A stretch of DNA of 47,468 nt from IMG/VR virus record IMGVR_UViG_3300050821_002254, positions 1-47,468 of that record; one strand, written 5' to 3'. This document shows, one piece after another, positions 1 to 47,468 of this stretch. Made by a program: the position numbers and the translations under genes. Below the pieces are notes generated by a model. It ran no database searches, had not been told where the DNA came from, and worked only from the letters and a program-made list of their open reading frames with translations. The number at the start of each line of letters is the position of its first letter. The first letter of the stretch is position 1. The stretch is from a virus.

Positions 1-280
1 GAGTTCCCTTACCCAATGAGTAACTTCCGTCTGTGTTAAGCGCCACGTCATCCGTAGTGTATAAAGGCGGATTGCCGTCATCGGTATCGCCCTTGCGAAG
101 CGGCTGCTGATATTTCAAATCTAGGAACATATCGGCGCGAATACGGCCCATCTCGCTCAAGCCGATATTCAATGCGCTCAACAGCGTCGTGTCGGGATAA
201 CGGTACGGCGACACGGCGTCCTGCAAGCCAAGCCTTGCTATCGCCATATAGTCGGTAACTGTTCTATATCGTTGCGCCAT
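1..280 (-). CDS. Adaptor-like protein, DUF6682 type (partial)
   Basis: The gene starts at the ATG at 280 and runs off the left edge, so only about 93 residues are visible. The N-terminus (MAQRYRTVTDYMAIARLGLQ, then DAVSPYRYPDTTLLSALNIG and SEMGRIRADMF) resembles the PYRYPD...L..ALN.A..E..R.RPD pattern of DUF6682 proteins, small phage proteins usually encoded just after the major capsid gene. By position it is probably a head-tail adaptor or connector. It is separated from the capsid gene by a hairpin and has a palindrome copy at 283-297, just upstream of its start. The family call is from remembered motif patterns. Confidence 0.7.
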   Translation of the reverse strand, partial: MAQRYRTVTDYMAIARLGLQDAVSPYRYPDTTLLSALNIGLSEMGRIRADMFLDLKYQQPLRKGDTDDGNPPLYTTDDVALNTDGSYSLGKGT

Positions 281-302
281 AATTACCCATCGGATAAGAG
301 CA

Positions 303-343
303 GTCCCGGCGCTCCCCAATGCAATCATGAGGAACGCCGGGAC
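303..343 (-). terminator. Hairpin between capsid and adaptor genes
   Basis: Nine-bp perfect arms, GTCCCGGCG and CGCCGGGAC, enclose a 23-nt loop, in the gap between the capsid stop and the next leftward start. There is no U-tract after it in the leftward direction, so it may be a weak or factor-dependent terminator or an mRNA-stabilising hairpin that adjusts capsid against adaptor expression. Confidence 0.5.
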
Positions 344-378
344 CTAACAGGAGCCAACGCAACGTCAACAGGCAAACG

Positions 379-1374
379 TTACGTTCCGGCGACCTGTGTA
401 ACGATAGCTTGACAGATCGCCTTGTTGTCCAAGACCTGACGGCCATAGACTTGCAGCCCGCGCAAAATTTGCCCGAAGGTGCGCTCGGAACGGATCGTCT
501 CGACATTGGTCAACTGCGAAGCAAACGTAAGACCGTGCGCATGGCCACCAAAAATCACCCACTCGCCCGCCGCCAGACCGGCGGCAACGCCGTTGGGCAG
601 AAGATTAGACGCGTAGATGGTGAACCTATCGATCTGACCAAACTTGCCATTCCTAAGTATGCTTACGCTGTCGCCAGACACGAACACTTCACGCAGTTCC
701 GAACGCTTGATTTGGAACGTAGCCCATGTGGGCATAACGACCCAGCGCCCCGTCTCGGGAATATTCTGCTCATCGAGCGCCTGCCCAATACGCAACAACA
801 CATCAATGATTTCGACCTGACCAGTGGATGGATTACGACCCACAGTGGCGATAGGCGTGCCAGTCACGCCAAGGTTGATGTTCCCCGAAATGACGCCCGC
901 CGCCAACCCCATATTGCCGGGGTTAGCTTGGTTCATCAAAAACGTCAGCACGTCCGTATCGACAACGATCTTCATCTGCTCGGACGCATCGTCCGACCAG
1001 AGAGACATGTTGTTGATGTCAGATTGCTTCTCGATCACATCGTCAATGATCGCGGCGAAGTATTTGCCTTGATCGATAGTCAACTCGACAGCACTGCCAG
1101 CAGGACGCTGAAGCGCCAAATCGCCGTTGACGAGGTAGTTATTGATGATCAGAGTCGGCTTGGTGCGGATCTTGACTCTATCGCCGTAACTCTTGATTTC
1201 GCCCTCGTAGTCGGTATTGCTGATCGCGGCTAGGACAGTCGCCGCATAGAACTTTTCGATCAGCTTCCCCGACCAAATCTCGGGGATAAAACCGGCTGCT
1301 ACATAGTCAGTGGACGTGCTGCCGCTGGGATAGATTGGAGGGGTAGTGGCTGAACCAGCCAGACCGAGAGCCAT
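379..1374 (-). CDS. Major capsid protein, HK97-fold type
   Basis: This 331-residue protein has the profile of a phage major capsid protein. An N-terminal arm leads into FIPEIWSGKLIEKFY, then a beta-rich segment (GDRVKIRTKPTLIINNY), DQGKYFAAIIDDVIEKQSD, and a C-terminal half with WVVMPTWATFQIKRSEL and HGLTFASQLTNVETIRSER. The EIWS..L...F opening and the KYFA..IDD segment recur in HK97-fold coat proteins of podoviruses and some siphoviruses. It assembles the icosahedral shell. The start at 1374 has GGAG about 7 nt upstream. It lies between the scaffold candidate and the adaptor, as expected. No palindrome copy lies inside it. The 148 bp between this gene and the scaffold gene hold no convincing ORF. 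Confidence 0.88.
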   Translation of the reverse strand: MALGLAGSATTPPIYPSGSTSTDYVAAGFIPEIWSGKLIEKFYAATVLAAISNTDYEGEIKSYGDRVKIRTKPTLIINNYLVNGDLALQRPAGSAVELTIDQGKYFAAIIDDVIEKQSDINNMSLWSDDASEQMKIVVDTDVLTFLMNQANPGNMGLAAGVISGNINLGVTGTPIATVGRNPSTGQVEIIDVLLRIGQALDEQNIPETGRWVVMPTWATFQIKRSELREVFVSGDSVSILRNGKFGQIDRFTIYASNLLPNGVAAGLAAGEWVIFGGHAHGLTFASQLTNVETIRSERTFGQILRGLQVYGRQVLDNKAICQAIVTQVAGT

Positions 1375-1522
1375 GATGTTTCTCCGTTAAGTTTGAAACC
1401 GTGGGTCGAAAGTCGGCATCAAACGAGCGGAGTGACTCGGCTCGGCCTCGCTCTGTATGGGTGCTAGCGTGTTAGGGCTAGGACGCCATCAGCCAGAGAT
1501 AGATAAATTGCCTAACGTATGT

Positions 1523-2728
1523 CTAGGTATTCTTAATAACCCTGTTCTCACGGCTCGCTTCGGCTATCTGCCGCTCGATTGCCGTCGCCTCAGCCTCACG
1601 GCCAGCGTACTTGCCTCTAAGCTTCTCGGCGTAAAATTGCCTAATCTCACTCGTATAGACAGGCTGCTTTTCCGGGGGCGCTTGCGTATCGCCGCCCTTG
1701 GCTCGACCAGGGGCAGCGAGTTGCCGCAGATCAAATTGCTGCGGGGAAACCCCATTGCCCGCAGCACCGTTACCGGACTGACCTGCGCCACTGGCTGCGC
1801 CTGCACCGCCATAAGTGTTAAGGAACGCATTGAAGATATCAATAACCTGACCGGTGCTATTCGAGTTATGCGCGCCGTTCAGGAACTCACGCCGCGTCCG
1901 ATGCGAGATGGGATCGACCTGATCCAACCACGAGGCGAACTGCGGGGAATTGTTAATCGCGTCCCACTGCGGGATGGTGCGCGCCAAGTCGTCGTACATC
2001 TTGACACGAGCGTCGAACACCACGGTGTTCTGGACGCCGCCTATCTGCCGCTTGACGGTCTGCAATTCGCCCGCCAATTGTTGCAAGATCGGCTCATAGA
2101 CCTCGGCGGCGCGACGGCCCATAACGTCCATAAGCTCTTGGCCGTACTCCTGCACTTCAGCTTGAGTAACCCGGCGACCGGGGGGTGGGGGTGCGACGTT
2201 AAATCGCACCCCCGACCCCTCGCCCTGCGACGCTGTGTGAGGGGTCGGGGGGCTACCCACTTGCGCCAACAGCCTTTGCTGGTCGATGAGCGTCTGTTGA
2301 AGCCTGCGCTTCTCATCTTGGTCACGCTCGTATCGACCCTTAAGCGATTTGAACTGATGCTCCCAGTCAGCCTCGCTCTGCGGCTGCGCCGCTTGTGGGG
2401 GAGCCGGGGGCGTAAATTGTGGAGGTGTTGGCTGCGCCTGCACCCGCGTATCAGCCGGATCGCCAAACTCTGGCGGACGCGGATTGCGTGGATCGAAGTC
2501 ACCGGTAATCACCGTGGGGTTCGATCTAGTGGGCGGTATAAGCGGACGTACAAGCTCATTGCCGCCGTTCGCCTCGTTGGCGTCCTTGGCGGCTTTGGCC
2601 TGCTCTATAAGCGCATTGGCGCGATCCGCCTGCGCCTTCACGCCGGGGGGAACCGGCACGGAAGGATCAGGCGCACCGCGCTTGGTCGCGCCGCCTACAG
2701 CGTTATGCCCTTGGATCGTCGTATTCAT
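1523..2728 (-). CDS. Probable scaffolding protein
   Basis: This 401-residue hydrophilic protein is rich in Pro, Gln and Ala at both ends. A central charged helical part (WEHQFKSLKGRYERDQDEKR) is followed by a second helical stretch (LQQLAGELQTVKRQIGG) and a conserved-looking block ending in FASWLDQVDPISHRTRREFL. Position directly upstream of the capsid gene, coiled-coil character and length suit a capsid scaffold; no catalytic motif is visible. Its ATG overlaps the TGA of the gene before it, so the two are translationally coupled. Residues about 159-181 are encoded by a strongly palindromic GC-rich insert. The functional call rests on synteny and composition. Confidence 0.65.
   Translation of the reverse strand: MNTTIQGHNAVGGATKRGAPDPSVPVPPGVKAQADRANALIEQAKAAKDANEANGGNELVRPLIPPTRSNPTVITGDFDPRNPRPPEFGDPADTRVQAQPTPPQFTPPAPPQAAQPQSEADWEHQFKSLKGRYERDQDEKRRLQQTLIDQQRLLAQVGSPPTPHTASQGEGSGVRFNVAPPPPGRRVTQAEVQEYGQELMDVMGRRAAEVYEPILQQLAGELQTVKRQIGGVQNTVVFDARVKMYDDLARTIPQWDAINNSPQFASWLDQVDPISHRTRREFLNGAHNSNSTGQVIDIFNAFLNTYGGAGAASGAGQSGNGAAGNGVSPQQFDLRQLAAPGRAKGGDTQAPPEKQPVYTSEIRQFYAEKLRGKYAGREAEATAIERQIAEASRENRVIKNT
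2187..2251. repeat. GC-rich palindromic element inside the scaffold gene
   Basis: Two strong hairpins overlap here. GGGGGTGCGA (2187-2196) pairs with TCGCACCCCC (2204-2213), and CCCCCGACCCCTC (2209-2221) pairs with GAGGGGTCGGGGG (2239-2251). They share the C-run, so they are mutually exclusive. The segment is in frame and encodes PTPHTASQGEGSGVRF-like residues. That peptide resembles translations of dispersed palindromic repeats in some proteobacterial chromosomes (from memory), which suggests a host-derived insertion. Confidence 0.7.
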
Positions 2729-2964
2729 TTCCTGAGTTTGTCCGCTAAGTTCTCAATGTGGATAAAGTCGTCTCGTAGATCCCGCATCCGTCTGTTCATA
2801 CCCAAGGCGATATGCGCCTCGCCAGATGGCGTTGATAGCGACCGCTCGTACTCAAACAATGTAAACACTTTGAACGCCTCTATGAATGTCGCCCACCGTG
2901 CGGGGTCCCCCTTGCTCAGATCATATAACGCCCGTATATATTCCTCGCGTGGTGAGTTACCCAT
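2725..2964 (-). CDS. Conserved small phage protein, unknown function
   Basis: This is a 79-residue charged helical protein beginning MGNSPREEYIRALYDLSKGD and containing FIEAFKVFTLFEYERSL and MNRRMRDLRDDFIHIENLAD. The start at 2964 is preferred over an ATG further upstream at 3051. A palindrome (2966-2980) ends 1 nt before it, supplying AAGG as a possible ribosome site, and choosing 2964 removes the overlap with the preceding gene. Its stop overlaps the scaffold start. I do not recognise the family; its position next to the scaffold gene suggests a virion or assembly role. Confidence 0.7.
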   Translation of the reverse strand: MGNSPREEYIRALYDLSKGDPARWATFIEAFKVFTLFEYERSLSTPSGEAHIALGMNRRMRDLRDDFIHIENLADKLRK

Positions 2965-2986
2965 TTTACCCTTAGGGTAAGAGTCG

Positions 2987-3265
2987 TTAGAGAATGCGTC
3001 GGGGGGTGCTGACATTGGCGAACGGAGGTCCGCCGTTGATGATATCGTCAACCATGTCCCCGGTAGATGCCTTGCCGTCGTCTTCCTTACAGTAGTTGTT
3101 GGTCAAAAGGCGTCCTAACCCTTGACCGACAACTTCCTTCGGCGCGTGATCCCATAGCCCTTCAAGCTCGGCGCGAGTGTTACAGGGGCCGAACTTGCGC
3201 TCGGTGCCTGCGTCAGTGTCACCCCAATCCTTCGAGTCTTTCTTGCGCTCATAGGGTTTATCCAC
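2987..3265 (-). CDS. Small hydrophilic protein in the anti-defence operon
   Basis: This 92-residue protein starts at a GTG at 3265 that overlaps the stop of the Acb2/Tad1-like gene (GTGGATAA). It is charged, with two Cys and a GQGLGRLLTNNY segment near the middle. No domain was recognised. Tight coupling to two small defence-signal sponges makes it a candidate for another counter-defence protein, but this is only guilt by association. Confidence 0.65.
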   Translation of the reverse strand: MDKPYERKKDSKDWGDTDAGTERKFGPCNTRAELEGLWDHAPKEVVGQGLGRLLTNNYCKEDDGKASTGDMVDDIINGGPPFANVSTPRRIL

Positions 3266-3482
3266 CGGTCAATCCTTTCACCGCCCACATGACGGCTTCT
3301 TCGATCTTCGTCTTGGCTAGTGACGCCTCCCGTCCTTGCGGCACGCAGTCATCGATCAAACAGAGAAACGTAAGCCCCATATCCTTAAGCCGTACCATAT
3401 CATGCTTCTCGCCGTCAGTCAGCACCCGATACTGATGGCGCATTGTATTGTTGACGGTGCGCTCATCACTTGCGCTATCCAT
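3258..3482 (-). CDS. Acb2/Tad1 hairpin-domain protein (cyclic-nucleotide sponge)
   Basis: This 74-residue protein matches the pattern I know for the Acb2/Tad1 hairpin domain: HQYRVLTDGEK, then a helix with MVRLKDMGL, then REASLAKTKIEEAVMWAVKG. Acb2 proteins form small oligomers that bind and sequester cyclic di- and trinucleotides made by CBASS. Tad1 relatives bind Thoeris signals. Tyr18 and Lys33 are 15 residues apart, as I recall for the Acb2 ligand-binding pair; this should be verified. The start at 3482 overlaps the stop of the Tad2-like gene (ATGGATAG), so the two sponges are co-translated. Confidence 0.8.
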   Translation of the reverse strand: MDSASDERTVNNTMRHQYRVLTDGEKHDMVRLKDMGLTFLCLIDDCVPQGREASLAKTKIEEAVMWAVKGLTGG

Positions 3483-3696
3483 TGTAAATTTCCCAATCGT
3501 CCGCCAGCAAGTCGGTCTGGCTGCACAGCCACGGCACAAGGTCGCCCAGCGCCGTAAACATGAACACATAGGGCAGCGTCATCCTGCTGTCCTCGTCGGG
3601 CGTCTGTAGCTCGACATACATATTCTTGCCGTTCCAGCCCGACCGGACGACCTTATCCCCCGACTTGAGCCGCCGAACTGCTTGCCCAATATCCAT
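3475..3696 (-). CDS. tad2: Tad2-like anti-Thoeris protein (DUF2829)
   Basis: This 73-residue protein is a textbook DUF2829 domain: MDIGQAVRRLKSGDKVVRSG, WNGKNMYVEL, LPYVFMFTALGDLVPWL and SQTDLLADDWEI. Tad2 proteins form tetramers that sequester glycocyclic ADP-ribose signals made by Thoeris TIR enzymes. Some homologues also bind CBASS cyclic dinucleotides. The whole family core is present and the length is normal. The start overlaps the TAA of the upstream gene (TAATG). It lies in a leftward operon driven by its own sigma-70-like promoter at 4003-4031, which might allow expression early despite its place inside the structural block. The ligand spectrum cannot be read from sequence. Confidence 0.88.
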   Translation of the reverse strand: MDIGQAVRRLKSGDKVVRSGWNGKNMYVELQTPDEDSRMTLPYVFMFTALGDLVPWLCSQTDLLADDWEIYNG

Positions 3697-3938
3697 TACG
3701 GAACTTCCGCAACAAGAATATTAAGCGCCGCCTGAAAGCCGGTATAGTCCAGGCTCGGCAGACGCCCCAACGTAAGCGAGGCCCGCATTCTATTAATCCA
3801 AAACAAGCACGTCAGATCATCGGGCGAAGCGCTCTGCGACGGGATATTGAACGTCGGCTGCGTCAAAGCAATAGCGACCTGACGAATAGCCGAAATCCGG
3901 TTGCCATAGTCGATATGCTGGAATGGAGCCATAGGCAT
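3696..3938 (-). CDS. First gene of the anti-defence operon, unknown
   Basis: This 80-residue protein starts MPMAPFQHIDYGNRISAIRQ. The ATG at 3938 is chosen because a perfect palindrome (3944-3958) ends 5 nt upstream and supplies an AAAGGG ribosome-site-like stretch. No family was recognised; two helical blocks are likely. It is the first gene after the promoter at 4003-4031 and is coupled to tad2 by TAATG. It could be a third counter-defence protein or a structural accessory. Confidence 0.65.
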   Translation of the reverse strand: MPMAPFQHIDYGNRISAIRQVAIALTQPTFNIPSQSASPDDLTCLFWINRMRASLTLGRLPSLDYTGFQAALNILVAEVP

Positions 3939-4002
3939 GACGGTTACCCTTTGGGTAAAAGAACAGTACGGGAACAATACGGGTCCGAATCAGCAACCTA
4001 CA

Positions 4003-4031
4003 GTTTAGGCATAGTCTTACTACTTTGTCAA
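4003..4031 (-). promoter_or_regulatory. Sigma-70-like promoter of the anti-defence operon
   Basis: On the minus strand, TTGACA (4031-4026) is followed by a 17-nt spacer ending in TGC and a weak -10 box CTAAAC (4008-4003). The -35 box and TGn extension match the other promoters here; the -10 hexamer is poor. The start point would be near 3996, about 58 nt before the first gene. Confidence 0.5.
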
Positions 4032-4060
4032 CACGCTTTCGTACCTTTTTGGGCAAAAAA

Positions 4061-4345
4061 TTACCCTGATTTGCCTGATTGCCCCGGCGTCATTTTGTTT
4101 GCGGTCTGCTTGCCAAACATCTTCCCCTTGCCGCCCGACGCGAACTTATCGCTCGATCCAGTCGGCGCGTTGCTCTGCTTGCCGGAAACACCTGACTCGG
4201 CGTCACCCGCGCCGCCTTTGCCGAACATTTTGCCCGAACCGCCCTTAGCAAAGAATCCGGGGTCCTCTGATCGCTTTTCCACTTTACCCATAACAATACC
4301 TCCTAAGTCCGTAAACGGGTCGAACAGTTCTAACTGCTTACCCAT
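4061..4345 (-). CDS. Gly/Lys-rich small protein with KMFGK repeats
   Basis: This 94-residue protein begins MGKQLELFDPFTDLGGIVMG. It has two copies of a GGxGKMFGK motif separated by a Ser/Gly-rich linker. Similar small proteins with GSGKMFGxQ motifs occur near portal and capsid genes of podoviruses (from memory), function unknown. The start codon at 4345 lies inside a palindrome copy (4338-4352), so the first residues MGK come from the repeat. The gap to the promoter at 4031 holds only an A/T-rich stretch. Confidence 0.7.
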   Translation of the reverse strand: MGKQLELFDPFTDLGGIVMGKVEKRSEDPGFFAKGGSGKMFGKGGAGDAESGVSGKQSNAPTGSSDKFASGGKGKMFGKQTANKMTPGQSGKSG

Positions 4346-4377
4346 TAGGTTACTTCTCGTGTGCGTATACGCAAAAG

Positions 4378-4815
4378 CTACCCACGCCCCTTGTGAATCA
4401 CACCTTTGTAACGAGCCTTGGTGTCGCCACCACCGCCGACAGCGCCGCCCTTGCGAAACGCAGGACGCTCAGCGCCTTCAACCTTGGCTTCCTCGCCACC
4501 CTCACCGCCCTCACGAACGGCGCTGCCACCCTTAGCGAAGCCGCCTGAGCCGCCCATTCCTCCTGCACCACCTGCCGGAGGAGGCGGCGGCCCTGCGCCA
4601 CCCGGCATCGGTGGGGGCGCGCCTGCGCCCAAACCGGGTGGACGTACGTTCGCGACTTTCGGGGCCATCGGGGGCGCTCCCATTGCGGCGGCGGGTCCGC
4701 CCTTCGGCGCGCCTAACCCGCTTCCCGCCATCGGCGTCGGCGGACGCCCTGCCTTAATTCCTGCGCCGCCCATCTTTCTCGATCCTGGTCCTGCCATTGC
4801 TGGATTCCTTGGCAT
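4378..4815 (-). CDS. Gly/Pro-rich low-complexity protein
   Basis: This 145-residue protein is dominated by Gly, Pro and Ala (APPPMPGGAGPPPPPAGG). It has a short charged segment (REGGEGGEEAKVEGAERP) and a basic tail ending YKGVIHKGRG. Starts at 4815 and 4797 both have purine-rich sites upstream, so the first six residues are uncertain. It overlaps the preceding gene by about 60 nt. Such proteins often lie between portal and capsid genes; no enzymatic function is suggested. Confidence 0.6.
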   Translation of the reverse strand: MPRNPAMAGPGSRKMGGAGIKAGRPPTPMAGSGLGAPKGGPAAAMGAPPMAPKVANVRPPGLGAGAPPPMPGGAGPPPPPAGGAGGMGGSGGFAKGGSAVREGGEGGEEAKVEGAERPAFRKGGAVGGGGDTKARYKGVIHKGRG

Positions 4816-5218
4816 GAGAAAAGTCCTCTAACTCGATACGCCGTACCGGCACGGTGCTTGGTCTACCAAGCGCCTCCCGCCATGATGCTGGCACTCCGGT
4901 CATGGTCCGGTACACCCACAAATCGATATCATCGAACGCATAATAGCGCTCGCCCCGATTTTCCTCACCAAGATGATTTTTAGCGGGCCAATCGCCAAAG
5001 ATCGTCCACTTCGGGCCGGTGTCGTCGCGACTGAACATTTCAAGCATTTCAGCCCGCGCCATCTTACTCCAGCGACGGCGCATGTACTCGATGGCGTCAT
5101 CGACATGAATGTAACCGGCAGGGATATTCGGCTCCCATTTCGCTATGAGAGGCTTGCGCGCCTGCGCCCTCGCACGACGCTCGGCGTCGGCTTCGCGCTC
5201 TTTTACTGGGTTACCCAT
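4754..5218 (-). CDS. Unknown protein downstream of portal
   Basis: This protein has 154 residues from the ATG at 5218, which lies inside a perfect palindrome (5211-5225) and gives an MGN start. A longer reading from a TTG at 5287 would touch the portal stop. After a basic N-terminus come WEPNIPAGYIHVDDAIEYMR, KMARAEMLEMFSRDD, KWTIFGDWPAKNHLG and DIDLWVYRTMTGVPASWREA. The mix of helical and aromatic segments suggests a folded domain, but I do not recognise it. It belongs to the portal operon. Confidence 0.7.
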   Translation of the reverse strand: MGNPVKEREADAERRARAQARKPLIAKWEPNIPAGYIHVDDAIEYMRRRWSKMARAEMLEMFSRDDTGPKWTIFGDWPAKNHLGEENRGERYYAFDDIDLWVYRTMTGVPASWREALGRPSTVPVRRIELEDFSHAKESSNGRTRIEKDGRRRN

Positions 5219-5283
5219 CGGGTAACCAGAAGGGTTATGTTCTCTTGAGATGCGAGTGTTCGAAGCATCTCCACTCGAATTGC

Positions 5284-7989
5284 TCAATGTGTCGGCCCCC
5301 CTTGGTTAACCAAGTTCGTGCGTGGCTGTCCCCCCTGACCCGGCGCGCCGGGGGGCGCGTTACCCTGCGCCTGCTGGGCGGGACCGGGGGCTTGGGTGTT
5401 CGGAGCGGTCTGCGGCGGCCCGCCCTGACCAGGGGGGACGGGAGGTGCGTTTGGCGCCCCACCAATGGGCGCATGCCCCGGCTGACCCTGCGCGCCAGCG
5501 TTCGCGGCGGCTTGCTGTTGCTGTTTATCCAGATCGGCCTCGCTGGGCACAATGTTCTCGCCCGGCAGGCCGATCTCGGTGGCCACATTACGAAGCACTT
5601 GGGCGCGGCCCTTCGGCCCAATAATCGCCATGTCGATTGGGTTCGCAGTCAATTGAAGGAACTCAAGCTGCCTCGCACGCTGCGTCTCACGCTGCTGAGC
5701 GACTTGCACGCCTAGCACCCGTACCTTCTCTTCGCCAGTCAACAATCCCGTCTGGTCGGTCATCATCACCATATCGAGCAGCGCATTGATGACCGGCTCG
5801 ATCACGTCGATATCGATGTTCGATGCGACGGTTTGTAGTATCTTAGAACTATTTTGCATCAGCATGCTTAGGCCGCTCGCAGTGCGGCCTAAGCCGCCAG
5901 TGGGCGGCGAGCCGGTCATAAATTTCGGAATCGCTGACGCCTCGTCAGCCATACCGCTAAAAGCGGTATATACCGAGAGAAGCTCGTTAGCGTTACTGGC
6001 AGGAGAGAAGAACTCTACGGCTTTCTCGGTGTTATTTCCAAATGGATCACTCTTAACGTGCCATCGCTTCCACGGATACATATCCTCTCCGTTCTCGCCA
6101 TCTCCAAGTCGGTCGTCATTGACGACGACTTGCGGGCCTGAGCTAACCGAGAGGTTATTAACCAGTGCGCGCAGCGTAGCATTAGCCACTGAAGACACGT
6201 CTGCCAGTAAGTCAGGCAGACCATTGCCGCAAGGGTTACCGGGAATTTTCTCGAAGCTGGTGATGTAATATTGATGTCTCTTTCTTGGCGAGGGGATAAG
6301 CTGAACCTTGATAATGTGTCTGCCAATAAGCCAAGCATTGCAATAGTAATCCCTGAGGGGGTCGGGTATCTGCGCCGGGTCCATGCCCAAGTCCAACAGG
6401 AACCGCCCCTGTGCGTTCCCTTGGAACTCCAAACACGCTATTAAGCCAGATTGGTTAAAACGCGGGTCCTCTCGCCCTTCAAGTATTGAACGCTCGGAGT
6501 CGGTTTGGTCCCAGTTATCGACCAGACCGCCCCTGCCGTACTCATCGAGTACGGCCCTTACTTCATCTACGATAAATCCAGGGAGGTCCAAGAGTGTGTT
6601 AATCTCAGCCCGTGTAAGACGACTACGCTGGATGATGTTGGCATCTTCGATGCTCGATACGCCGGGGGTCCAATAAATGTCGAACGGCGATACGCGCTCC
6701 CAGCACAGCACCGGCACGTCCTGCACAATGGGCTTAGCCAACTGGGGTTTTTGTTTTTGGGGGGCGAGGGACGCTTGGCCTGGGGGATAGGCCGCGCCGT
6801 TACCCGCTGGGTTAAACCCTTGGGCAACCCCCCCAGCGCCGACTGCACCTAACCCACCTACGGGAGTAGGCTGAGTGGGTGCCGGGGGCGAAGGCATGGG
6901 GAGATCAGTTTGCGGATCAGTCGGCAGCGCGCCCCCTCCGGGCGCGCCTCCCAACGTAGGCGAAGCGGGAGATGGTGTGTTAGAGTTGGCAGGGAATGGC
7001 GATACGTCCTTCGTCCACTTCACCTGAGTTTTAATTCTGACCGTAGGCCCCTTCAGGCAGGCGTACGGATACATCGGCAGATCGACGAGGAACTCGGCGA
7101 GGGCGGTATAAAACTCGCCCATCGCCAGATATTCTTCCAGCTTGTCTTGCGCAACCTTCGTCTGCTCGACCGCCTTGCGCTTCGCCTGATCGCGAGCGTC
7201 CTCCATCATCAGGTCATAAATATCCCTGACGGTGTTCGGATCAGGCAGAGGTGGAGGCGGGGGAGGGGGAGGAAGCCCTGCGCCTTGAGCATTGGGCATA
7301 GCCCCCGGTATACCGGGGGCGTTCGGAGGAACTGGCATGCCGGGTGGAATAGCGCCCGTCGAAGCCCCCTGAGACGGGCCACTAAAATGCGAGGGTATCG
7401 AAGCATCAATAAACGAAGGAGACTGCCCCTGCTGCGCGCCTATCGCATGAGCGGCGGCTGTTCCTATCTGATGCGCAGCCTGTGCTTGCAACGCTGCAAA
7501 GTGCGCCTGTATCTGACTGGTGACCGTCTCGCCAATGTGCGTCGCTATCGCCTGCACAACCTCGTCAGGAACATCGGGGTCGCTATCTGGCTCAAGTCCC
7601 CAAGGTTTTTCCGTGCCTAGGTACACGTCGCGCAATAACGAAGAGGTGCCTCTGCACTTTTGTGCAATCAGGCGCGCATAGACGTTCGATCCGCCGAAGC
7701 GCTTTATCTCTTGGATGACGTTCACATCATAGACGCCATTGAACGCCCTCAAGCTGGCAAGGAGCTTGTCGCTCCACCCCCTGCCGGGAGTGTCGCGGTG
7801 CCTGCGCATAAGCGTGTATTGATCAGTTACGTACCCAGCCAGCCCTACTGGTGGCTCGCCCACAAACGGGCTCGCGTTTTGTGGCGGCGCATACGACTGC
7901 GCTCTCGCTGCGTCAAGCACCTGCTGTTGCGCTTGCGTATCTCCACGCGAGACGACACGTAGCGCCGGTGCGTTTGGTAGCGCCGCCAT
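5284..7989 (-). CDS. Portal protein
   Basis: This is a 901-residue portal protein of the large podoviral type. Recognisable segments include DKLLASLRAFNGVYD near the N-terminus, SPFDIYWTPGVSSIEDANII, SRLTRAEINTLLDLPGFIVD, YYCNAWLIGRHIIKVQLIPS, GLPDLLADVSSVANATLRAL and FSGMADEASAIPKFMTG. It forms the dodecameric DNA channel at one capsid vertex and binds terminase. Proline/glycine-rich linkers interrupt it near residues 205-260 and 340-415, and a Gln/Pro/Gly-rich tail ends it, making it longer than many portals. A palindrome copy (6800-6814) lies in a linker. The start at 7989 has GGGCAGG directly upstream, and the gene follows a promoter at 8078-8106. Confidence 0.88.
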   Translation of the reverse strand: MAALPNAPALRVVSRGDTQAQQQVLDAARAQSYAPPQNASPFVGEPPVGLAGYVTDQYTLMRRHRDTPGRGWSDKLLASLRAFNGVYDVNVIQEIKRFGGSNVYARLIAQKCRGTSSLLRDVYLGTEKPWGLEPDSDPDVPDEVVQAIATHIGETVTSQIQAHFAALQAQAAHQIGTAAAHAIGAQQGQSPSFIDASIPSHFSGPSQGASTGAIPPGMPVPPNAPGIPGAMPNAQGAGLPPPPPPPPLPDPNTVRDIYDLMMEDARDQAKRKAVEQTKVAQDKLEEYLAMGEFYTALAEFLVDLPMYPYACLKGPTVRIKTQVKWTKDVSPFPANSNTPSPASPTLGGAPGGGALPTDPQTDLPMPSPPAPTQPTPVGGLGAVGAGGVAQGFNPAGNGAAYPPGQASLAPQKQKPQLAKPIVQDVPVLCWERVSPFDIYWTPGVSSIEDANIIQRSRLTRAEINTLLDLPGFIVDEVRAVLDEYGRGGLVDNWDQTDSERSILEGREDPRFNQSGLIACLEFQGNAQGRFLLDLGMDPAQIPDPLRDYYCNAWLIGRHIIKVQLIPSPRKRHQYYITSFEKIPGNPCGNGLPDLLADVSSVANATLRALVNNLSVSSGPQVVVNDDRLGDGENGEDMYPWKRWHVKSDPFGNNTEKAVEFFSPASNANELLSVYTAFSGMADEASAIPKFMTGSPPTGGLGRTASGLSMLMQNSSKILQTVASNIDIDVIEPVINALLDMVMMTDQTGLLTGEEKVRVLGVQVAQQRETQRARQLEFLQLTANPIDMAIIGPKGRAQVLRNVATEIGLPGENIVPSEADLDKQQQQAAANAGAQGQPGHAPIGGAPNAPPVPPGQGGPPQTAPNTQAPGPAQQAQGNAPPGAPGQGGQPRTNLVNQGGPTH

Positions 7990-8056
7990 CCTGCCCTTGC
8001 CCGCCTGCCACGGACTTACCCATCGGGTAACTAAAAAGTCGTAGTCACGATCACAA

Positions 8057-8085
8057 TTGACTTTCGGGTCGTAATGTGCTATATC
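8057..8085 (+). promoter_or_regulatory. Rightward promoter for small terminase
   Basis: TTGACT (8057-8062), a 17-nt spacer ending TGTGC and TATATC (8080-8085) form a sigma-70-like extended -10 promoter. Its -10 box overlaps that of the leftward portal promoter, so the two divergent promoters cannot both be occupied. Confidence 0.65.
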
Positions 8086-8106
8086 ATAAAAAATTCACAA
8101 TGTCAA
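8078..8106 (-). promoter_or_regulatory. Leftward promoter for the portal operon
   Basis: On the minus strand, TTGACA (8106-8101), a 17-nt spacer ending TGA, and TATAGC (8083-8078). The transcript would start near 8071 and carry a palindrome copy (8016-8030) in its leader before the portal start. Confidence 0.65.
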
Positions 8107-8130
8107 CCCCCCTTTGGAGATTTATTTTTC

Positions 8131-8685
8131 ATGGAAGATTTTCTGTCCTCCAGAGAAGAACAACGCCTGCGCGAGCTAGCCAACGGCGTCATTCGCGGCA
8201 TCCAGACGCCCGAAGAAGTGCTGAACGTTCTCGGCTTCACGTCGCAGGAATACACGGACCTGAGCGAGACGCGCATGTTCCGGCAGATGCTGCGGCAGGC
8301 GCAAGACGAGTGGGAGGGAGCAAGCAACACCCACAAGCGCATCAAGCTCAAGGCGGCAGTTAATATAGAGCAGGCGCTGCCCCACTTCTATCTAGCGATG
8401 ACCAACGACAAGGAGCCGCTAAGCTCCAAAGTGAAAGCCTTCGAGGTCGTGTCACGGGTCGCTGGGCTAGGTCAGGTCGAGCCGGTAGGCGCTGGGGCTG
8501 GCCAGTTCTTCAAGCTGGAAATCAACCTTGGCGGCGGCGTTGCGCCCATGGTTCTTCAATCGGGGATAGAAAGTGTGACGCTGGAACATGAAACACTCGA
8601 TGTTCGCGCTCGTGAAACATCGCTCGCTGAAGGAGCTTACACGCAATCGCGCCTGTTCGATGCGCTACCCCTCGAAGACCTTTAA
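8131..8685 (+). CDS. Terminase small subunit
   Basis: This 184-residue protein starts at the ATG at 8131. Features typical of podoviral small terminases are a helical N-terminus (REEQRLRELANGVIRGIQTP), MFRQMLRQAQDEWEGASNTH, KRIKLKAAVNIEQALPHFYL and EPLSSKVKAFEVVSRVAGLG. It would recognise the packaging site and regulate the large subunit. It is the only rightward gene in the left-arm late region, separated from the large terminase by convergent small genes, which is unusual. Its 3' end overlaps the end of a leftward gene by 21 nt. Confidence 0.75.
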   Translation: MEDFLSSREEQRLRELANGVIRGIQTPEEVLNVLGFTSQEYTDLSETRMFRQMLRQAQDEWEGASNTHKRIKLKAAVNIEQALPHFYLAMTNDKEPLSSKVKAFEVVSRVAGLGQVEPVGAGAGQFFKLEINLGGGVAPMVLQSGIESVTLEHETLDVRARETSLAEGAYTQSRLFDALPLEDL

Positions 8686-8865
8686 CTGTTCTTCAATCGG
8701 GATATATAAGCTGCCGCCATCGTCTTCAACGATGAAACATTGCGTTTTGCGATCGCGCCGCATAACGATGCCGATGATCACGCCATCCTGATCCTTGTCG
8801 TCGGCAAGCACGTTGGTCATGTTGACGCGCTGTCCGATGTGATAATCTACCTTATCGTTTTCCAT
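8665..8865 (-). CDS. Small beta-rich protein, unknown
   Basis: This 66-residue protein starts MENDKVDYHIGQRVNMTNVL with GGAG 8 nt upstream of the ATG. The sequence DQDGVIIGIVMRRDRKTQCF and VEDDGGSLYIPIEEQL suggests a small SH3-like or barrel fold. No family was recognised. It is convergent with, and overlaps, the end of the small terminase gene. Confidence 0.65.
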   Translation of the reverse strand: MENDKVDYHIGQRVNMTNVLADDKDQDGVIIGIVMRRDRKTQCFIVEDDGGSLYIPIEEQLKVFEG

Positions 8866-9017
8866 ATTATTATCTCCACGTAACCTGAGCGCTCCCACAC
8901 CGCATCGCGATAGCCCATCGGCTCGATGCAATAGCGCCAGCTTTGATCGGTTATGGTTATCCACGTCAGCAGTTGGACGCGGGGCCAACCCCGGTCATGC
9001 CTATTAGCGTTTAGCAT
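8847..9017 (-). CDS. Small Trp/Tyr-rich protein, tentative
   Basis: This is a 56-residue reading frame from the ATG at 9017. That ATG overlaps the stop of the upstream membrane peptide (ATGCTAA). It contains WPRVQLLTWITITDQSWRYC and YRDAVWERSGYVEI, which look protein-like, and it overlaps the next gene by 19 nt. No homologue was recognised and no ribosome site is evident beyond coupling. Confidence 0.45.
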   Translation of the reverse strand: MLNANRHDRGWPRVQLLTWITITDQSWRYCIEPMGYRDAVWERSGYVEIIIWKTIR

Positions 9018-9091
9018 GTTTGCGTAAACGCACATGCAAATGCACTAGCAAGCTGCCACAACGCCGTCCAGAACAGCGCGTTTGCAAGCAT
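9011..9091 (-). CDS. Short hydrophobic peptide downstream of terminase, tentative
   Basis: This is a 26-residue hydrophobic peptide, MLANALFWTALWQLASAFAC plus a short tail, consistent with one membrane-spanning helix. It starts 15 nt after the large-terminase stop and is coupled to the next small gene. No clear ribosome site. It could be chance. Confidence 0.3.
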   Translation of the reverse strand: MLANALFWTALWQLASAFACAFTQTC

Positions 9092-9105
9092 CAAGATCAA
9101 AAGAC

Positions 9106-10674
9106 TCACGTCCAAGCGAGGGCGCTGGGAGCTACCCGCATCGGGCGGCGCGGCCTGAGGGTCTGCACGATCCGGCCCAGCACCCATGCGTAAGCTCCCG
9201 CGTTCCCCGTCACCAAGCACACATACTGCAAGCAATCCGCCACGTCCGACCATGGATGTAATTTCTCCGGCACGGTTTTCACATACATCCCGCCGCTCGT
9301 ATCCAACGTCGTAGCGAACTTGTACTGTCCGTTGAGCGCCGCAACCAGCGTGGGACAGCGCGTCCCATCAATAAGGAGCGCTGGACTTCCCCCCACGTTT
9401 CTCGTAAAGAAGCTCTCCACCCCACGTAATCTCGGCTCCAAGTCGTTTGTCGGAGCAGGCTCCGCCGCCAGCCCGCAGCGCTTAAGCAAGTCAAAACTGT
9501 TAAGTTCAAACAGGGAGTCTTTCGCCTGCCCTGAGGGGTCGCCAACAATCCCGATAGGCCGACCGGCGTATCTTGGTTGGAGCAATACCGGTATGAGATT
9601 CTGCTTGGCGTGCTGCTCAAGCCCAAGGTTTTCTCCGGTGGGGCCGCGCCCCGGCACTTCCTCCAGCACTAATAATCGCCCTGAGTGATCCAACTGGCAT
9701 ATAAGGGACCACGGCGACCGCCCGAAATCCTGCCCCACCACAAGCATGCGGCTATAGACAGGCTCCAATGGGACGCTGGACACATGATAATCGTACCTAA
9801 AACTTTCAGCAAACACGGCAGCGCCGCTAGGATCGCGGCCAAACTCCGACCAGACGTATCTTCTGATGTAATCAGAAGTACCAACAGAGAGAAGCCGATC
9901 ATAATATCCTCTCCCCTGCGCTATCCTTCGCGGGTCGTCTTCCGGCAGGAGAATGGTTTCCGCCGTCTGATTAAGATGCGGGAGATTCTCCGCACCACCT
10001 ATCTGCACCATGATAGGGTTACCATGCGCATCCACGCTTCCGCTCGATGCGAATGTGGGGTATATATGCCCTCCCGGCTGGTGGAACACCTGCCACTGCG
10101 GCGGCGGGGCGGCCATAAAATTCGCCCACGGCGTATTCATTATCGGCGCGTTCGTATCGGCCCAGATGCCCGACCACGAACATACACCCTGATCATTATT
10201 AGGATACCGTCCGACACGACCGGCAATGTCAGAAAGAAGATTTATGTCTGTCTCGATGCACTCATTGACGTACGCAGCCGTGAGTTGCAATGAGAGTAAT
10301 CTCTTTACGTCATCAGGCTCATCAAGCGGTATGAACGGCCACTCGGAGACGACATCGCCGTACTCCAAATAGAGGGTCGATTCTGAGACCCTCCAATCGG
10401 CAATAGAACCGAACCACCCTCTCACATCCTTCAGGACAGTCGCTTTAGCATCTTTCAGGGACTGGCGTATAATGGCGATGCGCGTATAACGTTTCCCATC
10501 TAGCGCAGGCTCCTGCTGGGCCATACGCCTCGCAGCTTCGACGATACACCCGGTCGTCTTGCCTGAACCAACGGGTCCCCAAATCAATCGTCCGAACGCT
10601 TCCGACTGTAGGAAGGAAGATATCGTAGGGGGAGCGTTGTATACCCATTGTTGTCTTACACCGCCGCTTCTCAT
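9106..10674 (-). CDS. terL: Terminase large subunit
   Basis: This 522-residue protein has an N-terminal packaging ATPase with Walker A GPVGSGKTT at residues 33-41 and a Walker B-like strand ending in TAAYVNEC. The C-terminal nuclease domain has LVVGQDFGRSPWSLICQLD, GIVGDPSGQAKD and HPWSDVADCLQYV, carrying the acidic residues of the RNase H-like fold. It powers DNA translocation into the prohead and cuts the concatemer. Length is normal. The start at 10674 has no strong ribosome site. A leader with a promoter and a short ORF precedes it. Confidence 0.9.
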   Translation of the reverse strand: MRSGGVRQQWVYNAPPTISSFLQSEAFGRLIWGPVGSGKTTGCIVEAARRMAQQEPALDGKRYTRIAIIRQSLKDAKATVLKDVRGWFGSIADWRVSESTLYLEYGDVVSEWPFIPLDEPDDVKRLLSLQLTAAYVNECIETDINLLSDIAGRVGRYPNNDQGVCSWSGIWADTNAPIMNTPWANFMAAPPPQWQVFHQPGGHIYPTFASSGSVDAHGNPIMVQIGGAENLPHLNQTAETILLPEDDPRRIAQGRGYYDRLLSVGTSDYIRRYVWSEFGRDPSGAAVFAESFRYDYHVSSVPLEPVYSRMLVVGQDFGRSPWSLICQLDHSGRLLVLEEVPGRGPTGENLGLEQHAKQNLIPVLLQPRYAGRPIGIVGDPSGQAKDSLFELNSFDLLKRCGLAAEPAPTNDLEPRLRGVESFFTRNVGGSPALLIDGTRCPTLVAALNGQYKFATTLDTSGGMYVKTVPEKLHPWSDVADCLQYVCLVTGNAGAYAWVLGRIVQTLRPRRPMRVAPSALAWT

Positions 10675-10705
10675 ATGTTCTTACTCATTCGCTCGCTAGG
10701 ATCGC

Positions 10706-10894
10706 TCATTCGTAAGAAGGGTTACCCGTGGGGTAAGTCGGCAGGAGAAAAGATGGGCCGAGCGCGCTGAAAGACCCTGCACGGCGGGGACAGCATCCGA
10801 TCCGTACAGGGTCCATTCTGCGCAGTGGGCTTGCATTGCCGTGTGTCTCGTTTACATTGAAACACTCGACAACCTTGGCAGGGAGCTTACCCAC
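10706..10894 (-). CDS. Possible leader ORF before large terminase
   Basis: This is a 62-residue frame starting with a GTG at 10894 inside a palindrome (10887-10902), giving the same MGK opening as several solid genes. The sequence (VVECFNVNETHGN, then RIGCCPRRAGSFSALG) is not clearly protein-like. The GTG lies about where transcription from the promoter at 10902-10930 should start, so translation would be leaderless. A second palindrome (10722-10736) lies near its end. It may be only a regulatory leader. Confidence 0.35.
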   Translation of the reverse strand: MGKLPAKVVECFNVNETHGNASPLRRMDPVRIGCCPRRAGSFSALGPSFLLPTYPTGNPSYE

Positions 10895-10902
10895 GGGGGT
10901 TA
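10887..10902. promoter_or_regulatory. Palindrome at the terminase transcription start (operator candidate)
   Basis: TTACCC-ACGG-GGGTTA spans the predicted +1 and touches the -10 box of the leftward terminase promoter. A protein bound here would block initiation, the best placement in the window for an operator role. Confidence 0.6.
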
Positions 10903-10930
10903 AGATAACACCTTTGCGGGTGGTTGTCAA
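10902..10930 (-). promoter_or_regulatory. Leftward promoter for large terminase
   Basis: On the minus strand, TTGACA (10930-10925), a 17-nt spacer ending TGT, and TATCTT (10907-10902). It is a good sigma-70-like match with an extended -10, pointing at the large-terminase gene. Confidence 0.7.
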
Positions 10931-11087
10931 GGGGGGTTGAATACTTAACAATTACTTAGGGAATACTGTGAATACTATGTATTATTATACGTCTAGGGGT
11001 TGTGGATATTTCGGGGCGCCAAGATATTTTGGGGACACCTAAAGGCCCGCCCGCCGGTCCTTGCCTTGGTCCACATGCCCTACCGTC

Positions 11088-11116
11088 TTGACCCCTGGTT
11101 GCCCATTGGGTAATGT
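11088..11116 (+). promoter_or_regulatory. Weak rightward promoter before the structured RNA
   Basis: TTGACC (11088-11093), a 17-nt spacer and TAATGT (11111-11116). The palindrome copy at 11099-11113 covers the spacer and -10. The -10 box is weak, so this is tentative, but it points into the folded region. Confidence 0.4.
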
Positions 11117-11119
11117 GTC

Positions 11120-11520
11120 CCAACGCTGTCGCTTAGAAGCCCGGTATGTTGGTGACCCGCGGAGCCGAGAGGCTGCGCGTGGCATTCTCAACAGGAGAGT
11201 AGCTGACGCACGTCTGACGTGTGGCAGGTATGGCTTGGCGGCTCGCAGGAGCTTCTGCCCCATACCGCAGCGAGGGTACCTGCAAGGATGTGCGGAGCAA
11301 GTCCGCGAAGCCGTGCGTTCACGGTCCCACGTATCTGCGGAGTGACGGTCGCACCCTCGTAAGAGCGCTGCGCGTCCAGAGCTAAGGAGCTTAGGTGACG
11401 CGACACAAGACGCAAAGGAGGGCAGTGCCTGAAATATGTTCGATCTGCAAATGATCGGCGGTCACGAATAGACACAACGAAGACCTAGCCGCTACGGCGG
11501 CTAGTTGCAAACCAGAGACG
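11120..11520 (+). ncRNA. Candidate large structured RNA, about 0.4 kb
   Basis: This gene-free stretch is packed with stable helices. On the plus strand: AGCC-GAGA-GGCT (11163-11174, GNRA loop); a 6-bp stem at 11184-11200; a 6-bp stem at 11207-11223; GCAGGTA (11224-11230) with TACCTGC (11277-11283); CGAGGG (11271-11276) with CCCTCG (11354-11359); GCGGA/TCCGC (11292-11306); CCGTG/CACGG (11311-11324); CGCGTC/GACGCG (11371-11402) enclosing CTAAG/CTTAG; CGATC/GATCG (11441-11457); and CTAGCCGC-TACG-GCGGCTAG (11485-11504, a UNCG loop). The GNRA and UNCG loops exist only on the plus strand. I matched it to no known class; ends are approximate. Confidence 0.55.
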
Positions 11521-11529
11521 GCGTGACGT

Positions 11530-11556
11530 TTCATAATACTTAATAAGTATTATGAA
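11530..11556. repeat. 27-bp AT-rich palindrome
   Basis: The arms TTCATAATACTTA and TAAGTATTATGAA pair perfectly around one central A. The core ATAATACTT/AAGTATTAT is the same element repeated at 12.15-12.52 kb, tying this site to the origin-like region. It lies just before the first rightward gene. Confidence 0.85.
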
Positions 11557-11563
11557 CTTCGCG

Positions 11564-11596
11564 CCGTTTCGCGCTTGCAACTAACCCAAAGGGTAA
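11564..11596 (+). repeat. 33-bp direct repeat, copy 1 (gene leader)
   Basis: An identical 33-bp sequence occurs here and at 11852-11884: CCGTTTCGCGCTTGCAAC followed by a palindrome copy. Each copy sits immediately before the start codon of a small rightward gene, so it is a duplicated leader with ribosome site, possibly with a promoter element. Confidence 0.9.
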
Positions 11597-11601
11597 AGAC
11601 A

Positions 11602-11823
11602 ATGGAATACGTTTCTCAAGAGGAATTCGACCGCGTAGCCAAGGCGTTCGATGAACGCAGAGCTAAGATCGAAAAGCTCAACGAAAACCTGAAGGCGACG
11701 AAAACTCTCGCTGCGAAAACAGAGGTTTATCGTCAGCTGAAGACGGCTCGCAAGCCGCTGGCCTCATGTAGCGTATGCGGCGAGGAAGGCCACACATGGC
11801 AACGTTGCGGAGCAAATCTGTAA
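11602..11823 (+). CDS. Small CCHC zinc-knuckle protein
   Basis: This 73-residue protein has an N-terminal coiled-coil-like helix (FDERRAKIEKLNENLKATKT). At its C-terminus a canonical zinc knuckle, C-x2-C-x4-H-x4-C, reads CSVCGEEGHTWQRC. Zinc knuckles of this type usually bind single-stranded nucleic acid. The ATG at 11602 follows a palindrome inside the duplicated 33-bp leader. It is the first rightward gene, so it is probably an early protein. The biological role is unknown. Confidence 0.75.
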   Translation: MEYVSQEEFDRVAKAFDERRAKIEKLNENLKATKTLAAKTEVYRQLKTARKPLASCSVCGEEGHTWQRCGANL

Positions 11824-11851
11824 CCAAGCGATACGCATTACCGTATATGCT

Positions 11852-11884
11852 CCGTTTCGCGCTTGCAACTAACCCAAAGGGTAA
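11852..11884 (+). repeat. 33-bp direct repeat, copy 2 (gene leader)
   Basis: This is the second exact copy of the leader at 11564-11596, ending 3 nt before the ATG at 11888. Confidence 0.9.
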
Positions 11885-11887
11885 GTC

Positions 11888-12082
11888 ATGAACCAAAACG
11901 CTAGATGCTATGATCCTTTTTCGCGGTCGCCTTCAAGCGCGCCGCGTATTCGTATTCGTGTCGGTCGCGTGAATAATCTTCGCGCCACAACATATGTGAA
12001 CCTTCCTGACCCGAAAGCGCCATCGCGGCGGCGCGTGAAAAACGGCCGCAAGGGCACAAAAATAAGGATACGCGTAAAATGA
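11888..12082 (+). CDS. Small very basic protein
   Basis: This 64-residue protein has many Arg and Lys and a repeated RIRIRV-type motif (PRIRIRVGR near residue 20, KIRIRVK at the C-terminus). This suggests nucleic-acid binding. The start follows the second 33-bp leader. Its stop overlaps the start of a 25-codon frame (ATGA). No family was recognised. Confidence 0.65.
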   Translation: MNQNARCYDPFSRSPSSAPRIRIRVGRVNNLRATTYVNLPDPKAPSRRRVKNGRKGTKIRIRVK

Positions 12083-12156
12083 ACCGCGAACAGGAAGAAT
12101 TGGATCGCTACGACGCGTTGCAACGCTGGCTGGACGCCCAAACTGGCACAAAATAA
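12079..12156 (+). CDS. 25-residue coupled ORF, tentative
   Basis: The sequence MNREQEELDRYDALQRWLDA plus five residues reads as an amphipathic helix. Its ATG overlaps the stop of the basic-protein gene. It ends just before a 16-bp palindrome at the edge of the AT-rich region. It is short, but the coupling and composition support it. Confidence 0.45.
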   Translation: MNREQEELDRYDALQRWLDAQTGTK

Positions 12157-12530
12157 GTATTATAATACTTAATTAGGTCCTAAAACGGGCCTAATTATGT
12201 ATTATAAGTATTATTAGTATTATTCCGAAAGTGTAAAAGTGTGTAAACTCCAACCTTCGGAATTTGAGAAACCGGCCGCTAACTAACTGGCAGGATTGCT
12301 TTTAAATATATGTATTATAGTATTATAGTATTATATATAGAATAACCCCTATAGGGTATCACAACTTACCCACGTGTGTTTAGGGTAAGTCTCGAAGTCC
12401 AATAATACTTCCCCTCCCCCTATAGCATTATCTCTTTTTAGGCTAATACTAGGACTTTAAAGTATTATGTCAATGATATCAATGAGTTATATATATTATG
12501 GAAGTATAGAACATTATAATACTTGAGCTA
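12150..12530. repeat. AT-rich region with iteron-like AGTATTAT repeats (origin candidate)
   Basis: This stretch has no convincing gene and is markedly AT-rich. The element ATAATACTT or its complement recurs: a 16-bp perfect palindrome AAGTATTATAATACTT at 12155-12170, AAGTATTAT/AGTATTAT at 12206-12222, three tandem GTATTATA units at 12312-12335, then near 12402, 12460 and 12514. Two unusual members of the TWACCC family (12343 and 12366) are interspersed. Iterated short repeats in an AT-rich block next to early genes are typical of replication origins. No dnaA-box array was recognised, so this is inference. Confidence 0.6.
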
Positions 12531-12684
12531 ACCCATTGATCTTACTTGACTTTCACCATTTAATCTTCGTCAAAACCGTAAGTATTTACAACCACTAGTT
12601 GACTGTCAACGGCCTATCTATGGTTGTATCCTTCGGAAAAACCTTTCTCTGCCGTTTCGACGGCGTAACCCAAGAGGTAATGAT

Positions 12685-12840
12685 GTGGCTAACGCTCTCA
12701 CTGTTGTTCACGCTGTGGATGCTCGCAAGCGAGCGCGTGTAATCAATTTCTCCTGCCGCAAAGTCGGCGGACTGCGGTTCATCAAGTTGGGCCGCTTTTG
12801 CTTCATGTTCACGCTAACCAAAGAGTACAAGCCGCTATGA
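12685..12840 (+). CDS. Small protein with GTG start
   Basis: This 51-residue protein starts at a GTG at 12685, with AAGAGG from a palindrome copy (12666-12680) 7 nt upstream. The C-terminal half, VGGLRFIKLGRFCFMFTLTK plus EYKPL, resembles a recurring phage small-protein ending (FxKIGRxxxxFxxxxEYRxL) I have seen elsewhere, function unknown. An out-of-frame ATG at 12680 would give only a 20-residue hydrophobic peptide and is less likely. The stop overlaps the next start (ATGA). Confidence 0.6.
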   Translation: MANALTVVHAVDARKRARVINFSCRKVGGLRFIKLGRFCFMFTLTKEYKPL

Positions 12841-12986
12841 TCAAATACCAAATCACATTCCAGTGGCCTAACGGCGACTGGACATGGATCGACGTGATGG
12901 CGAATGACTTCCATCAGGCAATGCTTATCGCGCTCGATAAATGCCCTCTCTCCTGCCGTGTCCACAACATCATGAGAATGCCATGA
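12837..12986 (+). CDS. Small protein, unknown
   Basis: This 49-residue protein begins MIKYQITFQWPNGDWTWIDV, with alternating beta-like segments followed by a helix (DFHQAMLIALDKC). It is coupled by ATGA on both sides. No family was recognised. Confidence 0.6.
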   Translation: MIKYQITFQWPNGDWTWIDVMANDFHQAMLIALDKCPLSCRVHNIMRMP

Positions 12987-13087
12987 AAACTTCATTCTTT
13001 CATGCCGTCCTCATCCTCGCGCTCATTGTGTTCTGCATCATGCCATGCAGCGCTGTTATCCTCGATGCAATCGGAGTGCTGCCTTGA
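12983..13087 (+). CDS. 34-residue membrane or secreted peptide
   Basis: The start MKTSFFHAVLILALIVFCIM is followed by PCSAVILDAIGVLP. The hydrophobic core after a Lys suggests one transmembrane helix or an uncleaved signal. It is coupled to the previous gene by ATGA and to the next by TTGA. Confidence 0.5.
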   Translation: MKTSFFHAVLILALIVFCIMPCSAVILDAIGVLP

Positions 13088-13350
13088 GTTCCTCGCATCA
13101 ACAAGTGCGTTACGAGATCGATCATGGTTCGATTTGGCTGCGCATGGCGTCTGGTCGCTATTGGCGCGTGCGTTGCAACGGCAAAACACAACTATGGAAG
13201 CGCGACGCATGGCGCTATCGCATACCAGTGAAAGCCGGGTTGAAAGTTCACGCCTACATCACCAACGAAACAGTGATCGGCCATTGCGACGGTAACGAGC
13301 AGTTCATTTGTTCGTTCACCGATCCAAACCTGATAAGGCATGCGGGATAG
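13084..13350 (+). CDS. Small basic protein with TTG start
   Basis: This 88-residue protein starts at a TTG that overlaps the stop of the upstream gene. It contains VRYEIDHGSIWLRMASGRYW, LWKRDAWRYRIPVKAGLKVH and CDGNEQFICSFTDPNLI, a beta-rich pattern with many aromatics. No family was recognised. It is the last gene of a four-gene coupled run. Confidence 0.55.
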   Translation: MSSSHQQVRYEIDHGSIWLRMASGRYWRVRCNGKTQLWKRDAWRYRIPVKAGLKVHAYITNETVIGHCDGNEQFICSFTDPNLIRHAG

Positions 13351-13361
13351 AACGACCCGCC

Positions 13362-13438
13362 AACACTAGTTCCCATGCCAGACCTGACCACGAGAAAGGT
13401 GACGATGGTCATCGTGAACTGGCATGGATAGTAGTGTT
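13362..13438 (+). ncRNA. 77-nt three-way-junction RNA element
   Basis: AACACTA (13362-13368) pairs with TAGTGTT (13432-13438). After a small internal loop, CCATGCCAG (13373-13381) pairs with CTGGCATGG (13419-13427). Inside are ACCT/AGGT (13382-13400) and ACGAT-GGTC-ATCGT (13402-13415). The result is a compact Y-shaped fold filling the gap between two genes. It is tRNA-sized but lacks tRNA consensus positions. It may be a cis-acting element or a small RNA. Confidence 0.55.
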
Positions 13439-13459
13439 CTCTAACCCAAAGGGTAACTC

Positions 13460-13681
13460 ATGAGAAGCCGACGCGAGCAGCGCATTGATCGCGCCTTGTC
13501 ATCTGTGCTTGCCGATATTGACAATCGGCATGAGGAAGCAGCAGCCATGCTCGACAACCCATCATGGCGCGTGCTTGATGAGTTGAGTATCGAGCATAAC
13601 GAGGCGCGCATTGCTGCGTATGCTCGCGCCAAACGACTACATGCAATCTGGCAAGCGCGCATTGAGCGCGAGGCAGACTAA
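13460..13681 (+). CDS. Small helical protein, unknown
   Basis: This 73-residue highly charged helical protein (RSRREQRIDRALSSVLADID, EHNEARIAAYARAKRLHAIW) starts 3 nt after a perfect palindrome (13442-13456), which supplies AAAGGG. Likely coiled coil; function unknown. Confidence 0.65.
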   Translation: MRSRREQRIDRALSSVLADIDNRHEEAAAMLDNPSWRVLDELSIEHNEARIAAYARAKRLHAIWQARIEREAD

Positions 13682-13696
13682 CCCAAGGGGTAACTC

Positions 13697-13933
13697 ATGA
13701 AACATCTTGTATTCTCTGCCGTCATGCTGGCGTCAACGATGGCGCACGCTGGCGATATTATTCGCAACTACGACGTAGATGGAAATTACACCGGCTATTC
13801 GGAACGTGAAACCGAAGCCGAGACGGCGAGCCGCACGCATTTTGAATACATGATGGCGGTACAACAGGACGAAGCCAGAAAGCGATGCTTTCAAATATGG
13901 GCTAAGGCTCCTAACGCCTTCTGCCATTACTAA
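13697..13933 (+). CDS. Small exported protein
   Basis: This 78-residue protein has a clear Sec signal peptide, MKHLVFSAVMLASTMAHA, with signal peptidase I site AHA before GDIIRNYDVDG. The mature part is about 60 residues with two Cys. The palindrome at 13679-13693 lies 3 nt before the ATG. It would act in the periplasm. No family was recognised; early exported proteins can modify the cell surface or exclude other phages. Confidence 0.65.
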   Translation: MKHLVFSAVMLASTMAHAGDIIRNYDVDGNYTGYSERETEAETASRTHFEYMMAVQQDEARKRCFQIWAKAPNAFCHY

Positions 13934-13936
13934 TCG

Positions 13937-13987
13937 TTACACAACCCATGCGCGCACGTCTGAGAACCGCGCGTATCAGTTGTGTAA
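13937..13987 (+). other. Long intergenic hairpin
   Basis: TTACACAAC (13937-13945) pairs with GTTGTGTAA (13979-13987), and an inner stem ATGCGCGC (13948-13955) pairs with GCGCGTAT (13969-13976, one G-U). It follows the exported-protein stop and precedes the promoter at 14007. There is no U-tract, so intrinsic termination is doubtful. Confidence 0.6.
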
Positions 13988-14006
13988 ATAATAGTCACTA
14001 ACCCGC

Positions 14007-14035
14007 TTGACAGGGTTATCCTTTCATGCCATATT
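14007..14035 (+). promoter_or_regulatory. Promoter with the -35 box inside an inverted repeat
   Basis: TTGACA (14007-14012), a 17-nt spacer ending TGC, and CATATT (14030-14035). The -35 box lies in the 8-nt spacer of a TAACCC...GGGTTA repeat (13999-14018), so a protein bound there would cover it. Confidence 0.6.
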
Positions 14036-14087
14036 GGCAGGACGCAACGACACTTGGCGTAACAAAGTGTAAACAGGAGTAAAGACA

Positions 14088-15215
14088 TTGGTGAAACGAC
14101 CCAAGCTCGACAACGTTGGCGAGGAAAATGAAGTCGATGCGGCTGACGCCGTAGATGCTTCGTTCACGCCCGAGACTAACCCTGAGGGTAATAACTCCGA
14201 GGCGGACATTGCCGATCAAGAGGCGGCGGGCGTGCCTGACAAGCCGACGCGTCCCGCTGCTACTCCCCATGCCCCTTCGCAAAATAGTCGGGTGGCCGAC
14301 CAAAGCAACAACCCGCGCACTGTGTCGCCGAAGACACAATACAACAACCTGAAAAACAAAGTGCTTGGGTTAGGCAAGATCTATGGCGGCGGCAAGACCA
14401 GCATGATTGCGCTGGCTGAAGCGGTTGTCGAGGCTGCGCAGGACGGCGCGATCACGCCCGAGCAGACTTCCGAAGTGTACGACAAGTTCAAAGAGGGCGT
14501 CACCAAGGCGTCGTCGTACGAGGACGCGGGCGAAGTGTCCGACGAAGCGGCGATGGGCGCGGCCCCGGCCAAGTCCTTGGAGCAGCAGCTGTCGAAGCTG
14601 CGCCAGTTCGTCTACCTTGGCAACAAGTACGAGAGTGACGCGCTCGACTTGGTGCGCAAGGCGCGCAACATGCATATCGACTTGCTGCGTGTCGCCAACG
14701 GCAGCGCCGACGCCAAGAAGGGCGTCAAGCCCGGTTCGACTTACGCCATTCTCGTGGACGTAGCTCGCGCCCAACTCAAGAAGCAGAAGGACGCCGTCGA
14801 AGCGGGCAAGAAGTCGGGCGTCAAGCACACTGGCTTGGCTCCAGTCTTGACCGATGACGAACTGCGCGGCTTGATGACGCAGGAAGTCAAGGAGCCGGTG
14901 GATAAGACCGGCGAGGACTACCTGCTCGACACCCTAGTCAAGGCGAAGGCTACGTACAAGGGCAGCGACAAGCGCAACGCCATCACTAGTGAGGAACTCG
15001 CTAACGCTATCGAGTGGCTGCGGACGGCGCTCGCTAAGGTTGCGCCCGATCTGCTGAGCCAGCACGACGCCGAGGAACTGCAAGCCCAACAGGCGAAGGC
15101 GCAAGCCGCCGCCGACAAGGCCGAGGCTGAGCGCGTCAAGGCTGAGAAGGCTGCGCAACCCAAGCCGACCAAGGCTGAACGGCAAGCCGCAGTGCACGCT
15201 GCGCCTGCCGCATAA
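14088..15215 (+). CDS. Highly charged coiled-coil protein, unknown
   Basis: This 375-residue protein starts at TTG 14088 (or GTG 14091) with CAGGAG 8-11 nt upstream. The N-terminal 90 residues are acidic and disordered. The middle has YNNLKNKVLGLGKIYGGGKT and SLEQQLSKLRQFVYLGNKYE. The C-terminus is a long Ala/Lys/Glu coiled coil. The GGGKT string is not a convincing P-loop. It is the first gene behind the promoter at 14007 and is closed by a strong terminator, so it forms its own transcription unit. Function unknown; an abundant early DNA-binding or structural role is only a guess. Confidence 0.7.
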   Translation: MVKRPKLDNVGEENEVDAADAVDASFTPETNPEGNNSEADIADQEAAGVPDKPTRPAATPHAPSQNSRVADQSNNPRTVSPKTQYNNLKNKVLGLGKIYGGGKTSMIALAEAVVEAAQDGAITPEQTSEVYDKFKEGVTKASSYEDAGEVSDEAAMGAAPAKSLEQQLSKLRQFVYLGNKYESDALDLVRKARNMHIDLLRVANGSADAKKGVKPGSTYAILVDVARAQLKKQKDAVEAGKKSGVKHTGLAPVLTDDELRGLMTQEVKEPVDKTGEDYLLDTLVKAKATYKGSDKRNAITSEELANAIEWLRTALAKVAPDLLSQHDAEELQAQQAKAQAAADKAEAERVKAEKAAQPKPTKAERQAAVHAAPAA

Positions 15216-15239
15216 CCTAACCCACTAGGTAACTTATAA

Positions 15240-15270
15240 GGGCGGCAGCTAATCCCTGCCGCCCTTTTTT
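15240..15270 (+). terminator. Rho-independent terminator
   Basis: GGGCGGCAG (15240-15248) pairs perfectly with CTGCCGCCC (15256-15264) and is followed by six T. It is the clearest intrinsic terminator in the window and ends the unit of the 375-residue protein. Confidence 0.93.
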
Positions 15271-15284
15271 ATTGCGAGAAATCC

Positions 15285-15548
15285 ATGCGAACAATTCGAC
15301 GTATCGTGCGAGGCGACGACATGCCGTTGTACGGCAGCGTCACTCGCGTACGCAAGGGCTTGTATGAGGTGGTGATAAAGTTCGTCGCCTCCAAGCGCGT
15401 GCTGCATCACGAGCGGATCGGCGCGCCCAACACAACGGCAGTGAAGTTGTTCTTCAAGCGTGAGTATCCCACGCTGACTTGGGGCAAGCCGAAATTCCCC
15501 AAACCCAAGCAACCGCGCAAGCACGCTAACCCAAAGGGTAAGCCATGA
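15285..15548 (+). CDS. Small basic protein, unknown
   Basis: This 87-residue protein contains YGSVTRVRKGLYEVVIKFVA, SKRVLHHERIGAPNTTAVKL and a Lys/Pro-rich tail. The tail's NPKGKP comes from the palindrome at 15527-15541. Its stop overlaps the next start. Beta-sheet-like, possibly nucleic-acid binding; no family recognised. Confidence 0.6.
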   Translation: MRTIRRIVRGDDMPLYGSVTRVRKGLYEVVIKFVASKRVLHHERIGAPNTTAVKLFFKREYPTLTWGKPKFPKPKQPRKHANPKGKP

Positions 15549-15718
15549 AATATCTTGTGAAGGTATTTGAGATCAATCTATTCGACCAGTTCAACATCCT
15601 GGCCGACACTGAAACAGAAGCCAAGGATAAGGCCGAGGACATGATCCAGAAGCAAGGCATGGACCTTGATTGTTTCATGGTCGAAGTTGAGCCGTTAACT
15701 CAGGAGGGTAAGCAATGA
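15545..15718 (+). CDS. 57-residue acidic protein
   Basis: It begins MKYLVKVFEINLFDQFNILA, continues with a helix (TEAKDKAEDMIQKQGMDLD) and a last strand (CFMVEVEPL), a small beta-alpha-beta pattern. The ATG is 3 nt after a palindrome and overlaps the upstream stop. The end is also coupled by ATGA. No family was recognised. Confidence 0.65.
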   Translation: MKYLVKVFEINLFDQFNILADTETEAKDKAEDMIQKQGMDLDCFMVEVEPLTQEGKQ

Positions 15719-15918
15719 CCAGCCCCAAGTTCGTTGGCCCGTACTGCCTCAAGCAACGCAGGCTGGCAAAGATATGGCGCGCTATTGCGCGCCGTCACCT
15801 GTCACGTTGTTGCTGCGCGTCACGTTGTTGCTGCGCGTATCATCGCAGCGGCGGCAGTCTATCCTTGTCATGCGGTGGCGACATATACCACGACAACGAC
15901 GGCGAAACCGATCCATAG
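15715..15918 (+). CDS. Cys-rich small ORF with an 18-bp tandem duplication
   Basis: This 67-residue frame is entered by ATGA coupling. Positions 15801-15836 hold two exact 18-bp units, giving the repeated RCCCAS-type segment. Other frames through the same DNA are also open (for example an Ala-rich frame), so the true frame after the duplication is uncertain. Confidence 0.4.
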   Translation: MTSPKFVGPYCLKQRRLAKIWRAIARRHLSRCCCASRCCCAYHRSGGSLSLSCGGDIYHDNDGETDP

Positions 15919-15966
15919 TTATTGCTATAATCAGAAAGGCGTGTAAAAGATTTCTGTTAATATTAA

Positions 15967-15995
15967 TTGACAGCCTATTACACTTGTGCTACACT
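15967..15995 (+). promoter_or_regulatory. Promoter of the AAA+/VWA operon
   Basis: TTGACA (15967-15972), a 17-nt spacer ending TGTGC, and TACACT (15990-15995). A palindrome (16011-16025) lies at about +10 to +24. An inverted repeat CAGAAA...TTTCTG precedes the -35 box, as it does before the promoter at 24937. Confidence 0.75.
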
Positions 15996-16046
15996 ATCAA
16001 CTTCACCACGTTACCCGTTGGGTAACACAACCTTAGAAAGACCGAC

Positions 16047-17159
16047 ATGAAGCTGAACCAGCTTGTGGCGCGATTGCCAGCGCTCTACTACAGCGCCTTA
16101 GAACCGAAAGGCCCGTCGTATTACCTCAAGGGTAAGATCGGACGCGGCAAGACAACCACGTTCGAGCAGTTCCCGAAAATCATGCGCCGCATCGACCCGG
16201 AAGGGACGTACGGGCTGAGCGTGATTAACGGCGCGAACTTCACGCTGCAAACCGCAATGGGGTTCATGATCCCCAAGACCGACGACAAAACCGGGGCGAC
16301 CATCTCCGTGTTCACTCGCCCGTATTGGTGGATTACCCAGGAGGGTAAGCCGCTCGACGCGTATACTGGCGGTATCATCCTCGTGGACGAGGCCGACAAG
16401 CTGGGCGGCGACGAAAAGAAAATCGTAGGCGAGGCGGCGCTCAGCAAAGTGCTGGGCAACCATCGCTTTCCGCCCGGTTGGGTTGTCATGTTCGCGGGCA
16501 ACTTCATGAACGAGAAGTCGGGTTCGTCGCGTGAGCCGCGCCACTTGATTGGACGGCGTATCGAGATCGAAGTCACCGACGACTTGGAAAGCACGCTCGA
16601 TTACTACCACGAAGTGCGCTTGCTGCCTGAGACGATCCAGTTCGCCGAGGAAAACCCGCAACTTGTGTTCGAGCCCATGCCTGAGGACGAGCGCCCGTGG
16701 TGTACGCCACGCGCATTGCATCAGGCCGACACGCATTTGCAATCCCTCATGCGTTCGTTCGACACTGACAAGATACCGACCGACCCGCTGACCCAGGAGG
16801 AAGTGAAGGGCGGCATTGGCATACCGGCCATGACGCAACTCATGAAGACGATACGCCTTGGGCAGGAGCTATCGAGCTACGAGGACGTGATCGCCAACCC
16901 GCTGAAGGTTACCCTGCCGGGTAAGCCCGACGCTCAACGGCTCATGTCCTACAAGATCGCCTCGCGTGTCAGCGTGCAAGACGCTAAGCAAGCGTTACAG
17001 TTCATGGCTCGCATGCCGATGGAGCATCAAACGGTGTTCGTTCGCATGGCGATACAGCGCACATATCAGCTGGCGTTCCAGCCGGACTTCGCGGCGTGGT
17101 GCGGCAGGAATACAGCGCTCATTGCTATCCTCAACCGCTACAAGGTGGAGAATAAATAA
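16047..17159 (+). CDS. MoxR-type AAA+ ATPase
   Basis: This 370-residue protein has Walker A GKIGRGKT at residues 29-36, Walker B IILVDE at 110-115, a sensor 1-like strand VVMFAGNFMNEK and a probable arginine finger in PRHLIGRRIEI. The layout fits MoxR-family AAA+ ATPases, which form hexamers and remodel partners together with VWA proteins. Here the VWA partner is encoded five genes downstream in the same operon. Two palindromes lie inside (16333-16348, 16909-16924) in the same codon phase; the first encodes ITQEGK, the second TLPGK. The role in infection is unknown; such pairs occur in other phages. Confidence 0.8.
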   Translation: MKLNQLVARLPALYYSALEPKGPSYYLKGKIGRGKTTTFEQFPKIMRRIDPEGTYGLSVINGANFTLQTAMGFMIPKTDDKTGATISVFTRPYWWITQEGKPLDAYTGGIILVDEADKLGGDEKKIVGEAALSKVLGNHRFPPGWVVMFAGNFMNEKSGSSREPRHLIGRRIEIEVTDDLESTLDYYHEVRLLPETIQFAEENPQLVFEPMPEDERPWCTPRALHQADTHLQSLMRSFDTDKIPTDPLTQEEVKGGIGIPAMTQLMKTIRLGQELSSYEDVIANPLKVTLPGKPDAQRLMSYKIASRVSVQDAKQALQFMARMPMEHQTVFVRMAIQRTYQLAFQPDFAAWCGRNTALIAILNRYKVENK

Positions 17160-17162
17160 CAA

Positions 17163-17246
17163 ATGGACAACTTCACCGAGACTGATTTTGTTATCGCGCT
17201 CTGCGGTCTGGCCTTCGTGCTTTACATCACGGGGCATTTAGTATAA
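17163..17246 (+). CDS. 27-residue single-helix membrane peptide
   Basis: MDNFTETDFVIALCGLAFVL plus YITGHLV. It starts 3 nt after the ATPase stop, and its own TAA is the first three bases of the palindrome at 17244-17258. A short acidic head and one transmembrane helix could anchor or regulate the ATPase complex; tentative. Confidence 0.5.
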   Translation: MDNFTETDFVIALCGLAFVLYITGHLV

Positions 17247-17258
17247 CCCTATGGGTAA
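17244..17258 (+). promoter_or_regulatory. Palindrome serving as stop-start junction
   Basis: TAACCC-TAT-GGGTAA: the first TAA ends the upstream gene and the central ATG starts the next (MGK). The sites at 17650-17664 (TAA then GTG) and 19481-19495 (TAA then ATG) have the same geometry. Confidence 0.9.
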
Positions 17259-17652
17259 GCCGCTCATACCCGGTCAATGGATGCGCAGCGAGTGGGATGG
17301 ACAAGTCAAGCGGATGGTAATGCTATACCAAATGCCTAACGCCCATCACGACGCACTGCGCCGTCTCAACATCTCAACTCATCTCAACGAAACTCTGAGC
17401 AAGGACAAGACCAGCATGCGCCTCGTATTCAATACCACGCTGACCGTGGATGTATCCGCCAACGACGACGAACTGCGCGCCGCGTTCCTTGAGTTGGTCA
17501 CGCAATCCGCACGTACGATATATGGCCCCGCCGCCATGCTCGCCAAGTCGAAGCCGATCATCACGATCACCGAGACTTCCCGCGACGGCATGGTGGACAT
17601 CGACATGATGACCGGCAAGGTTATCACTGGTGACGTAGAAGTGGAGGACTAA
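17251..17652 (+). CDS. Unknown protein in the AAA+/VWA operon
   Basis: This 133-residue protein starts inside a palindrome. It contains LNETLSKDKTSMRLVFNTTL, VSANDDELRAAFLELVTQSA and KPIITITETSRDGMVDIDMM. Mixed alpha/beta; no family recognised. It lies between the ATPase and its VWA partner, so it may be an adaptor of that complex. Confidence 0.65.
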   Translation: MGKPLIPGQWMRSEWDGQVKRMVMLYQMPNAHHDALRRLNISTHLNETLSKDKTSMRLVFNTTLTVDVSANDDELRAAFLELVTQSARTIYGPAAMLAKSKPIITITETSRDGMVDIDMMTGKVITGDVEVED

Positions 17653-17656
17653 CCCT

Positions 17657-17872
17657 GTGGGTAAGCGTCCCATCATCACCATCGACGGCGTGGACTACAA
17701 CATCAACGAATTACGCGAGTACATTATCGGACTGGACTCCGTGAAGCGTAAGGCGATGATGAAGGATATCATTACGCGTATGATGGAGATTGATCCCGAA
17801 GGAACTCGGAAAGCTTTCCGCGATGCGATCAAACAAGATAAGGGGCTAACCCGGAGGGTAAGTAATGTATAA
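17657..17872 (+). CDS. Small protein in the AAA+/VWA operon
   Basis: This 71-residue protein starts with a GTG inside the palindrome at 17650-17664. IITIDGVDYNINELREYIIG is followed by a helical basic stretch (KRKAMMKDIITRMMEIDPEG). Its C-terminal residues LTRRVSNV are encoded by another palindrome (17847-17861). Unknown function. Confidence 0.65.
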   Translation: MGKRPIITIDGVDYNINELREYIIGLDSVKRKAMMKDIITRMMEIDPEGTRKAFRDAIKQDKGLTRRVSNV

Positions 17873-18026
17873 GCCTGACTCGATTGAACCGGAGGCAGAT
17901 GAACTCGCAACCAATTGCGAGATGGATTTGCGGCTACTGCTTTCCATTGCAATCTCCACCAAACGCATAGCAGACATTCTAACTCAAGAGAAAGACGACG
18001 ATGCCCCTCGCGCAACACGAACTTGA
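17865..18026 (+). CDS. Short acidic helical protein, tentative
   Basis: This 53-residue frame begins MYKPDSIEPEADELATNCEM 3 nt after a palindrome and continues with a helix (DLRLLLSIAISTKRIADILT). It overlaps the previous gene by 8 nt and the start of the VWA gene by 26 nt. Confidence 0.5.
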   Translation: MYKPDSIEPEADELATNCEMDLRLLLSIAISTKRIADILTQEKDDDAPRATRT

Positions 18027-19338
18027 AGCCTCGCCTGTCGCTGGCGAGATCGAACTGTGGCCGCAGCTTAAGCTGACGCCGCAGCAAGAGCAACGCTGGG
18101 CCGAGTTCAAAGCCTGCATGCTGTGGGCTGTGCCATCGTTCAGCGATATCTGGCTGGGCATGATGGTGGACAAGTATTGCGATCACGCATGGTTCACCGA
18201 CAAGATACCAACGGCGGCGACCGACGACAAATATCTGTACATCAACCCCGAATGGTTCTTTAAGTTGACACTTGACGAGCAGTTGTTCGTCGCCTGCCAT
18301 GAAGTCGAGCATGCGATGTATGGCCACGCTGGGCTGGGTTGGATGCTCAGCAAGGAGGGCAAGATTAAGTACGCCGATGGCGTGGTGCTGCCGTACAATG
18401 GTGACCTAATGAACTACGCGATGGACTGCGTTATCAATGCGCAGTTGATCGACGCCAAGATCGGCAAGATGCCCGAGAAGGGCTGCTACCTGCCGAAGGT
18501 TGTCAACGGCGACATGGGCGTGCTTGACGCCTACCGCGCCTGCTACAAGGAGAACAAGAAGCGCGGCGGCAAGCCGGGTGGGCAACCGGGCGATGGACCG
18601 GGCATGCCGGGTAACCCATGGGGTAAGTGCCTGCGTCCCGGTCAAGGCCGTGGCAAGACGGCAAGCAAGGCTGTGTCGGAGCGCTCGCAATCCGAGTGGG
18701 ACACAACTGTCACGGCGGCGATGGAAAGCGCGAAATTGCGCGGCCAGCTGCCTGCCAATCTTGACCGGGCGTTCACCAAGAAGCTCAACCCCAAGGCTGA
18801 TTGGCGCGACCTGTTCGCGGTGGCTGTGAGCCGCAAAATCGGCAACGGGCGCTATACGTGGGCGACGCTAGACCCGCAGCTTGTCTATCGCGGCATCGGT
18901 TCACCCGGTCGCGTGGCGTTCGGGTGCGATTTGGTGGTGATCGTGGTTGACACCTCTGGCAGCATCAATCAGCGCACGTTCGACGTGTTCATGGCGGAAG
19001 CCACTGGCTTGATGGAGCAGGCGCGGCCCAAGCGGATCATCTTCGCGCAGTGTGACACAAGGGTGCAGGAGTGGACGGAGTTGGAAGGCACGGCTGATCT
19101 TTACCAGTGCAAGCTCAAGATCGGCGGCGGCACCAGTTTCCGCAAGCCGTTCGAGCGCATTGACGACGAAGGGCTGGAGCCTGACTTAGTGGTGTACCTC
19201 ACTGACTTGTACGGCGACCAGAACGAAATCCCGGAGCCAAGCTATTCAGTCGTGTGGGGCTGCATCACCGACCAGAACGCCAAGTGGGGCGAGATCGTTC
19301 GTGTGCCGCCGCAAGCAGAGGACTTACTCAATGGGTAA
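18001..19338 (+). CDS. Metallopeptidase-like (DUF2201) plus VWA-domain protein
   Basis: This 445-residue two-domain protein has a zincin-like motif HEVEH at residues 100-104 in VACHEVEHAMYGHAG, followed by a helix with NYAMDCVINAQLID, as in DUF2201 putative metallopeptidases. The C-terminal VWA domain has a complete MIDAS: D317-TSGS, T378 in GGGTSF, and D402 in LTDLYGD. A Gly/Lys-rich linker (about residues 180-220) contains a palindrome (18612-18626). With the MoxR-type ATPase it forms a recognisable AAA+/VWA pair. Whether it cleaves proteins is unproven. Its stop overlaps the next start inside a degenerate palindrome. Confidence 0.8.
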   Translation: MPLAQHELEASPVAGEIELWPQLKLTPQQEQRWAEFKACMLWAVPSFSDIWLGMMVDKYCDHAWFTDKIPTAATDDKYLYINPEWFFKLTLDEQLFVACHEVEHAMYGHAGLGWMLSKEGKIKYADGVVLPYNGDLMNYAMDCVINAQLIDAKIGKMPEKGCYLPKVVNGDMGVLDAYRACYKENKKRGGKPGGQPGDGPGMPGNPWGKCLRPGQGRGKTASKAVSERSQSEWDTTVTAAMESAKLRGQLPANLDRAFTKKLNPKADWRDLFAVAVSRKIGNGRYTWATLDPQLVYRGIGSPGRVAFGCDLVVIVVDTSGSINQRTFDVFMAEATGLMEQARPKRIIFAQCDTRVQEWTELEGTADLYQCKLKIGGGTSFRKPFERIDDEGLEPDLVVYLTDLYGDQNEIPEPSYSVVWGCITDQNAKWGEIVRVPPQAEDLLNG

Positions 19339-19483
19339 CTTAACCGCAGAGGAACAAGCCATCGTCCGCAAGCTATTGCTATCGGACGTGGTGAAGTGGG
19401 CGCTTGGTGCAGAGAACTGGGACTTGACCGAAGCCGAAGAAGAAAAGCTTTGGTCGCTCATCGAACGTCTGCGCAAGGAGTAA
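19331..19483 (+). CDS. 50-residue acidic helical protein
   Basis: MGNLTAEEQAIVRKLLLSDV is followed by an acidic helix (TEAEEEKLWSLIERLRKE). The start lies inside a degenerate palindrome (19324-19338) that also carries the VWA stop. Unknown. Confidence 0.65.
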   Translation: MGNLTAEEQAIVRKLLLSDVVKWALGAENWDLTEAEEEKLWSLIERLRKE

Positions 19484-19487
19484 CCCA

Positions 19488-19811
19488 ATGGGTAACGGCG
19501 AAGATATTAAAGCGTTCCTCGCCAAGCGCGATGCGCTGTTTCGCAACCCTAACATCGTTGACGCCACGAAGTGGTGGGTTAATGAGGGTAACCCCGAGCC
19601 TGTACGTGCTGACGTACCGCTCGCCACCGTGCATAAGGCGCGGCTGCAATGGCTCGACGCCACCGACGCGATGATCGCTGAGAGCATGGCGTGGCTGCAA
19701 GCGAACGACTACGGCGCGGACATGAAAGGCGCACCGCCGTTAACACCTACGATGCGTGACGCGCAGCGCGCAGCATTAGGCAGGGAGCCGCTTAACCCAA
19801 AGGGTAAATGA
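19488..19811 (+). CDS. Unknown 107-residue protein
   Basis: It starts inside the palindrome at 19481-19495 (MGN). Helical, with IKAFLAKRDALFRNPNIVDA, TKWWVNEGNPEPV and KARLQWLDATDAMIAESMAW. Its C-terminal LNPKGK is encoded by the palindrome at 19793. A partial repeat, GGGTTA...GGGTAACCC, lies at about 19577-19594. No family was recognised. Confidence 0.65.
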   Translation: MGNGEDIKAFLAKRDALFRNPNIVDATKWWVNEGNPEPVRADVPLATVHKARLQWLDATDAMIAESMAWLQANDYGADMKGAPPLTPTMRDAQRAALGREPLNPKGK

Positions 19812-19812
19812 C

Positions 19813-20004
19813 GTGGACCCAGTAGTTATAGATAGGCTTGGCAACAATGTACTCATTGAGTGCAACGAATGCCACGATTATTATATCATTGGTTCGCCAC
19901 CGATCTATCGGAAGCCACGAGCATGTCCGCATTGCGGCAAGACGCAAGGGTTCGTTGATCCCATCCACGGTATAACAGTCGAACGCGTGCCCAATGCCAA
20001 GTAA
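19813..20004 (+). CDS. Zinc-ribbon small protein
   Basis: This 63-residue protein starts at a GTG 5 nt after a palindrome. Two knuckles, CNEC and CPHC, are separated by about 24 residues, an obvious zinc ribbon. Probably nucleic-acid or protein binding. Confidence 0.65.
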   Translation: MDPVVIDRLGNNVLIECNECHDYYIIGSPPIYRKPRACPHCGKTQGFVDPIHGITVERVPNAK

Positions 20005-20224
20005 CGAACAAGTCCCGTTCAGGCTGCTACAGATGCCGTGCTGCAACATCCTCATATGTTGGGTCAACCCACGGCGTCCTAACTATTGCCCTGAGTGCGG
20101 CGCTAGAGTGTTTCACCATTACCCAACGGATAAATGGCGCAACACCTACTCACCCGCATGGTTGCGGATTGAGGACAACGATAAGGCTTTTTACCCAGCG
20201 GAGAAACCAAATGCCGAAGCTTGA
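19994..20224 (+). CDS. Zinc-ribbon-like small protein
   Basis: This 76-residue protein overlaps the end of the previous gene by 11 nt. Cys pairs MPCCNILIC and YCPECGARVFHHY suggest a second zinc ribbon. Degenerate palindromes lie at 20119 and 20189. Function unknown. Confidence 0.6.
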   Translation: MPSNEQVPFRLLQMPCCNILICWVNPRRPNYCPECGARVFHHYPTDKWRNTYSPAWLRIEDNDKAFYPAEKPNAEA

Positions 20225-20408
20225 CCTTGACGCCTTCAATGTAAAGGAAGAAGAACTAACTGTCGCAGAGATACGCGATGTTAGCCACGATGCCGAAAAG
20301 CTGAGCGAGCTTAACGACAAGCTGTATGAGTGGCTGGACAAGGCGCAAGGTGAAGTGTTCACCGAGAAGCACAAGGAATTTTATTTGGTGATCAAGGTCA
20401 CCGCGTAG
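20211..20408 (+). CDS. Small acidic protein
   Basis: This 65-residue protein from the ATG at 20211 (MPKLDLDAFNVKEEELTVAE) overlaps the previous gene by 14 nt. It is acidic and helical, with a final beta-like FYLVIKVTA. Unknown. Confidence 0.6.
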   Translation: MPKLDLDAFNVKEEELTVAEIRDVSHDAEKLSELNDKLYEWLDKAQGEVFTEKHKEFYLVIKVTA

Positions 20409-20545
20409 CTCCCTACCAGAGGGTACTCTACCGGCAGCGGGAGCGATGGCACCGGCTAGGCACTGGCTCGATGGGGGTTATCTCAAGCTTCTCCCATTGG
20501 GTGCATGGGCCTTCAAGGGCGGGTTCGGGTCTTTGGTAGGGGTAA
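20409..20545 (+). ncRNA. Structured intergenic element
   Basis: The 204-nt gap has no gene. CCCTACCA (20411-20418) pairs with TGGTAGGG (20534-20541), closing a domain. Inside are CCCAT/ATGGG (20493-20509) and GCCT-TCAA-GGGC (20509-20520), which share one base, and AGAG-GGTA-CTCT near 20418-20429. An alternative GCTCCC/GGGAGC pairing (20408-20444) would compete with the closing helix, as in a switch. No known riboswitch or tRNA consensus was recognised. The strand is assumed from the flanking genes. Confidence 0.4.
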
Positions 20546-20612
20546 GTCTAGTCCCCGTGAAATCCGCCAAACCATCGTCATTCTTTTTCTCTAACCCTTA
20601 GGGTAAGCCGAC

Positions 20613-21470
20613 ATGAACCAGCACCTAGTCAACTACATCGATGCGAAACTAAATAGCGCCGCCAGCTTTGTGTGCAAGTTCATGCCGGTAGACATCACCG
20701 TGGACAGCGCTTACGAAGCGATGCTTGAATGCAGCATCATGTATTCAAGCACGGGCATGGTGAAGGCGTTCCGTGACGCCGTGCAATATCTCCCGCCTCA
20801 ATCCAACTTTAAAGGATTAAGCTTCGCCCTGTCTGATGGACGTCGCGCCACCATTCAGGCGCGGTTCACCCCCACTCAAATGTGGTCCGTGTTCTTGATC
20901 CCGGCTGGCGCTCTGACGATTAACCCTGAGGGTAAGTTCGCCGCTTTGCTCGACACACCGATCCGCGTGGCGACCGAGTGGGAGAGCCTGACCTACATAT
21001 GGGAGCAGTTCCGCTCGCCCCAGTATGGGCTGGACGTGGCTACGCTGGCGTACCTGATGCCGTGGATACGCGAGTGCCTTGCCGACTTCGACTTCACCAT
21101 GATCCCGGTAGAAGCCCCGCGAATAGAACGCAAGGCTATCGAGAAAGAATTGTCAACTGTCATGAATGATGCGACTGTGCTGTTTTTCCCGCGTATGAGT
21201 AAGGCGCTCAGCGACACGGCGCGTTCCGGCAGGGTGCTGCTCAGCCAGTACCGCATGCTCGACGCCGCGTATTCCGGTGAGTCGTTAATACAGTCGCCCA
21301 TCACCGTGGACCGCACGCCATCGCTGCTAGAACCGTGGCTCAAGGAGCATCTTGCGGAGACGCTGGACGAGTGGAGCCGCGACAAGGCTGCGCGCACGGC
21401 TAGGCAGTTGGAGGCAATCATGATGAAAGCCGCTAAGAAGTTCGATAACAAGTTCAAAAACGAAAAGTAA
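20613..21470 (+). CDS. Unknown 285-residue protein
   Basis: It starts 7 nt after a palindrome (20592-20606). Features include LNSAASFVCKFMPVDITVDS, MVKAFRDAVQYLPPQSNFKG, a Trp-rich central part (ESLTYIWEQFRSPQYGLDVA, TLAYLMPWIRECLADFDF) and a basic helical C-terminus ending FDNKFKNEK. An internal palindrome encodes INPEGK. No family was recognised; it is in the early or middle region. Confidence 0.7.
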   Translation: MNQHLVNYIDAKLNSAASFVCKFMPVDITVDSAYEAMLECSIMYSSTGMVKAFRDAVQYLPPQSNFKGLSFALSDGRRATIQARFTPTQMWSVFLIPAGALTINPEGKFAALLDTPIRVATEWESLTYIWEQFRSPQYGLDVATLAYLMPWIRECLADFDFTMIPVEAPRIERKAIEKELSTVMNDATVLFFPRMSKALSDTARSGRVLLSQYRMLDAAYSGESLIQSPITVDRTPSLLEPWLKEHLAETLDEWSRDKAARTARQLEAIMMKAAKKFDNKFKNEK

Positions 21471-21487
21471 CCCAGAGGGTAAATGAC

Positions 21488-21823
21488 ATGGCGGGGTTCA
21501 CCTACAAATCTTATTCTTTTCAAGATAAAGACCCGATGATCGATCAAGTCCGCACAATCATCGCCGATAGCCATATGAACCGCAAGGGTATTGCGGATGC
21601 GAGCGGCGTCACCGTTCACACAATACGCAATTGGTTGGATGGCGCGACGAGGAAGCCGCAAGCGGCGACGTTCAACGCCGTGCTGCGAGCGTGCGGTTAC
21701 AAGTTGAGCATCCGCCCCATTGCCGAGGCTGAGGTTGTCGCGCCGACCCTTCAGCAAGCTCAGGGCGTGCGACATGTGGTGCAGATGCAGAAGTACCGCA
21801 ACAGGAAAGCTAAGCGAGCTTAA
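21488..21823 (+). CDS. Helix-turn-helix (XRE-like) DNA-binding protein
   Basis: This 111-residue protein has an N-terminal KSYSFQDKDPMIDQVRTIIA followed by a helix-turn-helix, NRKGIADASGVTVHTIRNWL with a DGATRKPQAATFNAVLRACG continuation, matching phage XRE/Cro-like proteins. It is probably a dimeric regulator. A palindrome (21468-21482) lies 5 nt before its ATG, so it could be autoregulated and is a candidate reader of the palindrome family; that link is inference. Confidence 0.75.
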   Translation: MAGFTYKSYSFQDKDPMIDQVRTIIADSHMNRKGIADASGVTVHTIRNWLDGATRKPQAATFNAVLRACGYKLSIRPIAEAEVVAPTLQQAQGVRHVVQMQKYRNRKAKRA

Positions 21824-21824
21824 T

Positions 21825-22151
21825 ATGTCCGCCTCGCCGCCACTACGACCAAACCGTAGTCTCAGTCCCATGATCACGCTCGGTAAATGGGTAGCCAAAC
21901 AAGCTGCGTTTGGCAAGATAAGTTTTAGTGACGTGACTGACGTTTATGAGTCAACTGGCGTGATGTGGCCGACAAACAAAGTTCAAGTATCGAAACTACG
22001 TGTATTCTGGCGGTTCGGCAACGAGTATAGATATGAGGCTGTACTATGGCTGGACGCGTGGCAAGAACACCGGAAGGGCGAGCTATCCGTATATGATACG
22101 CTGCTAGATGAGATGCGATGGAAACTTGCAACTCGGAGAGAGGGAACATGA
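21825..22151 (+). CDS. Unknown 108-residue protein
   Basis: It starts at 21825, one base after the regulator stop. It contains ITLGKWVAKQAAFGKISFSD, VYESTGVMWPTNKVQVSKLR and YRYEAVLWLDAWQEHRKGEL. Mixed helix and strand; no family recognised. The stop overlaps the next start (ATGA). Confidence 0.6.
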   Translation: MSASPPLRPNRSLSPMITLGKWVAKQAAFGKISFSDVTDVYESTGVMWPTNKVQVSKLRVFWRFGNEYRYEAVLWLDAWQEHRKGELSVYDTLLDEMRWKLATRREGT

Positions 22152-22591
22152 CGATTAAATACAAGCTTGGGTTCACCATTGACAGTGAGACACTTTTCGG
22201 GATACTATCCAAGTTCCTGCCGGTACAGGACTTAACCGTGGAAGAAGTGCCGGTGATTGAGCGCCAACTCAAGCGCGCTGACTTGCCCGAGTTGCTGCAT
22301 AGCCTACACAAGCCTAAGCCGGTACGCGTCAAGCAAGTACGCCGCAAGAAAGGCAGCGGTCACGTACTCAATCTCTACGCGGGTTGCAATGCTATCATCA
22401 TGACGACGTTCGCGGACGGCGAGCCGCACGTTGGCAAAGAAACATTCCCCGGCCTGAAGGCGGCGGGTTACGGCACCAACGGGTTGTATGGGCGGCTTGA
22501 GCGTCTACGCTTACATGGCTACATCACGCAGCCTACGCCGGGGATGTGGCAACTTACTCCGAAGGGTAAGGAGGCATGGGATTCTCAATAG
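22148..22591 (+). CDS. Winged-helix-like protein
   Basis: This 147-residue protein has an N-terminal helical part, a basic hinge (VRVKQVRRKKGSG) and a C-terminal region (GLKAAGYGTNGLYGRLERLR, LHGYITQPTPGMWQLTPKGK) with the recognition-helix-then-wing pattern of winged-helix proteins. The LTPKGK wing end is typical of such folds and also coincides with a degenerate palindrome (22554-22569). Likely a transcription regulator. Confidence 0.6.
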   Translation: MTIKYKLGFTIDSETLFGILSKFLPVQDLTVEEVPVIERQLKRADLPELLHSLHKPKPVRVKQVRRKKGSGHVLNLYAGCNAIIMTTFADGEPHVGKETFPGLKAAGYGTNGLYGRLERLRLHGYITQPTPGMWQLTPKGKEAWDSQ

Positions 22592-22611
22592 AGAGATACG
22601 GGAGTAACCCG

Positions 22612-22945
22612 ATGGGTAAGCCGAGTAAAAAGAAAATTGCAGAGCAGATGGCGGACGTGTGCTTGCACTGCGCGTTCTTCCAAAACACATGCCGACAAGT
22701 GGCCTGACTGGAAACCCAGCGCCGACAGCGAGCATAGCGAGGCGTTCAACGACCTGTGCAGGAGCGCTATCAAGATCGTGGCGGAAATTTTTTCGATGCT
22801 AGACGAGTCGGATCAGATGCAGTTCATGCGCAACGTCATGGTGGCGCAAGAAGTAGATAAGCTCGCCGAGGGCAAGAACAACAAGACGCTTCAAGAAGTG
22901 CTTGAGAAGGTCAAAGTGGCGCTCAACGGACCCACCAAGCACTAA
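22612..22945 (+). pseudogene. Cys-motif protein split by a +1 frameshift
   Basis: A frame from the ATG at 22612 (inside the palindrome 22605-22619) gives MGKPSKKKIAEQMADVCLHC, then AFFQNTC, and stops at 22707. The next frame, open from a poor TTG at 22637, continues with DWKPSADSEHSEAFNDLCRS and a helical tail to 22945. Together they make one sensible protein of about 110 residues if a +1 shift happens around 22672-22705. This is either a broken gene, a sequencing error or programmed frameshifting. The alternative is a separate gene starting at TTG 22637. Confidence 0.55.
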
Positions 22946-22980
22946 CGCGATCCACATTTACCTACAGGGTAATTACAGAA

Positions 22981-24897
22981 ATGTTACGTATATTTGCTGA
23001 CTACGAAACTTACTACGACCGAGTGTACAGCTTGCGCAAAATGTCGCCGGTCGAGTATGTGCTAGATAGCCGCTGGGAGACGCTGGCGTGCGCCGTGGCT
23101 ATCGATCACGAACCGCCCTTCCTCCTGCCGCAGGACGACGTGGCGCGGTTCCTGACCAACATACGCCAGCCCTACGCCCTGATCAGCCATAACATGCTCT
23201 TTGACGGCGTGGTGACCGCCTACCGCTACGGCGTCCACCCGCCCGCGCTCATGTGTACGCTCAGTCTAGCGCGGGCGACGATCTACCACCAAATCCCCAA
23301 CGGCAGGCTCAGTCTCAAGAATGTACTCAAGTATCTTGGGATAGGCGAGAAGGGCGAGTTTATTCAACAGATGGCGGGTGTACATTGGGCCGACTTGGTT
23401 GCTGATCCCGGCAAGATGATGTTGTTTACGTCATATGCATTCAATGACGTAGAGGGTTGCCGCGAGATATTCTTCCGGCTGCGCGAGCATCTGCCCAACA
23501 TGGAAGCTATCGTCATGGACCGGGTTATCCGCATGGCGACCTCCCCGCTGCTGCAAGTAGACGTGGCGAGTTTGCAAGTCTACCGGGAGACGGTGCGAGC
23601 GAAGAAAGCCGCCTTACTCTCTAGGGTAACTTTGACCGACCCTGGCATGCTGGCTAGCAACATCAAGTTCGCTGGCCTGCTCATGGCGTTCGGCGTTGAC
23701 CCGCCGATGAAGATAAGCCCGAGTGATCCAGAAGAAAAGAAACTCACTTATGCCTTCGCTAAAACAGACACGGCGTTCACAGACCTGCTGGAGCATGATG
23801 ACCCAATGGTTCAAGCGTTGGTGGCGGCGCGGCTAGGCACGAAGACCACTATCGAGGAAACACGGTCGAGCCGGTTCATCTCCATAGGGCTGGCGACCAA
23901 CGCCCATCTCGGCATGCCATACATGCCGGTGCCGCTCAAGTACGGCGGCGCGCACACGCATCGTTATTCAGGCGACTGGCAACTCAATATGCAGAACCTC
24001 AGCGCCCGCAAGAGCAAGGAGATACGTCGCTGTTTGTATGCGCCCGAAGGCTACACGATTGTCGCGGTGGACGCGGCGCAGATCGAAGCGCGCATTGTCG
24101 CATGGCTGGCTGACCAGACCGACTTGCTTGAAATGTATGTGGCGGGCGAGGACACCTACAAAGCCTTCGCTGCCGATATCTTCGCGCTCGATCTTACCCA
24201 AGTGGGTAAGGTGCATCGGTTCGTAGGCAAGACCTGCATCCTTGGGCTCGGGTTCGGCATGTCGGCAAGGAAGCTTTTGTTTAGTATCCGCACGCTCTCA
24301 CGCGAGCAGGGCATCGATCTTGGGTTTGAACTGACCCTGGCTATGTGCGAGACGTGGGTGTTCAAATACCGGCAGAGGTTCTATTACATCCAGCGGCTAT
24401 GGACCGATCTGAATAACCTTATCGTGTTGATGGCGCGTGGGCAGGCGGACGGGTATAGGATCGGGCCGTGCGAGGTGCAAGGCACAACTGTCATGTTACC
24501 CAGCGGGTTAAAATTGTTCTACGACAACTTGCGGTTTGAAACCGACGCCAGCGGGCGCGGCAACTACGTGTACGATCAGGCGCAGTTCACGAAGCGCATA
24601 TATGGCGCGAAGCTGCTGGAGAACATCGACCAAGGGCTTGACCGGCAGCATGTGGTCGAGGCGGGGCTGCGCACTGAGATGCGCGCAAGAGCGCAAGGCA
24701 TACCAGACCCACGAGTGCTGTTAAACATTCACGACGAGAACGTGCATTGCGTGCCAGACGAGTATGCGGAGACATTGGCGGCGATAGCCATCCAAGAGAT
24801 GGCGCGGAACACTCAGTGGAGCGCGGGGCTACCATTGAGCGCCGAGGTTAAGCTAGGGAAAAACCTAGCAGACATGGTTGAGTGGAAGCCAGTGTGA
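22981..24897 (+). CDS. Family A DNA polymerase with 3'-5' exonuclease domain
   Basis: This 638-residue replicative polymerase has exonuclease motifs D7-Y-E9, N71/D75 in LISHNMLFDG, and YAFNDVEGC. The polymerase domain has motif A at D364 (VAVDAAQIEARIVAWLA), an O helix with R413 and K417 (HRFVGKTCILGLGFGM), and motif C NIHDEN with H584-D-E586. There is no 5'-3' nuclease domain, as usual for phage enzymes. Motif A reads DAAQIEAR rather than the common DYSQIELR. Two palindromes lie in the coding region (24194, 24496), one directly before the O helix. The ATG is 8 nt after a palindrome. Confidence 0.92.
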   Translation: MLRIFADYETYYDRVYSLRKMSPVEYVLDSRWETLACAVAIDHEPPFLLPQDDVARFLTNIRQPYALISHNMLFDGVVTAYRYGVHPPALMCTLSLARATIYHQIPNGRLSLKNVLKYLGIGEKGEFIQQMAGVHWADLVADPGKMMLFTSYAFNDVEGCREIFFRLREHLPNMEAIVMDRVIRMATSPLLQVDVASLQVYRETVRAKKAALLSRVTLTDPGMLASNIKFAGLLMAFGVDPPMKISPSDPEEKKLTYAFAKTDTAFTDLLEHDDPMVQALVAARLGTKTTIEETRSSRFISIGLATNAHLGMPYMPVPLKYGGAHTHRYSGDWQLNMQNLSARKSKEIRRCLYAPEGYTIVAVDAAQIEARIVAWLADQTDLLEMYVAGEDTYKAFAADIFALDLTQVGKVHRFVGKTCILGLGFGMSARKLLFSIRTLSREQGIDLGFELTLAMCETWVFKYRQRFYYIQRLWTDLNNLIVLMARGQADGYRIGPCEVQGTTVMLPSGLKLFYDNLRFETDASGRGNYVYDQAQFTKRIYGAKLLENIDQGLDRQHVVEAGLRTEMRARAQGIPDPRVLLNIHDENVHCVPDEYAETLAAIAIQEMARNTQWSAGLPLSAEVKLGKNLADMVEWKPV

Positions 24898-24901
24898 TAA
24901 A

Positions 24902-24926
24902 CAGAAATACCGCTATAAAATTTCTG
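24902..24926 (+). other. Hairpin between polymerase and promoter
   Basis: CAGAAAT (24902-24908) pairs with ATTTCTG (24920-24926) across an AT-rich loop. The same CAGAAA/TTTCTG arms precede the promoter at 15967. It may be a weak terminator or an upstream promoter element. Confidence 0.45.
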
Positions 24927-24936
24927 AATTACATTC

Positions 24937-24965
24937 TTGACACATTCTTACACATGGTGTACAGT
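24937..24965 (+). promoter_or_regulatory. Promoter of the nuclease/helicase operon
   Basis: TTGACA (24937-24942), a 17-nt spacer and TACAGT (24960-24965), 38 nt before the next ATG. Strong -35, moderate -10. Confidence 0.72.
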
Positions 24966-25002
24966 GCGTCACGGTCAATATCCCTATATAGGTGGAACTA
25001 AA

Positions 25003-25314
25003 ATGGTTGAGTTTATGACCGTCGAGAAGCACAATCCTATCCCTGCCGACGAAAAGACGCTAGTGCATGCGTTTGGCGTGTCGCCAATGGAGGCTAGGTT
25101 TATTCAGGCGATGCTAAATACGACCGGCTGGGTGGGCGAGGAAGAACTACCGGAAATTAAATACAGCGTACGCCAAATCATCTACACGTTGCGCAAGAAG
25201 CTGGAGCCTAGGAAAATTTGGGTGATCAACGATGGCAACGGACGGTATTCTATCCCGCCTTCGTGCAGGGATATCATCAGGCGGACAATCGAAGCCGCCT
25301 TACCCAAAGGGTAA
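25003..25314 (+). CDS. Winged-helix DNA-binding protein
   Basis: This 103-residue protein starts at the ATG at 25003 (GGTGGA upstream). GVSPMEARFIQAMLNTTGWV, KYSVRQIIYTLRKKLEPRKI and INDGNGRYSIP follow the recognition-helix and wing pattern of PhoB-type C-terminal domains. It is the first gene behind the promoter at 24937 and so is probably a regulator. The C-terminal ALPKG comes from a palindrome. Confidence 0.6.
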   Translation: MVEFMTVEKHNPIPADEKTLVHAFGVSPMEARFIQAMLNTTGWVGEEELPEIKYSVRQIIYTLRKKLEPRKIWVINDGNGRYSIPPSCRDIIRRTIEAALPKG

Positions 25315-25354
25315 GTTATATACCGACCCTGACAAAACATGGAAGCCTGACATG

Positions 25355-25771
25355 GCGATAAGCGATCCTCCATTTAATTCCCTGCTTGGCGGCGTAGTGT
25401 CTGCGCCGGACATGTGGGCGCATATCAACAAGGATGAAATAGCGGCGCAAATGATGCGCGACATACAGCAGGCGAACTTAAACCAGAACGAGCTAGCGCG
25501 GCAAGGCGTTGTGCATAACTTCCCGCCCGCATCGCTACCAGCTAACAACATCACATTGGCGAACCGCGCCCGCGAGATGTTCCTTAAGCGCATGGGTGGC
25601 ATACGCAACGAGATGAAAATCGCCATGGATGACTTTCTGCAATGCCATATCTATAACGATCAGGTGTATGTATTTTATTGCTTTGGCGGCAGGCATGGGG
25701 TGACGTTGGAGCCTATCGACCTGTTCCCAAGCGATCAGTTAATCACTCAGTTTAGGTTAGTGCTGACATGA
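25355..25771 (+). CDS. Unknown protein
   Basis: This protein has 138 residues from the ATG at 25355, with GGAAG upstream. A longer form from 25232 would overlap the previous gene by 83 nt. Segments: MWAHINKDEIAAQMMRDIQQ, ARQGVVHNFPPASLPANNIT and MGGIRNEMKIAMDDFLQCHI. Function not recognised. Confidence 0.6.
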   Translation, partial: AISDPPFNSLLGGVVSAPDMWAHINKDEIAAQMMRDIQQANLNQNELARQGVVHNFPPASLPANNITLANRAREMFLKRMGGIRNEMKIAMDDFLQCHIYNDQVYVFYCFGGRHGVTLEPIDLFPSDQLITQFRLVLT

Positions 25772-25797
25772 TTTGTGGACTTACCCAAGAGAGTAAC

Positions 25798-26022
25798 ATG
25801 GACAGGATTGAATACTGGGAAGACCCAGAGACACCCGACAATACTGGATGGTACATCAACTCCTATGACGACGCTAAAAGCATGGCGAACAAGTCGCCGT
25901 ACGATAGCGTAGGCCCATACGATACGAAGACTGAGGCGCTACGCGTATGGCGTGACACGACGCCGCATCGTAAGACCGACGACCCGGAGAAGGAGCCACC
26001 TTATGTTGGACACGAAGACTAA
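25798..26022 (+). CDS. Small acidic protein
   Basis: This 74-residue protein starts at 25798, 1 nt after a palindrome (25781-25796). An upstream ATG at 25768 coupled to the previous stop is also possible. YWEDPETPDNTGWYINSYDD and EALRVWRDTTPHR are visible. Unknown. Confidence 0.6.
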   Translation: MDRIEYWEDPETPDNTGWYINSYDDAKSMANKSPYDSVGPYDTKTEALRVWRDTTPHRKTDDPEKEPPYVGHED

Positions 26023-26725
26023 GGTTAAATCCTTCTCTTGGAGCTATAGTAAATTAAAAAATTATGAAACCTGTCCGCGCCGCTATCAAGCGATTGACGT
26101 AGACAAGACAGTCGAACAAGGGAGAAGCGCCGAGCTAGACCGTGGCGACGAACTGCATGACGCCATGCAGAAGCGGGTGGCAGGGTCTACGCCCCTGCCT
26201 GCACAGTTCATTTACATGGAACACTGGGCAGAGAAGTTGACCCGTGTCTTGCATCCGTTCCAGATCATCCAGTGCGAGTTAAAACTATCGACCGACAATG
26301 CGGGTAACCCAACGGGTTACTTCGACAAGCGGACGTGGTATCGCGCCAAGATAGATTATTTTCGTCTAATGCCAACCGGCAGGGAGAACGATGATTTTGG
26401 GCATGTGGTTGACTACAAGACCGGCAAGCCGCCTAGAATATGGGACGGCACGCAACTGATGCTGAACGCGTGGACGATCTTCAACCACTACAAGAGCGTG
26501 CAGTCCTGCCGGGTTGACTATCTATGGACGGAGTACAACGACACAACTCACGAAGTGTATACACGGAGTGAGATACCAAAAGAAATGGACGCGTTGCTCC
26601 CACGAGTGATCGCGCTGGAGACGGCGCACAAGACCAGAGACTTCCCGCCCAAGCCGTGCGGGTTGTGCATGGAGTATTGCGACGTAACGTCGTGCGAACA
26701 CTGGGGCAAGGGGCCAAAGCGATGA
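26003..26725 (+). CDS. Cas4/RecB-like PD-(D/E)XK nuclease
   Basis: This 240-residue protein starts at 26003 with AAGGAG 8 nt upstream. SWSYSKLKNYETCPRRYQ opens the family, with C24 as first iron-sulfur ligand and H52 in GDELHDAM. The active site is AKIDYF plus VVDYKTGK. The C-terminus carries a Cys cluster (CGLCMEYCDVTSCEH). This is the Cas4/AddB-like layout of an exonuclease with a 4Fe-4S cluster. In phages such enzymes process DNA ends in recombination. It overlaps the previous gene by 20 nt. Confidence 0.82.
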   Translation: MLDTKTKVKSFSWSYSKLKNYETCPRRYQAIDVDKTVEQGRSAELDRGDELHDAMQKRVAGSTPLPAQFIYMEHWAEKLTRVLHPFQIIQCELKLSTDNAGNPTGYFDKRTWYRAKIDYFRLMPTGRENDDFGHVVDYKTGKPPRIWDGTQLMLNAWTIFNHYKSVQSCRVDYLWTEYNDTTHEVYTRSEIPKEMDALLPRVIALETAHKTRDFPPKPCGLCMEYCDVTSCEHWGKGPKR

Positions 26726-26961
26726 TCAAGGCGACCGTCCTTACCCGCGAGGGTAAGTTGAGTTTGTTGGTGCTGGGGCTGAGTTTTGGCAACCTGCGCA
26801 AGTTCCTTGAGAAGCCAGGAGACACGTACATCAAGCTCAACGGCAAAGATTTAGATATGGATTTTGACGTGCTACTGTTCTCTGGCGAAACCGAAGAGAA
26901 GATGGCTGAGACGTTAAAACAATTTATCAGCCCATACACCAAGGTGAAGGATACGCGATAA
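26722..26961 (+). CDS. Small protein between nuclease genes
   Basis: This 79-residue protein is coupled to the nuclease by ATGA. MIKATVLTREGKLSLLVLGL is followed by SFGNLRKFLEKPGDTYIKLN and an acidic helix. The palindrome at 26741 encodes LTREGK. Unknown function. Confidence 0.6.
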   Translation: MIKATVLTREGKLSLLVLGLSFGNLRKFLEKPGDTYIKLNGKDLDMDFDVLLFSGETEEKMAETLKQFISPYTKVKDTR

Positions 26962-26964
26962 AGC

Positions 26965-27168
26965 ATGACCCCCGAAGGCCGCATAGAAATCAACGACATT
27001 GTGGAAGTGCGCCGCATACGGTTCAATGCACCTGACGAATGGATCGGTGCTATCGTTACTCATGTCGATGATCGTAAGTTGGAAGTTAAGGCGCTTAAAG
27101 GTACGTTCGATGGTGAGCATGACCAAGTGGCATTGCCAATGTTCGGTAAAGAAAGGTTTTGGCGATGA
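26965..27168 (+). CDS. Small beta-rich protein
   Basis: This 67-residue protein begins MTPEGRIEINDIVEVRRIRF and reads as an SH3-like barrel (EWIGAIVTHVDDRKLEVKAL). Its first six codons are nearly identical to those of the next gene (MTPESR). Coupled by ATGA to the nuclease downstream. Unknown. Confidence 0.6.
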   Translation: MTPEGRIEINDIVEVRRIRFNAPDEWIGAIVTHVDDRKLEVKALKGTFDGEHDQVALPMFGKERFWR

Positions 27169-27548
27169 CCCCCGAAAGCCGTGTCAAGAAAAACATCTCG
27201 CGCATATTAGCGTCGTTTCCGTTCGTCTATTCTTTCATGCCGGTGCAGTATGGCAGAGGCGCGGCGGGGATAGACTACCACTGTGTGGCGGGCAAGTATT
27301 ATCGATTTGGGTTTATCGTTGAAATGCTGCCGATTGCATTCTTTATCGAAGCGAAGAAGCCCGGTGCTGGGCCGACTGACCGGCAGGATAATTTCTTGAA
27401 GGACCGACGTGAAAAACAGAACTGTAAAACGTTTGTCATTGACGAGGACCCAAGCATAAACAAAGGCGACGGGTTGGAAGAACTCACTGCGTGGCTACAG
27501 GAGATTGAGGCAAACAATGAACGTCTCAGCCCAGCCCTTACCCGATAG
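27165..27548 (+). CDS. VRR-NUC-type nuclease
   Basis: This 127-residue protein has RGAAGIDYHCVAG, then IAFFIEAKKPGAGPTDRQDN and TFVIDEDPS, matching the VRR-NUC branch of PD-(D/E)XK nucleases: Asp in the GID motif and E-x-K in IEAKKPG. Such small enzymes in phages usually act as Holliday-junction or flap nucleases. It overlaps the helicase start by 32 nt, suggesting the two proteins work together. Confidence 0.75.
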   Translation: MTPESRVKKNISRILASFPFVYSFMPVQYGRGAAGIDYHCVAGKYYRFGFIVEMLPIAFFIEAKKPGAGPTDRQDNFLKDRREKQNCKTFVIDEDPSINKGDGLEELTAWLQEIEANNERLSPALTR

Positions 27549-28980
27549 GGTAACTGCGAGCGCTGCTGGTAAGCTGATGCTCAACGCCGCAAGGCTACAG
27601 GTCGCGGCTGGCTATATTTTCCCAGTGGGCACGTTTCAGGTGCAGAAGTGGACGGCTGCGCTGTTCATCGAGAACGAACGCGCCTATTGTCTGAACGAGT
27701 TAGGCACGGGAAAGACACGCAGCATCCTGCTTGCCTACGATGCGCTCAAAAAAGCTGGGCTGGCGCAACGGATGATCGTGCTATGCCCGCTCACCGCCAT
27801 GAGACGCACATGGTATCGCGAAGTGCTGCTATACTTCCCATGGCTCAAGGCGACGATCCTGCATGGCCACAACAAAGAGGCGCGCTCTCGCAAGCTGTTT
27901 GAGAAAGTGGATATCTATATCGTCAACCATGACGGGCTGGAAGTGCTGCAAGATAGCCTGATGGAGCGCGATGATATCGACTGCGTATGCGTGGACGAGA
28001 TTGGCGGCTACCGCAATGGACGAGCCGAGAAAACAAAACTCTTGCGCAAGTACGTCGCGCCGAAAGATTACGTGTGGGGGCTTACTGGCTCTCCGATACC
28101 GCGAGCGGTAACGGATGTATGGGGGCCATGCTCCTGCCTGACGCCCAACACCGTGCCTAAGTTCTTCACGATTTTTCGCGACCAGTTGATGCTCAAGAAA
28201 GGGCCGTTCAGATGGGAAGCCAAGCGGGGTGCGGAAGAACGGGCGGTTGCTTGCATGCAGCCATCCGTGCGCTTCAAGCTGTCGGATGTGACCGAGTTAC
28301 CCGAGAGGGTAATTAAATATTATCAAGCTGACCTAACATCGAAGCAGAGCTACGTATACGAGGCGATGCGCAAGCAGAGCATAGCGCTGGTGGGCGCGCA
28401 TAAGATCGACGCGCTCAATGCAGGAGCCGTGCTGTCGAAACTGATGCAGATCGCTATTGGATACGTCTACACCCGCGACGGCAAGACGATCCACATGGAC
28501 AATACGCCACGACTGCAATTGATCCTAGACCTGATCGACAGCACGCAGCGTAAAGTTTTACTATTCGCACCCTTTAAGAGCGCAGTTGCAGCGTTCAGCG
28601 CGTTCCTGACAACTAACAAAGTTTCTCATGCCGTAGTGACGGGCGACACCACGCTTAAGAACCGGGACCAGATCTTTGGCGATTTTCAGGACACCAGCAA
28701 ATACAAAGTCATCGCCGCGCATCCCGGCTGCATGTCGCACAGTCTCACGCTCACTAAAGCCAACACAACGATATGGGCTGGACCTGTCACGAGTTTGGAG
28801 ACGTTCCAGCAAGCCAATGGGCGCACGTACCGAGTGGGGCAGGACGACAAGACATTAGTGGCGATGGTGGGCGGCACGCCGATGGAAGAACGGATGTACA
28901 AGCTTCTTGCCGCCAACGAGAACCTACAGAATAGGTTCCTAGAGATAGTCGAGGCGATTACAGAGGATATTACCCGGTGA
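27517..28980 (+). CDS. Snf2-family (SF2) DNA helicase/translocase
   Basis: This 487-residue protein has Walker A ELGTGKT with K66, DEAH-box equivalent VDEI at residues 159-162, motif III GLTGSPIPR, motif IV LLFAPFKSAVAAF and motif VI QANGRTYRVGQ at 432-442. This is the Snf2-like layout common in phage replication modules, probably for fork remodelling or recombination. The start at 27517 overlaps the VRR-NUC gene. Palindromes lie at 27538 and 28297. Its stop overlaps the next GTG start. Confidence 0.85.
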   Translation: MNVSAQPLPDRVTASAAGKLMLNAARLQVAAGYIFPVGTFQVQKWTAALFIENERAYCLNELGTGKTRSILLAYDALKKAGLAQRMIVLCPLTAMRRTWYREVLLYFPWLKATILHGHNKEARSRKLFEKVDIYIVNHDGLEVLQDSLMERDDIDCVCVDEIGGYRNGRAEKTKLLRKYVAPKDYVWGLTGSPIPRAVTDVWGPCSCLTPNTVPKFFTIFRDQLMLKKGPFRWEAKRGAEERAVACMQPSVRFKLSDVTELPERVIKYYQADLTSKQSYVYEAMRKQSIALVGAHKIDALNAGAVLSKLMQIAIGYVYTRDGKTIHMDNTPRLQLILDLIDSTQRKVLLFAPFKSAVAAFSAFLTTNKVSHAVVTGDTTLKNRDQIFGDFQDTSKYKVIAAHPGCMSHSLTLTKANTTIWAGPVTSLETFQQANGRTYRVGQDDKTLVAMVGGTPMEERMYKLLAANENLQNRFLEIVEAITEDITR

Positions 28981-29177
28981 GTAAATTGGAAGAAGATGTG
29001 AGCGGGTTTTTCGATGGGATTGACCAAGCCCTCAAGCTAATCCCCAAAGACGGCAAGATTGGCGAGTTCCCCTGCCCAGTGTGCAAGATCGGCACGATAA
29101 AATGGGTGCGGATTACATACAACCGGCACATACGGATGGGCTGTAGCACTCCCGATTGCGTCATGATGATGCAATAA
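28977..29177 (+). CDS. Small zinc-ribbon protein
   Basis: This 66-residue protein starts at a GTG inside the degenerate palindrome at 28970-28984 (MSK). An acidic helical N-terminus is followed by CPVC and, about 19 residues later, C-x5-C (MGCSTPDC), a probable four-Cys zinc site. It is coupled to the helicase gene and may bind nucleic acid. Confidence 0.6.
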   Translation: MSKLEEDVSGFFDGIDQALKLIPKDGKIGEFPCPVCKIGTIKWVRITYNRHIRMGCSTPDCVMMMQ

Positions 29178-29189
29178 TACTTCCGGGCG

Positions 29190-29210
29190 ATATTTTTGCC
29201 CCAAAAATAT
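29190..29210 (+). other. AT-rich hairpin with following T-run
   Basis: ATATTTTTG-CCC-CAAAAATAT has 9-bp arms and is followed by TTTTG. It sits in the 90-nt gap after the zinc-ribbon gene and could be a weak intrinsic terminator. A second small hairpin, GGTTT...AAACC, follows near 29217-29229. Confidence 0.5.
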
Positions 29211-29267
29211 TTTTGCGGTTTTTGAAACCTAATAGGTGAAATCTTCAAGCACAACAGGAGCAACAGC

Positions 29268-29717
29268 ATGAGTTTTGATCTAGGCGAGCGCATTAAACAA
29301 GTGCGCATGATGGAAGACTATATCGATCAGCGGCAGGAGGCGTTGGATGCAGAGCTTGAACAGCACCACAAGTTCGTGGAGATGGGCAGGACTGAAATCC
29401 TTGCGTTCCTAAACCAGACCAACCAGAAGTCAGCCAACACTGAGTACGGCGGGTGTCACTGGAAACCTAAAGTAACGTGGCGCGTGGAAGATAAGGAAGC
29501 TTTCAGTCGGCACGTAATAGGCGCAGAGGCGTGGCAGCTTATCACATGGGCGGCGCAGCCCACGAACTGTGAGGCGTTCACTGCGGAACACAAGATGGCC
29601 CCTCCGGGGCTGATCCGCAACGCGGTGAACATTCTCTATATCACTGCGCCCGTCAAGCCGAAGGCGAAGAACAAGGTGGTGAAAGACACCACTCCGTTAG
29701 ACCAAGCAGCAGAGTAA
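29268..29717 (+). CDS. Conserved phage protein of the replication module
   Basis: This 149-residue protein has an N-terminal coiled coil (IKQVRMMEDYIDQRQEALDA). A conserved-looking domain follows (LNQTNQKSANTEYGGCHWKP, VEDKEAFSRHVIGAEAWQLI, PPGLIRNAVNILYITAPVKP) and a basic-acidic tail. I recall similar proteins next to ssDNA-binding or recombination genes in other phages, without assigned function. Good ribosome site AACAGGAG upstream. Confidence 0.7.
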   Translation: MSFDLGERIKQVRMMEDYIDQRQEALDAELEQHHKFVEMGRTEILAFLNQTNQKSANTEYGGCHWKPKVTWRVEDKEAFSRHVIGAEAWQLITWAAQPTNCEAFTAEHKMAPPGLIRNAVNILYITAPVKPKAKNKVVKDTTPLDQAAE

Positions 29718-29746
29718 CCCAACGGGTAACTAGAAAGGACAGCATC

Positions 29747-30994
29747 GTGGCTAATCAAGTAGCAAATCGCGGGGCAGGCGCGATCATGCAGCAGTCTGCA
29801 TTGTTCGACCAACTCCCCGCAGAGTGGGACGACCTGACGGCCAACGTCAGCATTGGGTTTCCTATTCTCGGCATCAAGGGCGGCAAGTGGCACTACAGGT
29901 TCAAGGGCGAGGATCAGATCCTCATGGACGCGACGGGGCGGTTCCCTACCCCTGCCGTTCAGGTGATCATCCTCAAGGCGCAAAAGGAACTCTCTCGCAC
30001 ATACTACGCACACGGCTACGTGGAGGGCGTTAACTCGCAGCCCGACTGCTGGTCGAGCGACGGCGTGCGGCCTGACGAGACGGTGGCGCAGCCGATGAAC
30101 CCGGTGTGCGCGACATGCCCGTGTGATGCGTGGGGTTCGGGCGCTACGCCTGCCGCACCGAAGGCGAAGGCATGCCAGCAGCGGCGGCGCACTGTCGTGG
30201 TGCCGTATAGCCAGGACCTGACCAACGAGATGGGCGGCGGGCCGATCCTGTTGTCAGTGCCGCCCGGTTCGCTCACCAATCAGGTGACGTACGGCAACAT
30301 GCTGCGCGACAATCGCATCCACTACGCGAGCGCCATCACGGAACTGAGCTTCACTCAGGACCCTAACATCGCGTTCCCGAAGATCGAGTTTAACTATGTC
30401 GGCGCGCTTACGGACGACGAGGCGCGGGTGATCATCGACATGCGCAAGCACGAGCAAGTGGATCGCATCCTCGTGTCCAAGATGATCCCTGCCGAGATGG
30501 AAGCGCCAGCACAGGAGGCTACGACTAGCGCACCGCAAGCAGCGCAGCAACCCGCACCGCAAGCAGCGCCGCGACCGGCGGCGCAGGCTCAGCCGCCACG
30601 CCCAGCGCCACGCCCCAGCGTGGTGCGTCCACCCGTGCAGCCTGCGCCCCAGCCAGCAGCGCCGCCCCCGCCACCCCCAGTGCAACAGGCAGCGCCTCCC
30701 CCACCGCCTCCCCCAGTTAACCGGGTGGGCGGGTTCGCCATGCAGCCTGCACGAACCACAGCGCCGCCGCCCCCGCCACCCCCTACACAACAAGGTACGA
30801 TTGCGGGAGCGATGGCGAGCAAAGCCCCACCCCCGCCGACTCAGCGCCCGGTCATCAAGACTGCGGCCCCAGCCGTAGAGGACCCGACGGTGGAGGAACA
30901 CGCTGACGTAACGGCAGGAGAACCGGAGACGACTGAGGGCGCGATCCCTCAGGACATGAACCAGTTGTTTAACACCCTGATGAAGGCAAGCTAG
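29747..30994 (+). CDS. Pro-rich protein, possible ssDNA-binding protein
   Basis: This 415-residue protein starts at a GTG at 29747. The N-terminal 220 residues look folded: WDDLTANVSIGFPILGIKGG, WHYRFKGEDQILMDATGRFP, and a four-Cys site CATCPCDAWG...KACQQRR that may bind zinc. From about residue 245 to 375 it is almost entirely Pro/Ala/Gln. The acidic end finishes with IPQDMNQLFNTLMKAS. A folded domain, a disordered linker and a conserved tip resemble SSB architecture, and its place before the primase fits, but there is no direct motif proof. It is followed by a palindrome and a GC-rich hairpin. Confidence 0.55.
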   Translation: MANQVANRGAGAIMQQSALFDQLPAEWDDLTANVSIGFPILGIKGGKWHYRFKGEDQILMDATGRFPTPAVQVIILKAQKELSRTYYAHGYVEGVNSQPDCWSSDGVRPDETVAQPMNPVCATCPCDAWGSGATPAAPKAKACQQRRRTVVVPYSQDLTNEMGGGPILLSVPPGSLTNQVTYGNMLRDNRIHYASAITELSFTQDPNIAFPKIEFNYVGALTDDEARVIIDMRKHEQVDRILVSKMIPAEMEAPAQEATTSAPQAAQQPAPQAAPRPAAQAQPPRPAPRPSVVRPPVQPAPQPAAPPPPPPVQQAAPPPPPPPVNRVGGFAMQPARTTAPPPPPPPTQQGTIAGAMASKAPPPPTQRPVIKTAAPAVEDPTVEEHADVTAGEPETTEGAIPQDMNQLFNTLMKAS

Positions 30995-31016
30995 GTTACC
31001 CATGGGGTAATAACAA

Positions 31017-31038
31017 GGGGCGGGATAAAACCCGCCCC
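31017..31038 (+). terminator. GC-rich hairpin before the primase gene
   Basis: GGGGCGGG (31017-31024) pairs with CCCGCCCC (31031-31038) around ATAAAA. No T-run, so termination is uncertain; it may reduce read-through into the primase gene. Confidence 0.55.
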
Positions 31039-31060
31039 GCCACTTATCGGGGAGGTAAGT

Positions 31061-34048
31061 GTGAGCAGTATCGAAATTTTTAAGTTCCTTAAGATGGTTG
31101 CGCCGGTCAGCGAGTCAACGTGGATCACGGTGCATCGTCGTGTCTTTCTGGATGGCAAGCCGGAACCAATCTTTCCTGGCAACGCACACCAGACCGTGCA
31201 TGGAGCGCAGAAAGATGCATGGTATTGGGCGCTCAAAGGGCATTGCGTCTACCTGTCTATGGGCATGTACCGCAATGCTGGTGCGCCGGGGCACCCATAC
31301 CCACGCGCCGACCGCACGTACCCCAACCTAGTCGCCTGCAAGAATTTGTACTTAGACGTGGACGTTAAGCAGGGTGGCTATTCTTCCACTGCCGAAGTCG
31401 CCGCAGCCGTCAAGGGATTCCTTGAGTGGGCTAAGCTGCCGCCGCCAACTGTCATAGTCAGTAGTGGTTCGGGCGGATGGCACGTCTATTGGACACTTAA
31501 TGTAGCGGTTGATCGTGCTGAACATGGCAACATGGCAGGGCGTCTTATCAGCGCTGGCGTGGAGTACGGGCTGCTGTTCGACCGGCAATGCACACGGGAC
31601 GCGACGAGGTTGCTACGTGTGGCCGGGACGTGGAACTTCAAGCACGCCACCCCCACAGGTGTAGTACCGATAACACCACCTACCGATGTTGCATTGCTGT
31701 ATTCTGGCAATGAAAAGGATCATATCGACGTTGATCGGATGAAGGATAGCCTATCGCGGTGGAAGGCTACACTTACCCACGAGGGTAAGCCTAATGCTGG
31801 CGCGACCGCAGGCGTAGACGCGCACGGCTTGCCGCTTGACGAGAACGCTGACTTAACGGGGGGTATGAAGCGTGAATACGCGCCGGTATCTATTGATGAA
31901 GTCGCCAAGCACTGTCCTTTTATTAGAAATACTCTGGACGCTGGCGGTGCTAATCTGGTGGGCGATCCGCAGTGGCATACTGTGGTGGCGCTATCATGCC
32001 ACGTCACCGACCCACGCGAGACGGCGCATAGGCTATGCAGTAAGTCGCCATACTATACCGAGGAAGGAACTGATGAGAAACTTGCCACCGCACAGTTGGC
32101 GCGGGCCAACCGCGAGACTATCGGTCCCCCGAAGTGCGACCATATCGCCATCGAGCGCGACGAGTGCAAGACTTGTCCACATCTGGCTCTGCACACCACC
32201 CCACTATCCGTTGGATTTAAGGCCAAGCAAACCAATGGTCACACATTTAACTTCGCTCCCGGAACCATCCCTCCCGGCGTCATTGAGTTGCCTTGGCCCT
32301 ACTATCACGATAACCAATTCTTGATCTATAAGACGCAGCCGGATACCGGTAAGGAAAACACGGGCGACGGGCTGGTGTTTGAATACCCTCTATTGCCGGG
32401 CGCTATGCTTGAGGCGGGCAAACCATTTCAATTCGTCATCAACACCATGCAGGGTGAGAAACCAGTATCCAAACGGTTCGACAGCACTATCGTGGCGGAC
32501 AATACGACGTTCGCTAAAGCATTCGCAGCAGAGGGGCTACCGATCACAATCAGACCAGAGTTACCGAGGCAATTCATGGCTAGTTATCTTCAACAGCTAC
32601 AGAGCAATAGTGGCACTCTTGTCACTGTGCCAGCGTTCGGGTGGTCGCAAGACCATAAAGGCGATATGGGGTTCGCATTCGCGGGTGACTTTGTCTCCCC
32701 TGCCGGTACGGCCAAGTGCGCTCGCCCGCAGGAGGGTACGGAGAACTACCGGGTGATGGGCGACGAGCAAGTCTGGATCGACCTGATGAAACTTGTCGTC
32801 ACGGCGGACAGGCCAGACCTTGCTTGCATGGTGGCGGCTAGTTTCGCCGCACCATTGGTAAGCCTAACAGGCGAGAGCGGGTTACTCATGGGGGTAACTT
32901 CCCCTGCCTCGGGCATAGGGAAAAGCACTGCGTTATTAGGAGGCCAGTCGGTATGGTCAAGCCCAGTCGTGGGCGGACTGAGCGACACTGTGATCTACAC
33001 ATTCGCCAAGTGCGCCACCTTACGGCATTTGCCAGTGTTCTATGACGAAATTAAGGGTGACCGGCAGTTAAAGGCTATGACCGAGATTGCGTTCCAACTG
33101 ACGGGGGGCCGCGAGAAGGGACGCTCCGACCGTTCGGGTAAGATGCGCAAGGTCAACGAGTTCAAGACACTATGCGGGTATGCGTCTAACGGGTCCATCG
33201 TTGATGGAGTGCGCGAGGAAGATAAGGGGACCGACGCCTCATGGCTGCGCATGTTTGAGATGCAGGGCGTGCGCCTGCCGCAGCAGACCCCTAACTTCGC
33301 GTCGAAAGTGAACGACTTACTCATTGGGTTACAACTCAACCACGGCGGTATTGGCAGGCAGTACGCCACGTACCTTGGCCAGAACTACAAGAGCATCTAC
33401 ACCAGTCTGGCGCAGGCCAAAGCGACGTTCGGGCAATTGCTCAATGCCGATCCGAAGGTGGAACGGTTCTGGATCGCAGCCATCGCGTCAACAATGCTCG
33501 CCGCCAACATAGCGAACTCACTCAGCTTCATAAAATTCCCACTCACCGAGATGGGTCAGTTCATGTTCGCGGAATTCCATCGTATGAAACAGGAGATGGC
33601 GGAAGACCCGAGCGATATCACCAAAGAGAACGCTCTTATGTCTGCAATTGGCGCGTTCCTCAATGAGAAACAACCGCGCAACATGATTATCCTCGACAAG
33701 ACGTGGACCCAGATGGGACGCCCACCTAAGGGCTACGCTGCGATCCTCAACGAAAAGAACGATAGCGCGTGGGGTAAGATAGAGGCACAAGTATCTGGCG
33801 ACCCGCTCACCTTACGCATCTCCGATGCTGCGCTAAGCGAGTGGTGCAACAAGAATAAGCGCCCCAAAAACACGATGGTGTCCCAGATGAAACAGGTGAT
33901 GGGTGCCAAGATGACTACTGGCATGATGGGGTCTGGCTCGCGTAAGGCAGGGGCAAAAGAAAACCTATGGCTGATCAACGCAGCGCCGGGAACAGCAATT
34001 GAAAGCTATCTTGAGTACACCATTCATAACAAGTTCCTGCCACCATGA
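31061..34048 (+). CDS. AEP primase fused to SF3/DUF927-like helicase
   Basis: This 995-residue protein starts at a GTG with GGGGAGG upstream. The N-terminal archaeo-eukaryotic primase domain has D99-V-D101 in LYLDVDVKQGG and H141 in SGSGGWHVYW. The C-terminal ATPase has Walker A SPASGIGKST (K621), Walker B-like VFYDEIKG, and the TGGREKGRSDR segment of DUF927-type helicases. This bifunctional enzyme would prime and unwind for the family A polymerase. Palindromes at 31773, 32882 and 33317 lie inside; the second sits just before the Walker A codons. Confidence 0.85.
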   Translation: MSSIEIFKFLKMVAPVSESTWITVHRRVFLDGKPEPIFPGNAHQTVHGAQKDAWYWALKGHCVYLSMGMYRNAGAPGHPYPRADRTYPNLVACKNLYLDVDVKQGGYSSTAEVAAAVKGFLEWAKLPPPTVIVSSGSGGWHVYWTLNVAVDRAEHGNMAGRLISAGVEYGLLFDRQCTRDATRLLRVAGTWNFKHATPTGVVPITPPTDVALLYSGNEKDHIDVDRMKDSLSRWKATLTHEGKPNAGATAGVDAHGLPLDENADLTGGMKREYAPVSIDEVAKHCPFIRNTLDAGGANLVGDPQWHTVVALSCHVTDPRETAHRLCSKSPYYTEEGTDEKLATAQLARANRETIGPPKCDHIAIERDECKTCPHLALHTTPLSVGFKAKQTNGHTFNFAPGTIPPGVIELPWPYYHDNQFLIYKTQPDTGKENTGDGLVFEYPLLPGAMLEAGKPFQFVINTMQGEKPVSKRFDSTIVADNTTFAKAFAAEGLPITIRPELPRQFMASYLQQLQSNSGTLVTVPAFGWSQDHKGDMGFAFAGDFVSPAGTAKCARPQEGTENYRVMGDEQVWIDLMKLVVTADRPDLACMVAASFAAPLVSLTGESGLLMGVTSPASGIGKSTALLGGQSVWSSPVVGGLSDTVIYTFAKCATLRHLPVFYDEIKGDRQLKAMTEIAFQLTGGREKGRSDRSGKMRKVNEFKTLCGYASNGSIVDGVREEDKGTDASWLRMFEMQGVRLPQQTPNFASKVNDLLIGLQLNHGGIGRQYATYLGQNYKSIYTSLAQAKATFGQLLNADPKVERFWIAAIASTMLAANIANSLSFIKFPLTEMGQFMFAEFHRMKQEMAEDPSDITKENALMSAIGAFLNEKQPRNMIILDKTWTQMGRPPKGYAAILNEKNDSAWGKIEAQVSGDPLTLRISDAALSEWCNKNKRPKNTMVSQMKQVMGAKMTTGMMGSGSRKAGAKENLWLINAAPGTAIESYLEYTIHNKFLPP

Positions 34049-34069
34049 TTTTAAAACAGGAGAAAGTAA

Positions 34070-34309
34070 ATGACTGACGCCACACTACCCCAACAACCAG
34101 CACGCCTACGCATGGACCATTTCGATGATATCAGCAACGGAGCGAAGATGAAGGTTCAGCAACGCGGTCTGCGGCGAGCCATCGCTATTAACTCTGTGCA
34201 GATGGCGCGTGATCATGCGGGTCGTGGCAAGGAGCCGTTCAGCCAGCAAGAGGCTGACGTGATCATGGCGATAACTGAGCTACTGGATAAGGTGAGTGAA
34301 GCGTCGTGA
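34070..34309 (+). CDS. Small protein downstream of primase
   Basis: This 79-residue helical protein contains QRGLRRAIAINSVQMARDHA and FSQQEADVIMAITELLDKVS. Ribosome site AGGAGA is upstream of the ATG. Its stop overlaps the next GTG start. No family was recognised. Confidence 0.65.
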   Translation: MTDATLPQQPARLRMDHFDDISNGAKMKVQQRGLRRAIAINSVQMARDHAGRGKEPFSQQEADVIMAITELLDKVSEAS

Positions 34310-34620
34310 AGCTAGCTGTCATGTTGGGAGTAGTCTATGCGGCCACGTCGATGGGTGCGGAGGCTCGATGCTATAGCCGATGGTATTATCCCTACCCTCA
34401 ACACTGTGTTGCGGCTCATGGGGTCTACGCCAGAACGACCAGACCCCGTGCGGCTGTACTACCTATTGTATATCGTCCTGTTACTAGCAATCGCAGTGAC
34501 ATGGGAGATATACCACTACCGGACATGAGCGCAAACTGGGGCGGAACGTTAGACACTGAGTTAGAGCTAGCTCTCCAACGGCAAAAAGCCATCCGCCAAC
34601 TTACCCAACCGGGTAACTAG
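34306..34620 (+). CDS. Exported small protein
   Basis: This 104-residue protein starts at a GTG at 34306. Signal peptide MKLAVMLGVVYAATSMGAEA is followed by RCYSRWYYPYPQHC, a Cys/Tyr-rich segment seen in small exported phage proteins, and a tail with DIPLPDMSANWGGTLDTELE. The end (LTQPGN) is encoded by a palindrome. It would be periplasmic. A second frame inside it also looks coding. Confidence 0.6.
   Translation: MKLAVMLGVVYAATSMGAEARCYSRWYYPYPQHCVAAHGVYARTTRPRAAVLPIVYRPVTSNRSDMGDIPLPDMSANWGGTLDTELELALQRQKAIRQLTQPGN
34337..34528 (+). CDS. Nested out-of-frame membrane protein, tentative
   Basis: This 63-residue frame lies wholly inside the exported-protein gene in another frame. Its ATG has GGGAG 7 nt upstream. 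It has a basic N-terminus (MRPRRWVRRLDAIADGIIPT), a helix and one C-terminal transmembrane segment (LYYLLYIVLLLAIAVTWEIY). The good ribosome site and sensible topology favour real coding, in an arrangement like nested Rz/Rz1 genes though without their motifs. Confidence 0.45.
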   Translation: MRPRRWVRRLDAIADGIIPTLNTVLRLMGSTPERPDPVRLYYLLYIVLLLAIAVTWEIYHYRT

Positions 34621-34654
34621 GAAGGAGTGTAAACAATATAGTCAAAAAAATGTC

Positions 34655-34683
34655 TTGACATTGTAATACTAATGTGCTATGGC
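34655..34683 (+). promoter_or_regulatory. Promoter of the PEP-CTERM gene
   Basis: TTGACA (34655-34660), a 17-nt spacer ending TGTGC, and TATGGC (34678-34683), 30 nt before the ATG. The gene thus has its own promoter, as expected for a moron-type cargo gene. Confidence 0.7.
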
Positions 34684-34713
34684 GAACACTCGACTAAGTG
34701 AAAGGTTGACAGC

Positions 34714-35439
34714 ATGAAAAGTCTACTCTTGGGGGCAACTATCCTCGCAGCGTTGGGAGCCAGCCCCGCCAACGCTACGCTACAGATCGCCTTTACGGAC
34801 GGCACGACCGTAGTCACTTGCGCCGACGGGCAATCTTGCGATCTCGCTGGACCGGCGAAGAACATCATCATTTTGAACGAGACGGTGGGCGCGTTCCACA
34901 TCATCGGCACAGTGGCGGCGAGCGTCAGCGGCGCGGCGGAAGACAATCTTCAATTCTCGACCTCGCTGATCTCGAACAGCGGATCGGGCGAAGGGAAGTT
35001 GTCTATTGTGGTGGGTGACACAAACTTCGTTGGGCCGGTCAACGCGGTGCGTGAGAGCGCGTCGTTGACCTTCAACAATGCGCTCGGATCTGGGCCTTCG
35101 ACGCTTGGATTCTTCGCTGACTCGGCGAACGCTCAGCCTGCGGGTATCGGGTTGGCGACCCCCGGTCAAACGCTGTTTCAGGACAGCGGCTCGCCAAGCA
35201 GCAACCCGTTCTCGTTCGCGGGCACCAACGTCTCACCGTTCTTAGCTGATGGTTTGTTCAGTATGACTGAAGCAGCCACGCTGGGACTGCGCGGCGGCGC
35301 GTCGATCACTGGCTTCAACGAGAGCATGGAGTCAAGCGCGATCCCAGAGCCGTCCACGTGGGCGATGCTGGGGCTTGGCTTTGGCGCGCTCGCGCTGATG
35401 GGGTTCAAGCGTAAACGTTCGGCGCGATTCGCGATCTGA
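34714..35439 (+). CDS. PEP-CTERM sorting-domain protein
   Basis: This 241-residue protein has an N-terminal signal peptide (MKSLLLGATILAALGASPAN ending in ...NAT). A low-complexity, Gly/Ser/Asn-rich beta-type body follows. The C-terminus (residues about 210-241) is a canonical PEP-CTERM sorting signal: IPEPSTWAMLGLGFGALALM and a KRKR basic end. In bacteria this signal is cut by exosortase and the protein goes to the envelope or extracellular polymer. No exosortase is encoded here, so it would rely on the host. It has its own promoter, no palindromes, and a following hairpin, all consistent with a recently gained cargo gene. Confidence 0.9.
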   Translation: MKSLLLGATILAALGASPANATLQIAFTDGTTVVTCADGQSCDLAGPAKNIIILNETVGAFHIIGTVAASVSGAAEDNLQFSTSLISNSGSGEGKLSIVVGDTNFVGPVNAVRESASLTFNNALGSGPSTLGFFADSANAQPAGIGLATPGQTLFQDSGSPSSNPFSFAGTNVSPFLADGLFSMTEAATLGLRGGASITGFNESMESSAIPEPSTWAMLGLGFGALALMGFKRKRSARFAI

Positions 35440-35468
35440 CAGGCTACCGCAAACCTCCGGGTCGCGAA

Positions 35469-35510
35469 GGGGCGGACTGGGCGCTTTGAATGCAGCGTCG
35501 GGTCCGCCCC
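35469..35510. terminator. Hairpin between convergent genes
   Basis: GGGGCGGAC (35469-35477) pairs with GTCCGCCCC (35502-35510) between the ends of the rightward PEP-CTERM gene and the leftward holin candidate. No U-tract on either strand; probably a bidirectional or factor-dependent barrier. Confidence 0.6.
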
Positions 35511-35517
35511 ACTTACC

Positions 35518-35730
35518 TTAACTGGAAGGCGGACTTCCATTTCCGTTACTCCTACCACCCTTGCTGAACCAGTAGCCCATAATGATGGCGCTACCGCTGG
35601 GGATGGTGATCAGCAACCGGTCGATGATCTTCTGGTTATGAATAATCTCCATGCCGCACAAGATCAGAATGATCATTGAGCCAATCGCCCAGATCACAGT
35701 GATGACGAAGTCCGGGCGAAAAGGTTTCAC
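35518..35730 (-). CDS. Holin candidate
   Basis: This 70-residue protein starts at a GTG with AAGGAG 5 nt upstream. It has two hydrophobic helices, FVITVIWAIGSMIILILCG and a second around LLITIPSGSAIIMGYWF, and a polar tail with Gly, Asn and Ser. Size, topology and position directly after the endolysin gene fit a class II holin that opens the inner membrane. No specific holin family was recognised. Confidence 0.65.
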   Translation of the reverse strand: MKPFRPDFVITVIWAIGSMIILILCGMEIIHNQKIIDRLLITIPSGSAIIMGYWFSKGGRSNGNGSPPSS

Positions 35731-35739
35731 AGTTACTCC

Positions 35740-36183
35740 TTAAGCAAAGCCGTTACGCGTGCCCTTGTTATCGATGGTCAGGGCTTGATGGCGCGGCGCG
35801 CCTGCGCTAAGACCCAGATGCACCCAAGTGTCGTACTCGTGTATCAATTGATCGACGCCAAGCTCCTTCATATGTGAGTGAAGATGCTTGCAGATATGTT
35901 TTGGTGTGCCGTAACCAGGGCAGGAGAAGTCAGCCGCCAGCCCGCTCATATGCGCGCTGCTCTTAGACCCTCCCACTGCCGCGTTGACTTGCGGCGACCT
36001 GTATCCTGAACTAATTAAGATCGGCTTATCGCCAAGCAACGTACGTACTTTCTCCATTACTTTGGCGGTGCGGTGAACGTTCTCTAGCTCCGCTCCTTTC
36101 GGCACATTAGGAATACCCATGCGCGCCGCAGTCTGGCTGTCAGTAAATTCCTCCAGCGTGAAGTGCTCTGTCAATTGGGTCAT
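35740..36183 (-). CDS. Endolysin, peptidase M15 type
   Basis: This 147-residue protein shows M15-type zinc peptidase motifs: SGYRSPQVNAAVGGSKSSAH with MSGLAADF supplying H and D ligands, and the last His in TWVHLGLS. The N-terminus HFTLEEFTDSQTAARMGIPN is typical of the M15 lysin family. It cleaves peptidoglycan cross-links during lysis. No signal peptide is present, so it needs the holin. Its start overlaps the stop of the DUF6496-like gene. Confidence 0.9.
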   Translation of the reverse strand: MTQLTEHFTLEEFTDSQTAARMGIPNVPKGAELENVHRTAKVMEKVRTLLGDKPILISSGYRSPQVNAAVGGSKSSAHMSGLAADFSCPGYGTPKHICKHLHSHMKELGVDQLIHEYDTWVHLGLSAGAPRHQALTIDNKGTRNGFA

Positions 36184-36338
36184 TTCTTCTTACCCTTGGG
36201 GTTACTTTTACCCCCACCCGCTCGACGCTGGTTATCGAGCGCGATGGCGACCGCTTGTTTCTGCGGCCTGCCGCTGTCCTTAAGTTCGCGGATGTTCTTG
36301 CCAACCGCTTTGTCACTTCCAGACTTGATCAACGGCAT
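36180..36338 (-). CDS. DUF6496-like small basic protein
   Basis: This is a 52-residue protein, MPLIKSGSDKAVGKNIRELK then DSGRPQKQAVAIALDNQRRA and a Lys-rich tail. The MPL.K..S.KA...NI......GRPQKQAVAIAL pattern is a very common small phage protein (DUF6496 as I recall). Its role is unknown, although it is often encoded near virion genes. The tail NPKGKKK is encoded in a palindrome (36190). Confidence 0.8.
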   Translation of the reverse strand: MPLIKSGSDKAVGKNIRELKDSGRPQKQAVAIALDNQRRAGGGKSNPKGKKK

Positions 36339-36352
36339 GGGGATATCCTTGG

Positions 36353-36919
36353 TTAGCGAGTGGACCGGCGCTCGGGCGGCGGGGGCGACGGCTCTACGTT
36401 GTTCTTCGGTTGGCCTTTTGGGGCGAGTTCCGCTCTCCGTGCGGCCTCCTTCTCCCGGTATTCCTCCTGCGTAGGGAGACTCTTCAGGCGCTCGATACGC
36501 GAGCCGCCCTCTACGTCCGCCCAACGGTCCTCAGGCTCGCCATGCTCGCTGCTGCCCACCGTGGGCGTGCCGCCGACTTCGCGGGCGATTGTCGAGTGTT
36601 CCGACGCAGGCACCGCCGCCGTGGTCGGGTCGATGGGCGACCGATAAGCGCCGGTTGTCGTAGTCAGGCCGGGTTCCGCATCCGGCAGGACTTGCTCGCG
36701 CACGGGTGAGGACCGGGTTGCATCGCCGCCTAGCGCCAGTACGGCGTCAAGCGTTTCTTGATTCGGCACACCCTCGGTCGCCCGACGAAAAAGCATATCG
36801 TCCTGCGCCTTGAAGGCCGCGTCCTCGCGGGCGGCCTTCTCCTTGAGGCGTGCTTGAGTGCCGGGCGCGAGAGTGCTTTTCCCGGTCGGCGCATCGCTGT
36901 CGTATGATGTTCTAGACAT
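36353..36919 (-). CDS. Charged Pro-rich protein, unknown
   Basis: This 188-residue hydrophilic protein starts at 36919 with GAGGTGAAG upstream. It appears largely disordered: TLAPGTQARLKEKAAREDAA, a central TTTGAYRSPIDPTT, and a charged end RIERLKSLPTQEEYREKEAA. No family was recognised. The palindrome at 36937-36951 precedes it. Confidence 0.65.
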   Translation of the reverse strand: MSRTSYDSDAPTGKSTLAPGTQARLKEKAAREDAAFKAQDDMLFRRATEGVPNQETLDAVLALGGDATRSSPVREQVLPDAEPGLTTTTGAYRSPIDPTTAAVPASEHSTIAREVGGTPTVGSSEHGEPEDRWADVEGGSRIERLKSLPTQEEYREKEAARRAELAPKGQPKNNVEPSPPPPERRSTR

Positions 36920-36951
36920 TGCTTCACCTCGTTTAATTACCCATGGGGTAA

Positions 36952-36971
36952 GTGGGGGCCGAAGCCCCCAC
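36952..36971 (-). terminator. UUCG-capped hairpin
   Basis: On the minus strand, GTGGGGGC-TTCG-GCCCCCAC forms an 8-bp stem with a C(UUCG)G loop, right after the PDQGLP-repeat gene. The UUCG loop exists only in the transcribed leftward direction. No U-tract follows. Confidence 0.65.
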
Positions 36972-36980
36972 CTACTTTAC

Positions 36981-37616
36981 TTAGCGCCCCAACCGGCCCT
37001 TCGGCTGCGGCTGCGGAGGCTGCGGCAAGCCCTGATCAGGGCGCGCAGGCGACCCCGGAGGAAGGCCCTGATCGGGATGCGGCGGCGAGATTTCGATCAC
37101 CACATACCGATAGCCGACGCCCTCGATTGCGGCGAGGACAATCGCCTTCTTAGCGCCGCCGTCCGGTGGAGAGACTTCCGGGGGCAGCGGCGGCCACACC
37201 GTGCCGGGAGGCGGGTCAGTCGGAGGCGGCTCGATGCCGGGAATTTCCGGCAGTTCGTTGTCAGGGTGATCGGGGCCAATCGGATAGACCGGACCCTGAT
37301 CCGGGTGTTCCTCGCCTACGCCCCAGCCGGGATCAACCGGCAAGCCGCCGCCCGGAGGCTTCGGCCAGACGTGTGGAGGCTGCGGCAAGCCCTGATCGGG
37401 ACGACCGGGAGAGCCGCCCCAAGCTGGGCCGCCGCCAACGTGCGGGGGACGCCCGCTCCCTGGAGGACGGTTGCCAACATGCGGTGGACGACCGCCCGGA
37501 AGCCCCTGATCGGGATGCCCGCCTCCCCAGCCGCCGCCGGGAAGGCCCTGATCGGGATACCCGCCGCCACCGGGCGGACCATCAACAAACTGAATATATG
37601 CCCATGAACCACTCAT
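36981..37616 (-). CDS. PDQGLP-repeat Pro/Gly-rich protein
   Basis: This 211-residue protein has a short N-terminal strand (SWAYIQFVDG), then five copies of (H/R/Y)PDQGLP plus one HPDQGP, separated by Gly/Pro stretches. A short folded-looking block (GAKKAIVLAAIEGVGYRYVV) follows before two more repeats. Similar repeat proteins occur in other podoviruses (from memory), role unknown, perhaps virion decoration. Ribosome site GGAGCGAA is shared with the next genes upstream. Confidence 0.7.
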   Translation of the reverse strand: MSGSWAYIQFVDGPPGGGGYPDQGLPGGGWGGGHPDQGLPGGRPPHVGNRPPGSGRPPHVGGGPAWGGSPGRPDQGLPQPPHVWPKPPGGGLPVDPGWGVGEEHPDQGPVYPIGPDHPDNELPEIPGIEPPPTDPPPGTVWPPLPPEVSPPDGGAKKAIVLAAIEGVGYRYVVIEISPPHPDQGLPPGSPARPDQGLPQPPQPQPKGRLGR

Positions 37617-37681
37617 TGCGTTCGCTCCTTAGTTAGCTGCGGTATTGCAGCAGTTACACCTTAACACAACTATGTGACGAC

Positions 37682-37861
37682 TTAAACACGACCTGTCGCC
37701 CATAGTATAATCAGGATGATCAGCAGAATGCCAACGATCCCAATGCCGCCATGTCCAAAGCCGTAGCCGTAGCGCCACGGAGCGCCCACGTAGGGGCCGC
37801 CAACGCCGCCCAATAGAATTACCACTAGTAAAATTACTAGGATGACGCCAAGCGTACTCAT
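37682..37861 (-). CDS. DUF3309-like membrane protein
   Basis: This 59-residue protein has MSTLGVILVILLVVILLGGV, a Gly/Tyr-rich middle with PWRYGYGFGHGG, then a second hydrophobic helix (GIVGILLIILIILW) and GRV. This is the DUF3309 pattern: helix, GWGYGP-like linker, helix. DUF3309 genes are common in proteobacterial chromosomes and sometimes in phages; function unknown. Ribosome site AGGAG precedes the ATG, which overlaps the stop of the tail-fibre gene. The gap to 37617 holds no gene. Confidence 0.8.
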   Translation of the reverse strand: MSTLGVILVILLVVILLGGVGGPYVGAPWRYGYGFGHGGIGIVGILLIILIILWATGRV

Positions 37862-39948
37862 GTTACTCGCTCCTTACCCTGTGGGTTAGTCATCCCGTGC
37901 GCTGGAAGCACCTCTGTCGAGTCCTCGTCCAGCGAAACCCCTACGGCGGTCATGTACGCACGAAGGCGATTGTAGAGAGCGAGTTGACCAGCGTCGCCAA
38001 GCGAAGCGCCGATGAAGGCCGCAGCAAATTGCTGCCTAGAAGCACCAACTATTCCTGCACCAAGTCTAAAATGATTTGAAGCAAGCGTCTGCGACGCATC
38101 CGCCATATCGCCCCAAGGATTTGTACCGTTGTAATAAAGATTGACCGCAGATGACGATGGTCGGTCGCCCACATACAAACCGGCGGATGCTGGGGTCAAC
38201 GTCCCCGGAGTTGTTGGGCTATTAACGCGGGCATAGAAATTATTATCGGTAAAATGAGGATAAAGATGTGACGTTCCGCCAGTAATCCCATTACCGAATA
38301 CGACAGCTGATTCCAGCCAATCAAAATTGGTCCACACACCAAAACTAGCCGAGTTTTGAGTAAAATTCGGACTTGAAACTGTCGGGTCAAAACCTGTGTC
38401 AAAATAACTAGCAGCGGTATTAAACCCATCAAATCCACGATATTGAGTGAATATTATAGTTCCAGTGCGAGGGCCTGACCTTCCCAGCGCGCCAACTTGT
38501 GTTAACAGATAGCTCGTCCCAATCAAATTCAGCAGCGCATCTGCTTCGTTCTGCTGCGCCAGCACATACAAGCAATCCAGCAACGGCCACACGCCGTCCG
38601 CCACCAGCCCGTCTATGAGGGCGATAATATTGGCGGCGTTGCCGCCCGCGTTGCCGCCAGTGGTGCGAGCGAGATAAGCCGCCGCTTCGGGAGACATTGC
38701 AGGCGCATCCCACGCCAAGAACCCAGCCCGCGGCGTCATCGCGAACGGCGTCGCGCCGAAATTGACGGTCATCGAGCCGCCGCCAGCGCCGCTCGTAAAT
38801 CCAGCGTCGATGAAATACGGCCCAGATATAGCAGGGTAAGCATTGCCAAAGTTAACACTTGGCCACCACACACCTCCCCGCGTGATGTTATTCATCCAAA
38901 TCTGCCCAGCATCGAAATCAATCTCCATAGCATAGCTATCGCCGTTGTTTATCGGTATATTGGCGTTTCCGGTGTATGGAGAATTCGCTACATAACCAAC
39001 AAGTTGTGGGCCAGCAAAATATCGCCACCCCAAACTATTGCCGACGGCATCAAGCCCTAAACCACTGCTAAGAACAAACGCATCATTAGCAAATCCAAAA
39101 GTCGAAAAACCGTCGAAAACGCCCTGAACATTGTTAAATTCTACATGCCACTTGCCGGTTGAATGGGAAGTGTTCGAGCGAACATTGCCGATGGCGTTGC
39201 CAACTCGCGTAACAGTCAGATTATTGTTGCTCAGCGTCACGTTGGAGAGGTCGGAAGGGTTGAGAATGGTCGTTGTCTCTGTCGTCACCGGCCCGCCGTC
39301 CCACGCCTGAAAACCGGGAGGGGGAAGATATTTCTGGCTGGCGGGAGTGGATTGAAGGGTCCAGACTTCGCTAAGGTTGTAAGGACTCAACGCCGGAAAC
39401 AACGCTCCTACTGTCGCTTGATCAAAGGATATGATCGGCAGCAATCCCGTGGCTGGATCATTTCCGTCCTGCCAAGCGCCCTTAAAAGCGATCCATATGC
39501 TTCCAGCATCAAAGTCAATCGCCAATGCGCAAACATCCCCTGGCGTACACCACGAAGTTTGAGCATAATTTAATGTAAAACCAGCCGACATTCGGTTTGG
39601 GAACCCAATTCCAGCCGAATAATTTGAAGTTCCTAGGGCCACGCTAACAGGATTAAAAGTTGAGTTTGCTACGCCACAACTATTGTTACCGGAAGTAGAG
39701 GTAGCGAGAAACTCGACATAATATTTTCCTGTCGTATGACTGATCGTTCCTCGTATCGAATTAAATCCAACAACAGCGGGCGAGGTGAACGTCAGCCCGC
39801 CATTGGAGAGCATCAAGCCGGTGGCGGCGGCGTCGGCGGCAGACCAGACCGAACCCGTAGGACCACCGCTAGAACTCAGCACAACCGCGCCATTGGCGTC
39901 GATCAGAATCGCGCCTTCCAACCCGTCAGCGGTGCGTGCAATACTCAT
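37858..39948 (-). CDS. Tail fibre / receptor-binding protein with SPRY-like domains
   Basis: This 696-residue protein opens with a short N-terminal module (IARTADGLEGAILIDANGAV) that is duplicated in the gene upstream and probably attaches it to the tail. Two similar beta-sandwich repeats follow, SHTTGKYYVEFLATSTSGNN and TSHSTGKWHVEFNNVQGVFD, each with later LAIDFDAGSIWIAFKG or AMEIDFDAGQIWMNN, matching SPRY/concanavalin-like domains. A third domain starts near TIIFTQYRGFDGF. Likely host-surface binding. No palindrome copy lies inside, suggesting a different origin. Confidence 0.75.
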   Translation of the reverse strand: MSIARTADGLEGAILIDANGAVVLSSSGGPTGSVWSAADAAATGLMLSNGGLTFTSPAVVGFNSIRGTISHTTGKYYVEFLATSTSGNNSCGVANSTFNPVSVALGTSNYSAGIGFPNRMSAGFTLNYAQTSWCTPGDVCALAIDFDAGSIWIAFKGAWQDGNDPATGLLPIISFDQATVGALFPALSPYNLSEVWTLQSTPASQKYLPPPGFQAWDGGPVTTETTTILNPSDLSNVTLSNNNLTVTRVGNAIGNVRSNTSHSTGKWHVEFNNVQGVFDGFSTFGFANDAFVLSSGLGLDAVGNSLGWRYFAGPQLVGYVANSPYTGNANIPINNGDSYAMEIDFDAGQIWMNNITRGGVWWPSVNFGNAYPAISGPYFIDAGFTSGAGGGSMTVNFGATPFAMTPRAGFLAWDAPAMSPEAAAYLARTTGGNAGGNAANIIALIDGLVADGVWPLLDCLYVLAQQNEADALLNLIGTSYLLTQVGALGRSGPRTGTIIFTQYRGFDGFNTAASYFDTGFDPTVSSPNFTQNSASFGVWTNFDWLESAVVFGNGITGGTSHLYPHFTDNNFYARVNSPTTPGTLTPASAGLYVGDRPSSSAVNLYYNGTNPWGDMADASQTLASNHFRLGAGIVGASRQQFAAAFIGASLGDAGQLALYNRLRAYMTAVGVSLDEDSTEVLPAHGMTNPQGKERVT

Positions 39949-39954
39949 AAGTTT

Positions 39955-40200
39955 TTACCCTGCGTAGACCCACTTACGCTCAAACTTGGGAAGCTCTTTC
40001 AGTTTGGCGTATAGCTTGGGATGCTTATTCGGGTCAACCTTCGACCCGTCAAGCTGCACCCAGTACCCCTGCGGCTCGGGCGGCACAAGGAACTCCCGCA
40101 TCTCGCCGAACATCATTGCCGCGCTCGTCACCAGCGCGCCGTTGGCGTCTATGAGCAGTGCGCCTTCCAACCCTGTGGCAGTGCGTGCAATTGCAGTCAT
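39955..40200 (-). CDS. Short paralogue of the tail-fibre N-terminus
   Basis: This 81-residue protein opens with TAIARTATGLEGALLIDANG, nearly the same as the tail-fibre opening. A different body follows (FGEMREFLVPPEPQGYWVQL, KLYAKLKELPKFERKWVYAG). DNA identity is high across about 65 bp of the module, indicating recent duplication. It may be a chaperone or alternative fibre stub. AAGGAG precedes the start. Confidence 0.7.
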   Translation of the reverse strand: MTAIARTATGLEGALLIDANGALVTSAAMMFGEMREFLVPPEPQGYWVQLDGSKVDPNKHPKLYAKLKELPKFERKWVYAG

Positions 40201-40224
40201 TCCATTCGCTCCTTACCCTTAGGG

Positions 40225-40503
40225 TTATTTATCCTCTGGGACGGAATAACCCTTCTGGCCCTTGCGCCAACTCCTGTTCTTTTTTATACTCTCTACACGG
40301 GAATTTGTCAAGCTATTACTTCCCCCACCCGCTAATGGAACAATATGCGCCACGTCGCCGCTTGGCGCATGGCCTAGCTTCGCCGCCGTGTGGGCGCGCA
40401 GAAGGTTCCGTTCCTCGCGATGCCTAATCTGCGCAGGGCTGTCCTCGTAGCGGTCCTCTTTCTTGTAGTCGCGCCGAGATGGAGGATTCTTACTGGTAGA
40501 CAC
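40225..40503 (-). CDS. HNH-like protein
   Basis: This 92-residue protein has a basic N-terminus (RRDYKKEDRYEDSPAQIRHR), then GDVAHIVPLAGGGSNSLTNS and RVESIKKNRSWRKG. The DxxHIxPLxxGGSNxxxN...N pattern is that of compact HNH domains in phages. The first His of a classical HNH pair appears as A-H, so activity is uncertain. It overlaps the end of the giant gene by 14 nt. Confidence 0.65.
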   Translation of the reverse strand: MSTSKNPPSRRDYKKEDRYEDSPAQIRHREERNLLRAHTAAKLGHAPSGDVAHIVPLAGGGSNSLTNSRVESIKKNRSWRKGQKGYSVPEDK

Positions 40504-43500
40504 TGTAATCTTCCTCCATCTGCTTTTGCTTCACTGTTGGCGGCTTGCCGACTTTGGTTTGCTGCTTAGCTTTTAAGGTCTGCGCCACCGTAATCTTGTT
40601 GTGCGGGTGCGCCCGGTTCCACGGGCCAATCAACGCCGGGTTGCTCGCCGCCTTTTGTGTCTCTGCCTTCTTATCGGCGGCTTCTTCCTTCACCAGCCCC
40701 GTCTCTTTGTTGTAGAGCGCTTCCCGTGTCGGCGTGCCGCCTATGGCGCGGATGAATGTCTCGTACGGATCGAGCGGCTTCATGTCGGGGTTGCCGTGCG
40801 CCCCCGCCTTGCCCTCTTGGTTCTCGTTATACGCCTTGGCTATATCAGAGAACAGCCGAATCGGTATGACGTTGGGTATGCCGTGCTTATAGTCACCCGC
40901 AAGAATGTCGCTGGCCCCTGTCCATTCATCCTTGACGTAGCCCACCCCAGCCCCGCCAACCATTTCAAGCAAAAAGTCTGTAGGTGACTTTAATGCTTGG
41001 TTCTTAACCATCAGGTCGCTCAACCCAATACGGGAGCCAGCGTCCAGCCCCGCCGCGCCGAGTATGCCATCCATCACCAGACTGCCGCCAAACTTACCCA
41101 ATGAGTTAGTTGTCGAGCGCCTAGCTTGATCCTCGTAGTCCTGCCACGATCCAGTTAGCCCGAGAGCATGAGACATTTCAACTGCCAGCCGGATAGGCTC
41201 AGGCACGCCCGCCGCCGCGCCAGCCAGCGCCGCCGTGCTGCCCATCGTGGACAGCAGCGATATGATGGCGGCTTGCTTGACCTCCCGCGTCTCACCCTTG
41301 ACCGCGAGATAGGCGTTCTTAGCCAGCAGCCGGTAAGTCATCATCGGGACAGAGCGAAACTGCATCGCCGCCCTCACCATCGGGTTCTTCATGAACGACG
41401 CCCGGTTCGCCGCAGAATAGATGCCCTGCGTCTGGCTCACCGTGTCTTTCGCGTAGCGTACGGCTTGCGCATGGTGGGCGACGTTCTCAGCTAACGTGTT
41501 CGCTTTGCCCATCTTCGCCCGCTCGGCGCGGTACGCCGTCATATACGCCCCGACACGGTTCACCGAGTCCACCGCATGGCTCATTTCATTGCCGATATCC
41601 TGTAGGTACTGCGCGCCGCGATCCAGCTTACCCGTACGGTCGAAGCTCCTGCGGTAGTCAGTGACGATAGATCCCAGATGCGGCGTCTCCCGGCCTACGT
41701 CGAACGCCCGTAGCTCGTCAGCCGTCGCGCCACTCTTAGCGAGGTTGTTGCGGATGCTGGTCATCAAGTCGGTCGGCATGTGATCGCCGCCCTTAAGCGC
41801 GCTGAACATCCCCTTGACGCCCCGGCCCAGCGTGCCGCCCGCACCCATGTCGCTCATCGTCTTGAGGTACGTAGCGTGCGCGTTGGCGAACCCATGCCGC
41901 CCTGCGATATGCGGGATCGACGTGATAAAGGGCCGCGTCAGGTCGAGCGCATAGTGAATAGGAGCCATCATATCCTTGACATACGCCAGCGTGGTAAGCT
42001 TCTGCAACCACGGGTTCATCTGCCCGGTGAACCCTTCCTTGCCGAAGTTCTGCGACCGATCCTCCATCTCTTTTACCAGCATCGTGCGCTTGGGCGTGTC
42101 CGCGTCCTGCACGTTGCGTGCATGCTCGCGCATCTCACCGAACGCAGCGTCGATATCCGGCAGGGTCTTGGAGCGGGCGCGGCTTCTCGCGCTGTTGGCG
42201 AGGTAGTCGTGCATCGCCAGCACGGGGTCAGCGTTCGCGCCGCGCACCCGATTCGACTTGAGCAGCCCCCGGTTCATCCGGTTGCCCTTCATCAGGCCCA
42301 GCGCCGCCTGCTCGTTGGCCTCCTTGAGCGCAGCCTTCTCGTCCTTACCCAAGTGGGTAAGCGCGTCGATGGCATGCTCCTGCGCTCGCAGCGTGCCAGA
42401 GTGCAGCCCATAGTCGATGCTGTCGTTGCGTTCGCGCAGCATGGGTTGCGTGATGCTGTCGGGGTTGATCCCTTTTATCCCTTTAAGCTTCTCGCTTAGT
42501 AGTCTACCCTCGTGAACGCTGTTCACTGCCGATGAGTGCTTGTTCTGCACCGTGACCTTGTACTGCTCGCCCTGCCCCGGTTTTTGTTCAGTGCTGGTCG
42601 GCTCGCTCACCTTCTGCATGTCGGACGGCAGGGAGCGTTCGACAAGCTTCTGCCGGTAGTCGTAGGCGTCCTGCTTGCTGCCGAACGTAACTTCGTTGTC
42701 CTTCACTGACAACGCGTTGGGCGCGTCTGGTAGCTCATGCTCAGCGTTGACCACCCAGCCGCCCTTACGCGTGCCGGGGAAGTGCGGCCCCTCCTGCTTG
42801 AGCATGCCCCTAAGATCACGAACCATCTTGATGTGCGGGTCAGCCCCATAATTCTCAGCCTCGTCTTCTTCCAGCTTCTCGCCGTTGATCACCTTGGTCA
42901 CCGCGTTGTAGCGCTCCACCCGCTTAATGTCAGCCGGGGTGCGGTTCGCCTCGGACGTCTTGAGCGCTTCCTGTAGCTTTTCGTCGCGGTCAAAGTTTGT
43001 CTGAAGCTTGTCGGTGAACGTCTCGATGTTCGCTTTGACGCTGCGCTGCCCTTCCTCCATGATCGTGTCGCGCATATCCTTGAACAGCGCTTGTTCCTCG
43101 GGCGTCGAATGTTCGAACTCGTCGGATAGGCGCGGATGCGCCATGATCGCTTCGTGATGCTCAGCGTTCGAGTCAATGCCGAACGTAGGTTCACCAGTTT
43201 TCTTGTCCACCTTGCCCTTGATATAGTCGTTCAGCCCTACGCCCAGCGGCTCGTCGGGATGCACGTTGAAGTCATGCGCCTCGGACAACAGGCTGACCAC
43301 CCGTTCTAACCCATCAGGGTTAGTTCGCTTCATCGCCGCCATGCGCTGCATCAGATCGTCATGCTCCTTGAGCATGTTCTGGATCATGTGGCCCTGTTTT
43401 AATAACCCCTCCTGGGCGCGGCGCATCGGGTTGGCTTCGTCCTTGGGTCCGAACATATGCTCGTTGTCGATACGCAGCGCGTCGGTGAACGAGCCTTTCA

Positions 43501-46500
43501 GCTTGGCGTTGAAGAATTTCTCGCCAGAACCGGACTTGAGCGCTTGCGCCGCCTCGCTGTTCCAGAACGATGGCGGCTTCTGCACCGCGTCCTGCGCATC
43601 GCTCGCCATGTCCTCGGCTTGCTTCTCAGGCGGGTCCATCTTCTGCCACTTAAGCTTCGGCAAGGAGACTGGCACAGCCTCGGCGCGTGCGGCGCGGTCG
43701 GCGCGTGCCGCCGCCTCCATCGCCATGCCGGGATCACGGCTCCACATTGTTTTTTCTGTGATCGCCATCGCGCCTTCTATCGCGCTCACGTCGCGTGGCT
43801 CTAGTCCCAGCGCTCGCTGGATAATGTGCAGCACGCCGTTCCACATGGTCGCCTTGCGCCACTTCGGTATGCCGATAGCCTGCGCTAGGTCGTCACTAAT
43901 TTTGACCCCTCTAAGCAGGCGCTGAACGTCGGGGTTGGTCATCATGCCGGTGAGAAATTCTTCCGGGTCGCTGAGAGCGTACTGAACCTTGGCGCGTGAT
44001 TGAATGTCCATCAACGGCATGTTGGCGCGAACGTCGTTGCGCAAGCGCTCCATCAGGTCACGAAGCTCAGGCGACTTCTCCAACGCCTTCGCGGTCGCGG
44101 CGTGAAACACTTCATGCAGCGCCGTGTCATGCTTAAGGTAATCATTGTTGATATAGATTTTATCCGACACAGGATCATAAAAGCCATAGGCGGGGCCACC
44201 CAGCTTGGTCATGTCGTCGTGGCTGATGTAATGCACCTCGGTGTCGCCAGCCAGATGATTCAACTTATCGATCAGGCGATCATTCATCTGCCGCTCGGCA
44301 GGGGAGTATTTCTTCGGGTCGTAATGCTCGTCTATGGCGTCCTTCGCATTGGACTGCCGGATGGAGGTTATCTCCTGTGGCTCGCCATCCTCGTCGGCCT
44401 GCATGATCTTCTTGCCGGGAGCGCCTTCCTGACCTTCCTCCATCTCCTGTCGTTTAATGCTGCGGTTCTTGCGAACTTCCTGCTTGAACCCCATCGCCGC
44501 TTTGGGCGCAGGGGCTTCCTCTTTACGTAGGGCTTCGCTCTCGGCGCGGGCGGCGGCGATCTTGCGCTCCCGTTCCTCACGGGCGGCGGTGAATGCGTCG
44601 GGCGCTTTCTCATGTTCCTCGCCGCCCCCAGCTAACTCTGTGGGTAACTCGGTCGCGGCTTCCTCATGCGCAGTCTCGCCTTCGATCACATGCTCGCCGG
44701 TTTCCTCTGTTTTTTCCAGTTGGTCCTGCTTGCCGTGTTCGACCGCGCCCTCTGGCGAGCCTAGCCCCAACGCCCCCTCGTTGCGGCGTACAGCAAAAGC
44801 TTCGTCCGCCTTGCCGTGATCGATCATATGCTCGCGGTCGAGGAAGCGGGCGTAGGCGTCCCACTTAGGAGCTTTCTTAGCGGTCAAATCAGCCGCTTCG
44901 CGCAGCTTCAACATAGAAGCGTTGTGGGGGTGCCCTTCGGGAAACGCGTCAGGGATTTTAATCCCAGCCGCCTTGGCGGCGTCAACCATCGCCTTCGCCC
45001 GGTCATAGATAATTGTGGGGCGCTTGACGTTATCCAATGAGGGGGGCGCAGGGTGAGCGTCGGTGATGCGCTTCGCTGCGATGTTGTCGGCGGCGACCTT
45101 GGCTTGATCGACTGCGCTCGTATGCTGGCGGGTCGTTCTTACGCCCGCCTCTTTCGCCGCAGCTTCCTGCTTGGCGGCTTCTCTGGCTCGCAATCTTTCT
45201 GCTACCGTCTGCGCCTGTAGCGCGTCCTGCGCCGCTGCTGCGTCACGCGCCCTTACGCTCTCCGGGTCTAGCCCCTCCAACACCCGACCCTTACCCAATG
45301 GGTTAACAACCTGTGGTTGTACAACCGGTTCTTGTGCAACCTCTCCTTGTGTACGAGCAAGGCGATCCGCGACCACGTCCTCAGGGCGCTCGACGCTGAC
45401 TACGTTGCCGGGGGTCTTGGCGGCTTCCAGGCTGGCGACTTGTTCGGGAGCGGTCGCCGTGGTCCCCGCCGCCGCCTTAGCCTCCGTGCCGTCTGGCGTG
45501 CGCTCAGTGACCACGGCTTCCGGCTCTCCTGCCGAAGCTCGGGCGACAGCCTCGTCCTTAGGCACAGGACCAAGCTGTAGGATTTCGTTTAGTCTATTAT
45601 TGTCATCGGCGAACTTGACTTTGGCCGCGCTCAGCTTGCTCGGGCCGCTGCGGTCATACTGAATCGTGCGGCCATCCGCCAATTCCTGTTGACCGTAGCG
45701 ACTTTTCTTAGTAAGCTCAATGGGTTGCACGTCTTTGGGATAGACCATCGCCTCCCTTGGGTTGCCCGGATCGAGCATCGCGGCGTGCTGCTGGCGCAAA
45801 GTCTCGTCAGGCTCGCGGGCAATCGCCGCCGTATCCTCGCGAGGCGGGGCAGGGATAGGGGCAGGACCAGCGTCAGCAACTTTTTGGGGTCCCTCTACCA
45901 CCCCGGTTGTATTGGCCTGTCCTTGCCCTTCCCTGCTTTCCACAGGTTGTATCGGTACAACCTCTGGTTGTATTACTTCTTTTTGAGGTACTGCTGCTGC
46001 GCTAGCTTGCGGTGGAGCCTTAACTTTATCCTTTTCAGACTCAAGGTTTGGCCGCTGGCTGTTCTGATCTTTAATCTGACTCCCTCGATCTCGATATATG
46101 TCGGCTTGTCCTGTATTTCCCTCGGCATTACTTACCCCTTGGGTAACTGGGGCCGCGCCTAGCGCCGCACTCTGTGCGGGATCAACTTTCGGCGGCGCGG
46201 GGGGAGGCCCTGCTGCGGCTGCGTTAGCGGGCGTATCGGCAGGAGCAGTCGTCGTGTTGGGCGTGCTGCCGTCCGTACGCTTCGACTCAGTGGCGCGCTG
46301 GGTTGGCGTCTGTCTGGGAACAGTCGCCGCACCGCCTGTTTGAGTGCGGTCGGCGGGCGTTCTGGCGACAGTCGGGTCAGGCCCTTTGCCGTGCCACGCG
46401 CCTCCTACGCCTGCCATGCCAGCGCCAAACAACCCCTGCCCTAGACCGGCGGAGAGAATATCCTCGCTGGTCGCTTCTTGGCCTACGCCTTCCTCGACTT

Positions 46501-47365
46501 CAGCATGCTTGGAGACGTACTCCTGGCCTGCTCCCGGCAGGCCCTGCTCGACTAAGCCACGGCCCGCACCGGCGATAGCTGACGGGACGCGGCCAGTTAC
46601 CCGACGGGTAAGCAGGCTACCCCCGGTAAGCGCTGCATTCTCAGCTTCGCCCACGCCCACCTTGAGAGCGCCAGTGAGTTCAGCGCCGCCCGCGCCGCCC
46701 GTAATCGCGCCCAGTATAGCGCTTGGCGCGCCCACGCTCAGCGCCATCGACTGACCAAGCTTGTCTTTCGCTTGTTGCTCGGTCAACCCAGAACGCCTAT
46801 CAGCCGCGTATTGCGGGTTGGACTGCATCAAGTCCATATCGTTGGCTTGGTCGATGGCGGCTTTATTGCTGCTGATTGCGCTGCCGCCTAGGACAGTCGC
46901 GCCCATTGCGCCGCTGGCCACCCAGCCGACGCCGGGGATGAACGACGGAGCGATCATCACCACTGTAGGCGCGGCTTGTTCCGCCAGCCAAACTGAGGGT
47001 GTCTGCTCCGCGCCGGGGGTCATCGCCTCTTGCGCTTCCTCGCCCGCCTTGCGCTGCGCCGCCGCTTCCTCGGTCTGCCCGGTGACTTCGGCAAGCGGCG
47101 CAGCCACGCCAGTATGCAACCCGTACGACAGACCATATCCCACGTCAGCCATAGTCGAGCTTGGCTTGGGCGTGTAGGGCGTCGTGCCAGACCAGTTGAA
47201 CGCTTCCAACGGCTTTAACGCCGGGTCGTCTTCTTGCGGCGAAGGCGGGGCGCTTACCCGTGGGGTAACTGACGACGATAACGGCGGCAGCGCGCCGCTG
47301 TCCGTGTTGAAAGCGGTTAGCGGCTGTAGCGCCGGATCGTCGGTTTGAGTATCTAACGCCATCAT
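40490..47365 (-). CDS. 2291-residue polyvalent virion protein with zincin motif
   Basis: One of the largest phage proteins. The N-terminus has two DDPALxPLxAFN repeats (residues 9-20 and 46-57), then a hydrophobic Gly/Ala segment (PTVVMIAPSFIPGVGWVASG), a long disordered Pro/Glu/Ala region and charged helices. Near residues 1083-1087 is HEVFH in DTALHEVFHAATAKAL, a zincin-type HExxH. Downstream come long helical regions with ANRASFMKNPMVRAAMQFRS, like large polyvalent protein-associated domains. Such proteins are packaged and injected with DNA or line the ejection channel. The start overlaps the upstream stop. Seven palindromes lie inside the gene. Confidence 0.8.
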   Translation of the reverse strand: MMALDTQTDDPALQPLTAFNTDSGALPPLSSSVTPRVSAPPSPQEDDPALKPLEAFNWSGTTPYTPKPSSTMADVGYGLSYGLHTGVAAPLAEVTGQTEEAAAQRKAGEEAQEAMTPGAEQTPSVWLAEQAAPTVVMIAPSFIPGVGWVASGAMGATVLGGSAISSNKAAIDQANDMDLMQSNPQYAADRRSGLTEQQAKDKLGQSMALSVGAPSAILGAITGGAGGAELTGALKVGVGEAENAALTGGSLLTRRVTGRVPSAIAGAGRGLVEQGLPGAGQEYVSKHAEVEEGVGQEATSEDILSAGLGQGLFGAGMAGVGGAWHGKGPDPTVARTPADRTQTGGAATVPRQTPTQRATESKRTDGSTPNTTTAPADTPANAAAAGPPPAPPKVDPAQSAALGAAPVTQGVSNAEGNTGQADIYRDRGSQIKDQNSQRPNLESEKDKVKAPPQASAAAVPQKEVIQPEVVPIQPVESREGQGQANTTGVVEGPQKVADAGPAPIPAPPREDTAAIAREPDETLRQQHAAMLDPGNPREAMVYPKDVQPIELTKKSRYGQQELADGRTIQYDRSGPSKLSAAKVKFADDNNRLNEILQLGPVPKDEAVARASAGEPEAVVTERTPDGTEAKAAAGTTATAPEQVASLEAAKTPGNVVSVERPEDVVADRLARTQGEVAQEPVVQPQVVNPLGKGRVLEGLDPESVRARDAAAAQDALQAQTVAERLRAREAAKQEAAAKEAGVRTTRQHTSAVDQAKVAADNIAAKRITDAHPAPPSLDNVKRPTIIYDRAKAMVDAAKAAGIKIPDAFPEGHPHNASMLKLREAADLTAKKAPKWDAYARFLDREHMIDHGKADEAFAVRRNEGALGLGSPEGAVEHGKQDQLEKTEETGEHVIEGETAHEEAATELPTELAGGGEEHEKAPDAFTAAREERERKIAAARAESEALRKEEAPAPKAAMGFKQEVRKNRSIKRQEMEEGQEGAPGKKIMQADEDGEPQEITSIRQSNAKDAIDEHYDPKKYSPAERQMNDRLIDKLNHLAGDTEVHYISHDDMTKLGGPAYGFYDPVSDKIYINNDYLKHDTALHEVFHAATAKALEKSPELRDLMERLRNDVRANMPLMDIQSRAKVQYALSDPEEFLTGMMTNPDVQRLLRGVKISDDLAQAIGIPKWRKATMWNGVLHIIQRALGLEPRDVSAIEGAMAITEKTMWSRDPGMAMEAAARADRAARAEAVPVSLPKLKWQKMDPPEKQAEDMASDAQDAVQKPPSFWNSEAAQALKSGSGEKFFNAKLKGSFTDALRIDNEHMFGPKDEANPMRRAQEGLLKQGHMIQNMLKEHDDLMQRMAAMKRTNPDGLERVVSLLSEAHDFNVHPDEPLGVGLNDYIKGKVDKKTGEPTFGIDSNAEHHEAIMAHPRLSDEFEHSTPEEQALFKDMRDTIMEEGQRSVKANIETFTDKLQTNFDRDEKLQEALKTSEANRTPADIKRVERYNAVTKVINGEKLEEDEAENYGADPHIKMVRDLRGMLKQEGPHFPGTRKGGWVVNAEHELPDAPNALSVKDNEVTFGSKQDAYDYRQKLVERSLPSDMQKVSEPTSTEQKPGQGEQYKVTVQNKHSSAVNSVHEGRLLSEKLKGIKGINPDSITQPMLRERNDSIDYGLHSGTLRAQEHAIDALTHLGKDEKAALKEANEQAALGLMKGNRMNRGLLKSNRVRGANADPVLAMHDYLANSARSRARSKTLPDIDAAFGEMREHARNVQDADTPKRTMLVKEMEDRSQNFGKEGFTGQMNPWLQKLTTLAYVKDMMAPIHYALDLTRPFITSIPHIAGRHGFANAHATYLKTMSDMGAGGTLGRGVKGMFSALKGGDHMPTDLMTSIRNNLAKSGATADELRAFDVGRETPHLGSIVTDYRRSFDRTGKLDRGAQYLQDIGNEMSHAVDSVNRVGAYMTAYRAERAKMGKANTLAENVAHHAQAVRYAKDTVSQTQGIYSAANRASFMKNPMVRAAMQFRSVPMMTYRLLAKNAYLAVKGETREVKQAAIISLLSTMGSTAALAGAAAGVPEPIRLAVEMSHALGLTGSWQDYEDQARRSTTNSLGKFGGSLVMDGILGAAGLDAGSRIGLSDLMVKNQALKSPTDFLLEMVGGAGVGYVKDEWTGASDILAGDYKHGIPNVIPIRLFSDIAKAYNENQEGKAGAHGNPDMKPLDPYETFIRAIGGTPTREALYNKETGLVKEEAADKKAETQKAASNPALIGPWNRAHPHNKITVAQTLKAKQQTKVGKPPTVKQKQMEEDYSVYQ

Positions 47366-47468
47366 GCCGCCGTAGGTTGTGATGGGATACCTCTAATAGG
47401 TCCGCCACGCCGCCAGCCTAACGCTTGCGACAATGGCGTCCCAGCGGACTGACCGGATGGCGCAGGCG
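47362..47468 (-). CDS. C-terminal end of an upstream structural gene (partial)
   Basis: The last 34 codons of a leftward gene entering from the right edge: PAPSGQSAGTPLSQALGWRR then GGPIRGIPSQPTAA and TGA. The stop lies within the ATGATG start of the giant gene, giving tight coupling. The other two frames are closed. Likely a tail or internal-virion protein; identity unknown. Confidence 0.55.
   Translation of the reverse strand, partial: PAPSGQSAGTPLSQALGWRRGGPIRGIPSQPTAA

Follow-up and report, generated by a model that had tools for sequence, protein, structure and literature searches.

A dispersed palindrome array in an uncultivated phage and its diverging counterparts across a phage lineage

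Introduction

Dispersed palindromes in phage genomes have previously been described in one mycobacteriophage cluster, without explanation. The 17-bp repeats of Cluster O (TGTTCGG-N3-CCGAACA; 34 copies in Corndog) are symmetric, are found at conserved positions both between and within genes, and reportedly show no close association with starts; a dimeric binder has been proposed for them, and their function was left unexplained (PMC4351075). The start-associated sequences (SAS) of Cluster K, GGGATAGGAGCCC, are asymmetric and oriented, and nearly all are start-linked (PMC3203893). The stoperators of Cluster A, the targets of a temperate-phage repressor that binds as a monomer, are 13-bp asymmetric, oriented sites (PMC6550527, PMC9283540).

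The window analysed here is the whole IMG/VR record IMGVR_UViG_3300050821_002254 (47,468 bp), an uncultivated phage whose nearest cultured relatives are the Rhizobium phages RHph_TM3_14A and kin, and which carries a palindrome with the consensus TWACCC-N3/4-GGGTWA. The Cluster O palindromes are the closest known parallel to this array. In both cases the sites are short symmetric dyads with a 3-nt variable centre, present in tens of copies at conserved positions in and between genes, and the de novo search used here recovers the 17-bp repeat in the Cluster O phage Catdawg (38 exact copies). However, the two sequences differ, the phages are unrelated, and the Corndog repeats have one sequence for the whole group and no tight link to starts, whereas the new lineage has a radiation of variants enriched just before starts. 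Protein X, a candidate binder described below, has no homologue that could be found in Catdawg.

The array resembles the SAS in its many copies, but nearly all SAS lie directly before start codons, whereas here the arms are symmetric, mismatches fall in both arms, the 30 nt preceding a start hold only 271 of the 956 sites counted in 28 records, and about half are inside genes. Stoperators, which serve one phage protein, are likewise short genome-wide sites in tens of copies with specificity diverging between lineages; the binder here is putative, the site is a 15/16-bp dyad, and no lysogeny genes were recognised among the scanned genes. A first-pass annotation of the sequence had rightly named SAS and stoperators as analogues with differing sequence and symmetry, but missed the Cluster O repeats. 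The same architecture as in those repeats is now seen in a large phage lineage, most of it uncultivated, together with over 12 site variants, selection at the DNA level and two candidate proteins.

A palindrome array throughout the genome

Pattern searches of the whole genome found 36 exact copies of TWACCC-N3-GGGTWA and 11 of TWACCC-N4-GGGTWA, and dinucleotide shuffles of the genome yielded none of either. With up to one mismatch tolerated and overlapping registers merged, the count is 67 sites (51 N3 and 16 N4; 47 of the 67 exact; Table 1), compared with 68 counted by eye in the first-pass annotation; the letter-reversed control pattern had one match in the same genome. The ends of the array given in that annotation are correct (9-23, one mismatch; 47254-47268, exact). 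Sites are 15-16 bases long and occur on average about once per 0.7 kb. As it had described, they are found both at gene junctions and inside genes: 35 lie within called genes, and the other 32 either fall between genes or overlap the end of one. A chance origin of the palindrome is ruled out by the shuffles together with the de novo dyad searches of relatives.

Table 1. Palindromic sites (TWACCC-N3/4-GGGTWA, by spacer length) and candidate binder genes in the window.
Feature	Position	Strand	Basis
Whole array, 67 copies (47 exact)	9..47268		exact + <=1-mismatch pattern searches
N3, 1 mismatch	9..23		<=1-mismatch search
N3, 1 mismatch	283..297		<=1-mismatch search
N3, exact	2966..2980		exact pattern search
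N3, exact	3944..3958		exact pattern search
N3, 1 mismatch	4338..4352		<=1-mismatch search
N3, exact	5211..5225		exact pattern search
N3, 1 mismatch, overlaps site 5211..5225	5223..5237		<=1-mismatch search
N3, exact	6800..6814		exact pattern search
N3, exact	8016..8030		exact pattern search
N3, exact	10722..10736		exact pattern search
N4, exact	10887..10902		exact pattern search
N3, 1 mismatch	11099..11113		<=1-mismatch search
N3, exact	11582..11596		exact pattern search
N3, exact	11870..11884		exact pattern search
N3, 1 mismatch	12666..12680		<=1-mismatch search
N3, exact, ends 3 nt 5' of ATG at 13460	13442..13456		exact pattern search
N3, exact, first 3 bases = TAA stop of upstream gene	13679..13693		exact pattern search
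Protein X, 374 aa, helical, candidate binder/partner 2	14091..15215	+	co-occurrence with motif
N3, exact, within protein X gene	14177..14191		exact pattern search
N3, 1 mismatch	15218..15232		<=1-mismatch search
N3, exact	15527..15541		exact pattern search
N4, 1 mismatch	15696..15711		<=1-mismatch search
N3, exact	16011..16025		exact pattern search
N3, 1 mismatch	16121..16135		<=1-mismatch search
N4, exact, in gene	16333..16348		exact pattern search
N4, exact, in gene	16909..16924		exact pattern search
N3, exact, spans start codon	17244..17258		exact pattern search
N3, exact, stop/start junction	17650..17664		exact pattern search
N3, exact	17847..17861		exact pattern search
N3, exact, in gene	18612..18626		exact pattern search
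N3, 1 mismatch, stop/start junction	19324..19338		<=1-mismatch search
N3, exact, stop/start junction	19481..19495		exact pattern search
N3, exact	19793..19807		exact pattern search
N3, 1 mismatch	20119..20133		<=1-mismatch search
N3, exact, before start	20592..20606		exact pattern search
N3, exact, in gene	20921..20935		exact pattern search
N3, exact, stop/start junction preceding XRE gene	21468..21482		exact pattern search
XRE/Cro-like HTH protein, exact palindrome just upstream	21488..21823	+	considered as binder, less likely
N4, 1 mismatch	22554..22569		<=1-mismatch search
N3, exact	22605..22619		exact pattern search
N3, 1 mismatch, precedes DNA polymerase gene	22958..22972		<=1-mismatch search
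N4, 1 mismatch, in gene	23614..23629		<=1-mismatch search
N4, exact, in gene	24194..24209		exact pattern search
N3, exact, in gene	24496..24510		exact pattern search
Putative winged-helix DNA-binding protein, 103 aa, candidate binder 1	25003..25314	+	AF2 model, weak PDB matches, co-occurrence
N3, exact, at end of winged-helix gene	25300..25314		exact pattern search
N4, 1 mismatch, before start	25781..25796		<=1-mismatch search
N3, exact, in gene	26305..26319		exact pattern search
N4, exact, in gene	26741..26756		exact pattern search
N4, exact	27538..27553		exact pattern search
N4, exact, in gene	28297..28312		exact pattern search
N3, 1 mismatch, junction	28970..28984		<=1-mismatch search
N3, exact, junction	29715..29729		exact pattern search
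N3, exact	30996..31010		exact pattern search
N4, exact, in gene	31773..31788		exact pattern search
N4, 1 mismatch, in gene	32882..32897		<=1-mismatch search
N3, 1 mismatch, in gene	33317..33331		<=1-mismatch search
N4, exact	34601..34616		exact pattern search
N3, exact	36190..36204		exact pattern search
N3, exact	36937..36951		exact pattern search
N3, exact	37874..37888		exact pattern search
N3, exact	40213..40227		exact pattern search
N3, 1 mismatch, in gene	41094..41108		<=1-mismatch search
N4, exact, in gene	42345..42360		exact pattern search
N4, exact, in gene	43307..43322		exact pattern search
N3, 1 mismatch, in gene	44633..44647		<=1-mismatch search
N3, exact, in gene	45291..45305		exact pattern search
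N3, exact, in gene	46132..46146		exact pattern search
N3, exact, in gene	46597..46611		exact pattern search
N3, exact, in gene	47254..47268		exact pattern search

Conservation and divergence among related phages

In about 30 related phages, each genome has a dispersed palindrome of its own in 12-83 copies, mostly a variant of TNAC-NN-N3..5 (e.g., TTACTC-N4-GAGTAA, TTACCG-N3-CGGTAA), so that a motif private to one phage is ruled out. The de novo dyad search returned a distinct palindrome for each lineage and over a dozen diverged site sequences in all; most matches scored LLR 26-309, with Markov controls at LLR<=16, and weaker ones (e.g., G004, LLR 16 on exact copies) were supported by single-mismatch counts. 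Four near-identical cultured Rhizobium phages fall in the array-bearing lineage (copies were counted in RHph_TM3_14A, which has about 52 of GTTACCT-N4-AGGTAAC), and array function can therefore be tested directly, using an isolate and a laboratory host.

To judge from the sequences, drift between lineages is mainly at the inner half-site positions and in spacer length, the outer TNAC core being mostly kept. The first-pass annotation had held that relatives with the same genes but lacking the sites would speak against its reading. Four relatives (~55% primase identity) do lack an exact copy yet carry a diverged palindrome; their sites seemed absent because only the exact sequence was searched. 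Likewise, two partial loci (L226 and L144) that appeared motif-negative proved positive once whole contigs were searched. Since relatives carry altered versions of the array, the palindromes form a set of DNA sites that is conserved and diversifies quickly. The first-pass annotation overlooked this reach of the system over an entire phage lineage, in which specificity changes. No such array was found in KPP25, Rollin, phiA008, Xp15, Effie, phiM6, RHph_N3_19 or CRP-207, which are related by portal or by polymerase/helicase. Five loci searched in bacterial genomes with a related helicase were also without an array (0/5), and thus provide no prophage or host evidence.

Copies inside genes are retained at the same codon positions between the analysed phage and relatives G005 (16 of 18; 0.12 expected) and G025 (16 of 24; 0.17 expected), and to a lesser extent G003, which has another palindrome (4 of 24; 0.06 expected). 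Third-codon-position identity in the arms exceeded background in two comparisons (0.89 vs 0.62, p 2e-6; 0.71 vs 0.50, p 5e-5), and in the spacers reached merely 0.44 and 0.41, respectively. Because in-gene positions are kept, and silent codon positions show conservation in the arms but not in the spacer, there is strong evidence that selection acts on the palindromes at the DNA level.

Function of the array

The reading that we favour, with somewhat better than even confidence, is that the palindromes are an operator array for one phage-encoded dimeric protein acting as a roadblock/silencer or genome organiser. A single symmetric (dimeric) DNA-binding protein, most likely the phage's own, would bind the palindromes genome-wide, and site sequence and protein specificity would drift apart from lineage to lineage around the outer TNAC core. 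Sites would be retained at operon junctions, often atop the ribosome-binding site; within genes, the choice among synonymous codons would preserve them. If the protein is abundant, bound dimers could block transcription, giving stoperator-like silencing or keeping out another infecting phage whose specificity matches, and/or organise the phage genome inside the cell. That the binder is dimeric is very probable and that the phage encodes it is likely; roadblock/silencing has a nearly even chance of being the main function, and genome organisation is a possible one. The earlier suggestion of a phage regulon or chromosome-organising system is plausible. Neither an integrase nor a lysogeny/immunity repressor was recognised among the scanned genes of the analysed phage, which weakens a classical immunity reading.

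More tentatively, a lineage-wide family of phages may use these arrays, with a co-evolving binder and a specificity in each lineage that is distinct from the others, as a specificity code by which related phages are silenced or excluded or the viral chromosome is organised; this would be the equivalent of stoperators with symmetric sites, found outside actinobacteriophages, and the general class would include the Corndog repeats. If the arrays do set specificity groups, one could read from them which phages exclude or regulate one another.

Early regions, late regions and the interiors of structural genes all contain sites, 24 of 25 genomes show spacing more regular than a uniform distribution would give, and in large gaps the start preference is only about threefold (19 vs 5.9). 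These features are consistent with sites that load a nucleoid-like phage protein, which coats, loops or marks the DNA for protection, a replication compartment or packaging without gene-by-gene regulation, junctions being enriched only as they are free of coding constraint. The winged-helix candidate's fold match to the archaeal chromatin protein TrmBL2 points the same way, but is weak (E 0.3), and organisation alone does not require the residual start preference or the frequent overlap with ribosome-binding sites; as the sole role we consider it unlikely.

Across the 28 records, 458 of the 956 sites are intergenic (119 expected) and the start-proximal sites far exceed the 39 expected, with palindrome ends piling up 1-7 nt upstream of starts. 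Operon junctions are enriched for sites, frequently as stop-palindrome-start cassettes covering the ribosome-binding site, and in 78 sites the first three bases double as the preceding gene's stop codon; the analysed genome has TAACCC-N3-GGGTAA-N3-ATG cassettes. A palindrome over the ribosome-binding site that regulates the gene following it, at the level of translation or transcription, as proposed for the SAS, with in-gene copies secondary, would account for this pattern. It is nevertheless improbable, given that about half of the sites are in genes, where those examined show positional conservation and silent-site selection, and that the pattern has no orientation except where the outer TAA serves as a stop codon.

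A host-encoded regulator or nucleoid protein recruited by the phage, with lineages differing as their hosts differ, would fit the related but different motifs of related phages, and the phage binders are at candidate stage. However, the arrays coincide with particular phage genes (winged helix and protein X) and are absent from the tested portal relatives with rhizobial hosts (phiM6 and RHph_N3_19), which makes host origin quite improbable. Lastly, the first-pass annotation had offered a symmetric protein-binding site or an RNA hairpin, and the former is supported; transcript stem-loops acting in stability, processing or translation, as inverted repeats with 3-5-nt loops at junctions might suggest, are rejected as very improbable, with wobble-preserving and wobble-breaking transitions at 99:112 (p 0.41), W positions pairing no more often than independence predicts (90 vs 91.9), no strand signature and no Rfam match in the analysed genome.

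Candidate binding proteins

The gene of the putative winged-helix protein lies directly 3' of the DNA polymerase gene, and its own stop codon sits in a palindrome. In RHph_TM3_14A, the winged-helix protein is encoded at 34654-34968 of the record and protein X at 18372-19100. The AF2 model (pLDDT 83.5) has helices ordered as in the winged-helix fold, and the best PDB matches are TrmB/AbfR2/MarR/ArsR winged helices, at weak significance (E >= 0.018). The protein was found in 25 records, all 25 with palindrome arrays, and could not be detected in five complete records that bear the motif (G044, G045, G053, G054 and G055).

Protein X is present in every large motif-bearing record; of 28 comparison records, 27 lack it and the remaining one likewise carries palindromes. 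Furthermore, seven new contigs with protein X all have palindromic dyads (7/7), although these contigs are short (8-21 kb) and some calls rest on 3-6 exact copies. Three records without it (G070, G058 and G076) have low-copy arrays of other sequences, so absence of protein X does not exclude palindromes. A fold search of protein X against the PDB gave no match, and it belongs to no known family.

Recognition-helix distance is no better a guide to motif distance than general phylogeny is (partial Mantel 0.03, p 0.37), and protein X distance tracks the motif no better than several unrelated proteins do; covariation thus singles out neither candidate. The winged-helix protein is tentatively put forward as the binder, protein X is a conceivable choice, and another or a host-encoded protein is rather unlikely. 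The XRE HTH protein was rejected, because phages that share a motif differ in its recognition helix and most motif-bearing lineages lack the protein. A 159-aa protein limited to the five lineages without the winged-helix protein was also considered and rejected, since it is not a winged helix (hhalign nil); in our reading, it looks like a GIY-YIG nuclease.

Palindrome copies and lineage-specific variants

Pattern search of the window recovered 36 exact copies of TWACCC-N3-GGGTWA and 11 of the N4 form, against none of either in shuffled sequence. With up to one mismatch and overlaps merged, 67 sites were found (letter-reversed control pattern: 1), so the earlier by-eye count of 68 was essentially right. 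The sequence GCGCTTGCAACTAACCCAAAGGGTAA, a palindrome with identical left flank, occurs twice 288 bp apart, perhaps as a duplication or recombination scar.

The exact motif is also dense in the compared records G005 (32 N3 copies), G007 (17), G024 and G025, and in G006, which is almost identical to the window. It was not found in four relatives with ~55% primase identity, nor in Rhizobium phage RHph_TM3_14A, and these seemed to be the relatives with the same genes lacking sites that the first-pass annotation had offered as a possible refutation. However, de novo counting of all 5-base inverted repeats revealed diverged palindromes there: TTACTC-N4-GAGTAA in the four, and GTTACCT-N4-AGGTAAC in RHph_TM3_14A (~52 copies with one mismatch). 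Helicase- and polymerase-fetched loci, and then whole contigs, yielded ~30 phages with arrays. Best-dyad scores were 26-309 for most relatives and up to 16 in Markov-2 simulations. G004 is weaker (score only 16 on exact copies, relying on 37 degenerate TWACYC-N-GRGTWA sites), and several partial loci hold just 3-6 exact copies. The dyad method, run on Catdawg as a positive control, recovered TGTTCGG-N3-CCGAACA.

Locations of features and palindrome variants
Feature	Location	Strand	Detail
Palindrome sites (<=1 mismatch)	window 9 to 47268		
Repeated GCGCTTGCAACTAACCCAAAGGGTAA	window 11572-11600, 11860-11888		
Tad2-like protein	window 3475-3696	-	73 aa; Thoeris anti-defence 2 Pfam match, 4e-25
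Protein X	window 14091-15215	+	374 aa
ATPase, then VWA/metallopeptidase protein	window 16047-19338	+	phrog_1297; DUF2201
Winged-helix candidate	window 25003-25314	+	103 aa
PEP-CTERM protein	window 34714-35439	+	241 aa; C-terminal sorting motif, Pfam 4.7e-6 (above cut-off)
Peptidase M15 endolysin-like gene	window 35740-36183		
"Putative integrase", RHph_TM3_14A	MN988472.1 42239-45322; L001 30610-33693		
N4 variants among relatives			TCACTA-N4, TTACTT-N4, TAACTA-N4, TAACTG-N4, GTTACCG-N4
N3 variants among relatives			TTACCG-N3, TTACGG-N3, TTACTG-N3, TTGACA-N3, TTAACA-N3
Other spacer variants among relatives			TTACGC-N5, CTTATAT-N2
Low-copy palindromes without protein X	L373-L375 (G076), L314/L365-L366 (G058), L309-L310 (G070)		AATTGCC-N3, TTCCTCGTACGAGGAA, TCCCCGTACGGGGA
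Vibrio phage CHOED repeats	L353-L356		AAATC-N11-GATTT (20 copies), AAGGT-N2-ACCTT (10)
HMO-2011 repeat	L347-L349		GTCCG-N4-CGGAC (5 copies)

Site placement and selection on DNA

Gene positions were taken from uncurated, hexamer-scored ORF calls. Across 28 records, 458 of 956 sites were intergenic (119 expected) and 271 preceded a start by no more than 30 nt (39 expected). Palindrome ends cluster 1-7 nt before start codons, and at 78 sites the first three bases (TAA) double as the stop of the upstream gene. Short gaps account for much of this placement; where the gap exceeds 120 nt, a roughly threefold start preference remains (19 vs 5.9). About a third of co-directional gaps >=15 nt contain a site, and in 24 of 25 genomes the sites are spaced more evenly than a uniform distribution would give, with ten of these genomes significant at 0.05 on their own. 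Mismatches are commoner in the transcription-5' arm (291 vs 179), chiefly at the outer two positions, plausibly due to stop-codon use of the outer bases.

Within orthologous genes, sites occupy the same codons far above expectation between the window and G005 (16/18) and, at 71% nucleotide identity, G025 (16/24); even with G003, which has different palindromes, 4/24 coincide (0.06 expected). Third-codon-position conservation in the arms was 0.89 (background 0.62) for G005 and 0.71 (0.50) for G025, and the spacers were not conserved (0.44 and 0.41). In a simpler control on two genome pairs, 13/16 and 12/21 sites survived, compared with 0.39 and 0.18 for random 12-base arms.

The RNA hairpin that the first-pass annotation had allowed for found no support, and the palindrome fits a putative protein-DNA site, since single-mismatch transitions keeping G-U pairing in the transcript were no commoner than those breaking it (99 vs 112), the degenerate W position pairs at chance level and no Rfam family matched the window.

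Candidate binding proteins

The 103-aa protein encoded beside the polymerase gene is predicted to adopt a winged helix (pLDDT 83.5), an assignment that is suggestive only because every PDB match (TrmB-like ST1889, AbfR2, TrmBL2, MarR and ArsR winged helices) had E >=0.018. Arrays occur in 25/25 records with homologues, including two with negative-looking partial loci; homologues were not found in twelve motif-poor records and were undetectable in five whole motif-bearing ones.

Protein X, helical and with no family or fold match, is present in every large motif-bearing record (29/33 overall, the four misses being fragments) and absent from 27/28 comparison records. The exception, G059, also carries an array, with four copies already in its partial locus. 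Seven new, short contigs (8-21 kb) fetched with protein X all contained palindromic dyads, including the additional variant TCACTC-N3 in L324; several rest on 3-6 exact copies and degenerate matches only. Absence of protein X is not cleanly absence of palindromes, because X-negative G058, G070 and G076 carry low-copy palindromes of other, unrelated sequence and CHOED has its own repeat. CHOED and HMO-2011 are related through the portal, and their dispersed inverted repeats are separate ones.

Both associations may be mere clade markers, since phylogeny accounted for motif distance at least as well as recognition-helix distance did (partial r 0.03 for the helix), and the value for protein X (0.22) was equalled by unrelated proteins.

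Known repeat systems and proposed function

The nearest described system is the repeat of Cluster O (Corndog) mycobacteriophages, for which a dimeric protein binder was argued, and promoter regulation argued against (PMC4351075). The architecture is shared; sequence and host differ, which places the window array outside Cluster O, but it may work in the way the Cluster O repeat does. Symmetry separates it from Cluster K SAS (PMC3203893) and Cluster A stoperators (PMC9283540). No published description of these arrays in Rhizobium phages or the window lineage was found in the open-access literature. A query with the Corndog repeat pair matched phage records from Mycobacterium (31) and Gordonia (2); judged by these matches, the Corndog array may extend beyond mycobacteriophages.

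In the favoured reading, the sites would form a genome-wide operator array for a putative phage-encoded dimer, which when bound could act as a transcription roadblock or silencer and possibly also in superinfection exclusion. The main rival is a role in genome organisation instead. The way the sites diverge by lineage while keeping their positions is reminiscent of the divergence of Cluster A stoperators and their repressors (PMC6550527); unlike stoperators, the window-lineage sites are symmetric, and since no lysogeny genes were recognised among the scanned genes either, a classical immunity role is doubtful.

Gene content of the phage

The window spans an entire IMG/VR virus record and belongs to a tailed phage, which encodes a major head protein, portal/adaptor, terminase, PolA-type polymerase, RecB-like exonuclease, SNF2 helicase and DUF927 primase-helicase. 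Among cultured phages, only Rhizobium phages RHph_TM3_14A, TM27A, TM27B and TM29 are close to it, and portal comparison relates it distantly to HMO-2011/Roseobacter CRP phages. The "putative integrase" annotation in RHph_TM3_14A is probably wrong, because the product is a homologue of the window primase-helicase. The Tad2-like gene lies among the head genes. The PEP-CTERM motif is unusual for a phage, and its gene adjoins the endolysin-like gene. The ATPase and VWA/metallopeptidase pair is retained in most motif-bearing relatives.
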